Below the pieces are notes generated by a model that saw nothing but the letters and a program-made list of their open reading frames with translations, had not been told where the DNA came from and did no database searches. The translations under genes were made by a program, and so were the position numbers. From the NCBI GenBank assembly GCA_017506865.1, contig JAFCMP010000235.1:186001-250000 (forward strand): a DNA stretch of 64,000 nt, in the 5' to 3' direction. The stretch comes from Tribonema minus (taxonomy: Eukaryota; Sar; Xanthophyceae; Tribonematales; Tribonemataceae). This document shows, one piece after another, positions 1 through 64,000 of this stretch (position 1 is its first letter; each line of letters starts with the position of its first letter).

Positions 1-2010
1 GCAGTGTAGCAGTTGCAAAGTAATCCAGCACGTGGTATTCAATTGCAGGTTGTCATACAACAAGGAGGCCCCTCTCGTTTGTTTCAGCTCCACAAACATG
101 TCCCTACAGCAAACACGAAGAGAGATGAGAAAAGTACACTGTTTGGTATCCCTGCTAGTGTGTGGGGGACAGTCGCTTGCGGATGCTTTGTTGGGGGTGA
201 TATGGGAGGCCCGGTGAACCACCGTCCCGCTCATCAAGGAGGCGATGCTTTGCTTAGTTATATAGCCTTTCTTTCTAGCGTCAGCGCCTGGCGCCCAGTG
301 ACTCCCTCTGCTTATCTTTATGATATCGGGGTTCACGTAGATAGCCACAATCTCCAGTTCAGGGCCCATTATGGTGACCTTGGCCTGCATGAAAACTTTG
401 AGATGGAGTCTGCGTGGAGCTGGGTGGCCCTAAGACGGGTCTGTCTGTGGGGGGAGAGTCTTGCAGCTTTGTTTGGTATCCCTGCTAGTATGTGGGGGAC
501 AGTCGCTTGCGGGTGCTTTGTTGGGGGTGATGTGGGGGGCGGGGTGTGGCGTGCAAGCTTTGCATGCTACATCCAAGAGTGAGAACAAGGCGACACACCT
601 ACAACATGGCATTTCCACAGCCACAAGTGGAATATAATAAAAGTACACATATAATAAAAGTACACATAATAAAAGTACACAAGCGTCCCAAGCTCGTTAA
701 CGCCGAAAGGCGTGGCAGCGAATGCGGCTGGTTTGGTGGGTGGGCTGGGCTGCAGGGCTTGCAGGAGCTAGCACCAGCGGCCCTCAGGTGATGCCAGCGT
801 GCGTAGCCCCTTCGAGAGAACTTCAAACGTGTGGTGGTGTCTCGGAAGCCCTGGCTGGCGTGCGGAGGAGGGACAGGCAGCGGCTTGGCGTGCTTGGAGA
901 GCAAGCGGAGTCGGCTGCACACCACGGCACCAACCACAAGTTACTCGCAGCGGTAAATGGCAATATCTTGTCAGGCTTGCAGCCTGCGGTGAGCCGTGAC
1001 CTCGCTCATCAAGGAGGCGATGCTTTACTTAGTTATATAGCCTTTCTCTCTAGCGTCAGCGCCTGGCGCCCAGTGACTCCCTCTGCTTATCTCTATGATA
1101 TCGGGGTTCACGTAGATAGCCACAATCTCCAGTTCAGGGCCCATCATGGTGACCTTGGCCTGCATGAAAACTTTGAGATGGAGTCTGCGTGGAGCTGGGT
1201 GGCCCTTAGAAGGGTCTGTCTGTGGGGGGAGAGTCTTGCAGCTTTGTTTGGTATCCCTGCTAGTGTGTGGGGGACAGTCGCTTGCGGATGCTTTGTTGGG
1301 GGTGATATGGGAGGCCCGGTGAACCACCGTCCCGCTCATCAAGGAGGCGATGCTTTGCTTAGTTATATAGCCTTTCTTTCTAGCGCCAGCGCCTGGCGCC
1401 CAGTGACTCCCTCTGCTTATCTTTATGATATCGGGGTTCACGTAGATAGCCACAATCTCCAGTTCAGGGCCCATTATGGTGACCTTGGCCTGCATGAAAA
1501 CTTTGAGATGGAGTCTGCGTGGAGCTGGGTGGCCCTAAGACGGGTCTGTCTGTGGGGGGAGAGTCTTGTAGCTTTGTTTGGTATCCCTGCTAGTATGTGG
1601 GGGACAGTCGCTTGCGGATGCTTTGTTGGGGGTGATGTGGGGGGCGGGGTGTGGCGTGCAAGCTTTGCATGCTACATCCAAGAGTGAGAACAAGGCGACA
1701 CACCTACAACATGGCATTTCCACAGCCACAAGTGGAATATAATAAAAGTACACATGGAGTCTGCGTGGAGCTGGGTGGCCCTAAGACGGGTCTGTCTGTG
1801 GGGGGAGAGTCTTGTAGCTTTGTTTGGTATCCCTGCTAGTATGTGGGGGACAGTCGCTTGCGGGTGCTTTGTTGGGGGTGATGTGGGGGGCGGGGTGTGG
1901 CGTGCAAGCTTTGCATGCTACATCCAAGAGTGAGAACAAGGCGACACACCTACAACATGGCATTTCCACAGCCACAAGTGGAATATAATACAAGTACACA
2001 TGTAGGGGGC
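1..2010. repeat. Nested direct-repeat block at left edge
   Basis: A block of nearly identical segments. A segment seen at about 230-640 recurs at about 1331-1743, and its first part also recurs at about 1003-1300. A shorter tail unit recurs near 548-640, 1651-1743 and 1897-1990. Offsets are about 1101, 328 and 246 bp, so duplications of different length are nested. The segments are open on both strands, but repeated open frames are expected when one unit is copied. The minus-strand frame contains EIVAIYVNPD, faintly like a strand of an endonuclease/exonuclease/phosphatase fold in non-LTR retroelements; that is only a guess. Small A-rich repeats sit at 631-680. Confidence 0.75.
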
Positions 2011-3534
2011 AAAAGCAATTCTGAAAACACGGTGCCACCATCGGGTTATTGTAATTGGTTTGTCGATACTGTGTCATACCAAGCGGTGCAAACAGAGCTG
2101 GCGTATGTGCAATCATGCACACTGCCCTGCGTCGTCAAAGCTGATGTCCACAAGTACGTGATTGCTGCACTCTGCTGCTTGTACCACGCACACTGACCAC
2201 TAATGAAAAGCACAGGCAATATGCATCGCTAGTCGCGTGCACCAGCCAGCACAGTTTACGCGCGACTGACGCAGGCCTGCGCACAAGCTCCCGCCCCTCA
2301 CACAACAGATGAGCAGGTTGTTGAGCACTGCCGCTTATTTCACGACGCACGCAGACGCAGCAGCAAGTGTGACGCGCCGGTGCATGAGCAGAAATGCAGT
2401 CCGTCGGAAGCACACACACCAATGCCGTTGGAAGCATGCACACAAACATTCACGGACCCCAATCATTAACCTTCGGCGCACGCAGACGCAGCAGCAAGTG
2501 TGCCGCGCCAGTGCACACGAAGAAACAATTATACGCACAAATGCAGGCGGAAGCACACACACATACATTCACGGACTCCAATCATTAATCTTCGGCGCGC
2601 GCTACACGCGCCCCGGGACACACTCATGGTACACCTGCACAGCAGCTCAGTGTCTTAGCTGGGCAGCTCCTGCTTTCAAAGATAAAAAAGGTGAAAGGTA
2701 ACGGCGCTTACGGCAAGGTGGCTTCATCTCATTGGCCAGGTTAACCCCCCCTCCCCCCCCCCAACCCCCGCCCCCCGTTGCCCCCAAAGTCCCTCCCTGC
2801 TGCCCCCGCTGCCGTACTTACATTGCCTAGCAACCTAAGAACGACGGAAGTGCTGCCCGTGCCGCACACCTCGCATAATGCGCTGCGTGGGGGAATAGTG
2901 TGCACACATGCTCTGTAATACCGGCAGCCACAGAGAACTGAGAGAGGGGAGACATGTGGGGGGGGGGGGGGTACACGCACACACCACACACAACGTGGTC
3001 CTTCTAATGATACGGTGGCAGCGAAACAGCACAGGCGGAGAAGTGCTCGCTCCTATGGAGCGAAAGAGAAATCGGGATCGCACCCCTCCCGCTAAGTGGC
3101 CCTGCCCAGCCGGGGTGATCCCCGACATGCAGCGACTCGGGCTGTGGTGGTGAAGAGGGAGTGTGTGCCCGTGTGCACAAAAACTGGTGTTGAGCGCTGC
3201 CGTGTGTGCGGTGCGCGCGCCGTTGCCGGCGCGCCAACGGTGAGACGCAGACAGAGAAGAGAGACAGCGCCGATAGTCGCCCGCGGCGGCGGCCAAGAGT
3301 GGTGGTGATACAAGCAGCAGCGGCGGCGGCGGCGCCGTGCAGATTGGGTAGTGGCGCCCCGTGTTGAGGGCGGGCTGTCGCCGCCGCCGCGGCCGAGCGC
3401 TGACGCCAATGCGAAAAATGCTGAGCGCTGCTGCTGTGAGAGCCCTAGTCGTCGCCGAACCAGACCCACAGCGGCGCGCCCGCAGCGGGCTCGGCAGCGG
3501 CGGCGGCGGCGGCGTCGACGGCGAGCGCAGAGAG
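2010..3534. other. No recognised gene; short tandem repeat and 3' flank of gene 1
   Basis: No open frame here shows splice-compatible exons or a recognisable domain. A two-copy tandem repeat lies at about 2349-2600; its units start near 2349 and 2478 and are about 120-130 bp apart. Oligo-C runs lie at about 2746-2780 and an oligo-G run at about 2958-2970. From about 3300 to 3530 the sequence is GC-rich triplet-like DNA downstream of the gene 1 stop codon, probably its 3' untranslated region or flank. Confidence 0.5.
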
Positions 3535-5533
3535 TCACCTGCTGGCCTGCGTCACCGCGGCCTCCAGCAGGAAGTCGGCGACGGCGCCGTGGCCGCGCGC
3601 GAGCGCGACGCCCTGCGCCGTGTCGCCGTCCGCATTGTGCGTGCCGACGGCGGCGCCGTTGCGCACGAGCAGGGCGCACACCTGTAGAGTGATAGAAGGG
3701 GACAACACGGGGGGTTGGGGGGGGGGGGGGGGGGGGGTGAGGGGGCGGCAGAGGGCGGCCGGTCGGGGTGCCCAGCGGCAGCGCTTGAATGGCGTCGATG
3801 CTCTCTGGGAAGGGGGTTTACAGGGGGGTCGCATCTGGCACGGGCTCGAGTCGACGTGTGCTCGCAGTGCTGAATCTGTGCGGACTGAAGCGCGGCGTCC
3901 ACGCGCGAGCGGCAGTGCGCAACATCATCGATTGAGAGCCGCCGCTGCGCGTTTACTGCGGGGCGGTGCAGTGACGCGTCGCCGTCCGTACCATACAGCG
4001 GAGCGCTTTGACTACACGGTCCTTTCGCCGCAATGCCATCGCACACACACACTTGAAGAGCGCCCCTACGTCCCGTACATACTAGCCCACAGGCACAGTC
4101 GTGGCGCGCCGGCTCACCTCGAGCGCGCCCGCCGCGGCGGCGCGGTGCAGCGGCGTGTCGCCGTCAGGGCCCACGGCGTTGGCGCCCTCCGCGCGCGAGA
4201 TGCGCGCCAGGCAGCCGAGCGCTGCCATGACGTCGTTGGCCGCCGCCGCCTTCATGAGGCGCTCCACGGTGACGGCCTCGTCGCGCATGTTCTGTGTGGG
4301 GGAGGAGGGGGGAAGGGGGAGGGGGGGGGGGGTCACGTGACTGGCTGCATTGATGGGGTTAAGGTAGTGGATGTTCGGCGATAAGATTGGGGGGGGGGGG
4401 GGGGGGGGGGGGTCGGGGGTCAGGAGGTTTCACGTGACTGGCTGGAAATGATGGGGTCAAGGTAGTGGCCATTGTGCATATATAATTGTACCCTCACTAT
4501 AGAGTTGCTCGTCGCGCATGTTCTTGGGGGGAGGAGGAGGGTAGGGAGTGGAGGGGTCAGGAGGCCTTCAGTGGTTGGCTGGGAATGAGGAGGTCAAGGT
4601 AGTAGTGGATGTTTAGTCAAGCGATTTGAGCCATCTTTGTGCATCATGCTGGCAAAAACTTATTCTCCAACACGTGATCCATCGCGCAGCGTCGTAACAT
4701 GCAACAACATGTAACTACCAATGACTGCCTGGACTGTCATGGACGAATTGGGCTGAGCAGACATTCCATCGTGATGATAAAAAAGGCTCTTTTTTCTTCT
4801 TTGCTTGCTGGGAAAAACTTCTTTTTTGAAGTATGATGTCTGCCATTGCGCCCGTGTGCTGAGCCGTGCTGCCATAAGTGTGGCAGCGCTCACCTCGTCC
4901 ATCATCACGAACAGCGACTGGTTGTACTTGTCGTCGACGAAGCTCCTGCGCTGCCACTCCCCGGCATCCTCCTTGATCTTCTGCGGCTCGACCTGCGGGG
5001 GGAAGACGGTGAGTCGCCGTTGAGGTTGGGAACTTCAAACCTTCCAGAGAGGAGCAGAACTACACGTGCGCCACGCTGATCTCCCTTTTCAGTCAAGGAG
5101 CAGCAGTGCATCAACGCTGTGGCTCGGTAATGTAAAAATGACATGAGTCAAGACTTGCTAGACGTGCAGCTCGTGTGCTTGCCCGTCGGGCCCACTCTTA
5201 GCTCCCGCTGCTTCACAGTCACCCTCCGAGCGATACCGGAAAAGAACCGCTACCCGTACGGTGAACTCCAGTAAACACATCAACGAATTACTATTCCTAG
5301 CACTAGGGTTAAGGTATGCCCAGCAGCAGTGCTCAGGGGCGCTCATCTCAACGAATTACCGTTGCTACGCAGCCCTCGTACTAGGGTCGACGTGTGCCCA
5401 GCAGCAGTGCTCAGTCAGGCGCGCTCACCTCCTCCGCGTCCCCCTCCCACAGCGCGTTGCTCTTGGCGTTGCCGACTGCGAGGGCCAGGAACACGTCGCC
5501 GTCATCCAGGTCGGGGCTCGACAGCGGCTTGGT
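3535..5533 (-). other. Gene 1 segment: end of ArfGAP domain and ankyrin repeats (exons 14-17)
   Basis: Exon 14 has AVGNAKSNALWE, the conserved G-N-x-x-x-N-x-x-W-E of ArfGAP domains. Exon 15 has FVDDKYNQSLFV, the F-x-x-x-K-Y signature. Exon 16 has a helix, then DGDTPLHRAAAAGALE, an ankyrin repeat start. Exon 17 continues VCALLVRNGAAVGTHNADGD and closes a second repeat with HGAVADFLLEA. The exon 16/17 join restores an uninterrupted ankyrin pattern. About two repeats are visible, as expected for a short ACAP-type ankyrin block. Confidence 0.85.
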
Positions 5534-8500
5534 CTGTGCGAAGAAGCAAGCAATACGGCTGGGGTCAGTGGTACGTATGCAGCATGGAGTGAGTTTGAGT
5601 TGTAGTATCTCGCTGCCATGGGCGCACCGTGACACGTTCACCGCTGCACCATCTGTCTGATGACGCACTAGCCCTGTGTGGCTCGACCGCGGCTTGGTCT
5701 GCGCAGAAAGCGAGCGTTGGGGCAAGGACACGGGCAGCACCCTGGGATGGATTGATTGGAGCCCATGAATTGATTGGAGCCCCACTTACACCCCCCCCCC
5801 CCCCTCCCTCTTCTACTGGGACAGAGCTGATTCCAGGCCAACTGGCCCCCCCTCTCCTGCTGCAACAGTACCGTGCCGGCTTCACCACAGCTGCGGAATT
5901 CCATTGATCTCGCTGGTGCGAGACCTGCTGCGCCTGAAACGAGACGTGTGCGCCAGTTGCGTGCACCCCACACACGACGGCCAAGCATGCGGACCGACGG
6001 GGTGGGGGGGTAGACCCACAGTAGGGTTAGGGTAACGGTTAGGATAAGGATAAGGGCGCACCTGGCTGACGCCGGAGGCCGTGTGCGCCATGCCGCACGC
6101 GCGGCACAGCAGCACGCCCAGGCCGACGCTCACGTGCGTCGTCGGCACGGCAGCGCAGTCGGCGCACGCGCGGTTCTGCGCGAGGGGAAGGGGGAGGGGG
6201 GGGGGGTAGAGTCAGGGTCAGGGGCAGCCAGCAGCATAGCTCAGCAATGGTTAGGACGCAGCGCACGCGCACGGCTCAGCGATGACGACATCGCCCCGCA
6301 CGTGTCACTGCCGCCCGCCAGGCGGTGCACGAGAATGGTGGACGAGCGTCGCGGGTTTTTCCTCTCACCGGCGCCTCAGCGCCCCCAGGCACGCCCGCCG
6401 TCAACAGGCCCACCGGTGCGCGGCGTACGGCGTACTCTTCATCCATCCACGATCACGGCAATAGAAAGTGCACATCATCAACACCTATGTAGGCTCTCAA
6501 AGCAGACAATCATTGCTATGAGGCGCCGTCCCTGGCGTGGGGTTAGGGTTAGGTCTAACCCTAACCCTAGCTCAGCGCTACACTACGCACCTCCTTCTGC
6601 AGGCACGAGACAGTGTCGAACAGCGACTCGGCGCTGCCGCCGCCGCCCGCGGCGCTGCACGCGCGGACGACGCGAGAGAGTCGACGGTGGCGTCATCATA
6701 GTCCTCGACGGCACATCAAAGCCCTTGTGTACATACGCTACAACGTTTGCTAAGAGGCAACTGCATCAGTGCCACTGCGCACCTCCTTCTGCAGGCGCGA
6801 GACGGTGTCGAACAGCGACTCGCCACCGCCGCCGCCGCCGCCGCCGCCCGTGGCGCTGCCCGCCGCGGACGACGCGAGCGAATCAACGGTGGCGTCATCG
6901 TAGTCCTCAACGGCGGCGCGCGCGACGGTGCCGCTCGACTTGGAGCTGGCGGCGCTCGCGGCGCCGGGGCTCTTGTCGCCGCCGTCGTCGTTGGCCGGGT
7001 TGGCGCCGGGCGCAAGGGCGGCGGCGGCGGCGTCGCTGTTGCTCTTGAACCTGCGGTGAGGGGGAGGGGGGGGGGGGGAGGGGGGAGTCGGAGAGGGATT
7101 TAGATTCCGATGTCAGCGGCGTATTATTCGGGTTGCGCCTCGGAGACGGGTGACAGGGGGGGGGGCGGCCAGAGTCAGAGGGTCAGAGTCAGAGTCTAAG
7201 CTGGACGCAGAGAGAGGGCACGCTGGCGGCACCGTCATCGTTCTCTGGCAAGCCCGGGCGCGCTGGGGCGCGCGCGTCGCTGCACACGGATCGCGGACGG
7301 GAGCAAAACTCGAGTCAAAGTCAGAGTCAAGGCGGGACAGTGTTTTGATTTGTGACGAGCCTAGTTGCGCAGCAGCGCTCGGTGCCATATGCCGACAGTC
7401 ATCGTGTGCGTGCACGCGGCGGACACACAAGAGACGCAGCGGCTGACCCTCACTGTAACCCTACCCCTACTGATTTTCCCTAACCTAACCCGACTTTTAA
7501 ACCTAACGGTGACCTAGCCCAACTGAAGCATCGCCCCTGAGCTGAAGGAACGCCCCCTGCGCGTACGCGCGAGCGTACCTGGCCTTGTACGGCGATACGT
7601 TGTTGACGAGCGGGGCGACGGCGGGCGCGCTGAGCGCCGCCTCACCCTAACTCTAGCCCTAGACAACGCGTCGATCAGCAACGCATGGGAACTGCTACCC
7701 CATGTAGCTCTGAATGAAACCTCACTTCGCAACGCAAAAAAACTGCCCCCTCCTCGCGCACGCGTACCTGGCCTTGCACGGCGACACATCATTGACAAGG
7801 GGCGCGACGGCGGGCGCGCTGAGCGCTGCCTAACCCTAACCCTACCCCTATTTCACCCTAATGCTGACCTATTTCCACCCGTAACCTAGCCCTAAACGAC
7901 CCAGCAACTGCGCGCGCGCACCTGGCCTTGTAGGGCGACACGTCGTTGACAAGGGGGGCGACGGCGGGCGCGCTGAGCGCCGGCGCGCGCGTCGGCGCCG
8001 CGCCCTGCGGCGACTGCACGCCGCCGTCCGTCTGCGGCGTCGTCGTCACGGTCGGCGCTGTCGCCGGCAGCGTGACCATGTCCAGCGGCATCTGCGCCGC
8101 GGGCGCGCTCTTGCGGAAGAAGGAGGCACGCGACACCTGGGGGGTGGAGGGGGGGGGGGGGGGGGGGGGGGGGGAGGGGGGTCAGGTCGTAGTGGGGGAG
8201 GGAGGGGGAGGCGGTTGCCGGTGGGCCGCACAGGGGGGGGGGGGGGGGGGGGGGGGCAGGCACAGGGATCGCATGTGGGGGGGGCAAAACCAAAAATTCA
8301 AAGCATGAATGGCGCTTGAGCAGTCTGACGTACCATCTGGGCTTTTTCGCGCCGTCAACAAGTTCTAAAATGATAAGCATGAACGGCACTCAAAAGTCTG
8401 AGCCGTGCCATCACGCGCACCTTCTGCGGCTTGGGCGGCGACGGCGCGTTCTCCATCGGCGGCGGCACGCAGTCCGGAGGCGGCAGCGCGGGGCTCGAGT

Positions 8501-10782
8501 AGTCCGTCTCATTGGGGCTCGGGGGGACCTGCGGAGAAGGGGGTGCGTCAAGTAGGGTTGGTATTAGGGTGTGGGCAGGGGCAGCACGGCGCAACCTAAC
8601 CCTAACCACTGAGCGTTGTGCATTTGTGGCAGCGCGGGGCTCGAGTAGTCCATCTCATTGGGGCTCGGGGGGGCCAGCGGAGATGGGTTAGGTAGGGTTG
8701 GTTAAGGTTAGGGTTAGGATCGGCAGGGTCTAGGCAGGGGCGGCACGGCTCGACCACTGAGCGCTGTGCCTGTGCGGCAGCGCGGGGCTCAAAGAGTCCG
8801 TCTCATTGGGGCTCAGGGGGATCTGCGGGGCGGAAACGAGGCGTTAGGGTTAGGGTTAGGGTAGGGTTGGGGCTAGCTTTTGGGTCACGCGAAACAGGGG
8901 CAGCGCAGCTCAGCCGCCAGTGCTGTGTATGCAGCCGAGTAGTGCTGTCGCACCGTGCGTCGCGTGCCTCGTTCATTCTGCGCGTGCGCATGCTGTGTGG
9001 CGGCGCCAGGCGCTGAGCACTGATGCGCGCCGCAGCGCTCAGCAGCAGCGCTGCTTGTGCGCGCCTTTGACTGAACAAGTCCCGTCGGCACCTCTTCCGA
9101 AACGCCTTGCCGCCTGCACGACATGGTGACATGCCGCCGCCTGCTGCGGCGCGCGCGCGCACGCTCTTTGTCTCGGGCGCGGCACGTCAACCTCAAGTCC
9201 AATGCACAACTTCAAGTGTTGCCACCACCCCTGGAATGCCTCCCACCACATGGTACAGGACGCGCCCTCCGTCTGCAGTGGCATGTCAACTCCAAGTTGA
9301 ACACCCAACTTCAAGTGTTCCACTCTTCAACCCCCTCACCTGCGAGCGCTGGAACGCCTCGCACCACATGGCGAACTCGTACGGGCCCTCCGTCTGCAGC
9401 GCGATGGTCTTGCGGTCGTACGTGGTGAGGTCGATGCGGTAGCGCCGCTTCTCGGCGTCGCGCACGTTCGTGTGCAGCGCGAGCGCGCCCAGGCCCACGG
9501 GGCTCAGCAGGATGCGCGTCCCGGGCGCAATGCCTGGTGCGCAAGCGAAGCGCAAAGAGGGATAGATTAGGGTTAGATTAGGGTGAGGGTGCAGCGCGAG
9601 CGCGCCCAGGCCCACGGGGCTCAGCAGGATGCGCATCCCGGGCGCATTGCCTGCATGACACACGCATGAAGCGCGAAGAGGGTTATATATGACAGGGGTG
9701 ATGATCAGGGCTCGCGAGGCTGACGCGAGCGGGTTCGAGCGATGCGCCGCGTGTTGAGGTGCAAACGAGCGTGAGCTAGGGTTCAGCGAAGGATTGGTTT
9801 GAGTCAGCTGATGGTGCTAACCCTAATCCTTATTACTGACCCGCCACCATTGTTCCCGCCTACGCCCGACCAGTAGTATGGGCCGCTGCGCATGAGCTAG
9901 GGCTCATGGTTAGGGTTGCGTTGGCTGATGATGCTCAACCTGAACCAATTGCGATGACCCGGGACCCACCTTCCGCGCCCACGCCCGACAAGTAGTACAG
10001 TCCGCTGCGCGTGAGCTAGGGTTTAGGGTGGAGTTAGCTGATGCTCAAGCTGAACCGATTGCAACCACCCGAGACCTACCTTCCTTGCCCACGCCCGACC
10101 AGCACTACAGGCCGCTGTGCGTGCGTTAGGGTTCAAGGTTAGGGTTGGGGTTAGCTGATGATGCTCAACCTGAAGCCCTTGCAATGACCCGGGACCCACC
10201 TTCCTCGCCCACGCCTGACCAGTAATACAGTCCGCTGAGCGTGAGCCAAGGTTTAGGGTTGGACTCGGGTTAGCACCATCTTGTTGCTGAACGAGGTAGG
10301 GTTAGCTGATTGTGCTAACCCTAACCCTAGTTGCTGACCCGGTACCCACCTTCCTCGCCCACGCCCGACCAGTAGTACAGTCCGCTGCGCGTGAGCTCGA
10401 ACCAGCGCCGCACCCACTTCCGCCCGAAGCGGCTCTTGGTGTTGGTCCCGCGCACGCGGTACATGTAGCCCGCGCGGATGCAGTCGGACGCCGTGTTGAG
10501 CGTGCCAAACTCGGGGACCATGTCGCGCCACGCGCGCACGCACTCCGCCTGTGGGGGGGTTGGGGGGGGGCCATGCGGGGGTGTGTTGAGGGGGCGGTGG
10601 GGTGCTGTGCAGGGGGGGGGAGGGGGGGGGCATGCGTCGTGTTGAGGGTCAAGGGGGGGGGGGGTGCAGTGAGGGGGGGCTTTGATGGTGACACGGCATC
10701 AAGACAGTCGCCAATCTGCGGGCATGCCAGACGCAGCACAGCGAGAGCGCGCGCGCTACGCATGCGCGCACCTCCGCGCTCT

Positions 10783-10819
<37 letters not shown>

Positions 10820-11103
10820 GCAGCAGCGGCAGCAGCAGCAGCGCTGCGCTTTCACGGGGAAACGCGGACTCAAGACGGCTACCTACATGCGTGCCAGACG
10901 CAGCACAACGAGAGCGTGCGCGTGCTACACACATTTGCGCAGCACACTCGCGCAGCAGCAGCAGCGGCAGCGGCGGCGGCAGCGCCGCGCCGCGCGCGCA
11001 CCTGCGAGAAGCACGCCGCGCTTCAACTACGACACAGCATCGAGACGACTACCTACAGGCTGCCGTCTAAGCCCTAAGTGTGCACAGAGAGCGTGGCGCA
11101 CAG

Positions 11104-11144
<41 letters not shown>

Positions 11145-14100
11145 CCGCCGCGCCGCGCGCGCACCTGCGAGAAGCACGCCGCGACCGTGGGGTTCTCCGG
11201 GCACGCGGGCGTCCCCGGCATGACGATGTGCGAGAACTTGGGGCTGATGCGGTTCACGATGAGCCTCTCGAGGTCGAGGCGCATGACCTCCGCGCAGTTG
11301 TGGCTGAGCGCGTCGTTGAGGCGCGAGCCGTGGCGCTTCCACGGCTCGCCGGCCAGGTACCACGCGTCCGCTTCGGCCTGAGGCAGGGGGCGGGGGGGCG
11401 GGGGGGTGTCAGGTCATGGGCGAGGGTGGCGGCGGTGCCGGGCGGTGGGGTTCAAAATAGATTAGGTCACTGAGCCGTGGCGCCGGCGAGGTTACCACGC
11501 GTCCGCTTCGGCCTGCGGTGTGGGGGGGGGAGGGGGGGGAAGAGATTAATGGTTTTGAGTTGAGCGTTGGCTATTAATCAACAAGCAATTGTGGCTCAGC
11601 GCGTCGTTGAGGCGCGCGCCGTGGCGCTTCCAAGGCTCGCCGGCCAGGTACCACGCATCCGCTTCGGCCTGAGGCAGGGAGAGGGGGGGCGGGGGGGTGT
11701 CAGGTCATGGGCGAGGGTGGCGGCGGTGCCGGGCGAAGGTGTTCAAAAATAGATCAGGTCACTGAGCCGTGGCGCTTCCATGGCTCGCCGGCGAGGTACC
11801 ACGCGTCCACTTCGGCCTGCGGTCGGTGAAGAATGGGGGGGGGGGGGGGGGGGAGGGTTAATGGTTTTAAGTTTTATTATGAACGAGCTTCGTAGTGTTC
11901 AGAAAGCGCCGTGGCGCTTCCACGGCTCGCCGGCAAGGTATCACGCGCCCGCTTCCATCTATGGGGGAGGGGGGGGGGGGGGGTTAACACCAATTGCGCT
12001 CTTGTGTGGCCCGCGGGGCACTTCCAGCAATGCTCAGCACCCGATGCACATGCGCGGTCGTTGGCGCGCACGCGTCTGCGCACTTGGTAATATGCTTGTA
12101 GCATTGTTCAGTAGTGCTAAGCATACATCAAGACCATGAGCCGTGGAATCGCACCTCAAAGGTCGGCTCATCGCGTCCTGGGCTGGTATCAGAAACGGAC
12201 ATCCACAGCAGCACGTATTTGCCAACCGCTGTTGCTCAGCCTCAAAAAAGGAGTACTTCAACAAGTCCTCGAAAGTACCTGTTACACTTCAAGAAGTGCT
12301 TGAGAAGGTGGCCGACTTATCAGCCGTAGGCCAGCACACCAGGGTATGAATGAGGTACGCATGGTAGGAAGGTGTATAGGCACGAACGCGCGCATACATA
12401 CTGCGCTTGCGCCGCCGCCGCGCACAACCCCAGGGTATGCATGAGGTTATGCATGGTAGGTATGTATAAAAACCCAAGCGTGCATACATACCTTGGCCTT
12501 CTGTGCCGACTCCCACACAGGCACGCGAGCGTGCGCCGCTGCCGCACACACCTCCATGTGGTCCGTCAGGTGGTTGCCCAGCGCCAGCACCAGCTCCGAC
12601 AGCATTTGCGCCTGCGGAAGTTGAAGAAGACGGAAGTTGAGAGACGCTCCACTGCATGTAATCGGAGACAGAGTAGCAATTTCACCACCCGTCTTCAAAG
12701 GCTGGCAACAGCGGTACACATACTTGAAGAATGTCTTTTGGGGACTTGTTTGCGAGACGGGTTTCATGTGTGTCTGCACGTTGCACGTAGCGGTGCTGTC
12801 GGACGCGGCGATTCTGTGCGCTGAGCAGGACGTTGTGTTGTGCAGTTCATACGTGAGTTGACAGATGCGTACTGCTTCATTGCACAGCATGATCAAAGTA
12901 CGCAGGCGGTGCTGCGGGAGCAGATGGCAGTTAATGCCAATGGCATGCATTGACTGTTACGGCAGTTACACTTGCCAGTGGACCGACTACAATCCGTTCA
13001 CTTCTGGCACCACATGACGAGCGTCGGTCGTTTGGTGCATCGGTCAACTTGACGTTTCCCACTGGCGGTGTACAGCAACAGGCTAGGGCAAAGGTGCAGG
13101 CACTACTAGAGTTGGGTAGGGTTAGAGTATAGGGTTCAGTCGGGCACTCATGTGTGAAGACGGTGCCAACGCACTAGGGAGAGACAAGAGGTGGCCACTC
13201 ACGTGGTGTGTTGATGCACAGCCGAAGTACACTACTAGGGTTGCGCTCTCTCCTGCTAGGGCTAGGGTAGGTTAGGGTTTAGGGTTAGGGTTCGGTTGAG
13301 CTCTTACATGCTGCTGGTGCGCCATGTCCTCCTCCTTGAGCACACTGAATATTGCGCGCATGGCTTCCGCCTGTGCCGGGGGGGACACGCATGCAGGGGG
13401 AGGGGGAGGTGAGGACGCTGACTGGGGTGTACACCCGGCCGTTGATGAGTCATGTCAATGATGTCATGGCTCATCAGGTGAGCGGTCAGGGCAGCGCTCA
13501 ACGGGCCAGTGGTCGACGCGCTCAGCACAGTCACACGTCACTGCCCCGCACGTGAGCGGTCGCTCAACAGGACACGGGCCTGTTTTCAGGTCAAAATCAG
13601 GCAACGCTCCGCGCGACGGAGGTCAGCGCTCTGCGCAGCACTGCTCCGCCCTCAAATTGGCAACAAAACTACAGCGTGCGGTGCGGCAGCGCTCACCCGC
13701 CCGTTGATGAGGTGCTTGGCCGCCTCCGGCGCCTTGCTCTTACTCGCCTGCAGAAAGTCCACGAGCGTCCTGCGCGCGGAGCGGATTGGACAGATTGCGG
13801 AGCGTCGTCAGAGTTGAACCTGGGCAGCGACCGCGCTCAACCGTCATGCCTTTGAGGCGCCAGGATGGCACCGGGATGCGCGCACTGCAGTTGATTGCTC
13901 CCATGGTCCATGCGCGCACCGCAGTTGATTGCTTCCAGGGTCTACGCACGTTTCCTGGCGCTGTTGGACGCTGAGAAGCTGTGCGCGGATGGCCCCTGGT
14001 GCAAACCTAACCCTAACCCTAACCCTAACCCTAACCCTAACCCTAACCGACGGCTGCTCTACCGCTCTCACATCCTGTAGGCGGCGCGGTTGCACATCAC

Positions 14101-17010
14101 GCGCTAACCCAAACCGTAACCCTAAATCCTCCAACCAGCTTCAAAGCCTGCGCCAGTGAGCCCCTCTCCGGGATTGCTGTTGTCCAATGTGAAATTGGTA
14201 ATTGGAGAGGTCATGAATGGTGACGACCAGCACATGTTGACTTCAAGTACTTCAAAAACATCAGCTTCAAGTACTTCAATGTCATGAAATTGACAAGAAA
14301 TTAAATCCCCAATTTGCACATGCCTGAGAACCAATCACCAAAATTCAGTCAAAAATTTGTCCTGATGTGGTTTTAAAGTAGCTGCTGATGCGTACCTATA
14401 ACTTATGTATGATCAGCAGACTTTTCCACATCAAGTGTAAGTGTACTTGTTTCAGATCAGCCAAATGTTCACATAGTGTACATACTGTAGAGACAAAAAT
14501 GGGCATTGAATCATCTCATGCGCATCACTGAGCACAGGATGCACAAGTTCAACTCAGCAGCACGCACCTTCACTCAAGCCGTACTAGCCAAAACGAGAGC
14601 TGGAAAAACACTTATACTCAACAAACTCGTTCGACGACGCATGCACAGCACCAAAAAAAAAACGCCATCAACTTCAACTTGAAGCTCGCTTGAAGGGCCG
14701 TTGTGATGCCTCCGTTGTTTGACGTGCTGACATAGCGAGCGTTGCTCGTGACTGTCGACTCAGTGAGCTAACGCAGACGTCAATTGGCCTGAGCGCTGTC
14801 ACAGGTCTGCCGACTCTTGACTCTGTGACCCATTGAGTCTGCGACTCTTGACTCTGTGGCTTGCTGCAAACTGCAACCCTGCTGAGCATTGGCGTTGGCG
14901 CACGTCTGCCATCTTGACTTGATAACTCTCGACTCTGTGACTCTTGACTCTGTGACTTCCCTGCTGAGCGTTGTCGCAGGTCCGCCAAATGCACCAACTG
15001 CAACAAGCAACTGAGGAGTGCATGCATTCAATGGCAACTTAACAATTAAAGCGTGCCTCCCCCCCACAGGCGTAGACATCAACTTCGATAGCAGGCAAGG
15101 TACAACCACAGCGAGTAGAGTGACAGCGCCCTCTGCAACTGACAACACTAATATCCAGCATATTCAAACTCACTTCTCGTGGTTCAGCAGTTTAGACTCC
15201 GCCTGCTTCCTGTTAATCTCGAGCTGCGTGCCGCATAGATTGCGCCTCACCGATGCGGCCTGCGGCAGCGAGAGCGCAATGGCGCGCACCATTTCAGGGT
15301 GATCAGTTCATGAATTCATGCTTCGGGCGGTCCGCTACGCCATTTTAACAAGTCAGCAAGAGCACTAGCGAACGAGGCGCGTGCAACCTGATTCGTTGGC
15401 GATACACGCCGCAAAGTAACCCACGGCCATCGTCTACTGGCAATGCGAACATGGCCAGAAGTATGCGAAGTCTGCTGTTAACTTCAAGTACTGACTACGG
15501 TCGGCAGCGTGCACTGCTCGACAGGTGCACCTTTGATACGAAAGCGTGTGCATCGAATAAGTGATCAAAGCGCACGGCCTCTTGGACCAGCACATCTCAG
15601 CGCCATGCTGACGCCACGCTCTGAAAATTATCCATATGCAAAGGTGACCTGCAAAACATCGAACTACACAAACATCTCGCGCACACGGGAGAAAGAAGAC
15701 TGACAGCTGGTTAAAGCAATGTCTCTGGGACGTATAGCAGAAATTTGTTGCAGGACTCAGCCTGAGACAAAGTACGCTTGAAGGCCAGATCGACACAGAT
15801 GCCGCCATATTGAAGTTGTATACCAGCGTATTAAACAGACCAGCGTGGTAAACAGATGCTGAACTGTAGGCGTAGACCACACCTGCTGCAAAATGCCCAC
15901 GTCTCAGCAGGTGAGACGAGATTTGCACATTCAGTACGCGTTCGCTTGTGCACTGCTTCCCTCGCTCACCACCTGAGCTGAACCACTTGGGGCACCAGCG
16001 CGTACTTCAAGTTGCAAGCACCTGTCCACTTCAGTAGCTGATTGCCATTACTTCACGTTGAATCCATGAAAATGCTCTCAACATTCATATTGGCAACACT
16101 CAACGCGCTGCACTCACCTCCAGCACATTGACAATCTGCTGAATGAACTTGGACTGCGATGCCTTGACCTCCTGGAGCAGCGTGCCCACCCCGCGCAGAG
16201 CCTCCACTACCGGCGCGGACGTCGCTGGCAGGTGTTTCATGTCCGTCTGCGCGCTCGATCTGAGGCAGAGCACATCGAGCATGGTCGCTGGTGCGTCAAT
16301 CATGCTGTAAAGTGCCATGGCGCGACATGTTCAAAGAGAGTGAAAGTGACATGGGTGAAGCAGATAAAGGCTCCATCAACGCCATCAGGAAAATTTCTGC
16401 TATGACCAATCTTCAACACGTTCCATCGTGCTCACGCCCTATTTACAACGACTTGCCAGCTTCAATTAATGTGGTTGACGTTGACGTGACGTGACGTGTA
16501 CAGTAGCAAGCGAGATGGACGGGGCAGCGCGCGACTAGATGGCACGGCTCGATTGCAGCCAATGCGCATGGTAATCAGGATCAGCGTCCGCGACACCGAC
16601 AGGTTGGCTCATGAGCGGGACGGGTAGTCGCAGCTTGCGAAGACGGCCTTGACTTGACGGGAGACATGAACGGCTTATTTCCTAAGTAAGAACAGAACAG
16701 AGCAGGCTGAGTAAACCGCAAGAGTGGTGGTACCAGCATGGCTGCTCGACCCGCACCACAATGAGTCGGAACGATGGCACAACGGGGCCACTCACATGCA
16801 CACGGCACCGAACGAGGCGAGCGCTTCCTTCCACAGCACCGCCGCCGCCAGGAAACTCTCCACATTAGCAACCAAGCCTCTGAGGTCGGCGACCTTCTGG
16901 ATCAACAGCGTTTGCTCGGCGGTCCTGTCAAACACAGGCGCGCCACCCGTGAAGCCCAGTGGGACTTCCACCGCCACTCCTGCGGCCGTACTCATATTGC
17001 TCATCGACAT
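3535..17010 (-). CDS. Gene 1: ACAP-like ArfGAP, 17 exons, 844 aa, catalytic arginine replaced
   Basis: Predicted Arf-family GTPase-activating-type protein with the order helical BAR-like region, PH, ArfGAP zinc finger, ankyrin repeats, as in ACAP/ASAP proteins of endosomal and plasma membranes. Exons in transcription order: 17010-16796, 16259-16118, 15259-15174, 13769-13697, 13370-13308, 12611-12492, 11377-11165, 10548-10350, 9533-9340, 8528-8421, 8136-7922, 7050-6783, 6175-6062, 5533-5429, 4992-4894, 4291-4118, 3681-3535. Every junction is GT-AG and the phases agree throughout. The start is the ATG at 17010 (MSMSNMSTAAG), the first of three nearby in-frame ATGs. The terminal exon ends in TGA at 3537-3535; this TGA overlaps a possible GT donor, so a further exon is not excluded. 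The zinc finger lacks the arginine needed for GAP catalysis. Shares a divergent promoter with gene 2. Confidence 0.85.
4284..4620 (-). repeat. Intronic repeat with copy of gene 1 exon 16 start
   Basis: Upstream of exon 16 on the coding strand, a unit of about 100-130 bp recurs with blocks near 4284-4380, 4390-4480 and 4503-4615. The unit at 4503-4525 copies the first bases of exon 16 (Asn-Met-Arg-Asp-Glu) with its acceptor. The intron parts share a G-run, a CACGTGACTGGCTG-type block and a GGTCAAGGTAGTGG-type block. Confidence 0.6.
6590..6700 (-). pseudogene. Decayed copy of gene 1 exon 12 (3' part plus donor)
   Basis: On the minus strand this stretch reads VEDYDDATVDSLASSA and then loses frame, before ending in the same CTGCAGAAGGAGGTGCG-type donor as exon 12 (real end 6783). 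It lies in the intron just downstream of exon 12. The Gly run is shorter and frameshifted, so it cannot replace the exon. Confidence 0.75.
7568..7838 (-). repeat. Two decayed copies of gene 1 exon 11 3' end plus donor
   Basis: Copies at about 7568-7650 and 7758-7838 resemble the end of exon 11 (LSAPAVAPLVNDVSPYKA) and its GTACGC/GTGCGC donor. The first still reads APAVAPLVNNVSPYKARYA; the second carries an in-frame stop. They are spaced about 180 bp apart and interleaved with CCCTAA-like strings. Confidence 0.75.
8626..8828 (-). repeat. Two decayed copies of gene 1 exon 10 5' part plus acceptor
   Basis: Copies at about 8626-8690 and 8778-8828 resemble the beginning of exon 10 (PPSPNETDYSSPALP); they read SPNEMDYSSPALP and SPNETDSLSPALP. 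They lie on the acceptor side, followed by the real exon at 8528-8421. TTAGGG strings lie beside each copy. Confidence 0.75.
9095..9300 (-). repeat. Decayed donor-side copies of gene 1 exon 9 (PH domain end)
   Basis: At 9224-9300 the minus strand reads LQTEGASCTMWWEAFQG, a copy of exon 9 residues LQTEGPYEFAMWCEAFQ. A more decayed copy lies at about 9095-9125. A separate acceptor-side copy of the exon start (MRILLSPVGLGALALH) lies at about 9588-9655, upstream of the real exon. Confidence 0.7.
9340..10548 (-). other. Gene 1 segment: PH domain (exons 8-9)
   Basis: Exon 8 ends with the first strands of a pleckstrin homology domain: AGYMYRVRG, then FGRKWVRRWFELTRSGLYYW, matching the family pattern G-x-L-x-K ... 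W-x-x-R-x-F-x-L-x-x-x-L-x-Y. Exon 9 gives the later strands (RRYRIDLTTYDRKTIALQTE) and the C-terminal helix with its conserved tryptophan (EFAMWCEAFQ). It spans roughly residues 331-432. PH domains in this family bind phosphoinositides and place the protein on membranes. The exon 8/9 junction is phase 1 and falls inside the domain. Confidence 0.85.
9860..10250 (-). repeat. Four-copy donor-side array of gene 1 exon 8 3' end
   Basis: Copies of the end of exon 8 (GLYYWSGVGEE plus GTGGGT-type donor) lie near 9860-9905, 9970-10022, 10083-10130 and 10202-10247; the real exon ends at 10350. Spacing is about 110-145 bp. Between copies lie GGTTAGGGTT-type strings and a block resembling CTGATGATGCTCAACCTGAA. 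All copies keep a GT donor. Confidence 0.8.
11470..11962 (-). repeat. Acceptor-side array of gene 1 exon 7 5' part
   Basis: Copies of the start of exon 7 (AEADAWYLAGEPWKRHG) with the preceding acceptor lie near 11470-11518, 11590-11675, 11762-11822 and 11905-11962, upstream of the real exon (11377-11165). The copy at 11590-11675 extends furthest, through LNDALSHNC. Oligo-C runs (G on the plus strand) lie between copies. Confidence 0.8.
13999..14050. repeat. Interstitial telomere-like (CCCTAA)n tract
   Basis: About seven uninterrupted CCCTAA units at 14005-14047, inside the intron between gene 1 exons 3 and 4. It is the longest pure tract in the window. Shorter TTAGGG/CCCTAA strings occur in many other introns (for example 6541-6566, 8843-8868, 24075-24112, 25181-25211, 48793-48814, 60157-60182, 63293-63318). 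Confidence 0.9.
14134..15173. other. Unusually AT-richer part of gene 1 intron
   Basis: Within the intron between exons 3 and 4, about 14130-14700 is noticeably AT-richer than its surroundings and carries several ACTTCAAGTACTTCAA-type near-palindromes (14225-14285). About 14790-14970 holds a microsatellite-like family of GACTCTTGACTCTGTGAC-type units. I see no exon in it. Confidence 0.5.
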
Positions 17011-17511
17011 GCTGCCACGCCAATGTAGCGGCGCCTACACGCCACGAAACAAGGTGGCGCTACAGTCGCTGGTCTGCTGACGCAAAGGGGACAGCGCGCG
17101 CAGCACACACACCCGGTCAAAGCAGCTTATTCCCTCCTTTGCTTGCCATCAGCCTCAAGCTATTCGCCAAAATATTTTACCACAGATTCCATATTCCCGG
17201 GAACGCTCCTGGGAACGCTCTGTGTGCTGCGCGCCGAGACGAGCTGCTGCAGCCAAGTCGGGGTTGAGCGCACAATAAAACACGAGCTCTGGACCTGCAT
17301 GTGTAGCCTTGATGGTAGCGCTTTGCCTGGCGCAAGCTGGTAGGCGTATAAACTCACGGTCAGGTCACGTGACCCTAGAGCTCACTGCGCCACGGTCCTT
17401 TTGACGCGAGAGTAGCCAGGTGTCTGTTTTGACAAGCGCAGAAGAGGCGTCCGCGTTTATTGGGGGGGCGTAGCAGTTTTCCTCAGGTACTATCACGAGC
17501 AGCGGCGCGGG
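17011..17511. promoter_or_regulatory. Divergent promoter between genes 1 and 2
   Basis: The 501 bp between the ATG of gene 1 (minus) and the ATG of gene 2 (plus) must hold both promoters and 5' leaders. It contains a perfect 12-bp palindrome GGTCACGTGACC at 17363-17374, centred on an E-box CACGTG. It also has a short direct repeat of GGGAACGCTC near 17197-17222 and a G-run at 17461-17468. No TATA element is obvious. Which gene the E-box serves is unknown. Confidence 0.6.
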
Positions 17512-20500
17512 ATGGCGGGAGGCAAGCGCCTAGATGACGCTTCTAGCGTGCCTATCCTGGAGACACCCACGAGCTTGGGTCCAACAAGCACGGAGACATC
17601 ACCAGCAACCACTGCGAGCGTGGTTTCAACACGGACAGCGCCTCGCGGTGGCGACGTCGGCGAGGTGCTGCGCTGGATTAGAGGACTGCGGTTCAAGTTC
17701 AGAGATGAGAAAGCGAAGGAGTACGCCAAGGTAGAACCTGCCGACTGCGCGCGTATCACGCATCGTCCGTTTGTTCATTCTTGGTGCTGTTCATTTATTG
17801 GAAATGAGTCTCGTTTCGCCGACACCGCATGGCACAAGCAGCGAGTGCATGCTTGCCTCTCTTGTGATATCAAGCTGGAACCTGCCGTGTGTGTTTGCAC
17901 GCACGCATGCAGCTGCTCTGCGCACGGGGGTACACATCAGTGCGAGCGCTGGAGGCGGCTGGCTCCAGGGAGAGGGAGAAATTTTTCGCTGACACCAGGA
18001 GGCAGATCTTGCAGTTTCACAAGGAGGTGCTGCAGCGGGCGTGGGAGGTGAGGCATGTTGTCGAAACCATCATATGTACCAGTGTAGTGCTGTTCTGACA
18101 TAACACGTTGACGGTTCATGTTTCGAGTAGCCGGCGGCGACTGTAGACGGCGTCAGCGGCACAGCGCCGGCTCATCTAAGTGCTTGTATCTCACAGCAGG
18201 TAAACTCGCTGATCCTCCAAGAGTGACAGAATTGCAACCAGGCTCCTTGAAGAAAGGCCCCCGTTCCGGGAACCTCACTCGCCCGTTACGAACCCGGCTG
18301 AACTAAAGCTCCGTGCCGGTGCGATGCCGGTCCAAAATCCGTCTCCCGACGACGATTCGCCACAGTGGCACCAATACGTAACGTATCTGGACGTGGATCT
18401 TCGCGCATGCCATGCCCGATCGACAAGAGGCTGCAGGTAGGAACCCACAGGTTCAACTTGGGGGCCGCAGCAAACGAGCAAGAGGCCCCACATTATTACA
18501 TCCGGTCTCTAGTTTTCCAGGAACCCAAATGTGTGCTGTACTATGCAGATCTACCAGCAGTGGTCAGGCCAAAGCCTTTGTGACAGAGCTGCATCTGGCA
18601 CCCTCGTCGCTGGCGGATTTCCAAGGTCACGCTGCCAGCTCAGCTGCCCACACGGAGGAGGAGCAGGCCCACATGTGATTACATTTGCTTTGCTCCTCAC
18701 AGGTACAAGAGAGAGGAACAATTGATAATACAGTTGGTGCAGGGCTCAGGCCTATGCGCCACCCGCTCCACCCCACAACAAAACTGTACATAGTGTCGGG
18801 TCTGCTGGCACAACACACTCGAGTGCAGTATCAGTGTCTCTCTGCTGGCACCGGCGGCGCGCGCATTCGGCGCCCAGTACGCTGCACGGCCCATGCAGTG
18901 ACGCTCCACAGTTACATCTGCCTCAGCTTCATCTGACGTGCCGCGCATGCTTGATTCACCCCGCATCCGCATGTCCTCCCCCCCCCTCCCCCCCCGAAGC
19001 TGAGCACTGCACCCCCCCAACACACATAGCCGATGCTCACCAGAACTGCCACGCCATACCCTGGCACTGCGCACCGCGCCACAGCCCCTCTCACGCTGAC
19101 CCCCCTACCCCCTACCCCCCTATTCCCCCCCCCCCCCTATTCCCCCCCCCCTTCCAACACCCGCAGAAGCTATGCAGCCCCGACGACCAGTCGCAGTTCG
19201 GCATCCCCGAGGACTTCCACGAGGTGACACCCCTCACGACCGCGGGTACCAGCGAGCTCTTCTCCGCGGTGCTCTCGCACAAGGGCATGAAGCGCAAGGT
19301 ACGCTCAAGCGTACACTTCATTTGCTCCTCTGACGAGTGCACTTGACCACATCAAGCAGCGCTCATGCGTGAGAGGCGGCGGCAGCGGCGGCGCGGCGTG
19401 GGGCGATTTCCGGGTGGTCAGCGCGCGCCTGCGCTGCGATGGTGTTGCTCAGCAGCAGCATCAGCTGCTCAGCAGCGGCATCGACATCAGCTGCTCAGCA
19501 GCGGTATCAGGTGCTCAGCGGCGGCAGCAGCTGCTCAGCAGCGGGTAGCTGCAGCTGCTCGGCAGCAGCCGTTGCCGTGCGGCCACGAGCGGCCGCGCAA
19601 ATGATCTTCTAGTGCTTTCGTGTCAAGAGAGGGGTGGAGTGCTTGGTTCTCGTCTGATGCGCTCAGAAAATCTACTGCTATGAGTGCAGCAGTGTAGTTG
19701 CGCCGTGTCTGCTGCTGCACGGCTCGGCATGGTGCGTCAGCTGCCCCAGCGGCGCTGGTGCCTGCACTGCCCGGAGGCCATTGCCGCATGCAGCATGACT
19801 GGCGTGCGCGACAGTCTGTCTCTGCACAGGCGTCTCTGTGGGAGACTGGTGTGGGATCAAAGCAAAGAAGCAGGCATTCGTCAGCTGGGATGGGGCCTCA
19901 ACGTGGGTGGCCTCGCAACTGCCGCCGCTGCTGCCATTGCTGCTGCCATCGCTGCCGCCGCAGCTACCACCGCAGCTACCACCACTGCTTCTGCTACCAA
20001 CGCTGCTGCCACAACTGCTGCCAGCGCCGCTACACTGCCATCCCTGCTCGCAGCTCACCGCGTGCGCGCTGTTGTGCTGCTCACCTTTGCAGGTGATGCT
20101 CAAGCGGCGGCGCGGCGACTGCGAGGACCGGCAGCGGCGCCACGAGCACGAGTGCGCGGTGCTGCGCCTGCTGGCCAAGCGCCAGCATGTCGTCGACCTC
20201 ATTCAGGGCTTCACGCACGAGACGAGCTTGTGAGTGGCAGCGCTCATGCGCGCAGTGTCTCATTTATGATACTTCAAACTTGACATGTTATACTTCAACT
20301 CGAAGTGTATTGCCGCTAGCAAAGCGCCAGCAGGTCGTCAACCTCATTCAGGGCTTCACGCACGAGACGAGCTTGTGAGTGGCAGCGCTTATGCGTGCAG
20401 CAGCTCATTTTTGTGAGACTTCAAGTTGAAGTGTATGATGACACTTCGAGTGGAAGTGTATGATGATACTTCAAGTTGAAGTGTGAAGGGTTGGCTCATG

Positions 20501-23500
20501 TTCTGTGGATCTCTCAGTCTGATATCTGGTACATGCTTATTCATATGGCAATAGCATCCACCGTGTTGCTCACAGTGCTGTCTGGTGAGAGATTTGATTT
20601 TCTTGCAACAAGTGAGGCATTGCTCATCTGGGCTCGTTCGCGCCCCAAGCAAGCCTTGTCACGCCGGAGCCGAGAATCATGGACCAGTAGCACACGCGCA
20701 CCCCCTGTATCCTGCTTATCCCCCCCCCTCCCCCCCCCCTGCCCGCCCCCATCCTCAGCGGGAGATACAGCTACATCCTCATGCCGCGGTGTGGGCCCAA
20801 CCTGTGCGAGCTCGTACGCTCGGCGCACGTCAAGAAGCGCGGCCTGGAGCTCAACGACGCGCTCAAGGACCTCGCAAAGCAGGTGCGCACGCCGCCGCCG
20901 CCGCTGCTGCCGCCGCTGCCGCCGCCGCTGCTGCCGCCACCGCCGTCGCCGCCGCTGCCGCCGCCGCTGCCGCCGCCGCTGCCGCCGCTGGCGATGGCGC
21001 TTGCACGTGTCGACGCGTTTCTCACGAGTACAGACCGGGTCGTGCTAGTGGCAGCGGGTGCGGTGTTGATGGTGACACGCTGTGCACTGCTGGCTGCCAC
21101 TGCCGCCGCCGCCAATGGCATGTGCGTGTAGACGCGTTCTCACGAGGCAGCACGATGCCGTGCTATTGGCGGCGGGTGCGGTGATGATGGTGCCACGTTG
21201 CGCACTGCTGGTTGCTGCCGCCGCTGAGAGCGCTTGCATGTGTCAACGCGTCTCTCACGACGAACGACGATGCCGTGGTTGCCCCGGCGGGTGCGGTGTT
21301 GATGGTGCTGCTGGCGACGGCCACGGCGGCGCGGCGCTCAATGACACACAGAGCACTGCTGGAGCGCCGAAGCCAGGGCGCCCTTCACCCGAACAAGCCG
21401 CATGTGACGCGGTTACGCGCAGCCACGCAGGAGCGGGGACAGTGGCATCGACCTAATGACCCGCTGTGCTCCACCTGCGCCGCCTGGGGCCGTGTCAGAG
21501 AGGTCGAGTTCTGGAGCCCGGGGGACGAGTGTCGCTGAGCCTGTTTGCCAGAAAACGAGGCTGCGCTGAGCGTCGCCTCGCGCGCAGCAGCGCCGCGTAG
21601 CACGCGCCATCTTGCGCAGCAGCCGCCACCTTCGCTGCGCGCGCTCAAGTGCTGAGCGCTGCTGTGTGATGCACCACGTCCGGCCGCCGCTCCTCGGCAG
21701 CAGACCTCGAATGCGCCGCCCGCTGCCGGTGTCTGTGCTGGTCGTCGCAACCCCTTTGAGTCACTCACTCACTCACTCACTCACCAAATCACTCACTTGC
21801 ACATGAACAGCGCGTGCGGCGTCGCCGACGCCGTCAGGAGCCTCCACGCGCCCGTGGTATATGGGTCACTCGTTTACTCACTGACTGACTCACTCACTCA
21901 CGCGATCGCGCGCGCAGGTCACCGATGTCGTCAAGAGCCTCCACGCGTCGGGCGTCATCTGGGGCAACGTGCAGCCCGCCAACTTTGTGCGCCACGCTGA
22001 CAACCCGCGCAGGTGCGTGCGCGACCCTAGTTAGGCACCTAGGTTAGGAAAATCTCGACCCTAAATTCAACTTTGTGCGCCACGCCACGCCGACCCGCTC
22101 GAATGCATGCGCAACCCTAGTTGCGCACCTAGGAGTTAATAATGTCAACCCTAATTTCAACTTTGTGCGCCACGCCGACAACCCCCGCAGGTGCACGCAC
22201 AACCCCAGGTAGGCACTTAGGATCAAGATGGCTTGACAGCAATTCAAACTCTGACTTGAACTCCTGAGCGGTATGACCCTGCCCTACCCCTACTTGCCTT
22301 GGCGCTAGGGTCATGATTGCTAGTGCTGAGCCTTGATGCGAGTCAGGGCTACCATTGGGGGCTAGGTCGATGACAATGTGCATCATCGTCATGCAGGGAC
22401 CGAGCCAGCACGCTATCTAACCAAGTCGCACACCTTCACCTCTGCCCCATGCCTTGTCCGTAACACTAGGGGTTAGGTTGCGATCAGTCATTGTCGCAAA
22501 TTGGTTCTGGTTGGCGCGTGTCACTTTCACGTTCATCTGTCCTGCACACGCAAGCAACCCACAAATGTGCTAGTTCATGTCAATCCTCCCTTGGGGTGCA
22601 AAATGTCCAGATAACCAGTGCACTTGAATGGCCAATTCGCGCCCCTCACCCCCCCCCCCCCCCCCGCCACCGGCGCCACAGGCTGCAGGCGATTGACTTT
22701 GACACCAGCACCAACATGCGCGAGGTGCGCCCGGGCCACCGGACGCTGGACAAGATGTGGTACAACGCCAGGTACTTGTGACAAGAACTTTGTACTTGAA
22801 GTACGACAGTCTTCCCTCATCCTCTCAAACAATGCCGGGGAGCGCATTACAACACATCGCTCGCTCACCGTGCGCCTGATGAAACGCCACTGTGTGCGCC
22901 GCTGATTCCCATGCAGCGTTCTCCTCACCAGCAGCGTGCATGCAGCGCATCTGGTGCACTTCCCCGCCTTCTAACACCCCCCCCCCTCCCCCCCCCTTCC
23001 CTCCCTCTTGAAACAACAAAATGCCGTCGCCGCAGCTTCATCAGCCCCCAGCGCGCGCGCTGGACGCTGGAGATGTCCCGCACATGCCCCGCGACCAAGT
23101 ATGAGGACGTCTGGGCACTGGGCATGGTCCTGTACTACATCATGTGCAACGAGGAGTACCCCATCTCCGTCGAGGCAGCGCTCGCCGGCGGCGGCCTCGC
23201 CTCCACGCGCAGCGTCGCCGCCGGTCCCGCCGCCGCCGCGGCGGATGATGACGTGCAGGTGCGTCTGCTTCGCGCCTGCGTTGAGCGTACTTGCAGCAGC
23301 CAGATTAAAATTTGGGTTGGGGGTAGGGTGAGGGGCAGGCCTTCGCGCAGAGCGCTGTTGCCGGTCCCTCCTAAAGGTCGGCGCTCCAATCACTTTCGCG
23401 CACGATTCCAACGGCGAGATGCGCGCGCAAACCTCATGCTCAACGCCCCTTCTTTTTCCTCGTGGTGAGCGCTGCTGCAGTCGTTCCAGGCGGAGTACAT

Positions 23501-26500
23501 TACGACTTGCATCAATCAACTTTTGTATACTTCGAAGTCGCGTGTTCTGATGTCCGATCAGCTTCACACCTGTCTCCAAACGACGAGACGCGTGCGCGTG
23601 TGCCGCGCTCACCTGTTGGTGGAAGGCATCCCTTGTCACCTAGAGCTCCACAATCTTCTGATTCGTTTTCAAAAAATAACTTTTTCTTCTTGTGCTGAGC
23701 GCTGCTGCAGGCGTTCCAGGCGGAGTACATGACGCTGGCGACGCGCGACGGCCTCATGAGCCCCGAGGCGATCCGGCTCGAGGAATCCGTGCGCGACTAC
23801 GAGACGGTTCACGCGCTCGCCATGCTGCCGGTGAGTGCATTTCCAGGGTTAGGGTTGGCGGCTAACCTACCAGTTTAGGGTTAGGGTATCGGTTAGGATT
23901 AGGGGTAGGGTTTGGGGTAGGGTTAGCCCGGAGGCGATCCGGCTCGAGGAGTCGGTGCGCGACTACGAGACGGTTCACGCGCTGGCCATGCTGCCGGTGA
24001 GTGTGTTTCTTAGTGTTAGAAAAAGGGTTAGGCTTAGAGCTAAGTTTAGGGTAGGGGTAGGGTAGAGGCAGGGTTAGGGTTAGGGTAGGGGTAGGGTTAG
24101 GGTTAGGGTTGGCCCGGAGGCGATCCGGGTCGAGGAGTCGGTGCGCGATTACGAGACGGTTCACGCGCTGGCCATACTGCCGGTGAGTCTGCTTTTCAGG
24201 ATGAGGGTAAGGATTGAGGTTACAGTTAGGGCGTAGCACGGACGCGATCCGCATTCGAGGACTCGGTGCACGACTGAGAGACACGGTTCACAAGCTGGCC
24301 GTGCTGCCGGTGCGGTGCATCCTATCATATGTGTCAAGTGAATACAATCTGGCTATCAGAGCACATTTTATCGATGCTTGAACTATATAAAATTGAAGTG
24401 CACGACAAAAGAGAGGCCTACGACCTGACCATGCTGCAGGTGAGAAGCGGGTCGCGTACACTCATGTACATATACAGCAGCGGCCTGCCCACATTAGACT
24501 TTCCACTTCAAAAGTGCTTCAGACTCATGTACTTGAAGTACACGTGTGCTGTCATGTGTGTACCCCTGACCGTTTACATTCGCCTAGATTACTGCTGCCG
24601 CTGCCGCCCCTCTCAATGTCTCCGGGCTTTGCGCCACACTGCCGCAGCCCAGCTTCAAGCCCGTCCTGCACACATCCGACCGCATCATCGACACGACGCC
24701 ATCGCGGCTTACAATAGGTCTAACCCTCAATGTTTACGTTTGTCCACAGCGCCGCCCCTTTCACCCCGTCTCTGCGTATTGCGCTGCACTGCGCCGCTGC
24801 AGCCGTCCTTCAAGCTCGTGCTGCACATGTCGGACCGCGTCATCGACGACGCCATCGCGTCATGCGATCAGGACTACCCCTCTTTGCTCACATTCGCCTA
24901 GCGCGCTGTTGCCGCCGCCGCCCCCCCTCTCACCCCTGTTCCGCGCTCTATGCCCCCCCCCCCCCCCCCCCCCGCCCCCGCAGCCGTCCTTCAAGCCCGT
25001 CCTGCACACTTCGGACCGCATCATCGACGACGCCATCGCGGCGTGCCTGCAAGCGCGCCCAGGCGACAGGCCGCACGCCAGCGACCTGCGCCGCTTCCTC
25101 GACGGCGCGCGCCAGCCGCTGGAACCCAAGAGGTGCGTTTGCTGAAACTTTGTTTCGCTGCGCCGACATCGCACAGCAGCTAACCCTAACCGTAACCCTA
25201 ACCCTAACCCTACTCCTACTCCTGATCGTAGCCCTAGTTCTAAGCGACCTGCGCCGCTTCCTCGACGGCACGTGCAAGCAGCTGGAGCCTAAGAGGCAGG
25301 TGTCGCTGCGCTAATGTCGCACATCGGCGATTCTTGAGTGTTCCCGTGCCATCTGCTGCACCTAGGCTGGTCTGAGGTCTTGTCGTCATTTGTCTGTGTT
25401 CTTGTCCTCATTGGGCGCGAGCGCGCACGGCGTAGTGGCGCCCTCTGCGTGCGACAACAACAGTGCTCAGCAGGAGAGCGCGCGCAGCCCGCTGCCAATG
25501 GTAGGCAGGTATCTCGCGCTATCCCCCCTTCCCCCGTCGCCCCCCCCCAGTGGTAGTATGCGCCTACATACCCCCCTCGCCAAACCCCATCAGTGAACCG
25601 CCGAGCCCTGCTGAGCTCCAACCCCACCTCCACGCCAACGCCACCTACACGCGCGCGCAACTCGCTCGCTGCATCACAGAGTGAGGCGCATCACCGAGGT
25701 GCTAGACAGGGAGACCGGCGCCGCGCTCGCCGCCGCTGCCATGGCCGCCAACGCCGCGGAAGACGCCGCCGGCGCCGCCGCCGCCGCCGGCGCCAGCCCC
25801 CCCGGCAGCAGCGGCCGCCGCCGCGGCAGCGCGCTGTCGCCGCAGCAGCAGCTGGCCGCCGACGCGTGCACGCTGGACACGCCGAGCGCGGCCGCGGAGG
25901 CGGTGGCGCGCATCGGCTACGACGTGCAGCGCGTGACCACAGTGCTTGACATCATGGCGCGCGGCGAGGACGAGTGCCCGCGGAAGATGGTGCTGGTGCC
26001 GCAGGCGCGCGCGTGAGTGCACAACCGTAACTGCCGTTTTGTGTAACTGCCGTCGTAGCAACCTGGCGTCCTCTGCAACTCACTGGCAAACTGTGACAGC
26101 AGAACGTGACAGCCCCTTCAGATGCGCGTCGGCGTCCTGCGAAACTCTGAATGCGCCATGCTCAAATCGAGTGGAAGACGGTGCTGGTGCCGCAGGCGCG
26201 CGCGTGAGTGCCCCTCGCCCCCGTACAACGACTGTTACTGTAACTGGAACGGCCACTGTTTGTAACTGCTGTGAGTGCTCGTAACCGCCATCTCAGTCCA
26301 TCTGTGACAGACCGTGACAGCCCCGTTAGATGTGCATTGGCGTCCTGCGAAACTGTGAATGCGCCGTGCTCAAATCGAGCGGAAGATGGTGCTGGTGCCA
26401 CAGGCGCGCGCTTGAGTGCCCGCAAGACAGAAAACTGTAACTGCCGTTTCTGCAATTGCCGTCTTTGCAACCTGGACGTCCGTGTTGTAAGTAGTTGCCA

Positions 26501-29500
26501 TGAGCAGCCTGGTTTGCGTGTCGCGAGCTGCACACCTGGGCTGCGTTTGCTGTGGATTCACCAACTTCAACCCACACCTCGACATGCGCGTCACCGCTCC
26601 GCAGGCTCAAGCACGCGGCGCCGTCGAGCTGGTTCCGCCCCACGGAGGCGGTGCAGCTGCTGTTCCTGTGCGAGGACTGCAACACTGCACCGAGAACAGC
26701 ATACTTCTATTTCAATTTTTCAGGCTACTTGACTGCTCGCCACGACGCGATGGATATACTTCGCAACTTCAATCAAACTTCAACATGCGCGTCGCCGCTC
26801 CGCAGGCTCAAGCACGCGGCGCCGTCGAGCTGGTTCCGCCCCACGGAGGCGGTGCAGCTGCTGTTCCTGTGCGAGGACTGCAACACTGCAACGAGAACAG
26901 CATACTTCTATCTCAATTTTCAGGCTACTTGACTGCTCGCCACGACGCGATGGATATACTTCGCAACTTCAATCAAACTTCAACATGCGTGTCGCCGCTC
27001 CGCAGGCTCAAGCACGCGGCGCCGTCGAGCTGGTTCCGCCCCACGGAGGCGGCGCAGCTGCTGTTCCTGTGCGAGGACTGCAACACTGCAACGAGAACAG
27101 CATACTTCTATCTCAATTTTCAGGCTACTTGACTGCTCGCCACGACGCGATGGATATACTTCGCAACTTCAATCAAACTTCAACATGCGTGTTGCCGCTC
27201 CGCAGGCTCAAGCACGCGGCGCCGTCGAGCTGGTTCCGCCCCACGGAGGCGGTGCAGCTGCTGTTCCTGTGCGAGGACTGCAACGAGGTCGTGCCGTGCG
27301 GGCCCGCGGGGCGCGGCTTTGCCGTCAAGCGCCCCGCCGAGTTCACCTCGTACCCCGCGCTGCTCGAGGTGCGTACATGCCTACTGTAGACAAATTATTT
27401 GCCCGCTAAACACATAGCCTTACCTACCCTGCCCCTTGACCATCGGGCGTGCTTGTGGTTGTGCGGATGTGCTGGTGTCCATCATCCAAAGTTATTGATA
27501 TGTGCCTACATGGCATCTTTCTGCTTTGCGGCTTTGCCGTCAAGCGCCCCGCCTAGTTCACCTCGTACCCCGCGCTGCTTGAGGTGAGACTTCCGCCCAT
27601 CTATATGTGCATCCACTCAGACACCCATCTACACGCCTACCCCTCACCCTGGCCCTACCCCCTACCAATCGAGAGGCGCCGGTACCCAAGTTAGCACATT
27701 CGCACCTGCGTGTCTCGTGGCTTTTTGCCGTCAAGCCCCCCGCCGAGTTCCCCTCGTACCCCGCGCTGCTCGAGGTGAGAGACCCTTCTGCTCATCTACC
27801 TGTAAGGCACGCATCTGGGTGCAGCGCCCCTGACCCCAGCCTCAACCCTACCGCTAGATGTGTCTGTGTGTGTAGACGTACGTGCCTGCGGCTTTGCTGT
27901 CAAGCGCCCCGCCGTTACCACGCACCTCGTACACCGCACAACTTGAGGTGAGGTGCTCGTGCCAACCTACATGCGCATCTGCGTAGACGTCAATTCGTGC
28001 ACTCACCAAGTTGGACGCCACATGTGCCTGTACCGTCACTTGCAGCAATGTAGTCATACCTACCTATCTAGCCTCGGGGAGGCGCGTCATGCGGCCCGCC
28101 AATCTCAGAGGTAAGACGCTCTCCCATCTGCGCTGGTACTTGCCTAAACTCCCATCTACATGCCTGCCCCTGATTGCAACCCTAACCTTTACGCTGCGTT
28201 CTCGTCATCGCCGCGAGTCTGCGCTCAGAACTTGGGTACCCTAACCCTAGCCCCAACCTGACATTAACCTACCCCTAACCTCAACCCGCTAACCCCCTCT
28301 CCCCCCTCCCCGTCACGCCCCGCCGCAGCTGAGCCTTCGCTGCGCGTGCGTCGCGGGCGCGCCCGTGCTGCAGCAGGACCTCCCGCCCGACGCCTTCAAC
28401 CTGCCGCTCGTCGTCCCGCACTTCAAGGCGCCCGTGGACGGCCGCGACCTGCGCCGCGCCTACGACTTCCTGCTCGGCGGCGACGCGCGCGACAGGCTGC
28501 GCGAGGTGCGGCGCGAGGTGCTGCGCGCGGACGCGCTCGGGCTCTTTGAGCTCGGCGCCGCCGCCGCCGACGCCGCCGCCGCGCCGCGCGAGGGCTCCAA
28601 CCACATCTACGAATCGTGAGTGGTGCCGGTGGTCGGTCGAGCAAGTGCGCGTTTCTTCACCTCTATGCCGCTTGTTGTAGTATGCTACCATTGCCGCCAT
28701 TGCATGGTGCGCTGCCGCCGCCGCCGCGCTGCGCGAGGGCTCCGACCACATCTACGAATCGTGGGTGGTGGTGGTCGCTCGGTCGCGCGGGCGTTTCGCT
28801 TGCCTCCGTGCCTCTTGTCGTAGTATGCAATTATTGCCGCAATTGCGAGGTGCTGCGAGCGAACGCGTTCGGGCTCTTTGAGCTCGGCGCTGCTGCCGCC
28901 GCCGCCGACGACGCCGCCGCCGCGCCGCGCGAGGGGCTCCAATCACATCTACGAATCGTGAGTGCCGGCCGGTCGGTCGAGCGCGCTTTTTGCCTCTGTG
29001 CCTTGTTGTCTGTTGTGGCGCGGGGAGCTGCGCGCGGGCGTGCTGGGCCGGTGTGTTCAGCTCGTCGTAAAAATTCCCCCCCCCCCCCCCCCCCCCAAAC
29101 TTCACCACCCCTCCAACTTCAACACTGCTCACCCCTTCAACCCCCTCCCTCCCCCCTTCCCCCTCCCCCCCCCCGCAGCTACCACGACATGCTGGACTAC
29201 CTGGACGAAACCCACCCCGGCTGGAAGCAGCACATGGGCGAACTCAAGCGCGCCCCCGGCCACGACGGCGGCGTGCGCTGGTGCTGCGCCAGCTGCCACC
29301 CGCGCCACTGCCGCAAGCCGCTGGCGGCGCCCGGGCTGCCCGCGGCCGTGCCTGCGGGGGGCAAAGAGTGAGTCGACGCACTAGAAACAGTGTGCCATCT
29401 GCCCTCGCCAATAGTAGTGCTCCCCTTAAGTCCCACGAAGACTTTGTGCACGCGCGCGCCGCCGACTGCCGAGACCATTGAATCCCGCACAGCGGCGCGA

Positions 29501-30539
29501 GCCGGAGGCGCGGCTGCTGCCGCTGCCGTGCGGCGTTCTGTCCGGTGCAGCTGCTGCTGCTGGGCGCGCGGCATGGCGACGATGCGCGCCGCTTGCAGCG
29601 GTTGTGGGCCGCGTCAGCGAGTGATCGGCGCCTGCGCATGCTGCGCGTCCTGTGACCCCCCCCCCCCTCTCTCTGTGGTGACCCTGGCTGTACCGCTGAG
29701 CTGAAACGTTTGAGCACAGCCGACAGGGCGGCCTGATGGGGGGGGTGCCAGTGCTCATGAGCTTGTGCCCCCCCCCCCCTTCTGGCGTGCCATCGCTAAA
29801 AAGCTTGTGCACACTTCGAAGGGCGGCCACCCCTCTCCTGAGGCGCCAGGTCTCCACATCTCCCCCTGACCGCACGCCGTCGTCATCGCTCTGTGCCCGC
29901 TGCAGCGAGAGCGAGGCACTGGACGACAGCACCAGTGGCGCGGCGGCGCGCGCGGCCGCGGAGGACGAGCCGTTCCGCGCGGCGCGCGACGCGGCGGCGG
30001 CCGCGGCGGCGGAGAGGGCGGCCAAGCAGGGCTTCCTGCAGCGGCAGGTGCGTACCTGAAGTGCCATACTTGAGGTGCATGGCATGCATCACCGCTCCGA
30101 GCGCCCTCTGCTGCACATGCGTACCCTGATGAATGCACTCAAAAACGCGCTCCACACGGACGCGTACTGCAGCGTCTGGGCCCCTCCACGCCCCCCAATG
30201 TGTGCCTGTGCGGCCTCGCGTGTGCCAAACATCATGCTTTCCACCGCCGAGCGCCTGATGCCACTCGCATCTCGCAAGCGCGCCGCCACGTGCGCTGAAC
30301 GCGCTGGACTCGCACGCCCCCTCACGCCGCGCGCGCCCTCTCCGCCGCCACTGCCGCCGCCGCCGCCGCCGCCGCAGGTGCGCAAGATGTGCGAGATCAT
30401 GCTGCGCAAGGCGGCGCCGTACGTCGTCGCCAGCAAGAAGGCGGCGCAGGCTGCGCAGCAGCTCGGCGGCGGCGGCGGCGGCGGCGTCAAGCGACTCACG
30501 GCGGACGAGCACGCGAGCGCCGTCGCGCCCAACAAGTAG
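17512..30539 (+). CDS. Gene 2: predicted pseudokinase with large C-terminal module, 16 exons, 885 aa
   Basis: Exons: 17512-17730, 17955-18047, 19167-19298, 20093-20229, 20759-20882, 21918-22012, 22682-22771, 23036-23258, 23711-23830, 24984-25132, 25680-26012, 27206-27368, 28329-28615, 29179-29367, 29906-30047, 30378-30539. Phases agree at every junction. The start is the ATG at 17512 (MAGGKRLDD); the stop is TAG at 30537. A helical N-terminus (residues 1-104) precedes a protein kinase fold (about 125-461) with degraded catalytic motifs, then about 420 residues of C-terminal module. The exon 2 acceptor (17954/17955) was chosen for phase and is the least certain site; a further small exon between 18048 and 19166 is possible. 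It probably acts as a scaffold or allosteric regulator rather than as an enzyme. Confidence 0.82.
20231..20480 (+). repeat. Copy of gene 2 exon 4 3' end plus short near-palindromes
   Basis: At 20316-20377 the exon 4 end (LAKRQHVVDLIQGFTHETSL) is repeated as LAKRQQVVNLIQGFTHETSL with the same GTGAGT donor and the same following GGCAGCGCTCATGCG-type block. It is downstream of the real donor at 20230. Five ACTTCAAGTTGAAGTG-like near-palindromes crowd 20268-20485. Confidence 0.85.
21750..22210 (+). repeat. Copies around gene 2 exon 6 and ACTC microsatellite
   Basis: An acceptor-side copy of exon 6 (VADAVRSLHAPVVYG) lies at about 21812-21866. Donor-side copies of its end (NFVRHADNPR) lie at about 22062-22100 and 22158-22200, beyond the real donor at 22013. 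ACTC tetranucleotide runs at 21758-21800 and 21875-21902 precede the first copy and the real exon respectively, so the microsatellite was probably part of the duplicated unit. Confidence 0.75.
23460..24445 (+). repeat. Arrays of gene 2 exon 9 copies with TTAGGG spacers
   Basis: One acceptor-side copy (about 23466-23512, ending in GTGAGCGCTGCTGCAG plus the first exon bases) precedes the real exon 23711-23830. Donor-side copies of LEESVRDYETVHALAMLP plus GTGAGT follow at about 23928-24003, 24113-24187 and 24236-24313, and a remnant (AYDLTMLQ) at 24417-24445. Decay increases with distance from the exon. Spacers are TTAGGG-rich. Confidence 0.85.
24640..25300 (+). repeat. Copies flanking gene 2 exon 10
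   Basis: Acceptor-side copies of PSFKPVLHTSDRIIDDAIAA lie at about 24640-24712 (frameshifted) and 24797-24870 (reads PSFKLVLHMSDRVIDDAIAS), before the real exon at 24984. A donor-side copy of DLRRFLDGARQPLEPKR lies at 25246-25300 (reads DLRRFLDGTCKQLEPKR). Between the exon and that last copy are CCCTAA strings at 25181-25211. Confidence 0.85.
26130..26420 (+). repeat. Two donor-side copies of gene 2 exon 11 end
   Basis: Copies of RKMVLVPQARA plus GTGAGTGC-type donor lie at about 26168-26208 and 26378-26416, after the real exon end at 26012. The units are about 205 bp and also share a CGTGACAGCCCC...GCGTCCTGCGAAACT block (near 26107-26150 and 26316-26353). Confidence 0.8.
26560..27290 (+). 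repeat. Exact 200-bp tandem array of gene 2 exon 12 acceptor and 5' part
   Basis: Three copies of acceptor plus the first 27 or so codons of exon 12 (LKHAAPSSWFRPTEAVQLLF, then LCEDCN) precede the real exon at 27206-27368. The marker GCTACTTGACTGCTCGCC begins at 26724, 26924 and 27124, an exact 200-bp period. Copies differ by only a few bases (for example GCGGTG/GCGGCG in the Ala-Val/Ala-Ala codons). After CEDCN each copy diverts into CACTGCAACGAGAACAGC-type intron sequence. Confidence 0.92.
27520..27960 (+). repeat. Three donor-side copies of gene 2 exon 12 3' end
   Basis: Copies of FAVKRPAEFTSYPALLE plus GTGAG/GTGCG donor lie at about 27526-27584 (with an in-frame stop), 27717-27780 and 27885-27953 (decayed), about 180-190 bp apart, following the real donor at 27369. 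Confidence 0.85.
28700..28968 (+). repeat. Two donor-side copies of gene 2 exon 13 3' end
   Basis: Copies at about 28705-28763 and 28845-28963 repeat the end of exon 13 (VLRADALGLFELGAAAADA ... HIYES). The second is long and reads VLRANAFGLFELGAAAAAAD before a one-base slip near the donor. Both follow the real donor at 28616. Confidence 0.8.
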
Positions 30540-30657
30540 CCGCGCCGCCGCCGCAGCAGCAGCGGCGGCAGCGGCGCGCCGCGGCGTGCCGCCACCATCC
30601 ACGGCAGCGATCGTTCATAGCAGCGATCCCACACCCCCGCTCATAGGCAAGGGGGGA

Positions 30658-30701
30658 GGGGGGGGGGGGCGTGCACGCGCGCGTGCACGCCCCCCCCCCC
30701 C
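30658..30701. terminator. 44-bp perfect palindrome just after gene 2
   Basis: Twelve G, then a 20-bp self-complementary core (CGTGCACGCGCGCGTGCACG, 30670-30689), then twelve or more C. It lies about 119 bp after the gene 2 stop codon. It could form a very stable hairpin in RNA, or a cruciform or Z-like structure in DNA (the core alternates purine and pyrimidine). A role in 3'-end formation or in separating two convergent genes is inference only. Confidence 0.5.
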
Positions 30702-31034
30702 CCCCCTCCGAGCGGGCAACCGAATGACTGATTCGACGGTCAGGGTGCCGCAGAGGTTCTCACTTGTGAGCTGCGAGCCCTGCCGTTCACGGCCCAGCCG
30801 CCGCCACCCCTGGTGCTGGGGTGTATTCTACCCCCAGCTCAAGGGCTTCGCTTCTAGAGTCAGGGGCCTGTAACCCCCCTGCTCGGCGAGTTTTTTCCGG
30901 CTGTGCCCCGGCAGTCCCCGCCCCCTGCGCGCTTGCGCCAGAGATTGTTTCTTCGCCCGCCCTACTTCACCGCCGCCTGCGCTCGGGCTCAATGCAGCCG
31001 CGCCGGGCAGCGTGCCAACGCGCTGTGAATTTTA

Positions 31035-31985
31035 GCCCCTCGCAGGAGGGGCGGGGGGGCGGCCTTGCGCCCCCCCCCCCCCCCCTCGTGCAGGGGTGAG
31101 ACCCCCGCTGAGCCTGAGAGAGCAGCAGGCGCCCCTGATATCGTTTCAATCAATCCGGGGACTAAATGACGCGCTCGCAGCGGCGGCGACGCGGCGCCGA
31201 AACGCGCGCGCGTGCGCGCGTGCGGAAAGCGCTCTCAGACCCCACCCCCCCCCCCCCGCGCCCCCACCACCACGGCATGGTTCTGGTAGAGGTCGCCAGC
31301 ACGTTGTTGTGCGCCAGGCTGCAGCCCCAAGGCCAAGCAGGACAGGGAGGAGGGGGGGGGGGGAGGGGGTCGAGCGCCCCGCCGCCATGGCTTTTCATGG
31401 CGCGCCGGCGGCGCTGATCTTAACGTGCGTGTACCCAAAAGCGACAACACCCCCGCTCAGCCCCCCCCCCCCGGCCTCCTTACCAAAGCACCTCTGTGGA
31501 TCGATCGCCAGGGCTCTGCCCCTCTCTACGGCTGACGTGCCGCAGGCCGGGCACACACCCCCGCGTCTGCCCCCCCCCCGCAGTCGGCGGCGGCGGCGGC
31601 GCAAGCCCATTCCGCGGTTGCGCCGCTGCCGCTGCATACCAGCCCGCCTGGGCGCATGCGTGCGCTCGTGCGCACGGTTGAGAGAAGAAAAGAGGAAAGA
31701 GAGAGAGTGCGTGTGCGTTGTCTTGTGTTCGCCCCCCCCTCCCACCGACGGTTGCAACATCAAACACCATGGGCTCGTAGGGTCAAGCGCTGCGCGGCGC
31801 GGCGTGTATGCCCGCTGCGCAGCTGTACAATACCGCCAGTGTGTAGGCGCCGCCAGGTCAGGCTTTTCATGCATATGGTTTTGTGTGCGAGAATGGGAGG
31901 GGGGCTCTGGGAGGGGGGGGGGGGGGGGGGGGGAGATATTCCTGCCTGCCGCCCCCCCCCTCCCGCCCTCCCCCGCGCTTTGCTA
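31035..31985. repeat. Cluster of G-run/C-run inverted repeats
   Basis: G-runs and C-runs pair as imperfect inverted repeats at about 31037-31090 and 31885-31975, with further long runs at 31240-31260, 31352-31370 and 31457-31472. None is as perfect as the palindrome at 30658. No exon signal is associated with them. Confidence 0.55.
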
Positions 31986-32434
31986 CGATGCGCTAATGGC
32001 ATAGCGTCCCGCCCGCTTCAGGTGTGCGTGTGTGTACTGGTTTGTGTTTTAGACTTGAGCACTTCTGCTCGTATCGTAGCCCTTGCATTGATTCGTCCCA
32101 TCCTACTGTGATGCATCAACGCATTCCTTTCTCTGCTATGCCAGGCTTGCTGAACTGGCCCAGCTCGCACGCGCACCATAACTTTGAACCGCAGTGTGTG
32201 GCCGAATTTCTTGCTGACGGGCATGAAAGAACCCAGATGATGGACATCAAACCTGCCACCGGATTCCGACTGTACCTTGTCACAATGTGTTTGCGTGTTC
32301 ACTGCCTTGTGCGCTGAGGGCAGTGCCTAGGTGCGTGGTTTGAAGTTTTGCTGCCAAGTATGTAAAATAGCCAAACATAGCTCGAAGTGTGTGCTATACT
32401 TCTTGAAGCATATTTATTTATATATCTTTCTTAT

Positions 32435-33105
32435 ATAACAAAGGCCCCCATGGGGGCTTTGGGTCCAGTGTCGTCATTATGCAGCAACATGGTCTGCATT
32501 GCGCCCTTTGCGCTTTACTACGGATGCTGACACACAGCCCAGCATTCGCGCTCCGCCAGCTCATAGGTGGTGTTTGGATCAAATCCTTGCTGTTCACATT
32601 TGCCACAGCAAACCAAGACCTACATTTTGGCGCGGTCAATGACAAGTCATTTGACCTGTTGCAGAAAAAAATGATGCATTACCCATTTTATTTAGATACA
32701 AGCAGGTCACCACGTCTACACGACGCGCAAACAAATCACCTACAGTAATACTCGAAAGTATACTTGACTGTGGTCAGGCATCGCAGAGCAGAGCAAGGCC
32801 GACTCTTGTTGGTGGTAGGGGGCTACAAAAGCCAGTGCTTGTTGCGCTTGGGAGCCTGTAACTGGGAGCAGTGCACCCGACGCTCCCCCCAGCAGCCCAA
32901 GCCAACTCCTGTCCTCCATGTACGTATGGACTTGTATTTATAAAGGCCCAAAGGAGGCCGGGTTGCCTATGTAATCGAAAAGCTTGCGTCAACGCAGCAG
33001 CCTAGTCTGCGTTGTGTCCTAGGAGCTTGGATACTGGCGCTGCAACACAGCCCAGCATTCGCGCTCAGCGTGTGTACGCCATGACGCGCTCCGCCAACTC
33101 CCACG
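32435..33105. repeat. Imperfect direct duplication in convergent region
   Basis: Two segments about 500-515 bp apart share an AGCCCAGCATTCGCGCTC block (32537 and 33051 areas), a flanking GCAGCA...TCTGC block and an upstream TATTTATA...AAAGGCCC block. At 32440-32460 a hairpin of the form AAAGGCCCCCA/TGGGGGCTTT is present with one bulged base. Confidence 0.45.
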
Positions 33106-34708
33106 CCAGCGACATGCTCAGCTCAATAAGGATCCATTTACTGGTCCAACGCAAACCTCGGCAGAAATCCGCAATCCTCTTTGTTATGCGTCGTCGCAGC
33201 TTTCGTGCTTGTGAACAAAGCGCAGCGGCACTACCCCCTTGACTTGGCGTTATCAAGAATGAGTTGCGCTGAGCGTTGTGGATATGAGGTGGATGAGCAT
33301 CACCAAGCGAGCAGCAAGCATGGCCGACCACGCCGGCGTTCTGCGTCTGCCGGCAGTGCGCATCAAGCAAGACCAGCCAACAGCACGGCAAATGCATTCC
33401 ACGCAGTCAAGCGTCCGCAACAACGCACGGGCACAAGAACAAAACCAATGCTCATGACAATATGATGGGGGTGTGCGCGCACCAGTGTTGGTGTGCGCGT
33501 CGATAATGGTAGTATTTTGCCATCAATGTGTATTGTCACAAACTCAAAACTCGGGCGCGCGCGGCCCCCCAAAAGGAGGGCGGGCGCACGCGCACACGGC
33601 CCGCGGCCAAGGCCCGGCCACTTAACATGTTGTGTTTCTGTCCGACTCACGCAACACGAACTTCCACAAGCAGGGAGCGGCGCATCTTGTGCAATCGCGG
33701 GAGCCGACGCGCGGCGACACTGCGTTCGCACACGCCAGACCGCGGTGCAGTGCACAAGCGCTCACAACGTAAAGAGACTTTGCCTACCTACACAGGGGGT
33801 GGGGGTGGGGGGGTAGTAAGGCCTTTGCCTCTCCCGCAGACCGCGCCCAGAGACGCATCAGCGCACAGCATGTTCTCACGTAACAGAGTAGGGTGTGGGG
33901 GGGGTGGGGGGCAAGTGGGGGTCCATACGACTCCCCGGCTGCGCCCCCTGCAAGAAGTCACAAATAGGTTTCTGTTCCTACCGCCGTCTCACGCACATCG
34001 TAAACTCGGTCGCTCCTCAGAGAGGCAGGGGGTCGTCGGGGAAAGGGGGGCCAGCGACACATCGCAGCGCTGGGGGGTGGGGAGGGGGGGTCTGTACAGG
34101 GGGGGGGGAACGCAACGCGACTGCGTGCGCTCACGAGACAATGCGGCACCAGCGCGTGAGCAGGAGGCAGTTTGCAGCAGCGCTCCGTGCGCCGCAGCAC
34201 AGCACCGGCAGGGGCTGCGGGGGCGTGCCGCAGGGCGGATCGGCTGCGCAGCGCGCGCGCGCAGGCAGCAGCGGCGTGGCCGCAGCGGCGGCGCCGCCCT
34301 CGCGCTGCGCCGGCGGAGCGAGCGCGCGGGGCTGAGCGCATGCGCTGCTGCAGGAGCAGAGCGCGCAGCCGCCGCAGCCTGCGACAGCGCTGCGCTGCCT
34401 GGCCTGCGGCGGCAACGCGCCAGCTTGCGCGCACATGGAGAAGGCACCCGCAGCGGCGGCGGCGGCTGCCATCTTGCCGAGCGCTGCTGCGCCAGCGCCT
34501 CTGCAAGGGCGGCTGGCGACCAGCGGAGGAGACCGCACAGCGCCGCCGCCGTGCTGCGGAGCGCCGCCGCCGTTGCGCCGCGGTTGCCAGCAGAGCACCG
34601 CTGGCGCTGTACAAGCAGCAGAGCTGTGCTGCAGCGCGCGGCCGCCGCGCCGCCGCTGCTGCTGCCGCCAGCGCAGCGCCGCAGCGGCGGCGGCAGCGGC
34701 GGCAGCGC

Positions 34709-37088
34709 TCAGAGGTGGCGGTCCACTGGCAGGTGCGTGCCGGTGATCTCGCGGAAGCGCGTGAGCTCGCGCTGCACGGCGCAGCGGTTCTCAGCGTCGA
34801 ACGCCGTGACCGTCTGCACGCCGAGGGTCTGGACGATGTCGTTGCGGATCTTGATGAGGTACGCCGTCGCGGTCGTGCGCCGCACCTGAGGGGCGGGGGG
34901 GGGGGGGGTACGTAGGTAGGTAGGTGAGCCCATTTCATCCAGGCTCGCGGTCCGACTGGAAGATCTGAAGTCAGACGGGGCTGTGGGTAGCGCACCCCCC
35001 CCTGATGAATACAGAACCGTTGCTGAATGAACAACAGAGATCGCAGACGTCTGGCAGAGCCAAAGTGCGTGCGCGCGGACCAATGCTGAGGGTGGGGACC
35101 CCGCAGAGGTTTACCCGCAATCTCAACCAGCAATTCCCACTTCGACTCTAAAGTCAAGGGCGCACAGGCCGGGTGCCCAGCGTCTGTGGGCAGTTCAGGA
35201 CACTGTCCGACACATGCGTCAGTTTCAACTGTTCCCCTATTTGACTGACCATCCCAAACTGTTGGTCAGGGGGGTCTCCAACTTCAGTACAAGCAGAACG
35301 GTCATGCGTCAGAAGTATTCGGCGCGAATCAACGAACCTGTTTTTCTCACAAGGACCTGAATCTGCCGGGACTTTATGAGGCCCACTGTTCACTAGACTG
35401 TTGGCGGCCTGCTCACCTTGTAGCGGCCGTTGAAAGGGTTGGTCAGGTCGAGCGCAAAGCCCAGGAGCGCCGAGAAGGCGTTGACCAGCAGCGCAAACAG
35501 GATGCGCGACTCCTGCGGCACCTGCAGCACCGCAGCCGTGTCGTCCACCAGCGGTGCCTGCAGCAGCGCACAGCGCAAAGGCGATGGTGGGATGATGAGC
35601 GTGCATGTTGACTGCAAACGTCTGTGAACAGCCTGGTCCCTGGACACCTTTGTATTGTTAAATGGTAAATACAGCACAAAGAGGATGTGCGACTCCTGCG
35701 GCTGCGTCGTCCACCAGCGGCGCCGGCAGCGGCGCGCAGCGCAGCATTGGTGCTGCGACAATGGGCACACTGGCCTAACGAACAGCTTGGGGAAACGAAC
35801 CAAAAGATCGCAGAGCTCTTGGTTCTCACACTTGAAAGAGGATACTGTGCTCATCCAGATCAACACTACCATATGCACACTACACAGAGGAGGCCGCAAA
35901 ATGACGCGTACAAAACTACATCACCAGATGCCACACTCAATCTACAGGGAGAAAGACGCACCTGCATGCTGGCAAGCATGAAGCCCAAGAGCAGCAGCAT
36001 CGCGAGCGAGCCGAGGATGAACAAGTGCACGGGCAGCACTAACTGCAATATTGAACTTCAATTAAGGCGCGCGACAGGGCGCACCTGCATGCTGGTGAGC
36101 GTGAAGCCGAAGAGCAGCAGCATCGCGAGCGAGCCGAGGATGAAGAAGTGCACGGGCGGCAGCACGCGGCCCTCCGCTGAGATGCGCATGGCGCGCAGGC
36201 GGTTGATCTCCGCGCCCAGCGGCCGCAGGTAGCCGAGCAGCTGCGCGCGCGCGACAGCGCACAGTGGAGCGGGGCAGGTGAGGAGATGCAATATAACTTG
36301 AAGCTCAGGTGATGACACTTCAAAGAAGGACGTGCGTTACACCTGGCAGCTGCGCGCGTGCGAGAGCGAAGTGGAGCAGGGCAGGTGAGGAGATGCGATA
36401 CGTTTCAGCCAAAGGTGGCGACAACAAGGAAAAGGCAACAGATGCGTTTCAGCGCAAGGTGGCGACACTCCAAAAAGCAAAAGGCGGCAGCAGTCACAAC
36501 GCACGCAGAGCAGGTGAAAAGATGCGATGAAAGTCAACTTCAGGTGATGACTCTCCAAAAGAGGACGTGCGACACTTGGCAGCAGCAGCAGCACGCGCTC
36601 TCCCGCAGTACTGTAGCAGCCTCCAGCCGCTGTGGAACAGCAATGCCTGCTCATATCATTGCAGAACCGCTCAACAACAGCAGCAGGGGCATCGTTCACC
36701 GTGCTTGTGCATGTGTTTCGTAGCGTGTGTCTCAACAGCAGTACCGCTCAACCCACAGCAGCAACGCTCAACGGCGGCAGCGCTCACCTCTCTGTTGATG
36801 TTAGGCTTGCGCGTGTTCTGCGTGCCGTTCTCAAACAGCAGCACCGCTCAACCCACAGCAGCATCACTCAAACTGCGGCAGCGCTCACCTCTCTGTTGGT
36901 GTTGGCTTTGTGCGTGTTCTGCGTGCCATTCTCAAACAGCAGCACCGCTCAACCTACAGCAGCATCGCTCAAACTGCGGCAGCGCTCACCTCTCTGTTGA
37001 TGTTGGGCTTGTGCGTGTTCTGCGCCGTGTCTTTCTCGTCGACCCTGATGATCATGCGCATGAGCTCCTCGATGGAGTCGCCCTGTAC

Positions 37089-37121
<33 letters not shown>

Positions 37122-39639
37122 GCAGCAGCAGCAGCAGCGGCAGCGGCAGCAGCAGCAGCAGCGGCAGCGGCGGCGACGGCAGCGGCAACAGCGAATGGGC
37201 AGAGAGTGAGCGCCATGGCTCACAGCCTCCACAAGAACAAACCCATTGCGATTCAGAGGCAGTGCTCACTGAACTAAGCCGATGTGTTCTAATTCTGCAT
37301 ATGCAGTGCAACCCAATCCTTCTGGATCAAGAGCAATCGGCCCCCGCATGCCAACTGTACTGCATAGGCTGTGCCTTGACCGCTTGAAGCGAGGCGGCGC
37401 GACGAGCTCTTCTGAGCACAAGGCAAGCAGCATGCTGAGGTCGACCCTGTAGGGGCTTCAACTTCACCTGGCGTGAGTAACGACAAGTGCTGTGCGCCCA
37501 TGCGCGCGCCACAACGACAGCGAACACTCGTCAAAACGTAGGCCGTACACCTTCGTGCACACACCCCGTGCGCATAGCAATACAAAACATGCTCGCATAC
37601 ACACGTGTGGACTGCGTACACGAGCGTGCATGCACGCCCGCGCAAGCAGTCTAGCCGCCGAAAGCAATGCTGCTGCGGCTTCAACAATGTACTCAGAGCG
37701 CGCGTTCAACTGATTCATGGCCGCCATCGCCGCAAGCACGCGCCCCACCGCAACGACACTGACCTGCACCAGCGCCAGCATCTCCTGGTAGCGGCTGTCG
37801 AATAGCGCACAGCAACTCAAACACACGCTCGCATGCACATGGACTACGTACACTCCTGCAACCTCACTGACGTAGCGCAGCGCGCGTTCAACTCATCGCG
37901 GCTGCTGCCGTACGCACACGTGCATGTCATCGCAAAGACTGACCTGCACCAGTGCCAGGATCTCCTGGTAGCGGCTGTTGAAGATGAGCTGGTCCGTGTG
38001 GCGCCAGACGGCCTTAAGCGCCTGCTCGCGCTTCTCGGGGTCGCCGTCAAAGAAGTCAATGAGGTGCCACAGCAGTGTCGTCATGGCGGCGAGCTCCTGC
38101 AGGGGGGCGTTGGAGGGGGGGGGGGGTTGAGCGATGACACGAATTTGAACTATTCAGCTACTTCTTGAAGTGAGTAGCGTCGTCATGGTGGCAAGCTCCT
38201 GCAGGGGGGGCGTGGGGGGGGGTGGTGGGGGTGATGAGCAACGACATGCATCGAGCTGTCCACCCACTCCTTTGTAAAGTACAGCAGTTGATGTGATCAT
38301 GGCTGCGAGCCCTTGCGGCAGCGCAGTGCGGGCGGGAGGGGGCATTGAGCAATTACGAGCATCAAGCTAATGAGCCTTCCTCATCAGTGGCATGACGCCC
38401 TCCCTTCCGCATTTGATTCGCCAGCTCGCCGATGCTCTTCGCCAGCAGCCAAAAGACGCGTGCACAACAGCAACTTCAACTGTGACGCACCTGGTTCACC
38501 AGCTCCTCGATGCGGTTCTGCCGGTTCACGAGCAGCGAGATGGTGTACGAGAAGAGTGTGCCGAAGAGGAGAGAGATGCCGGGCAAAAAGCTGCCCGTGA
38601 GGCCCGCGCGCACGCGCTCGTTGAGCGCCGCCGCGGAGCCGTCGCCGTAGATGAGCGGCGCGAGCGCGGCGCACACGTGCGGGAAGGCAGCGTACGCAGC
38701 AGCGAGCAGCGCGCCGCGCGTCGCGCACTCCAGCAGCAGGTGCGCGGGGCGCCCCGTGCGGTCGTCGAGCTTGTCGCTGCGCAGGGGGAGGGGGGGGGGG
38801 AGGGGGTTGTGAGCATTGTGCCGCGCGCGGGGGCGGGGGCGGTGGGGTTGGGGGCTGTGAGCAGCGGCTTCGCCGCCACGCGTCATCTGACGCGCACAGA
38901 CTCCTTCTTTGCCCTACCCCTGACTCCAGGGGCTAGCGCTTACTGCATCCAGTTCTGTGCCACAGCACAAGCCTGATGTCCATCCACCCTGACCGTAACC
39001 TACAGTATGCCCAGGGTGAGGCAGGTAGGGGCGGAGCGCTGCGCGCGCAACGGAGGTGCTGCTGCGCGCGCAGCGAGCGGTGGCGGCGAGCCGCCGCTGC
39101 CCAGCGAAGCACGTGCAGCAGCGCGTGCGCACACGCTAGCGAGTGGATGCACAGAGGAGTGCACTGTACATATCTGCTCGATGGTGTAAAGGGGTACTGC
39201 AGCGATGCATCCAAGACTTGGGGGGTGTACAACTGTCGGCAGGACGACCGACGCAGGCGCGCGCAACAAAGAAGATGCGGTACCGGCCCACACAAATCCC
39301 CTGTGCAGCCATCCTGTGCTAGTCGCACTACAGTTGTGGCGTCCCTGGCTACAGCAGCAGTCGGTCCAGTGCATTAGTCGGGAGCTCCCTGAAACAAGAG
39401 GTCAGGGGTCGGCCAATTAACGGGCAGGTACAGTATTTCGCAACGCGCCTTGCGTGCTCGCGGCCTTTGTAGCAGCGATGCCGTGTGTTGTGAGCGCGGC
39501 TTACCTGAAGACCAGGGGGTCCTTCCAGGCGGCCACGCTGTTGAGGTTGTCGAGGCGCGCAAAGAGTTTGGGGTCCGTGCTGTAGGTGCGTCCCTTAAGT
39601 TCAGACCGGCTGCCGGGGTCGAACTGATCGAAGATCATG
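34709..39639 (-). CDS. Gene 3: four-helix membrane protein, DUF4239/bestrophin-like, 7 exons
   Basis: Exons in transcription order: 39639-39505, 38776-38491, 38096-37944, 37082-36990, 36240-36085, 35557-35417, 34885-34709; phases agree at all junctions. If the ATG at 39638 is the start (MIFDQFDPGSRSEL), the product has 379 residues; that exon begins right after a perfect acceptor, so earlier exons or a leader intron are possible. Transmembrane segments are predicted at about 66-87, 108-128, 249-271 and 292-312, forming two hairpins around a soluble helical middle. The fourth is followed by LDLTNPFNGRYK, matching the D-x-PF-x-G signature of DUF4239 (bestrophin-like) proteins. The tail is soluble. 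Function is unknown; bestrophins are anion channels, but DUF4239 function is not settled. Confidence 0.75.
35655..36040 (-). repeat. Decayed copies between gene 3 exons 5 and 6
   Basis: At about 35963-36036 the minus strand reads LPVHLFILGSLAMLLLLGFM, a donor-side copy of exon 5 (VLPPVHFFILGSLAMLLLFG). At about 35655-35745 an acceptor-side copy of exon 6 (APLVDDTAAV ... ESRILFALL) is rearranged and frameshifted. Confidence 0.8.
36770..37035 (-). repeat. 98-bp tandem array of gene 3 exon 4 3' end plus donor
   Basis: The end of exon 4 (NTHKPNINRE plus GTGAGCGCTGCCGC donor) recurs near 36786-36835 and 36884-36933, after the real one at 36990. The period is about 98-100 bp. The intron part holds GAGCGGTGCTGCTGTTTGAG-type sequence. 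Copies are about 90 percent alike by eye. Confidence 0.85.
37083..37170. repeat. (CAG/CTG)n-rich tract before gene 3 exon 4
   Basis: About 80 bp of CAG with interspersed CGG on the plus strand, that is CTG/CCG on the coding strand, directly before the acceptor of exon 4. Similar intronic CAG runs lie at 10784-10840 and 11102-11142, each before a gene 1 exon. Confidence 0.85.
37760..38322 (-). repeat. Copies flanking gene 3 exon 3
   Basis: A donor-side copy (NSRYQEMLALVQ plus donor) lies at about 37762-37803. Acceptor-side copies of the exon start (ELATMTTLL, LAAMIT) lie at about 38168-38206 and 38283-38322, each with a CCCCCTGCAG-like or GCCGCAAG-like acceptor region. The real exon is 38096-37944. 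Confidence 0.75.
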
Positions 39640-42541
39640 CTGCGGGCAGCAATAGGAGGTCAGTTTTGCGATTGACTCATCGGTACTGATAGCAGCAGGG
39701 CATATACTGAGAGGAAGGTGCATGTCGTGTAGCAGACACAAGAATGCTGGGTTTATGTGATGTACGATACGTGAGTCATTGGGTCAAGCCTAGCGATGGA
39801 CACACTGCAAGGCAGCAGCTCACGTAGAGCACACTGGCGTCGTGCCTGTCGCTTTCCACAGCTGCTTGGGACACAATCGTCGTGTGCTGCCTTCGTAATC
39901 ATATGCATTGCGATCACTTGACAGTAGAAAGTATCAAGCAGTGACTACACGACGTACCAAGACGCTACAATACGACCAATTACTGGCGCCACATGCAGAC
40001 ACTTTGGCAGTACGCACTGCCAGGCAGTTGCTGTTGCAATGTTCAGCAACCAAGCAAGGCACACCTGAAGGCGCCTCTTCTTCTGACGCTGAATGGTGCT
40101 GCTGATCCAGCTCCTGCCATGAGACGAGCACCAGAGCTCACAGCCTGCAGCAACACCCCCCGCACGAATATCGCAGCAAGAGAGGGGGAAAACTTGAGCT
40201 GCGCGTGCTTTCAGTGCTTATGACGAACTTTCAAGGAACAAGCGCGAGGCTTCAATGGCAACGAACTGGTGTAAGATGGTACTACACGATGGAACAGCAG
40301 TGTGACCACGGGCCAAGGTGCCAGATGACGTACCGGAGCAAAAGCGCTCGCCCTTTGCGCCACAGCTCCTGCTCGTGCTGCACCCACTGCCAGTGCAGAG
40401 GCATCCACAGACATCGCCAGGCAAGCCACCGCCGCAATCCACCGCCCCCGCGAACGCCGGCCGCAACTTCTCCCATTGTGTTTCGCTTTGATGCTGCTGC
40501 CGCCACCGCTAGGGATGCTATTGCGTGCTGTCATGCTCTCCATCCACGGCGAGTTCGAATGCTGAAAGCTAACTGTAGCACCAATCGAGGGTGTCGTGAG
40601 TGCGCACGCGCTGTGAGTCGAATGATTGCGTGAGTGGACTGAAGCAGCGAGTGTGGACGTTGCGGTGACCGCGGGGGCCCACAGCGGTGGGGTGGTGGCA
40701 GATTGATTTCAAATTTTGCTGAGCATCTTTTGGCCGTGACCAATCGCCTGCAAATCAGTTCAAATCGGTAACCGCCCGTTTTGTCGACGTCGCATGGTGG
40801 GAGGGGGTGGTTCCCGCTGCCCGCACTCTCTCGGACTGATGCAGATGGACGAGATGCAGCGGCATACGCACACGACAAGAGTCCAAGCTCGAAACCAGTC
40901 AACGCTCGTACACTTCGTGTGCTCGGCCATGCATTGCCACGTGCGGCCACATCTGCGAATACGGCGAGCAAAGTAGTACGACTCATTGTGGGGGGCTGGG
41001 GACACAAGCCTGTCTTGAATCATGTGTTTAAACGAAATATGGCATACGATAGCTGCCACTTCCAAAATGTGTGCTGTACATCAAGAGCACATTAGCCCTC
41101 CATGATGAGAACTACATAGATGCCACTGCCGAGATGACCACAAGCTTCCAGTGAATGACACACCTTGTCTTGGCTGTGCATGAAGCTCAATGATAAACAT
41201 GCATCAAGGTATGTTTCGAAGTATGTGCCAATGGCAAAGACACTGGCGCCCTCCAAACCTCAATGTCACATGGCACACATCGCAGACATGGTGGGGCGTC
41301 ACTGTGCACAAATAGCAGGGCACTATACATGGCACTGACAACTTGCGGGGGGGAGCTGCACAAGCACTCAATAACATGGAGTCTTGATGGATCAAGTGCC
41401 TGCCTGCAAAACAAGTGTATTCAAGTTGTTGGGGCGCTGGACAAGGCTGGCATGCCCTACACATGACACATGTCCCCCCTGCCGCATCAAGTTGCCATGG
41501 TATGTGCATCATTGCTGTGCACGATGGCAGTCGAGTCCTGTACATGTGCGGTTGTAATGAGCCCCCGGCTGTGTGTTCTGTCGTGTACACGCATGTGCAG
41601 CGGTCTGGCGGGCTTACAAGCCGGATTGTGTACTTTTTATCAATTCTCGCTCAGGGCGCGAAAAAGCCCAGATGATTGGCATCTAGCTGTACGGAATCTA
41701 CATGTCGTATGACAGTCTGAAAGTGTCGTAACAACAACCACTCAAACGCCGCCGCCGCCAAATGGCATCTCCTCCCCTACGTCCTCATCCATGTGCCCCC
41801 CCCCTTGGATTCTGCCATGTGTGTCATGACACGGCCAGAGTACGCCATGTGGAGCGCTGCCGACAGAGCCGAGCGTAAGCGCGCCAAGGCGATGCCCTTA
41901 AGAGCTTTAGGGCACGCTCCTCCGGGCACTGACATCCTGCTGGCATACTCCGTCGCCACAGCCTCCAGCAGCTTCCGCCCCTGATCCCCGATGCGTACAT
42001 GCCTCATCCAGGCTCTCACAACCTCCGAGACAAATGCCGTGTTCAAGTGCCGTGCCCCCTGCCTCGCCTGCATTTGCGGCAGCGTACCCCATCCCCTCCC
42101 TAAACTGCACCTGCCGCTGCAGTGCGGCACTGCAGCCTCAGACGGCCCGGGTTGCAGTCGGCTGGCGGTGCCCTGCAGACTCTGCGCAGCACACCAGCAT
42201 GTTCTGGCCAAATCATCGCCTGCGCGCACTGCACTTGCACGTAAGCACTCGCAGTGGCTTTCGTCCGGCAACGTCAGGCAGTGACGTAGCACGTACTGCT
42301 GCTGCTGCTGCTGCTGCCTCGTGTGTTGGTGCTGCTGCGAGAGGCACGTCACGTGCAGGAAAAGCCGGAGCTTTGGCAGGCGTGTGCGACGCGCGGCGGC
42401 GACAGCGCATGTGCAGCTACGTAGCGGACTCAGCTGAAGGCGCTTGCATACTACGCGCATGGCCCCCGGCACCGCTGCCACCGTTGCAGCTCGCAGCGCC
42501 TCTGCCGCCATAACCATCCAGGCATGTACCACTTGCTCACG
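39640..42541. other. Region between gene 4 3' end and gene 3 5' end
   Basis: Both flanking genes are on the minus strand. The stretch should hold the gene 3 promoter and possibly its first exon(s), which I could not identify: no frame here joins in phase with the exon ending at 39639 and shows convincing protein character. It is less GC-rich than the genes, with few C-runs and no recognisable exon copies. A 250-codon open frame lies at 41777-42532 (listed separately). Confidence 0.4.
41777..42532 (-). CDS. Hypothetical open frame downstream of gene 4
   Basis: A 250-codon open frame on the minus strand whose longest form begins with GTG; internal ATGs lie a few codons later. The C-terminal third (for example GRKLLEAVATEYASRMSVPG, then LARLRSALSAALHMAYSG) looks like real helical protein. 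The middle is low-complexity with a Gln run. It starts 10 bp after the gene 4 stop codon in another frame, so it might be an alternative last exon of gene 4, a separate short gene, or chance. Not recognised. Confidence 0.25.
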   Translation of the reverse strand: MVHAWMVMAAEALRAATVAAVPGAMRVVCKRLQLSPLRSCTCAVAAARRTRLPKLRLFLHVTCLSQQHQHTRQQQQQQQYVLRHCLTLPDESHCECLRASAVRAGDDLARTCWCAAQSLQGTASRLQPGPSEAAVPHCSGRCSLGRGWGTLPQMQARQGARHLNTAFVSEVVRAWMRHVRIGDQGRKLLEAVATEYASRMSVPGGACPKALKGIALARLRSALSAALHMAYSGRVMTHMAESKGGGTWMRT

Positions 42542-45500
42542 TTACGTTGTTGCAGGCTTTGGCGCAGGGCGCGCCGGCAATGGCGGTGGCGATGGTGGCA
42601 GCGCCCGCCCTTCGCGGGCAGCAGTCATTGGCGACAGCGGCAGCGGTTGCAGCACGGGCGGTGGCGTAGCGTCTTCCAAAGCGGGGGCACCGGGCTCACT
42701 GTCTGAATCTTCAGAGTTGTCGCCGCCATCTGGTGGCAGCGCTCGACCCCAGCAGCAGCGCTCCTCATGGTCGCCGCCGGCCCTGCCCCAGTCCCACTGT
42801 TCACCTTCCGCTGCCGCCGCCGCTGCCGCCGCCGCCGCTTCCGCTTCCGAATCGATCTCCAGCTCTGACTCATCTTCAGTCTCGGTATCTGAAGTGGGGC
42901 TCGAGTCATTGCCGCCGTCGCCGCCGCCGCCGCCGCTGCCGCCGCCGCCGACGCTGCCGCCGCCGCCGCCGCCGCCGCTGCTGCCGCCGCTGCCGCCGCC
43001 GCCGCCGCCGCGCAGCTGCGGGTACAGCTCGTGCGCGACTTGCAACGCGGCGAGGTAGCGCCCCAGCGAGCGCACGAGCGCGGGGCGCGTCATGTAGTCG
43101 GTGACGGCGGAGATGGCGCCGGTGACGACGCAGACGGAGCCGAGGAGCGCGGCGTCCGCGGCCTGCAAGTAGGGTCAGGGTTGGGGCTAGGGTTAGGATT
43201 GCTATTGGGGTTACCGCGCACGCAGGGGGGGGGGGGGGGCATAAATGGTGAGGTGACAACACTCCGATATACTAGTGGAGAACAAGGGCGCTCTCGTACA
43301 CGCTGCAATTGCGCAACGATCAGCTGGCTGCAGGCAGCGGCAGCAGCCGTGGCGCTGCTGGTGGGCACCTTACTGTCTCCTGCCGACAATAGCCGCAATC
43401 GCACTACCTGACCCATGTGACACAAGTGGGCGATGCTGTTGCCGGTTCTTGTCAGGGCTCTGAGCCAGGTTCCTCCCCAGGCAATGCAAAGGCTTATGAA
43501 AATGGCATCATGCATGGGCACAGAGACGCCAGCGTCCGCCGCAGCAGTGCCATCGCCCTGCTCGCCCGTACCACAACGTGTGCCGTATCAAATCCACAAC
43601 TGCGAAGGCGCCTGATGCAAGGCGCCAGCAGCTCACGTGCCGCGCTTTGTGCTGCACACAGCCAGCTGCATTGGCGATGGGGTGAGCTACGCATACTTGA
43701 AAGATGCGGTACATACGGTGCCAGCAACGATGACGATGGACGGTGTGTGTGGGTCCGCCCGCTGATGGACGCTGATGGACGGTGTGCGCGTATGCCCACT
43801 GAGGGTTTCAAGGTATGTAGGTAATTTCTACCAGCAGAATCACCTGTACAGTGGCCAGCGCGGCGGTGAGGCCGCCGCTCGCGAGCCCCGCTGAACATTC
43901 GGCAAGGATGGTTCCCACAACTGCCGCCTGGTACACGTCGCCGGCGCTGTTGGCGACGACGGTCACGGCGCCCGCCGCCGCGCCGCGCGCCGTCGCCTGC
44001 TTTGCGGTTGCAGCGCTCGGCGCGCAGCCTACCGCGGCCATCATCCTGCGCACGAGCCTCATGATGGAGGCGAAGTTGAGCGCCATGACCTGCGCACGGG
44101 GGGCGGGGGAGAGGGGGCAGCAGCGGCTGAGCGTCATGGAGGCAGCGCTGATGCGAGAAAGTCGGGGAGGGGGGGGGGGGGGGGGCGCATCCAGCAGCAG
44201 CGCTCAGGCGTGCGTGGTGCGCGTGTGCGTGGCTGGCAGCGGCGATGCGCTGTTGTTGTGGTGTATCGCGCCTCATGTGGCGGCAAATTGGAGCGCCACG
44301 ACCTGGCGCACGTGTGCACGCGCAGCGGAGGCGGAGGACGCGGGCCAGCAGCAGTGCTCCAGGAGGAGGGCGCGCATGTGATGGCGGTAATTACTTTTGC
44401 GGCGGCACCATGCGCCTTTTGATGGAGGCGAAGTCATGGCGCAGTCGCGCGCGCACAGTGTAGGCGGGCGGTGTCGTGCGTCGTTGTTTGAAAGGCGTTT
44501 CATCACCTTGACTGCCAGCATGCGCCCGACATTCACCTGCAAATATACATACCCACTAGAGTGCACCCCCATGTGCTCCAGCAGCCAACGACTGCTCTAC
44601 CTCCTGCAGCCCGTACAAGCGTCAGCGCTGTGAGTGCGCTAATACTGAGCACGCGCAGCAGCAGCAGCAGCAGCTCACCCCGCACGGCACCAGCGCCACC
44701 GAGCCGCGCGTGAGGAAGTGCTTGACCTTGCTCTGGCGCGCGAGCGGCGCGATGCGCTGCGCCACGTCCGCCGCCACGGCGCGCAGCAGCGCCACCTGCT
44801 CCACAAAGGGCCCCGCCAGGTGCTGCGCGCGGGGGGGAAAGGGCCATCGGCGGAACGCAGCGAAATGGACACTATTTGAGGGGTGTGTGATGGCAAGTTT
44901 CTTTGGCAGACACACGATTGGCAGACACACGATGGAGTCTGATGCGGTAGTTACAGTGCGTAGCGGTGCAGCGGTGCAGCGCGTGTTTGCAGTTGGGATC
45001 CGGGGGGGCTTATGTTTAGGGGAAGGCAAGTGATGGGGCATGGGCAAATAAGTGGCATCAGTTCATCTTTGAAGCAGTAGGTACATGCGGCAGGGGAGCC
45101 CAGCGGTTGATTGTCTGGGGACGAAAGGAGGCGCAGCAACGCTGCAAATCACGCCGCCGCCCGGAGGATGGGACGATGCAACAGGCAGGTGCGATGCCTG
45201 TTGCCGCGCATGCATAATGCGTGAGATGCAGTCGCCTCTGGCGAGCAAGTCCCATGATGGAACTTCAAAGCTTGACATAAGCAGCAGTGATTACACACGC
45301 GCCATGCAGGCGCGCCGCCGGCAACTTGCAGAACAGCGGTGAGGCAGCGAGGCGCTGACATACTGGCCCCTTGAGGTACCTACGGAATGCTACCACTCTG
45401 GAAGTTGGTGATGCAAGGACGCCCAGCAGCAAACGGTATCGAGCGCGAGACGTGCCTAGCATGTGGATCATCCCATGCAGTGCCAGACACCAAACTGGCG

Positions 45501-46400
45501 GCCAGGCACTTATGCACTGATGATCGCTGAGCTGTGTTGTTGCGGACGTTGGGCGTTAATCGGCAACAGCGGCAGCTGGCGCCGCAGCAGGGGGCGGGTT
45601 GAGGCGATGGTGATAGGCACCGCGAGTGGCCTTTCACATGCAGCTATGCGCGGCGCACTGCGTCCAACCCCCCCAGCGCGAGCGCGCATCGTAGGCGCGC
45701 TTACGCGTCACAGGCTTGTATTTCAGTTGTGCGGATTTCCGCCTAACTTGTGCGCACTGCTCACCTCTGACAGCGCCTCCGGGGACAGGAACACGCTGCA
45801 CACGGAGTTGGTGTACGCAGCGACGTCCTCCCTCAGCTCTGTCCCCCCGCCCTCCTCTTCGCTGAGGTGCACCACCATGACCAGTCTGCTGGCGAAGAAC
45901 GCCGCCGCAATGATTATCTTCTCCACGGAGCTGAGCCTCGTGCCTGAGCACTGCAGCAGCACGCCATCCGCCTCCGCCTCTTCCGCGCCGATGGACGACG
46001 GACCCTGCTTGAAGTCGCTAGGGCCTACAATGCAGCTGTGCGCAATGTGCACCTTGCAGCTGCGCTGCACTTCGGTCAGCAACTGATCATCGACATTGAT
46101 CAGTGTCAGCCGTGGCGGCCCTGAAGCACAGTCTTCGGCGGCTCCGGAGCGCTTAAGCGCGGCGAGCTGCTCTATTCTCTCCGGTTTGAGGTGCACTGGG
46201 CTTTTGAGTGTTGCGTCCAGCTGTTTGCTGATCTTCTCTCCCTGACTTCTGTAGTAGACGGCCATGGTTTGCTTGCGCTTCCCTTGTTTCTGCACTTTGT
46301 GCTCAGCTGTGGAGGTTGCAGGCTCCAAAGCCGGCGAGCAGGACGTGTCAACAGAGCTCGCGTCATGCTCCAGCGGTGAAGCCTCCTGTGCAAGGCTCAT
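42542..46400 (-). CDS. Gene 4: unrecognised Ala/Gly-rich protein, 5 exons, 558 aa
   Basis: Exons in transcription order: 46400-45765, 44822-44679, 44536-44507, 44089-43844, 43162-42542; all are phase 0. The start is the ATG at 46400 (MSLAQEASPLEHDASS). Residues 1-212 mix a polar N-terminus with a hydrophobic stretch (EKIIIAAAFFASRLVMVVHL). Exons 2-5 give helical, Ala-rich sequence (FVEQVALLRAVAADVAQRIA; QAAVVGTILAECSAGLASGG; LLGSVCVVTGAISAVTDYMT) that could be membrane-associated. The end is a Gly run, an acidic Ser/Glu stretch (SDTETEDESELEIDSEAE) and a Pro-rich tail. The 30-bp third exon (VNVGRMLAVK) is a tentative microexon. I do not recognise the family. Divergent with gene 5. Confidence 0.65.
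44265..44442 (-). repeat. Two decayed acceptor-side copies of gene 4 exon 4
   Basis: Copies of the exon 4 beginning (MALNFASIMRLVRRM) lie near 44265-44312 and 44400-44442; the first keeps a GCGCCAGGTCGTGGCGCTCC-like acceptor and start, and both are frameshifted. They lie upstream of the real exon at 44089. Confidence 0.7.
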
Positions 46401-46696
46401 GATGCAATCTTTGACTTGTGCCGACGATCACTTTTTAAAAAAGTAGACAGTCCGGTTTTCTCGACTGCTGCTTGCAATGAGGGAGCAGAGCTTGTGTGTA
46501 GCTGTGAAGGACCCCGCGCGTTAGGTCAAAGAACTCTCGGGAAACTTCTGTAACTGTCATAACTGTAATAACACACCCGGCAATGTTAGACGCAGCTGCA
46601 TAGCCGCGAAACGGGAGAACGATTTGCATCAAGTCCGGAGGCGCAGCAGTACTACCTTAAAGCAGATTAAGAGAACCGCTACATACTCAGTACGCG
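46401..46696. promoter_or_regulatory. Divergent promoter between genes 4 and 5
   Basis: A compact 296-bp interval between the ATG of gene 4 (minus) and the proposed ATG of gene 5 (plus). It is AT-richer than the genes and contains a TTTTTAAAAAA tract at about 46432-46442. It must carry both promoters if the gene 5 start is right. Confidence 0.5.
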
Positions 46697-49600
46697 ATGT
46701 TGGCCCGCCATCAGGTCAAGTTCGCGCTAGCACACGACGGCGGCCCTCCTCCAACATGCTCAAAGCGATTCGAAACTACAACAAGGAGTGGAATGGAAGG
46801 TGTCAACGCGAGACGGCATGAGGTGAGCAAATTTGCAGTAAGTCATTTGAGCTGCAGTTGTAGAGTTTTGTTGTTCAACTTTCCTGTGAGCTGTTGAGGT
46901 AAAACGTGCTGATCACCTCGGCACTGCCGTGGGTACTTGCTGCTCTGATATCACATGCTCATTAAGTCAGCCACCAAAAGTCTGATACCGCCAACAGTAA
47001 TATTCCCGCCAACACCAATACGGTATACCTCGCCCTATGAGAATCGTTGTCGAACAATATCTGACGGCTCAGGCAGAGGAGCCTAAGAACACTGGAGTTG
47101 CTGCCTCATGCGAACAATTGACGTAGCTTGAATTAATCGCTGAATGCTTATTCTGCTGACAGGTGCCGGACAGGGCCACCATGGCCAGCGAGCTGCACCG
47201 GCGGAAGCTCAACAACACTAGGACCTCTATAGCGCTAGGATCGGCGCCAACTGTCTATGAGACAGATGCACAGGTGCGATGCTGGGCTGTTGCTGTGGTG
47301 ACGGCTGCCAGGGGCAGCAGCAGCCACTTCAACTTTGTGCATGCTCTGACAGGCCCCAATAGTGCGTTGAGCAAGGCGGCAGATTTAACAAACATTTCAA
47401 CACACGCTTGGCCCTAACACACACTACGTAGCTGCAGCCACGCCTCTCAAAGGCAGCTGGTCCAGAACCACCGCTGCCCCGTCATATGCAGACGCGAGCT
47501 CAAAAACTGCTTACGCAAGTACCGAGTGCACAAGGATCAGCATGGTTCGTGTGAGAGCGCCGTGTGCATCGCATGATGACGGACGTGTCGTGCAGACGCT
47601 CAGTAGCTGCAGCCACTCCGAAGTCAGCATCGGGTGACTGCGTAAGCCAGCTGCAACTGCACGTGTGTGACAGGGGGGGGCGCTGACCAGCTACTGCGCG
47701 CGCATTACAGGGCCATACCGACCAGGCACAGACAGGGAGCACCGTCGGTTTCTCTAAAGATTTTGGTGCTTGTTGCAATTTTTCAATATGGTGTGACCAT
47801 AGTCAGGGCCAGCTCCCAGCGCCCATGTACGCCACTCTGCACTGCGGCCGCTATGAATCGCAGGCGCACCAGAAAGACATACTCAGCAGCCACAGCGCCG
47901 GCGCCGACCGCGAGCACAACCGGCTCCTCAAGGCACAGCTCACGCGCACAACGTTCAGCCTCGGCGACGAGCGCGTCGACTACCAGCGCGTGTCAGCGCT
48001 CCCCGACCCGACGGGCCGCCTGCACGAGTTCACCGGCGTGCTCAACGCGGAAGTGAAGGAGATGATGAAGCGCAGCAACATGTACTTTGGTGAGCCGGGG
48101 GGGTGCGTGCGCGTTGCTGCGGCTGTGTATGTGTAAAGAGGAACCCCCGCAAAGGGTAATGTGTACTGCGGAACGCCGCGACGCGTACTCTGGCGAAGGA
48201 AGTGAAGGAGAATGATGAAGCGCAGCATGTACTTTGGTGAGCGGGGTCGCTTGCACGTGTGCTGCTGCTGCTGCAAATTCCTGGTACGTATGTATGACGA
48301 GGAACTTCGCGAAGGGGCATGTGCTGCGGAACCCCGCGCTGCTGCTGCGGCTGCCGCTGCCCGGTAAGTGCGTATATAGAGGAATCCCGCAAAGGGGCAT
48401 GTGTACTACGGAACGCCGCGAAGCGCACTGTGGCGAGGGGCAGTGATGACGCTCGGTTCTTTGAGTGCAAGTCAGCGAGCGCAGCAGGAGATAAATATAT
48501 TGACGTACCTCACATGCCGCAGTTCGCGTCGGCGTTCCAAGCGGCGCTCTCATAACTTCAACGTTCGCCGTGCCCCGCCGGCGGCGTTGACATGGCGTGA
48601 TGGGCGTGGCTGACGCGCGTCGCCCTACACAACGCGTGGCGCGGTGTGACAGCACGCCCGCGAACGCCGTCCACCGACTCTTGTGCAGTACCACCGGGAG
48701 ACATCACCGAGCTGTTCATGATGCGCTAAGTACACTCCTGACCCTAACCTTACTCCCAACCCTAACCCTTGGCCGCTGACCGCCACGCACACAGGGTTAG
48801 GGTTAGGGTTAGCTGACAGGGTGGCACAGCGCAGCCCGGCCCGCCGTGACAGCACACTGCGTGGCAGCGCTCGTGGCATGCTTCCCCGTTTCCTGAGTCA
48901 CCCGCGTTGTAGTACTTGCGTGCTCAAGCTCTGTGTGACGTTGCGACAAGACATGGACGAGCTCTCTACCGGCAAGCGCTTCACTGATGACTGTGAGGTT
49001 TTCGGCGCCCCCCGAGCGAGATCTCACACACAGTATATGCCTCGAACGCTGAAAAGCTTGCACACAGAAGTCTTCTCGCCTACTGTGGTTATGATGGCAC
49101 TGTTTGACTCGTGGCCAATGACTGCAGCAGCGGCGATCACGGTTATTGGTGGAAGGCACTTGCGGCTAACCATCCTTTGTCACCTACAGCTCTACAATCT
49201 TTTCATTCAAGTTCTCCGAACAGGACTTGCTGATGAGGTGGATGAGTATGCTCTACGGGCAACAGCGCCGGCTGGTAACCACTACATACCTACCCCCCCC
49301 CCCCCCCCCCCCCCCCGTCCCCTCACGGCGCAGGCAACGCGGCGCCGTCCTACGACACGGCGGCGCACGAGGGCATGCAGGCCGTCGGCGCGAGCGGCGT
49401 CATGGCGGCGGACATGCAGGCGACGCTCCAGCACATTACCTACCTACCCTCCCCCCCGCCCCCCCCGCCAGCGCCCTAACCCCGACCCTAACTCTAAACC
49501 TAACCGTAACCATAATCCTAGACTAATACTAACCCTGAATCTCTCCCCGCGGCGCAGGGAATGCGGCGCCGTCGTACGACACGGCGGCGCACGAGGGCAT

Positions 49601-52600
49601 GCAGGCCGTCGGCGCGAGCGGCGTCGCGGCTGCGGACATGCAGGCGACGCTCCAGCACAACAGGGACCTCAAGGTGGCGCTCACGCGCACCAACCTCAAC
49701 TTTGGCGACGAGGTGCGTGCGCGCACGCGCACAGCTTCTTTTATGCAAGATCTGCACACCCGCAGGACCATGAATGCCGCATTGGTCTGCAATCATGAGC
49801 TGTCGTTTGGCCCTCCTGTCGTGGACCTGACAACAGGGACCTCGAGGTGGCGCTCACGCGCACGAACTTCAACTTTGGCGACGAGGTGGGTGCGCACACG
49901 CACACGGTGACAAAAATCGACACCCTCATACCCTACTTGCGTGTGCCTTGGCATACCTACGCAGGTTTGTCCGGCCTAGAACCTGCTGGATAAACTCTCA
50001 GGATGGCGACACCTGTGTGGGGTATGTATAGGCACAACCAATGAGGGTATGTAGGTGTCCAGCGTCCGTCTTGAGGGCCTGTGCATTCGCATGATGGTGG
50101 ACCTTGCATCGGTCTGCGATTGTATGCTGTCGTCCCCCACCGCGTGCACCTGGCAGCCATTTCCCGGCATTTCTCAGCTGCCACTACAGTGCCCCAATGT
50201 GACCGCGCTTGCGCCGCCTGCGCTGCTGCTGCTGCCCTGGGGTCGCCGTCGGGGCGCCCCCATCGAACTTGCATTGCTGCCGAGCATCGGGTCTCTGGCC
50301 TTCACATACTCCTGACGGCACAAGCTGGGCAACATTGGTAGTGCGGTATGGCAACACGATCGCTGAGTGCTGCCCCCCCCCCCCCCCCCTCCCTCCCTCA
50401 GGTGCCAGAGTACGTCTCCGACTACAAGAGGGGGTTCAAGTACGACGCGGACGAGGTGAGAAGGGGGGGGGGTGCTGAGCGTTGCTGCTGCATGAATAGC
50501 GGTAACGCATCGCCAGTGCTCAGCTGCAACCGCCACGCAGCCGCGTCGTGCAGCTGAATGACTCTGATCCAGCTCGTGCGCCGTAGCGCAGTCGACGCAG
50601 CTGCATGCATCTCAGATTGTTCGGACTTCGAGTGTCATAGCCGGCCGTGCCAGAACAGCTGGGGTATTGCTGATTGCCGCTGTGCGCTGTCACGGCTACA
50701 CGCATCTCAGCAGCACGATGTTGAAGCTCAAGCAGCATTGTCAAGGTGCACCGCTATCATATCGCGGCAGAGCGTGCTTTTTGGTGGCCTGCGATGGCCT
50801 AGCATGACGAGTCGACGTGCAGCTTGCTGGCGCGCTAGTTGCGAGAATTATCGCACGTCAGCCCTGCCGGCTCCTGACATGAGGTGCCAGTGCAGCCCAC
50901 ACGAATTGTGCCACATGGGCATCGCCTGATGCCTGACTGCCTCAACTTCAACTGTTTCCAAACCTCAAGTGCAAACATCAACTTCAACTCTTGCCAGGTC
51001 AAGAGCGCGGGGCGCGCGTGCCTGTCCAAGGAGGTGAAGGATGACCTGCGGCGGTCGCACTTCAAGGTACCACCAAAAACACAGCGTACTGTCGCGCACC
51101 ACACGATGCGTGTTCTGACAGTATGCGCAGAGGCGCTGTTGACGCAATCGCATGCCATCTTGGTGTGTACGGCTCGCTGCTGTGGCAGCGCTCAGATGCG
51201 TGCGCGTTCAGCTTCATCTTGCTTTTGAAGTTGACACCTTTCCAGTGCCTACCTGCCAACAAGGCCGACGTCGCTTCACAACATTCACATCCAGGTACGT
51301 ATGCACGGCACCACTGTACCACGCAAAGTCCGTGCAACAAACATGCTGCTTACCCTGGCCTTGACCCTACTAGGTCTACAGTGTTCTCATCACCCTAGTC
51401 GCGAAGGGACTGTGTGAGCTGCGCTCACATCCGTTCGCTCAGTGTGGTGGGTTTCTGGTCGCTCATACCTTGAGGTTGGCTTCCACCACGACTGACCGGG
51501 TATGCCGCATGCTCCCTTGCCTGTGTACAATTCAACGACAATAAGACCGCTACGATCTGCTGCTGACGCTTCAAGAGTGCGCTCTCAGCCTTACATCGTG
51601 CATTATTGCTCTTGTCCCTAGCCCCACCTACAGCCCTTGTCACAAACCCTAACCCTACCACCTGCCCCTCCCACGTACTTCATTTCATAAATGCACACAA
51701 CAATTAGCGCATGATACTCACATGTTATTATTGAACCCCCCCCCCCCCCCCCCCCTTTCTCCCCTTGTGGCCGCAGTTCGGGACCGACCCCGTGGTCTGG
51801 GAGACGGATGCACGCAGGAACATGCGGCAGGCCGAGCAGGTGCGTCACAGAGAGTGATCTCAATCTTTCATGTGGAGCGCTGCTGTGCTGTGGCAGCGCT
51901 CCACAACGACAGGACGCGTTGAACTCACTCCAGGCTCTTGCGGCAAGTGCCTCTCCGTCATCCGCCGAGAGGCACCCGTGTCGGGGCTGCATGCCGCTTT
52001 GTGTGCGCCGCGGACGCCCTGAGCACGCGACGTGTGCACGCACGATTCCGCATGCGGAGCGCTGTCACAGTACAGCAGTGCTCAGCAACAGCACGCGCAG
52101 CGCTCCGTACTCTTGTACAAGCGCCTCTGTTCATCTGCTGAAAGCGGTTGGGTTGCGCAAGGGGGTGCACCGTCGCTTCACGCACGCGGGCGGGCGACCC
52201 CCCAGGGGCATGCCATGCCTGCTTTGTGCCCCTGTGCACGACACCACGGCGCAGCAGCCCTCATGCGACTCTCTCGGCGGTAGCTGTGCCTGCTTCTCAA
52301 GCGAGCTCTACGGGGCCCGCGCGCTGAACACGGTTTTCACGTTGCGACGGTCATATGGCATCTGCACTTCTTGTGCGGCGTGTCCCTGTGGGATGGGCAT
52401 GTGAGTCGGACACCTATCGCAGGACTTGACTCCTCTGTCGCACCCCTTTGTGATAGCCAATCCGAAGATTATCTGCGAGCGCTGGACAAGGGTGCCAGTC
52501 TCAGGGCATGTACGTGTGTGGATGCCCTATGCACCTGGCAGGTTTGTACCCTCACCGTAACCCAAACCTTGGCCTAATTCCGTTTGTTGCACAGCTGTTC

Positions 52601-53350
52601 AGAGGAGATGGCGCGGCAGCGCGGCCACATTTGCTTGCTCTGCCCAAGTATCCCATAGCTCTCACCCCCAATCCTAGCCCTAACTTTAACCCTATAGCCC
52701 TAACGCTGACTACACCAAAGTCCGCCTGCACCGGCAGGCCGAGCACAGCGGCCCGGAGTAGGCGGTACGGCAGCAGCGCGAGCACAATTGCCCGCCGAAC
52801 ACGTGCATCCCCTAACCCTGACCCACCCCAATGCTAGCCCCTCATCCTGACCCTAGCCCTACAACTCTTGCACCAAATTCCGCCTGCCGTACTGTAGGCA
52901 GAGCACAGCGGCCCAGAGGATGTGGCAGAGCAGCGCGAACATGACCGCCTGCTGGTTGCATTCCAAGTATTGTGTAACCTGAACCCCCCAACGCTCGCCC
53001 TAATTCCAGCCCTGACCTGCATCTCACCCGGCCTAATCTAGCCCCTCTTGTGCCAATTTTGCCAAACTTTGCCTGCCTGGCAGGCCGAGCACAGCGGCCC
53101 AGAGGAGGTGGCGCAGCAGCACGAGCACAACCGCCTGCTGAACCCATCTACCCCCCCACCCTGACCCAATGCTATCCCCTGACCCTAACTCTAGACCTGA
53201 CGCTCACTACACCGCACTCCGCCTGCCGTACTGTAGGCAGAGCACAGCGGCCCGGAGGAGGTGGCGCGGCAGCGCGAGCACAACCGCCTGCTCAAGCAGA
53301 GCCTGCAGCGCACCAACTACGCCATCGGGACGGATGCCGACTACATGTAG
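46697..53350 (+). CDS. Gene 5: axonemal-type tandem motif protein, 8 exons, 305 aa
   Basis: Exons: 46697-46822, 47163-47273, 47864-48089, 49558-49712, 50402-50455, 50998-51066, 51777-51839, 53237-53350; phases agree and the stop is TAG at 53348. A short motif recurs about six times: RTSIALGSAPTVYET, LTRTTFSLGDERVDYQ, MKRSNMYFGNAAPSYDT, LTRTNLNFGDEVPEYVS, LRRSHFKFGTDPVVWET, LQRTNYAIGTDADYM. The consensus R-[ST]-[NHTS]-x-x-x-G-[DTNS]-x-x-x-x-[YW] resembles motifs in many microtubule-associated axonemal proteins; this is inference. Exon 1 is proposed because its reading frame (KRFETTTRSGM) and phase fit; alternatively the ATG at 47181, in a strong GCCACCATGG context, is the start. Small and basic, as expected for a microtubule-lattice protein. 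Confidence 0.7.
48200..48245 (+). repeat. Donor-side copy of gene 5 exon 3 end
   Basis: Repeats the last codons of exon 3 (KRSNMYFG context) and the GGTGAGC donor with a small internal deletion. It lies about 150 bp after the real donor at 48090. Further diffuse repeats of the surrounding intron (GAGGAACCCCGCAAAGGG-type blocks) continue to about 48440. Confidence 0.75.
49330..49442 (+). repeat. Near-intact acceptor-side copy of gene 5 exon 4
   Basis: About 107 bp repeat the first 100 or so bases of exon 4 (GNAAPSYDTAAHEGMQAVGA) almost perfectly, with acceptor and open frame intact, but the copy then diverts into intron sequence with no nearby GT donor in place of HNRDLK. The real exon is 49558-49712. 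A donor-side copy of the exon end (VALTRTNFNFGDE plus GTGGGT) lies at about 49832-49890. Confidence 0.85.
52735..53145 (+). repeat. Three acceptor-side copies of gene 5 exon 8
   Basis: Copies of AEHSGPEEVARQREHNRLL lie at about 52735-52797 (one stop codon), 52897-52955 and 53080-53142, before the real exon at 53237. Spacing is about 155-185 bp and the last copy is the best preserved. Each is followed by CCTAACCCT-like strings. Confidence 0.88.
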
Positions 53351-55051
53351 GCAGCGCACCGCGGCGGTGGCAGCGCTCTGTACATATAATTAAGGCGCCG
53401 CTGGTCAGCGCTCCGCGACTGATGTGTGCGGCAGTGCTCAGTAAATAAACACGCGCTGATGGTATGGCGTTGATTTTGTGCTGCCGGTTTGCCGGGATGT
53501 TGTGTCAACGTGCTGTGTCAGTGCTCTGTGCTGCGTGCGCTACGTGGCTGACACCTCGAGTGGTGTGCTGCTGGAGCTGACCCCTCTCCGAAGTGAAGGT
53601 GGCGATGCAGTGTCACAGACGGTCAGTACGCCATACCGCAGTGTCTGACGACGGGGCACTGGCAGATGCATCGGAGGACGGGCAGAACTGAGCAGTGCTG
53701 CCCGCTTGACACGCATCCCATGGCGTGTATGGCGCTCCACAGGTCTTTGCCGCCTGTAACTGTAAAAATGGCCGAAGGTCAACTGCTTGCTGCTGCCATC
53801 TTGTCGGAGGGACACCAGTGAAGCTACGTTTTCAAGTTGCTCGGCTTTGTCTTCCGTGCCGCTATGATCGCTGATGCAGCTGCGGCAGCGCAGCGCCTCA
53901 CAGGCATGACCACCGCTGCAGCCATCAGCAAGCGATGGCAAGGCGGTCGTTGCTTCCAGACAGTACCGGTATGTGTACCCCGAACGCAATGCCACTTTCA
54001 GGGACTTGTGGTGATGCCAAGGTATGCAACAACGGTCCTTACAGCTTTGTTGCGAGGTCTTGACCTTGACTCAATGACTCGATGCCTTGGACTTGACTCA
54101 GTGACACGACTGCCTGATGCACTCCAGTCGACGAGGGGCACTCGAAGCAGCAGTCTGTCAGAAGAGGCAAGGTCGCCAAAAAGCCGTAGTCATCACAAGT
54201 AAGTATGGCTGATCGTCATCGCACACCGTCAAGACTGCAGATTCACATGGTGACGCACACGCGCGCATGTTGCGATGTCAGTCCGCGTAGCCCAAGCTAC
54301 GGCGAACCTCAACTACAGATCCATGCGTCATCATGTGGACACTACGGGATTGGCAACTTTACACATGCGCCAGGAGCAAAGACAGGTGTTTCGTCCGCTG
54401 AGACTGTACTCTGCATGCACGAGATTTACCAGGCTCCGGGGCCCACGTATCATGGTCGGGGGAGCATTCTGAAAAATGCGGCATTGCAGAGTCAGAGGAG
54501 GACAGTGCAACGCCACATGCAACTTCAAGAGACTTCCGCTGTGATCCGCTTTACACTTGGTGGTATTTCCAACACGCATATGATGTCGCAGTGTCCTTGC
54601 GCGGAGACTGGAAAACGACTATACAATGGATCCCTCGCGTGCACCGCCGCGATGCCCCCGTGCGCGCATGAAAATGCTCCCTTTCTTACCACTGCCTGAG
54701 CGCTGCTGCCCCCCCCCCCCCCCCCCCCCCTCGCACTTCACGTAACACAACATACATACCCTTGTTTCGCCGTAGGCAACTGCCGCGTTGCACACTTCAC
54801 CAAGAGGGGGGCTGGGGGCTGGAACAAGTCCCCGCCCCCCGTCCCCCCCCCCACACACCACCACACAGAAACTACACACGCTTCCCTCTCCGCCTTTCAC
54901 AGAGCCGTACGCTGAGTTACGGCACACTTCAACTTCAATCATCGCTGCTTGTCACTGCCGCCCCGTACGAACCCCCCTCCCCCCCCCCCCCCCACTGATC
55001 AGGCGCGCGCACCACCATCAGCAACCGCGGTTGTAAGAATAGCGCAACGGA
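53351..55051. other. Convergent 3' region between genes 5 and 6
   Basis: Downstream sequence of two converging genes. There is a long C-run at 54709-54730 and others at 54836-54850 and 54975-54993. Open frames of 120-165 codons exist on both strands (53540-53995 minus, 54205-54699 plus), but none has recognisable motifs or splice-compatible neighbours. I call no gene here. Confidence 0.5.
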
Positions 55052-58000
55052 TCATTCGCTGATGGTACCCCAACGCGAGTACTTGTCGCCGCCGTCCGCA
55101 GGGGGGGGTGCGGCACCGCTCCGCGCGCTGCCGCCTGCGCACGAGGGGCACAGGGGCACAGGCAATAAACGGCGTGACATTTAGCTGGCGTTGGGTAACG
55201 AAGCGGCATGCAAAACACGCCGTGCTCGTCACAGACCAGCACGAGTAGCTGATCAGCTGCTGCAGTAAAGAGCTAGTTAGCGCACAGGCTAGCATAGAAG
55301 ACTCTTGCGGCAGACGGCGATTGCGAGGGGTGTAGTGGCAGCAGCGAGTAGGCCGCATATGTCGCCGTCATAGGACTGATGAGCGCGCAAAGCGTACAGA
55401 TAAGTTTGGACGCGCTGCGTGAGTTGAAGTAGCGCGTTCAGTAGGTGCCAGTGCAATGCACACGCTGAGTTTTCAATGCCGCAACCGATGGTGCGCCACT
55501 CGCTGAATGTGTCTCGGTCCAAAATGGCCGCCGCCGCCATGCGTTGCCAGAGGCATAAAGCGTCCGCACTGCCGCCATCACGCTTGTAGGTTACCGGCAT
55601 GAATGGGCTGAAGGTGCTCTCTCAGCTGCGCACTCCTTTGACGTGACTCTGCTGGCCTATGAACTAGTGCTATGAACTGCGCATGCAGCCAGGGACAACA
55701 CTACACTGAGCGTCGCAATCGAATAGCTGCCAGTGGTACCTCCTTGCGAGGCGAAGAGCTAGCGAGACTTCACAATCTGCGCTGCAGACACCACCGCGCC
55801 CGATCCTCGGCAGCGAGCAGCGAGCAGCCAACGGACACCGTGACATCTGCAAATTGCAGTCCAGCGATCGCCGCATGACCACTATATATATACACATGTA
55901 CCCAAGGTAGTATACTTGCAATGTGCATGTGCAGGTGTGCGCGCGTGCTTGCGCTTCTTATGCAGGGGCAGCGCATGCAGCACACCGACGCGCGTCGTCA
56001 CAATGCAATTACGGTACTGACAAGTCACTCTCACTCCGAGTCGCACTCGCTCACCGTAGTCTGAGGCCGAGGTGGCGTATCTGTTGCTGTTGCCGTAGCT
56101 GCGCACGCCGCCGCCTGCACGAGGGGCGCCAAGACCGCGTGGGGCGAGGGTCAGCGTCAGCAGCATTGCTCAGCAGTGCTCACCCGAGCGCAAAGTGGCA
56201 CGTCACAGCCTCATTTGCACAACAATCAGCAGCCCGGCGTGAACTTACTTTTATTTGGCGCGAGTCAGCGGTGACAGCGGCGATGCACGACCCCTTGCTG
56301 CTGAGCTGCAATGCTAAACCTGCAGTCACACTCGGCGCCAGCTTGCCTATGTACGCGGCCCTGCCGTGTGTGCGCTGCTCGGTGTGACGTTGCACGTGTA
56401 GCTCGGCGGCAGCAAGGCGTTACAGCGGTGACAAACGGCCCTCGCTGCTACATAAGCCTTCAACAATACCCCTAGATTTGGACTCGCCGTCAGCCTGCCT
56501 ACGTATGCGGCCCGACCATGCGCGTGCGCTGCTCACCAGTGATTTTGCTCGCCGCGACGTTGTAGATGGCGCTTGGCGGCGGCGATGCGATGCGCAATGT
56601 CGCATGGCGCTTTGCTTACAAGCTGCAGCGCTGAATCTGCTTCTAGTACATATATACACTACTAAAATACTTATATATATACTTCGAAGTATATGATATA
56701 GACTCGGCGCCAACCCGCCTAAATAAGCAGCCCGACACTGTCTGTGCGGCTCACTGGTGGCGTTGCTCGCCGTGGCATTGTAGATGGCGCTCGGCGGCGG
56801 CGACGCGCTGCGCGACGCCGCAGCAGCATGGCCACCACCGTACGCTACATACACCTTCAACGCTGACCCTAAATTCTGACTTGGCGCCAGCGTGCCTAAA
56901 TAAGCAGCGCGACACTGTCTGAGCGGCTCACCGGTGGCGTTGCTCGCCGTGGCGTTGTAGATGGCGCTCGGTGGCGGCGATGCGCTGCGCGAGGCCGCAG
57001 CAGCATGGCCGCCACCGTACGAGTACTGGCTGAGCCTCGCCCTAGTGCGCCGCTTCTCGCGGATCCCCTCCGCAATCTTGTTGCCCAGCTCCTCCAGGGG
57101 GCGCTTGTCCTGGGGGAACCGGGGGGGGGAGGGGGGGGGGGGGGGGGGGGGCAGTGAGGCAGAGGAATGACGCTGCACGCGGTTTTGGTGCTCTCCAGGG
57201 GGCACTTGTCCTGGGGAATGTGGGGGATGGGGGGGGGGCAGTGAGGCAGAGGAGCTGCACGCGGTCATAACGCTGGCAGTAGATCACGCACTCCGAATGT
57301 TGCGCTTCACTTTGAAGTGAATTTGGCGCGGACACTGCTGCCATCATCTGAAGTCAGTCGCGCTGATGTGCAGCTGCAACGAGCTGGGAGCAGCACCTAT
57401 GGCGCGGAGCCGTGATGCGTTGAGCCCCGCGCCGCTGCTTAGGGTTAGGGTTAGGCAGGGACAGGTGAAACGAGCATGCACAAAGACACCCACAAAGGTA
57501 ACTACGGAGAGAACTCAGACAAAGAGTGCCCGCTCTACGCCTGGTGCCGCGAAGCCGCACCTGATACGCAAACTTGGCGACGATCGCGGGTCCGTAGTCC
57601 ATCTGCTCCTCCATGGTGAAGTGCCACAGGTAGCCGTAGTCCTTGTAGTACTTGCGCTTGAGCGGCGTCAGCGTGTGGCTGTGCCTGATCTCGATGCGCT
57701 TCTTGATGCACGTGCCCTTGGGGTGGTAGATGTAGTCCTCGCGGCTGCGGTACAGCAGAAGGAGGTCCGCGAGCTCAAAGATGAAGTACGTGGGCTTCCA
57801 CGCCTGCGCGGGGAGGGGGAGGGGGGGGGGAGCGGGGGCACAAGCAGGGGGCCGGTGGGGGGGGGGGGGGGGGGGGGGTGGAGGAGGATACACTGTCACA
57901 GGCGCAGCTGCTGAGTGCTGATATATTGAAGTGACAGGCTTCGGGCAGTCATCCTCGCACTGCGCGCGCGTGTGCGCACGCCAGCGCTGGCAGTTCAGAG

Positions 58001-61000
58001 TTGGACTTCAAGTTGCTCGTCTTGCACGGCGGCGCCGGATGTGCGAAGGTGTACTGGCGTGGCTTCATCGCGCACACACCTTCGAACTTGAAGTGAAGTG
58101 AGCGCCGGCCCGCCCACAAAACCAAAAGGCTCCGGAGTGAGGCATGATGCCGCAGGCTACGTGCCGTCTACAGCACTTGTGAGCGCCAGCGCCAGCGCCA
58201 GCGGATGCGGCGTCAGCAGCTCCTGTTCACCCGTTCAGCTTAATAAACCTCGTGATGCACAATTAATACCGTGAAGTACGTCATCTGTCAAATGCGGCGC
58301 ACCTTGACCAGCAGGGTCCTCTTGCTGATGCGCGCGAGGCACTCGCCGTCGGGCTTGTCCGCGCCGGCTGCGCGCTGAGGCGACGCGCTGCAGTTACAAG
58401 TAGTAAGAATACAGACACGGCTTGTTAGTGCCACTTACGCACTGATCATTGCAATGCGGGATGTCCGCAAGAGTTGGGATAGCTCGGAAGCAAAGTGGGT
58501 TGTACATCGGTGAATCGCAGGGGCGAGTACAGACACGGCTTGTCAGTGCCTCTTGGGTGATTGCATTCCGCGACGTTGGGATGGTTTGGGAGCGATGTGA
58601 GTTGTACACAAGTGGATCGCGAGCGAGCGGTACATGTACATGTGGATATTCATATGGATGCATACTTGGTAAACAGTACTTGAACATTACATGTGTGTAC
58701 ACGCTGACACGCGCACCGCGTTGCGTCCGTGAACAGAAGCAGAACACGATGCTGGGTGCGCATGCTTTCGCAGCGCAGGCGCTCTTTAACAAAGGTCCGA
58801 AGTAGAGCAGGCAACGAGCATGTGACAGTGCAACGATGATCAGCACCCGTTCTGCAGAATTGCCGAGCGATGCTCTGCTGAGCATACAGAAACTTGATGA
58901 TGATGCAGCAATCCTTACGTGTGGGGTGAGACCTACAGAGGGTTGGGCCCTTGAAGTGCTGAGCACTGCCGTGGCGCAGAGGTCCCACACAGCGCAGGCA
59001 ACAAGCATGCGGCGACGAAACACTGATGAACACCGATTCTGCGAAAATCGCCAAGCAATGCTCTGCCAAGCGAAAACCTGATGGTGATGCAGTAATCCTT
59101 AGGTGGGGGTCAGGACTACATAGGGTTGGGCCCCTGAACTGCTGAGCGAGTAACGCTCTGCCTAGCATACGAAAGCTTGATGATGATGCAGCGACACTTA
59201 GATGTAGGGTAAGGGTTACAAAGCATTAGGGTAGTGGACTGCTGAGCACTGACCTGGCGCCAAGGTCCCACACGGAGCAGGCGACGGGCATGCGGCGACG
59301 CAACACTTGTGAGCACCGATTCTGCAGAAATTGCCAAGCAATGCTGCCGAGCATACGGAAACTTGATGGCGTTGCGGCGATCCTTAGGTGTAGGGTTAGG
59401 GCTACATTGGGTCGGGCCCCTGCACTGCCTAGCGAGCCAATTGAATGCTCTGCAGAGCATACAAAAGCTTGATGATGAATGATGCAGCGGTTCTCAGATG
59501 TAGAGTTGAAGTTACACAGTACTACTAGTAGGGTACTGGGCTGCTGAGCATTGACCTGGCGCAAAGGTCCCGCACAGAGCAGGCAGCGGGCATGCGGTGA
59601 CGCGACACTGACGAGCACCAGCTCTGTGACTTTGCGGAGCACGTGAAGACCTGGTGACGATGCAGCAGCGGTTCTTAGGCGCAGGGTCAGAGTTCCCTAC
59701 AAGAAAGTAGAATGAATAAATGCTAATTAAGGTACTGGACTGCTGAGCACTGACCTGGCGGTGGTGCGCCCCGCGGCGCGCGCCTCCTCTTCCTGAAGCG
59801 GCAGGCGTACAAGCAGGCACAGGAGCAGCACGGCACGGTACGCAGCAATTGAGGGGGCTGGGTGATCGATTGGCGAGCATAGCCAGGCGCGCGAGCCAGG
59901 CGTGTGAGGGGGCGTCGCTGCAGCTGAAGTGATCCCTTGTTGGGATCTGAGAGTTGGTGCTCAGCCCCACAGACTGGAGGCGCCCCCTGGACGTCACCAC
60001 GGGCGGACACCAGCCAGTTGTATACGCGTGAGCCGTCTTGCTGAGCAATCAGCAACCGCACCCGCATTTTCCCCCTCGTTTCAGGTGACACAAGTCGTAT
60101 TGCCAGCTGCTGGCGTACCTCCGCGCATGTATGCGCCAGCGGCGGGCAGAGCAGTAACCCTAACCCCAACCCTAACCCTAACTTAAATCCTACCCTAACT
60201 TGAAGCACCCTGCACTCGCCCTGCGCAGCCTGATGGCGAGCTCCACGGTCGCTCTCCAGCTGGCGGCGGCACGCGTGTAGCCCCTTGGACGCCCAAGTAC
60301 GCTCGTGCTTCACAGTACATCTTGCTCTTAAGCGCCACTTACGCAGAACAAGCCCATGTTCGAGTACAAGGCAGCGGCGAGAGTAGTCACGCTGTCGCTC
60401 ATCGGTCTCGCCTTCTGCCGCTTGACGCGGTTGCTCTCCAGCTGAAGGCCGCGCTGGCGGTGTCAGATGCACCACGTCAGCTCGTAGCTCAAGTACTTCA
60501 CACCAGCGGCAAGAGTAGTCAGGCGGCAGCAGTAAAAACTGACCTTCTCCAACTTGACAGCAAGCTCGTGGTCGCTCTCCAGCTGGCGAACGCGTTGAGC
60601 GCTGCCGCCACTGCCGCCGCCGCCGCTGCCGTCACACGCACTACGCCAACTCGCAGCTTAAGCACACAGCAGCGGCGAGAGCAGCAGAAACTCACCTTCT
60701 GCAGCTTCATGGCAAGCTCGTGGTCGCTCTCCAGCTGGCGGCCGCGCTGAGCGCCACCGCCGCCGCCGCCGCCGCCGCCGCTGGGACGCGCAGGACTCGC
60801 GCCGGGGCTGCGGCTTGCGGTAGTCTCGCTGACGCTCGCACTGGCGTCATCGTCATCGGACCAGTCCGCCTGCCAAAGAATGTGAACAGCGGCAACCACG
60901 GTCATTGGTGGAAGGCCTTCAACCTGACGGCTGACCACACCTTGCAGCCTTGAGCTGTACGATCCTTTAATTCGTTTTCGTGAACAAGTGGGTATGCGCG

Positions 61001-62698
61001 GCATGATTGCGGTGCGACTCGTACAGAAGAGCGATGGTTGTCACTTCAAGAGGGGTGCTGATGAACGCGGCGCAGCGCGAGGCCGCGGGCGGCGACGCGC
61101 CGTTCACGCCTCGTCGTATGCTTACTCAAAGCGGTTAATTGACAGTCCGCCTGAGAAGTGGTAAAACGAACGTGACGTTTGCGGATCTGCAATCGGTCCA
61201 CAGCTGCACTTGAAGTAGGCTGAGAGTAGAAGAAGGCCAAGAGTCACCTGGCGTGCGTCAGGGTATCATTTTCTGCAGACGTTTCCTAGGATTCCCTTGG
61301 AAGTTCTGGCACGTTATTGCGTGTTCTGGCGCGCCCAAGTAGACACAAAGTGGGGTGTGCGACTTCAACTTGAAGTTACCTCGTCGTCCGAGGTGGGGCT
61401 CTTGGGGGCCCCTGCTGCGCCCCCCTTGGATGTCTCCTTCTGGTCCCCCCAGATGTCCGCGTCCGTCAGGTCGCCCCAGCCAGCCTGCGGCATTGCTCGG
61501 TTTTGGGGCAGCAGCGGTCTTGTAAGAAGCCACAGTGTGGACATTGTCTTATACATTCTTCTTGAAAAGCATAATAAAATCAACCAATCAATCAAGTGCC
61601 AGATAGCTCCTCTCAAGCCTGCACTGACAATGTATGCACTGACAATGTAAAGAATGAAAGATATATGTGAAGTATGAGTACAGGAAAGCCCCCCCTTTTC
61701 ACCTCTCGAGGGTGGGGGCGAGGGACCGCAATACGCACATGATAGTTTCAGCCTCAGTAACAGCCGGCCCGTAGCTCTTATCACATCCACAGAGTGGCAG
61801 CTTTGTTTTACACTCTGGCAGTGCAAAGATGGGCATGCACAAGACCAGCCAGTTACTCAGTGCACAGTTGCTGCGCAAGTGAAGGATGTTGCGCAAGTGA
61901 AGGGTGTGATGGCATCGCACTGATGACAGTCAAAGTTCAAGTATGTCATCAAAGCTCAAGTGTGGCGCACCTGTTGGGCGGGCGCCGGCGCTGCCGCAGG
62001 CGCCGCACTGAAAGGGTCCCAGGCGCCCCCGTTGACGGCTGCCTGCACACATGGGACACGAACGAGTTCGACCAAACAACTAAGCGGTCAGCAAGTGATG
62101 GAGCGCCAGCTCTAGACAGTGCTTACAATGCTGCTGCGGGTGGCGTGGTGTTGCAGGGTACTTGGGGGAGCATGGCGTACCGAAGGGGGCGATGACATGA
62201 TCAGCCAGGGGTAGTGCACCGGCTGCAGGAGGCGTCGCCGACATCTTGTGGGAAAGAACGACACAGCGGCGCAACGAACGTGGGAGCCACTGTCAGGGCC
62301 GCTGGGCGGCGGGCATCCGAAACGATGGCGGCGCCGGCGGCTATGCCCGCCACGCGCGGACAGATTCCTTCGTGCACTTCCACGCAAACTACATACGTCT
62401 CAACGCGGTGAGCATCATTCCAAAGGTCCTGCCATCCCCATGCTCGAGGGCATCTTCAATGCGCCAGACGGCGCTTGTCGCCGCACGCACTCACGCAATC
62501 ACAACACACACGATCGCCCAGCACCCGCACGCGCTCACGCAATCACAACACACACGATCGCTCAGCACCCGCACCTGCTGCTGCTGCTGCTGCGGCGGCG
62601 CCGCCGCGGCGCCCGCGAACGGGTCCCACGCGCCCTGCGGCGCAACCGGCGCCAGCGCGTGCGGCGCCGGCGGCAGCGGCGCAACGCCGAACCCCATG

Positions 62699-62731
<33 letters not shown>

Positions 62732-63912
62732 GGCAGCGGCGGCGCGTCAAAGGGGTTGGCGGCGGCGGCGAGGCTCAGGCCGCCCATGCCCGCGGTGAGG
62801 GGACCCATGGCGGTCGCGTAGGGGTGCATGAGGGGCGCGGCGCCCAGCGTCGCGAAGGGCTGCTGCATGCCCCCCATCTGTGGCATGCCCCCCATCTGCG
62901 AGCGGAGAGGACGGGAAGGGGCGGAACGGCGGCAAAGTTGGTGAGGCGTGGCATCAGCTGGTGCGGACGCGCGCGCCGCGAGCGGCGGCAGCGGGCACTG
63001 GGTGTGAACGCGTTGCATGTGCCTGCATGTGCCGGGGGGCAGGTACCAGCACATCTACATGCACAGGGGGGGGCATGGGCATAGTTCACAGTTTGCACGG
63101 CGCAACCCTTCCGAAACGCACTGCGACCACTGCCCATCAAAGCGCGCCATCGCGCAGCCTCCACCTGACCGACGCTGGCCGTTAACAAGTACTGAACACC
63201 ATATCACCAGTTTGTGGCTGAACCCTATCCGAAACCCTGAAAGGCAGATGGCATTCGCAATGCGCGTCCAAGCACTGCGCATGTGACTGTTGGGTTAGGG
63301 TTAGGTTAGGGTTAGGTGACTTGCTGCATCGACGCTGCCTTCGCCAGTTGGCATTGTGGACGCCTCCTCAACTTCAGCTTCAACGTCAACATCGCATTTC
63401 CCCTTCGTGGCCTGCACGCGGTGATGTCATGCATTGTACAGCCATGCTCATCCCACGCGACACACAACAAGTAGCACAGACCGATTGTTCATGTCACTGC
63501 AGGCGGGCCGCGCAAGAGAGGCCGCGTAAGTGCCGGCTCCGGTTTGACTCATGTGAAAGACGCCGTTACGTTCTGACCGCACGTGACAAGGCCGGCCACG
63601 CTACCAAGAGCACAGAGTCGAAGCTTCACAGAACACAGAACACACTTCAAGATACAAACACGCCACTCCGGTCTGACTGCGCGTGAGAAGTTCCAAAAGC
63701 ACAGAGTTAAAGCCTCACATACACGAAGTATATTGAAGTACCAGATCTCAAGAAGCATGTTGAACGCTAGTTGGTCGTGCACGTGTGCCGTTGTACGCTC
63801 ACCATCTGCATGGGGATGCCGGTAGCATACATACCCCCCGCCAACATGGGCGCGGCCGCCATCGGCGGCGGCTGCATGGGCGCTGAGAAGGGGTCCGTCG
63901 GCTGAGCCGCGG
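55052..63912 (-). CDS. Gene 6 (partial): DPF/NPF adaptor-type protein with PH domain, N-terminus outside window
   Basis: Exons seen, in transcription order: 63912-63803, 62895-62575, 62042-61971, 61484-61380, 60869-60696, 59792-59755, 58387-58303, 57803-57561, 57109-56932, 56114-56055, 55134-55052 (stop TGA at 55054). Phases agree throughout; the first exon starts in phase 1, so upstream exons lie beyond 64000. Order: Pro/Met/Gln-rich region with endocytic motifs, an acidic Trp segment, a Gly run, the helix LESDHELAMKLQKEEEA, a PH domain, and a Ser/Gly-rich tail (GGVRSYGNSNRYATSASDYG). At least 488 residues. It is likely a membrane-recruited clathrin/EH-network adaptor; the missing N-terminus would decide whether it is an ENTH/ANTH protein. 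Confidence 0.78.
56530..56835 (-). repeat. Donor-side copies of gene 6 exon 9 3' end
   Basis: Copies of YGGGHAAAASRSASPPPSAI, then YNATASNAT plus GTGAGC, lie at about 56745-56835 (almost intact) and 56530-56605 (decayed), after the real exon 57109-56932. Spacing is about 185-215 bp. Each unit also carries a GGCGCCA..TGCCTAAATAAGCAGC-like intron block. Confidence 0.85.
57561..58387 (-). other. Gene 6 segment: PH-like domain
   Basis: Exons 7 and 8 join to give GECLARISKRTLLVKAWKPT, then YFIFELADLLLLYRSREDY, then HPKGTCIKKRIEI and GYLWHFTMEE. This follows the PH pattern of a first strand, W-K-x-x-Y-F-x-x-x-x-x-x-L-x-x-Y, a basic loop, and further strands; the closing helix would be ELGNKIAEGI in exon 9. 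Family-level assignment only; lipid preference is not predictable. Confidence 0.7.
58790..59700. repeat. Diverged tandem family inside gene 6 intron
   Basis: Units of very roughly 200-300 bp share blocks resembling GGTCCCACACAGAGCAGGC, GCATGCGGCGACGCAACACT, CCGATTCTGCAGAAATTGCC and ACTTGATGATGATGCAGC, near 58795, 58975, 59255 and 59560. They lie in the intron between exons 6 and 7 and keep no coding frame. They probably began as a tandem duplication; no exon is included, unlike the other arrays. Confidence 0.65.
60220..60615 (-). repeat. Donor-side copies of gene 6 exon 5 3' end
   Basis: Copies of RQLESDHELAMKLQK plus donor lie at about 60538-60615 (reads RQLESDHELAVKLEK), 60425-60470 and 60222-60268, after the real donor at 60695. 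The nearest copy is the best preserved. Confidence 0.85.
61380..63912 (-). other. Gene 6 segment: DPF and NPF motif tail
   Basis: Three DPF motifs (PTDPFSAP, AWDPFAGA, AWDPFSAA) and one NPF (AAAANPFDAPP) lie in a disordered Pro/Ala/Met/Gln background with a ten-residue Gln run coded by CAG repeats. DPF binds the AP-2 appendage and NPF binds EH domains in epsin- and AP180-type proteins. AGWGDLTDADIWGD adds two acidic Trp motifs. Together they argue for a clathrin-coat or endosomal adaptor tail. Confidence 0.75.
62488..62578. repeat. 44-bp tandem duplication of gene 6 exon 2 donor region
   Basis: Two units begin near 62491 and 62535 and share CACGCAATCACAACACACAC and GATCGC.CAGCACCCGCAC. On the coding strand each unit starts with GTGCGGGTGCTG, the donor used by exon 2 (end 62575), so the donor itself is duplicated. 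Confidence 0.8.
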
Positions 63913-64000
63913 CTGCAGATGCAAACAAACAGAGAGAAACAGCAGCGGCAGCCTCAGCAGCAGGCTGGTCACTTGTGGCGGCACGGCTGGCACATCCGCA
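63913..64000 (-). other. Intron at window edge (gene 6)
   Basis: Sequence upstream of the first visible gene 6 exon, ending in TTTGCATCTGCAG as the acceptor. It is presumably intron because the exon begins in phase 1. No exon is visible in the last 88 bases. Confidence 0.5.

Follow-up and report, generated by a model that had tools for sequence, protein, structure and literature searches.

Tandem copies of exon edges in the introns of Tribonema minus genes

How introns can lengthen without harm is an old question, to which transposons are a frequent answer. A 64-kb window of the Tribonema minus genome (the whole stretch of DNA analysed here) raises this question anew, as its introns contain copies of the edges of adjoining exons. 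We asked how these copies are placed, whether they are silent, and what known process they resemble.

Exon-edge copies within and beyond the window

To define the junctions, 29 exons were set by hand and a small HMM gene finder was then trained, with exact recovery of 22 of the 29. The curated set consists of 7 gene models, with 56 exons and 98 splice junctions (Table 1); exon use is a prediction based on reading frame, Pfam matches and related proteins. The position of some exon edges is in doubt, because the joined models of arf (in its first exons) and of F (two stops, making this model incomplete) retain stop codons, and because two internal edges, 13753 and 29370, lack AG or GT (GT in the case of 29370, in gene C). 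The product of fap has no Pfam match, and has relatives in Phaeothamnion and Choristocarpus. The kinase protein, used as a query, had no match at E<=1e-20 among 8000 candidates scored. Two contigs with kinase matches, C90 and C179, were considered as allelic contigs and rejected as informative gene alleles, because their aligned blocks show 91-97% identity and 6 indels of at least 12 bases, and because a 10-kb piece contains 9 ORFs of 150 aa or longer.

Each junction was represented by a probe of up to 45 exonic and 15 intronic bases, scanned against the adjoining intron at a score threshold of 44. The probes detected 43 junction-spanning copies, 25 of donor and 18 of acceptor type, at 27 of the 98 junctions. 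Each of the seven gene models has at least one (arf 14, kin 9, C 7, D 6, fap 4, F 2, E 1), and 294 scans of shuffled introns yielded no copy at all. These results bear out the original prediction, made by eye, of about 40 copies of exon edges that span splice junctions. A BLAST self-comparison yielded 26 families, which lie at 26 junctions and cover six genes, every one except E, whose single probe copy is weak. By type, copies occur at 15 of 49 donor and 14 of 49 acceptor junctions. The position of all copies on the intron side is in part a consequence of the search, which covered the adjoining intron alone (probes) or 2 kb around (BLAST).

In arf, the probe copies lie at junctions 4292, 6783, 7922, 8529, 10350, 11165 and 11378, and junction 9534 was found by BLAST only; in F, they lie at 60696 (two copies), with 57110 found by BLAST only. 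The window holds 35 repeat families, of which 26 contain an existing junction, 7 are confined to introns, and 2 are exon-edge copies located in introns. The median period is 147 or 167.5 bp in two counts, with a broad spread. The claimed fall in similarity with distance from the exon is only a rough trend, since a farther copy is the most similar one at junctions 10350 and 11378.

Table 1. Gene models of the window and the exon-edge copies in their introns
Feature	Position	Strand	Remarks
Gene arf, ArfGAP + PH + ankyrin protein	3535..16282	-	Pfam ArfGap, PH, Ank_2
Acceptor-type copy of exon 4118-4291	4508..4535	-	probe score 44, equal to threshold
Donor-type copy of exon 6783-7050	6581..6712	-	alignment covers 122 exonic bases, with 3 frame-breaking indels
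Two donor-type copies of exon 7922-8136	7566..7850	-	exonic end abuts CCCTAA-like DNA
Two acceptor-type copies of exon 8421-8528	8628..8828	-	probe
Acceptor-type copy of exon 9340-9533	9589..9688	-	BLAST only
Four donor-type copies of PH exon 10350-10548	9837..10246	-	exonic end abuts TTAGGG-like DNA
Donor-type copy of exon 11165-11377	10987..11020	-	probe
Acceptor-type copies of exon 11165-11377	11481..11987	-	3 by probe, 4 in repeat family
Gene kin, protein kinase-like, 9 exons	17512..25132	+	9 probe copies at 6 junctions
Donor-type copy of exon 20093-20229	20315..20461	+	pair alignment and probe
Acceptor-type copy of exon 21918-22012	21765..21850	+	probe score 44, equal to threshold
Donor-type copies of exon 21918-22012	22068..22222	+	BLAST finds two, the probe one
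Acceptor-type copy of exon 23711-23830	23452..23504	+	pair alignment and probe
Three donor-type copies of exon 23711-23830	23925..24320	+	TTAGGG-like DNA precedes each, weak at the last
Two acceptor-type copies of exon 24984-25132	24603..24865	+	pair alignment and probe
Gene C	25680..30538	+	no Pfam match in scanned part; copies at 26013, 27206, 28616, beside 27369
Two donor-type copies of exon 25680-26012	26173..26421	+	pair alignment and probe
Three acceptor-type copies of exon 27206-27368	26594..27084	+	youngest family, intronic divergence 0.02
3'-edge copies of exon 27206-27368, beside donor	27527..27950	+	copies span the donor by 3-7 bases
Two donor-type copies of exon 28329-28615	28716..28964	+	pair alignment and probe
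Gene D, Bestrophin-like protein	34727..39579	-	6 probe copies: 35558, 36085, 36990 (two), 37944, 38097
Gene E	42805..46401	-	no Pfam match in scanned part
Weak acceptor-type copy of junction 44090, gene E	44267..44312	-	probe score 48, threshold 44
Gene fap	47181..53350	+	annotated JKP88DRAFT_245436; copies at 48090, 49558, 49713, 53237
Donor-type copy of exon 47864-48089	48198..48246	+	pair alignment and probe
Acceptor-type copy of exon 49558-49712	49318..49435	+	92% identical
Donor-type copy of exon 49558-49712	49830..49905	+	pair alignment and probe
Acceptor-type copies of last exon 53237-53350	52589..53142	+	repeat family; one by probe, 52883-52941
Gene F	56932..62895	-	two exons scanned, no Pfam match

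In line with the wider occurrence suggested by the original prediction, the arrangement recurs at some other loci. Outside the window, 19 repeat families were collected and 7 dropped, namely the coding TPR repeats of L055 and six families lying outside, or unclear against, the gene models (the second family of L052, and those of L003, L007, L008, L020 and L029). Two of the remainder are intron-only, and 10 are junction families, in 7 further loci (L052, L053, L054, L004, L015, L016 and L025); these 10 assignments rest on HMM exons and, for L015 and L016, on the analyst's choice of the decoy exon. All of these loci except L054 are on other contigs. The frequency is uneven: L051, with 13 predicted exons, has no family, and L055 has coding repeats only.

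Placement of the units and the DNA at their joints

Many of the surviving units straddle one exon-intron junction. Counted by family, 26 of 33 do so, against 36% expected after correction for visibility by a simulation in which the analyst chose the range of ages, the rate of indels and the periods (P=7e-7); a flat twofold visibility gives P=1.6e-5. In the other loci the count is 10 of 12 (P=0.001), and the chance of a copy by offset is highest at the junction itself (0.295, against 0.08-0.13 at +30 to +90 bp). These figures would be expected if junctions were true hot spots; i.e., if the mutational process itself preferred exon-intron borders, beyond random placement and selection, for example through breaks inside exons or through the chromatin at borders.

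Several results argue against that reading. An exon-masked test, which removes the visibility advantage, gave 10 of 23 with 6.3 expected (P=0.07) or 10 of 25 with 7.0 expected (P=0.13), and 4 of 12 with 3.8 expected at identities of at least 85%; thus, the evidence falls short of proving that mutation itself favours junctions. Shifts of whole families gave 26 junction-spanning families against 16.4 expected (P=0.0015), but in distinct junctions the comparison is 26 against 20.6 (P=0.09). When pairs were shifted per gene, junction-spanning pairs numbered 14 of 25, 9 of 18 and 5 of 12 (9.6, 5.7 and 3.2 expected), and distinct junctions 7, 6 and 4 (9.8, 5.6 and 3.3 expected), with no clear excess in the latter. 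Farther out, at +120, +150 and +300 bp, the chance of a copy is back up to 0.18-0.21. In addition, the null uses intron lengths that the copies have already inflated, the window was chosen for its richness in copies, and the count in the other loci becomes 10 of 19 if all 7 dropped families are held against it. The excess over random placement that had been proposed is therefore clear for the placement of units, but slight in distinct junctions and short of significance after exon masking. A hot spot is possible, but we consider it doubtful. The placement nulls (shift, unit-level, visibility and exon-masked) differ in strength. Runs of G or C near junctions were not associated with copies.

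Our preferred explanation (below) accounts for the placement by selection. Duplications within an exon, or of a whole exon, would alter the protein and be purged, so that the visible record would consist of junction-spanning and intron-only units.

The joints themselves contain telomere-like DNA in a minority of families. Over 60 bp past the exonic ends of copies, the coverage by telomere hexamers is 0.174, compared with 0.040 in introns (38 non-independent ends). With one joint per family, 8 of 26 are telomere-like, against 6.5% of 60-mers in copy-free introns (P=2e-4), and such DNA occurs in 18 of 23 copy-bearing and 10 of 26 copy-free introns. The signal is thus strong over the 38 ends, and weaker once one joint per family is set against the same introns. 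The 8 joints hint at break repair. One form of it would be linked to telomerase: TTAGGG-like sequence would mend a break, and filling of its staggered ends would yield a flanking duplication with telomeric filler. In the horse, telomeric repeats inserted at double-strand breaks are accompanied by direct duplications at a few loci, which the account in PMC7215372 ascribes to staggered breaks. Against this, the 8 of 26 joints give P=0.07 relative to the rest of the same introns, 18 of 26 joints are below the threshold, telomere-like DNA and copies are not associated junction by junction (Fisher p 0.20 and 0.43), and repeated copying would multiply one original array. We consider it unlikely that telomerase-linked repair drives the duplications.

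Divergence and probable silence of the copies

The copy attached to the exon is intact, while the copy in the intron has diverged as under neutral decay, has lost its frame and retains a good splice site. To compare the two parts of each unit, divergence was calculated for the 40 of 45 pairs that were long enough on both sides. It is 0.080 in the exonic part and 0.151 in the intronic part, the latter being higher in 35 of 40 pairs; the window (0.074 against 0.136; 22 of 26) and the other loci (0.092 against 0.183; 13 of 14) agree. That is, exonic divergence is half the intronic, which fits decay of the spare exon copy alone. Indels amount to 10 per kb in the exonic part and 48 per kb in the intronic part, and 12 of 16 exonic indels have a length that is not a multiple of three. 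The period is divisible by three in only 8 of 26 families. None of the 26 window families contains both junctions of one exon, which by itself is weak evidence (P=0.06), as 1.0 in 35 would be expected at random. Finally, copy-bearing introns are longer than the others (median 811 bp, n=23, against 539 bp, n=26; P=0.013).

Could the copies be used, as alternative or duplicated exons or through an intron gain in which the outer copy has turned exon? The decoy sites are strong, scoring 4.8 and 5.8 where the true sites score 6.1 and 7.2, and 38 of 43 retain their GT or AG core; a calculation by hand, (1-0.08) squared, predicts 36 under neutral decay. The HMM takes the copies at 23934-23996, 24120-24182 and 26605-26667 as exons, and a boundary-crossing duplication can yield a new intron, as in the potato RdRp gene described in PMC4974935. 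Furthermore, the annotated protein P0001 has 44 extra residues in two inserts, one of them inside a copy-bearing intron. These residues are absent from 3 related proteins, however, and the loss of frame, the neutral divergence ratio and the lack of two-junction families all argue against use, which we consider very unlikely. In the youngest family (at 27206) decay is not yet visible at its age, and its copies could be spliced. Misassembly or misannotation is scarcely credible even though some exon edges are predicted rather than observed, because the copies are about 8% divergent from the exon, carry indels and occur on several contigs, whereas misassembled or repeated reads would be expected to produce almost identical ones.

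Silence of the duplications at the mRNA level is thus well supported, as judged from the DNA and related proteins. The same data favour the earlier proposals that a junction-spanning tandem duplication leaves the mRNA unchanged, that the exon-attached copy is the one that keeps frame, and that the copies lengthen introns; a one-way ratchet, as originally proposed, would in addition depend on the balance of gains and losses. Our preferred explanation, which we hold to be probably correct, is local tandem duplication of units that straddle a junction, followed by decay of the silent spare copy in a lengthened intron. The T. minus genome would repeatedly undergo such duplications, with units mostly of 90-230 bp; the attached splice site presumably stays in use, so that the mRNA would be the same and the intron one unit longer. 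With less confidence, the units may originate from staggered breaks or nicks that are filled and joined again, in some cases with telomere-like filler.

Related systems and significance

The original prediction knew of no named description, but there is a named class, internal gene duplication, for which PMC3443670 and PMC4974935 cite Gao and Lynch (2009); it comprises local duplication of exonic and/or intronic sequence. The T. minus copies belong to it, being local and direct, with 26 junction families and offsets below 2 kb. As cited there, the emphasis is on new or multiplied introns, whereas in T. minus the mRNA is apparently the same, and intron length and decoys grow. The closest case is that of potato in PMC4974935, a single tandem duplication in which the unit, the 3' part of an intron with the 5' part of the next exon, likewise crosses the boundary. 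It created a new intron, whereas T. minus has tens of cases, at donors and acceptors, that are apparently silent and lengthen an existing intron; the frame loss and the related proteins speak against the copies being used. In Hellsten et al. 2011, as reported in PMC3443670 and PMC4974935, an exonic unit is tandemly duplicated, making a new intron. Tandem duplication and repeated splice signals are shared with T. minus, but here 26 of 35 families hold an existing junction, unlike the AGGT model, in which copies of an exonic unit bound a new intron.

Duplication of whole exons, including mutually exclusive exons, differs as well, since none of the 26 families holds two junctions and the largest exonic share is 0.69 of that possible. 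Introners, described in PMC9860276 as dispersed copies of one element, also affect many introns. The units of T. minus look private to their own gene: when 8 kb that spans parts of two genes and contains several families was used as a query, the matches listed, about 150 of 677, were to the query itself and to one TTAGGG-like stretch; this is not the pattern of an introner or transposable element. Finally, the horse insertions, as presented in PMC7215372, share telomere-like DNA beside a direct duplication, but in T. minus the duplication dominates, and a minority of joints contain telomere-like DNA. A search of the open-licence literature with narrow terms found neither recurrent junction-spanning duplication as an intron-lengthening process, which is weak evidence of absence, nor such duplication in Tribonema. 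The apparent novelty therefore lies in the recurrence of a process that is silent in the mRNA and lengthens introns.

It is a speculative and rather improbable idea that Tribonema exon-intron borders are true hot spots of staggered-break repair, sometimes with telomerase filler. If true, intron growth would be directional and tolerated by splicing, each event adding one unit and a strong, ignored decoy site. The copies represent an alternative route to intron growth that can be dated, as they carry their own clock, with one-sided decay in the exonic part and two-sided decay in the intronic part. They may also mislead gene models, as in the annotation of P0001, which takes in sequence of a copy-bearing intron. 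Each event adds a splice site, donor or acceptor, that is close to consensus and no more than a few hundred bases away from the true one, and the window thus offers tens of natural tests of how the spliceosome chooses between two nearly equal sites.

Gene models and junction-spanning copies

Tribonema minus is a xanthophyte, and the genome holding the contig under study comprises 158 Mb in 554 contigs. In the window, 29 exons were fixed by hand using reading frame and splice sites, and a small HMM gene finder then extended the models after training on these exons, the window and three other 10 kb stretches (L051-L053). The final set consists of seven genes, 56 exons and 98 junctions. In three genes Pfam domains run across joined exons (ArfGap, PH and ankyrin in gene arf, protein kinase in kin, Bestrophin-like in D), and thus the copies attached to the exon bodies are the coding ones there. 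A few exon edges are uncertain, since stops are left in the joined models of genes arf (five, one being the terminal stop) and F (two), and AG or GT is missing at two internal edges. A second ArfGAP-PH-ankyrin protein of T. minus (P0005; 45% identity, 38% of query covered) offers a paralogue comparison of intron contents.

Features and their coordinates (in the window unless a contig is named; C90 and C179 are other contigs)
Feature	Position	Remark
Gene arf	3535-16282	
Gene kin	17512-25132	
Gene fap	47181-53350	Matches annotated T. minus protein JKP88DRAFT_245436 (sequence search)
Gene F	56932-62895	
Extra residues of fap protein	47810-48363	
Near-identical tandem copies	140-2004	Periods 330 and 246 bp; 96-99% matches
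Telomere-like stretches in introns (examples)	23865-24110; 10247-10330; 14006-14048	
Palindromic motif like ACTTCAAGTTGAAGT	9280-9319; 20284-20314; 20414-20484; ~23527-23540	Recurs in introns; also at some copy joints
Duplicated blocks (L041-L050)	C90:794001-844000; C179:182001-232000	91-97% identity; few indels in aligning parts

The original prediction was that introns of six genes lengthen through duplicated splice-junction segments, of which about 40 had been located by eye. Probes of up to 45 exonic and up to 15 intronic bases per junction, scanned against the adjoining intron, recovered 43 junction-spanning copies, at 27 of 98 junctions and in all seven genes; the same probes gave no hit in any of 294 shuffled-intron scans. 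Self-alignment with exons marked, run as a BLAST self-comparison, agreed: six genes had such families, 26 in all, at as many junctions. Among 35 families in gene territory, 26 hold exactly one junction, seven are intron-only, two copy an exon edge without its junction, and none holds two. Copy-bearing introns are longer (median 811 versus 539 bp, P=0.013).

Placement and recurrence

Random placement of units within gene territory predicts 8.4 junction-spanning to 23.5 intron-only ones. A forward decay simulation, with the same BLAST detection and parameters of our choosing, gave a 1.5x visibility of junction copies and a predicted junction-spanning share of 36% of detected families; the observed shares were 26/33 in the window (P=7e-7) and 10/12 at other loci (P=0.001). 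The probability of finding a copy is highest at the junction (0.295). It drops to 0.056 on the exon side (75 bp in) and to 0.083 on the intron side (45 bp in), with values of 0.11-0.21 between 60 and 300 bp. When exons were masked, so that intronic similarity alone counted, 10 of 23 families touched an exon edge versus 6.3 expected (P=0.07; looser cut-off, 10 of 25 versus 7.0, P=0.13), as did 4 of the 12 families at least 85% identical versus 3.8 expected; we read seven of the non-touching families as decoy-to-decoy copies. Nulls on distinct junctions gave little excess. Thus the predicted excess over random placement is clear in the simulated-visibility test and weaker in the exon-masked and distinct-junction tests: the accumulation of copies at junctions is real, and a junction preference of the mutation itself may underlie it.

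Sampling outside the window covered 30 kinase loci, many with few introns, and five 10 kb stretches (L051-L055, of which L054 adjoins the window); 7 of 19 families were excluded as uncertain. Junction families occur in L052, L053, L054 (two), L004, L015 (three), L016 and L025, and two intron-only families in L022 and L025. The arrangement thus recurs in seven further loci. L051 has no family among its 13 predicted exons, and the window is richer in junction families than the sampled loci.

Fate of the copies

In junction-spanning pairs, divergence is 0.080 in the exonic and 0.151 in the intronic part, the latter being higher in 35 of 40 pairs (those of the 45 in total that had enough length on both sides). 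A ratio of about 1:2 is seen separately in the window (0.074/0.136) and at other loci (0.092/0.183), as expected if selection holds the exon's own copy while all other copies drift. Indels in exonic parts are mostly not a multiple of three (12/16), and only 8 of 26 family periods are divisible by three. The decoys, i.e., the splice sites of spare copies inside introns, retain GT or AG in 38 of 43 cases. Donor decoys score 4.8 and acceptor decoys 5.8; the true sites reach 6.1 and 7.2, respectively, and GT or AG dinucleotides taken at random from introns about 0. With their cores kept and their scores high, decoys are strong splice sites, and purging is not visible. The exonic share of the unit reaches at most 0.69 of the possible (KS P=0.006), possibly because long decoys pass for exons and are then removed by selection. 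The annotated fap protein (P0001) carries 44 additional residues in two inserts that are missing from three related proteins; one insert originates in a copy-bearing intron, and the extra residues are apparently intronic sequence, one stretch lying within a copy family.

Accompanying sequences and relation to known duplications

Many contigs end in sequence that matches a TTAGGG-like stretch of the window, which suggests telomeres of this type. Copy-bearing introns contain telomere-like hexamers more often than the other introns (18/23 versus 10/26), and in 8 of 26 families telomere-like DNA adjoins a copy at its exonic end. Hexamer coverage is 4.1% in introns of three hand-annotated genes, 0% in their exons and 1.1% in the rest of the window. 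The palindromic motif showed no association with junction copies in the window. In the window, 20/49 acceptors but only 1/49 donors have a run of at least eight C or G in the neighbouring 80 bp of intron. The tandem copies near the window's start may be a young satellite or the remnant of a mobile element. The duplicated blocks on the other contigs, possibly a virus-like or segmental insert, are ORF-dense (L041 has 9 ORFs of at least 150 aa) and have a GC content of 52%, with Pfam matches in two of four scanned ORFs (Helicase_C, fn3).

The units tested are unlike introners or transposons, because among the matches listed an 8 kb query containing several families hit nothing but itself and a single TTAGGG-like stretch. 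Staggered breaks repaired with fill-in would produce tandem units, a step that the remaining interpretation does not need; a report on horse describes telomeric insertion with flanking duplication (PMC7215372).

The original prediction named no earlier description of the pattern. Internal gene duplication is a named class, and a potato study describes one boundary-crossing duplication (PMC4974935). Whereas that single case created an intron, duplication in T. minus is recurrent, apparently mRNA-silent and lengthens introns, and its recurrence and apparent silence set it apart. The T. minus pattern thus appears to be a junction-spanning variant of internal gene duplication.
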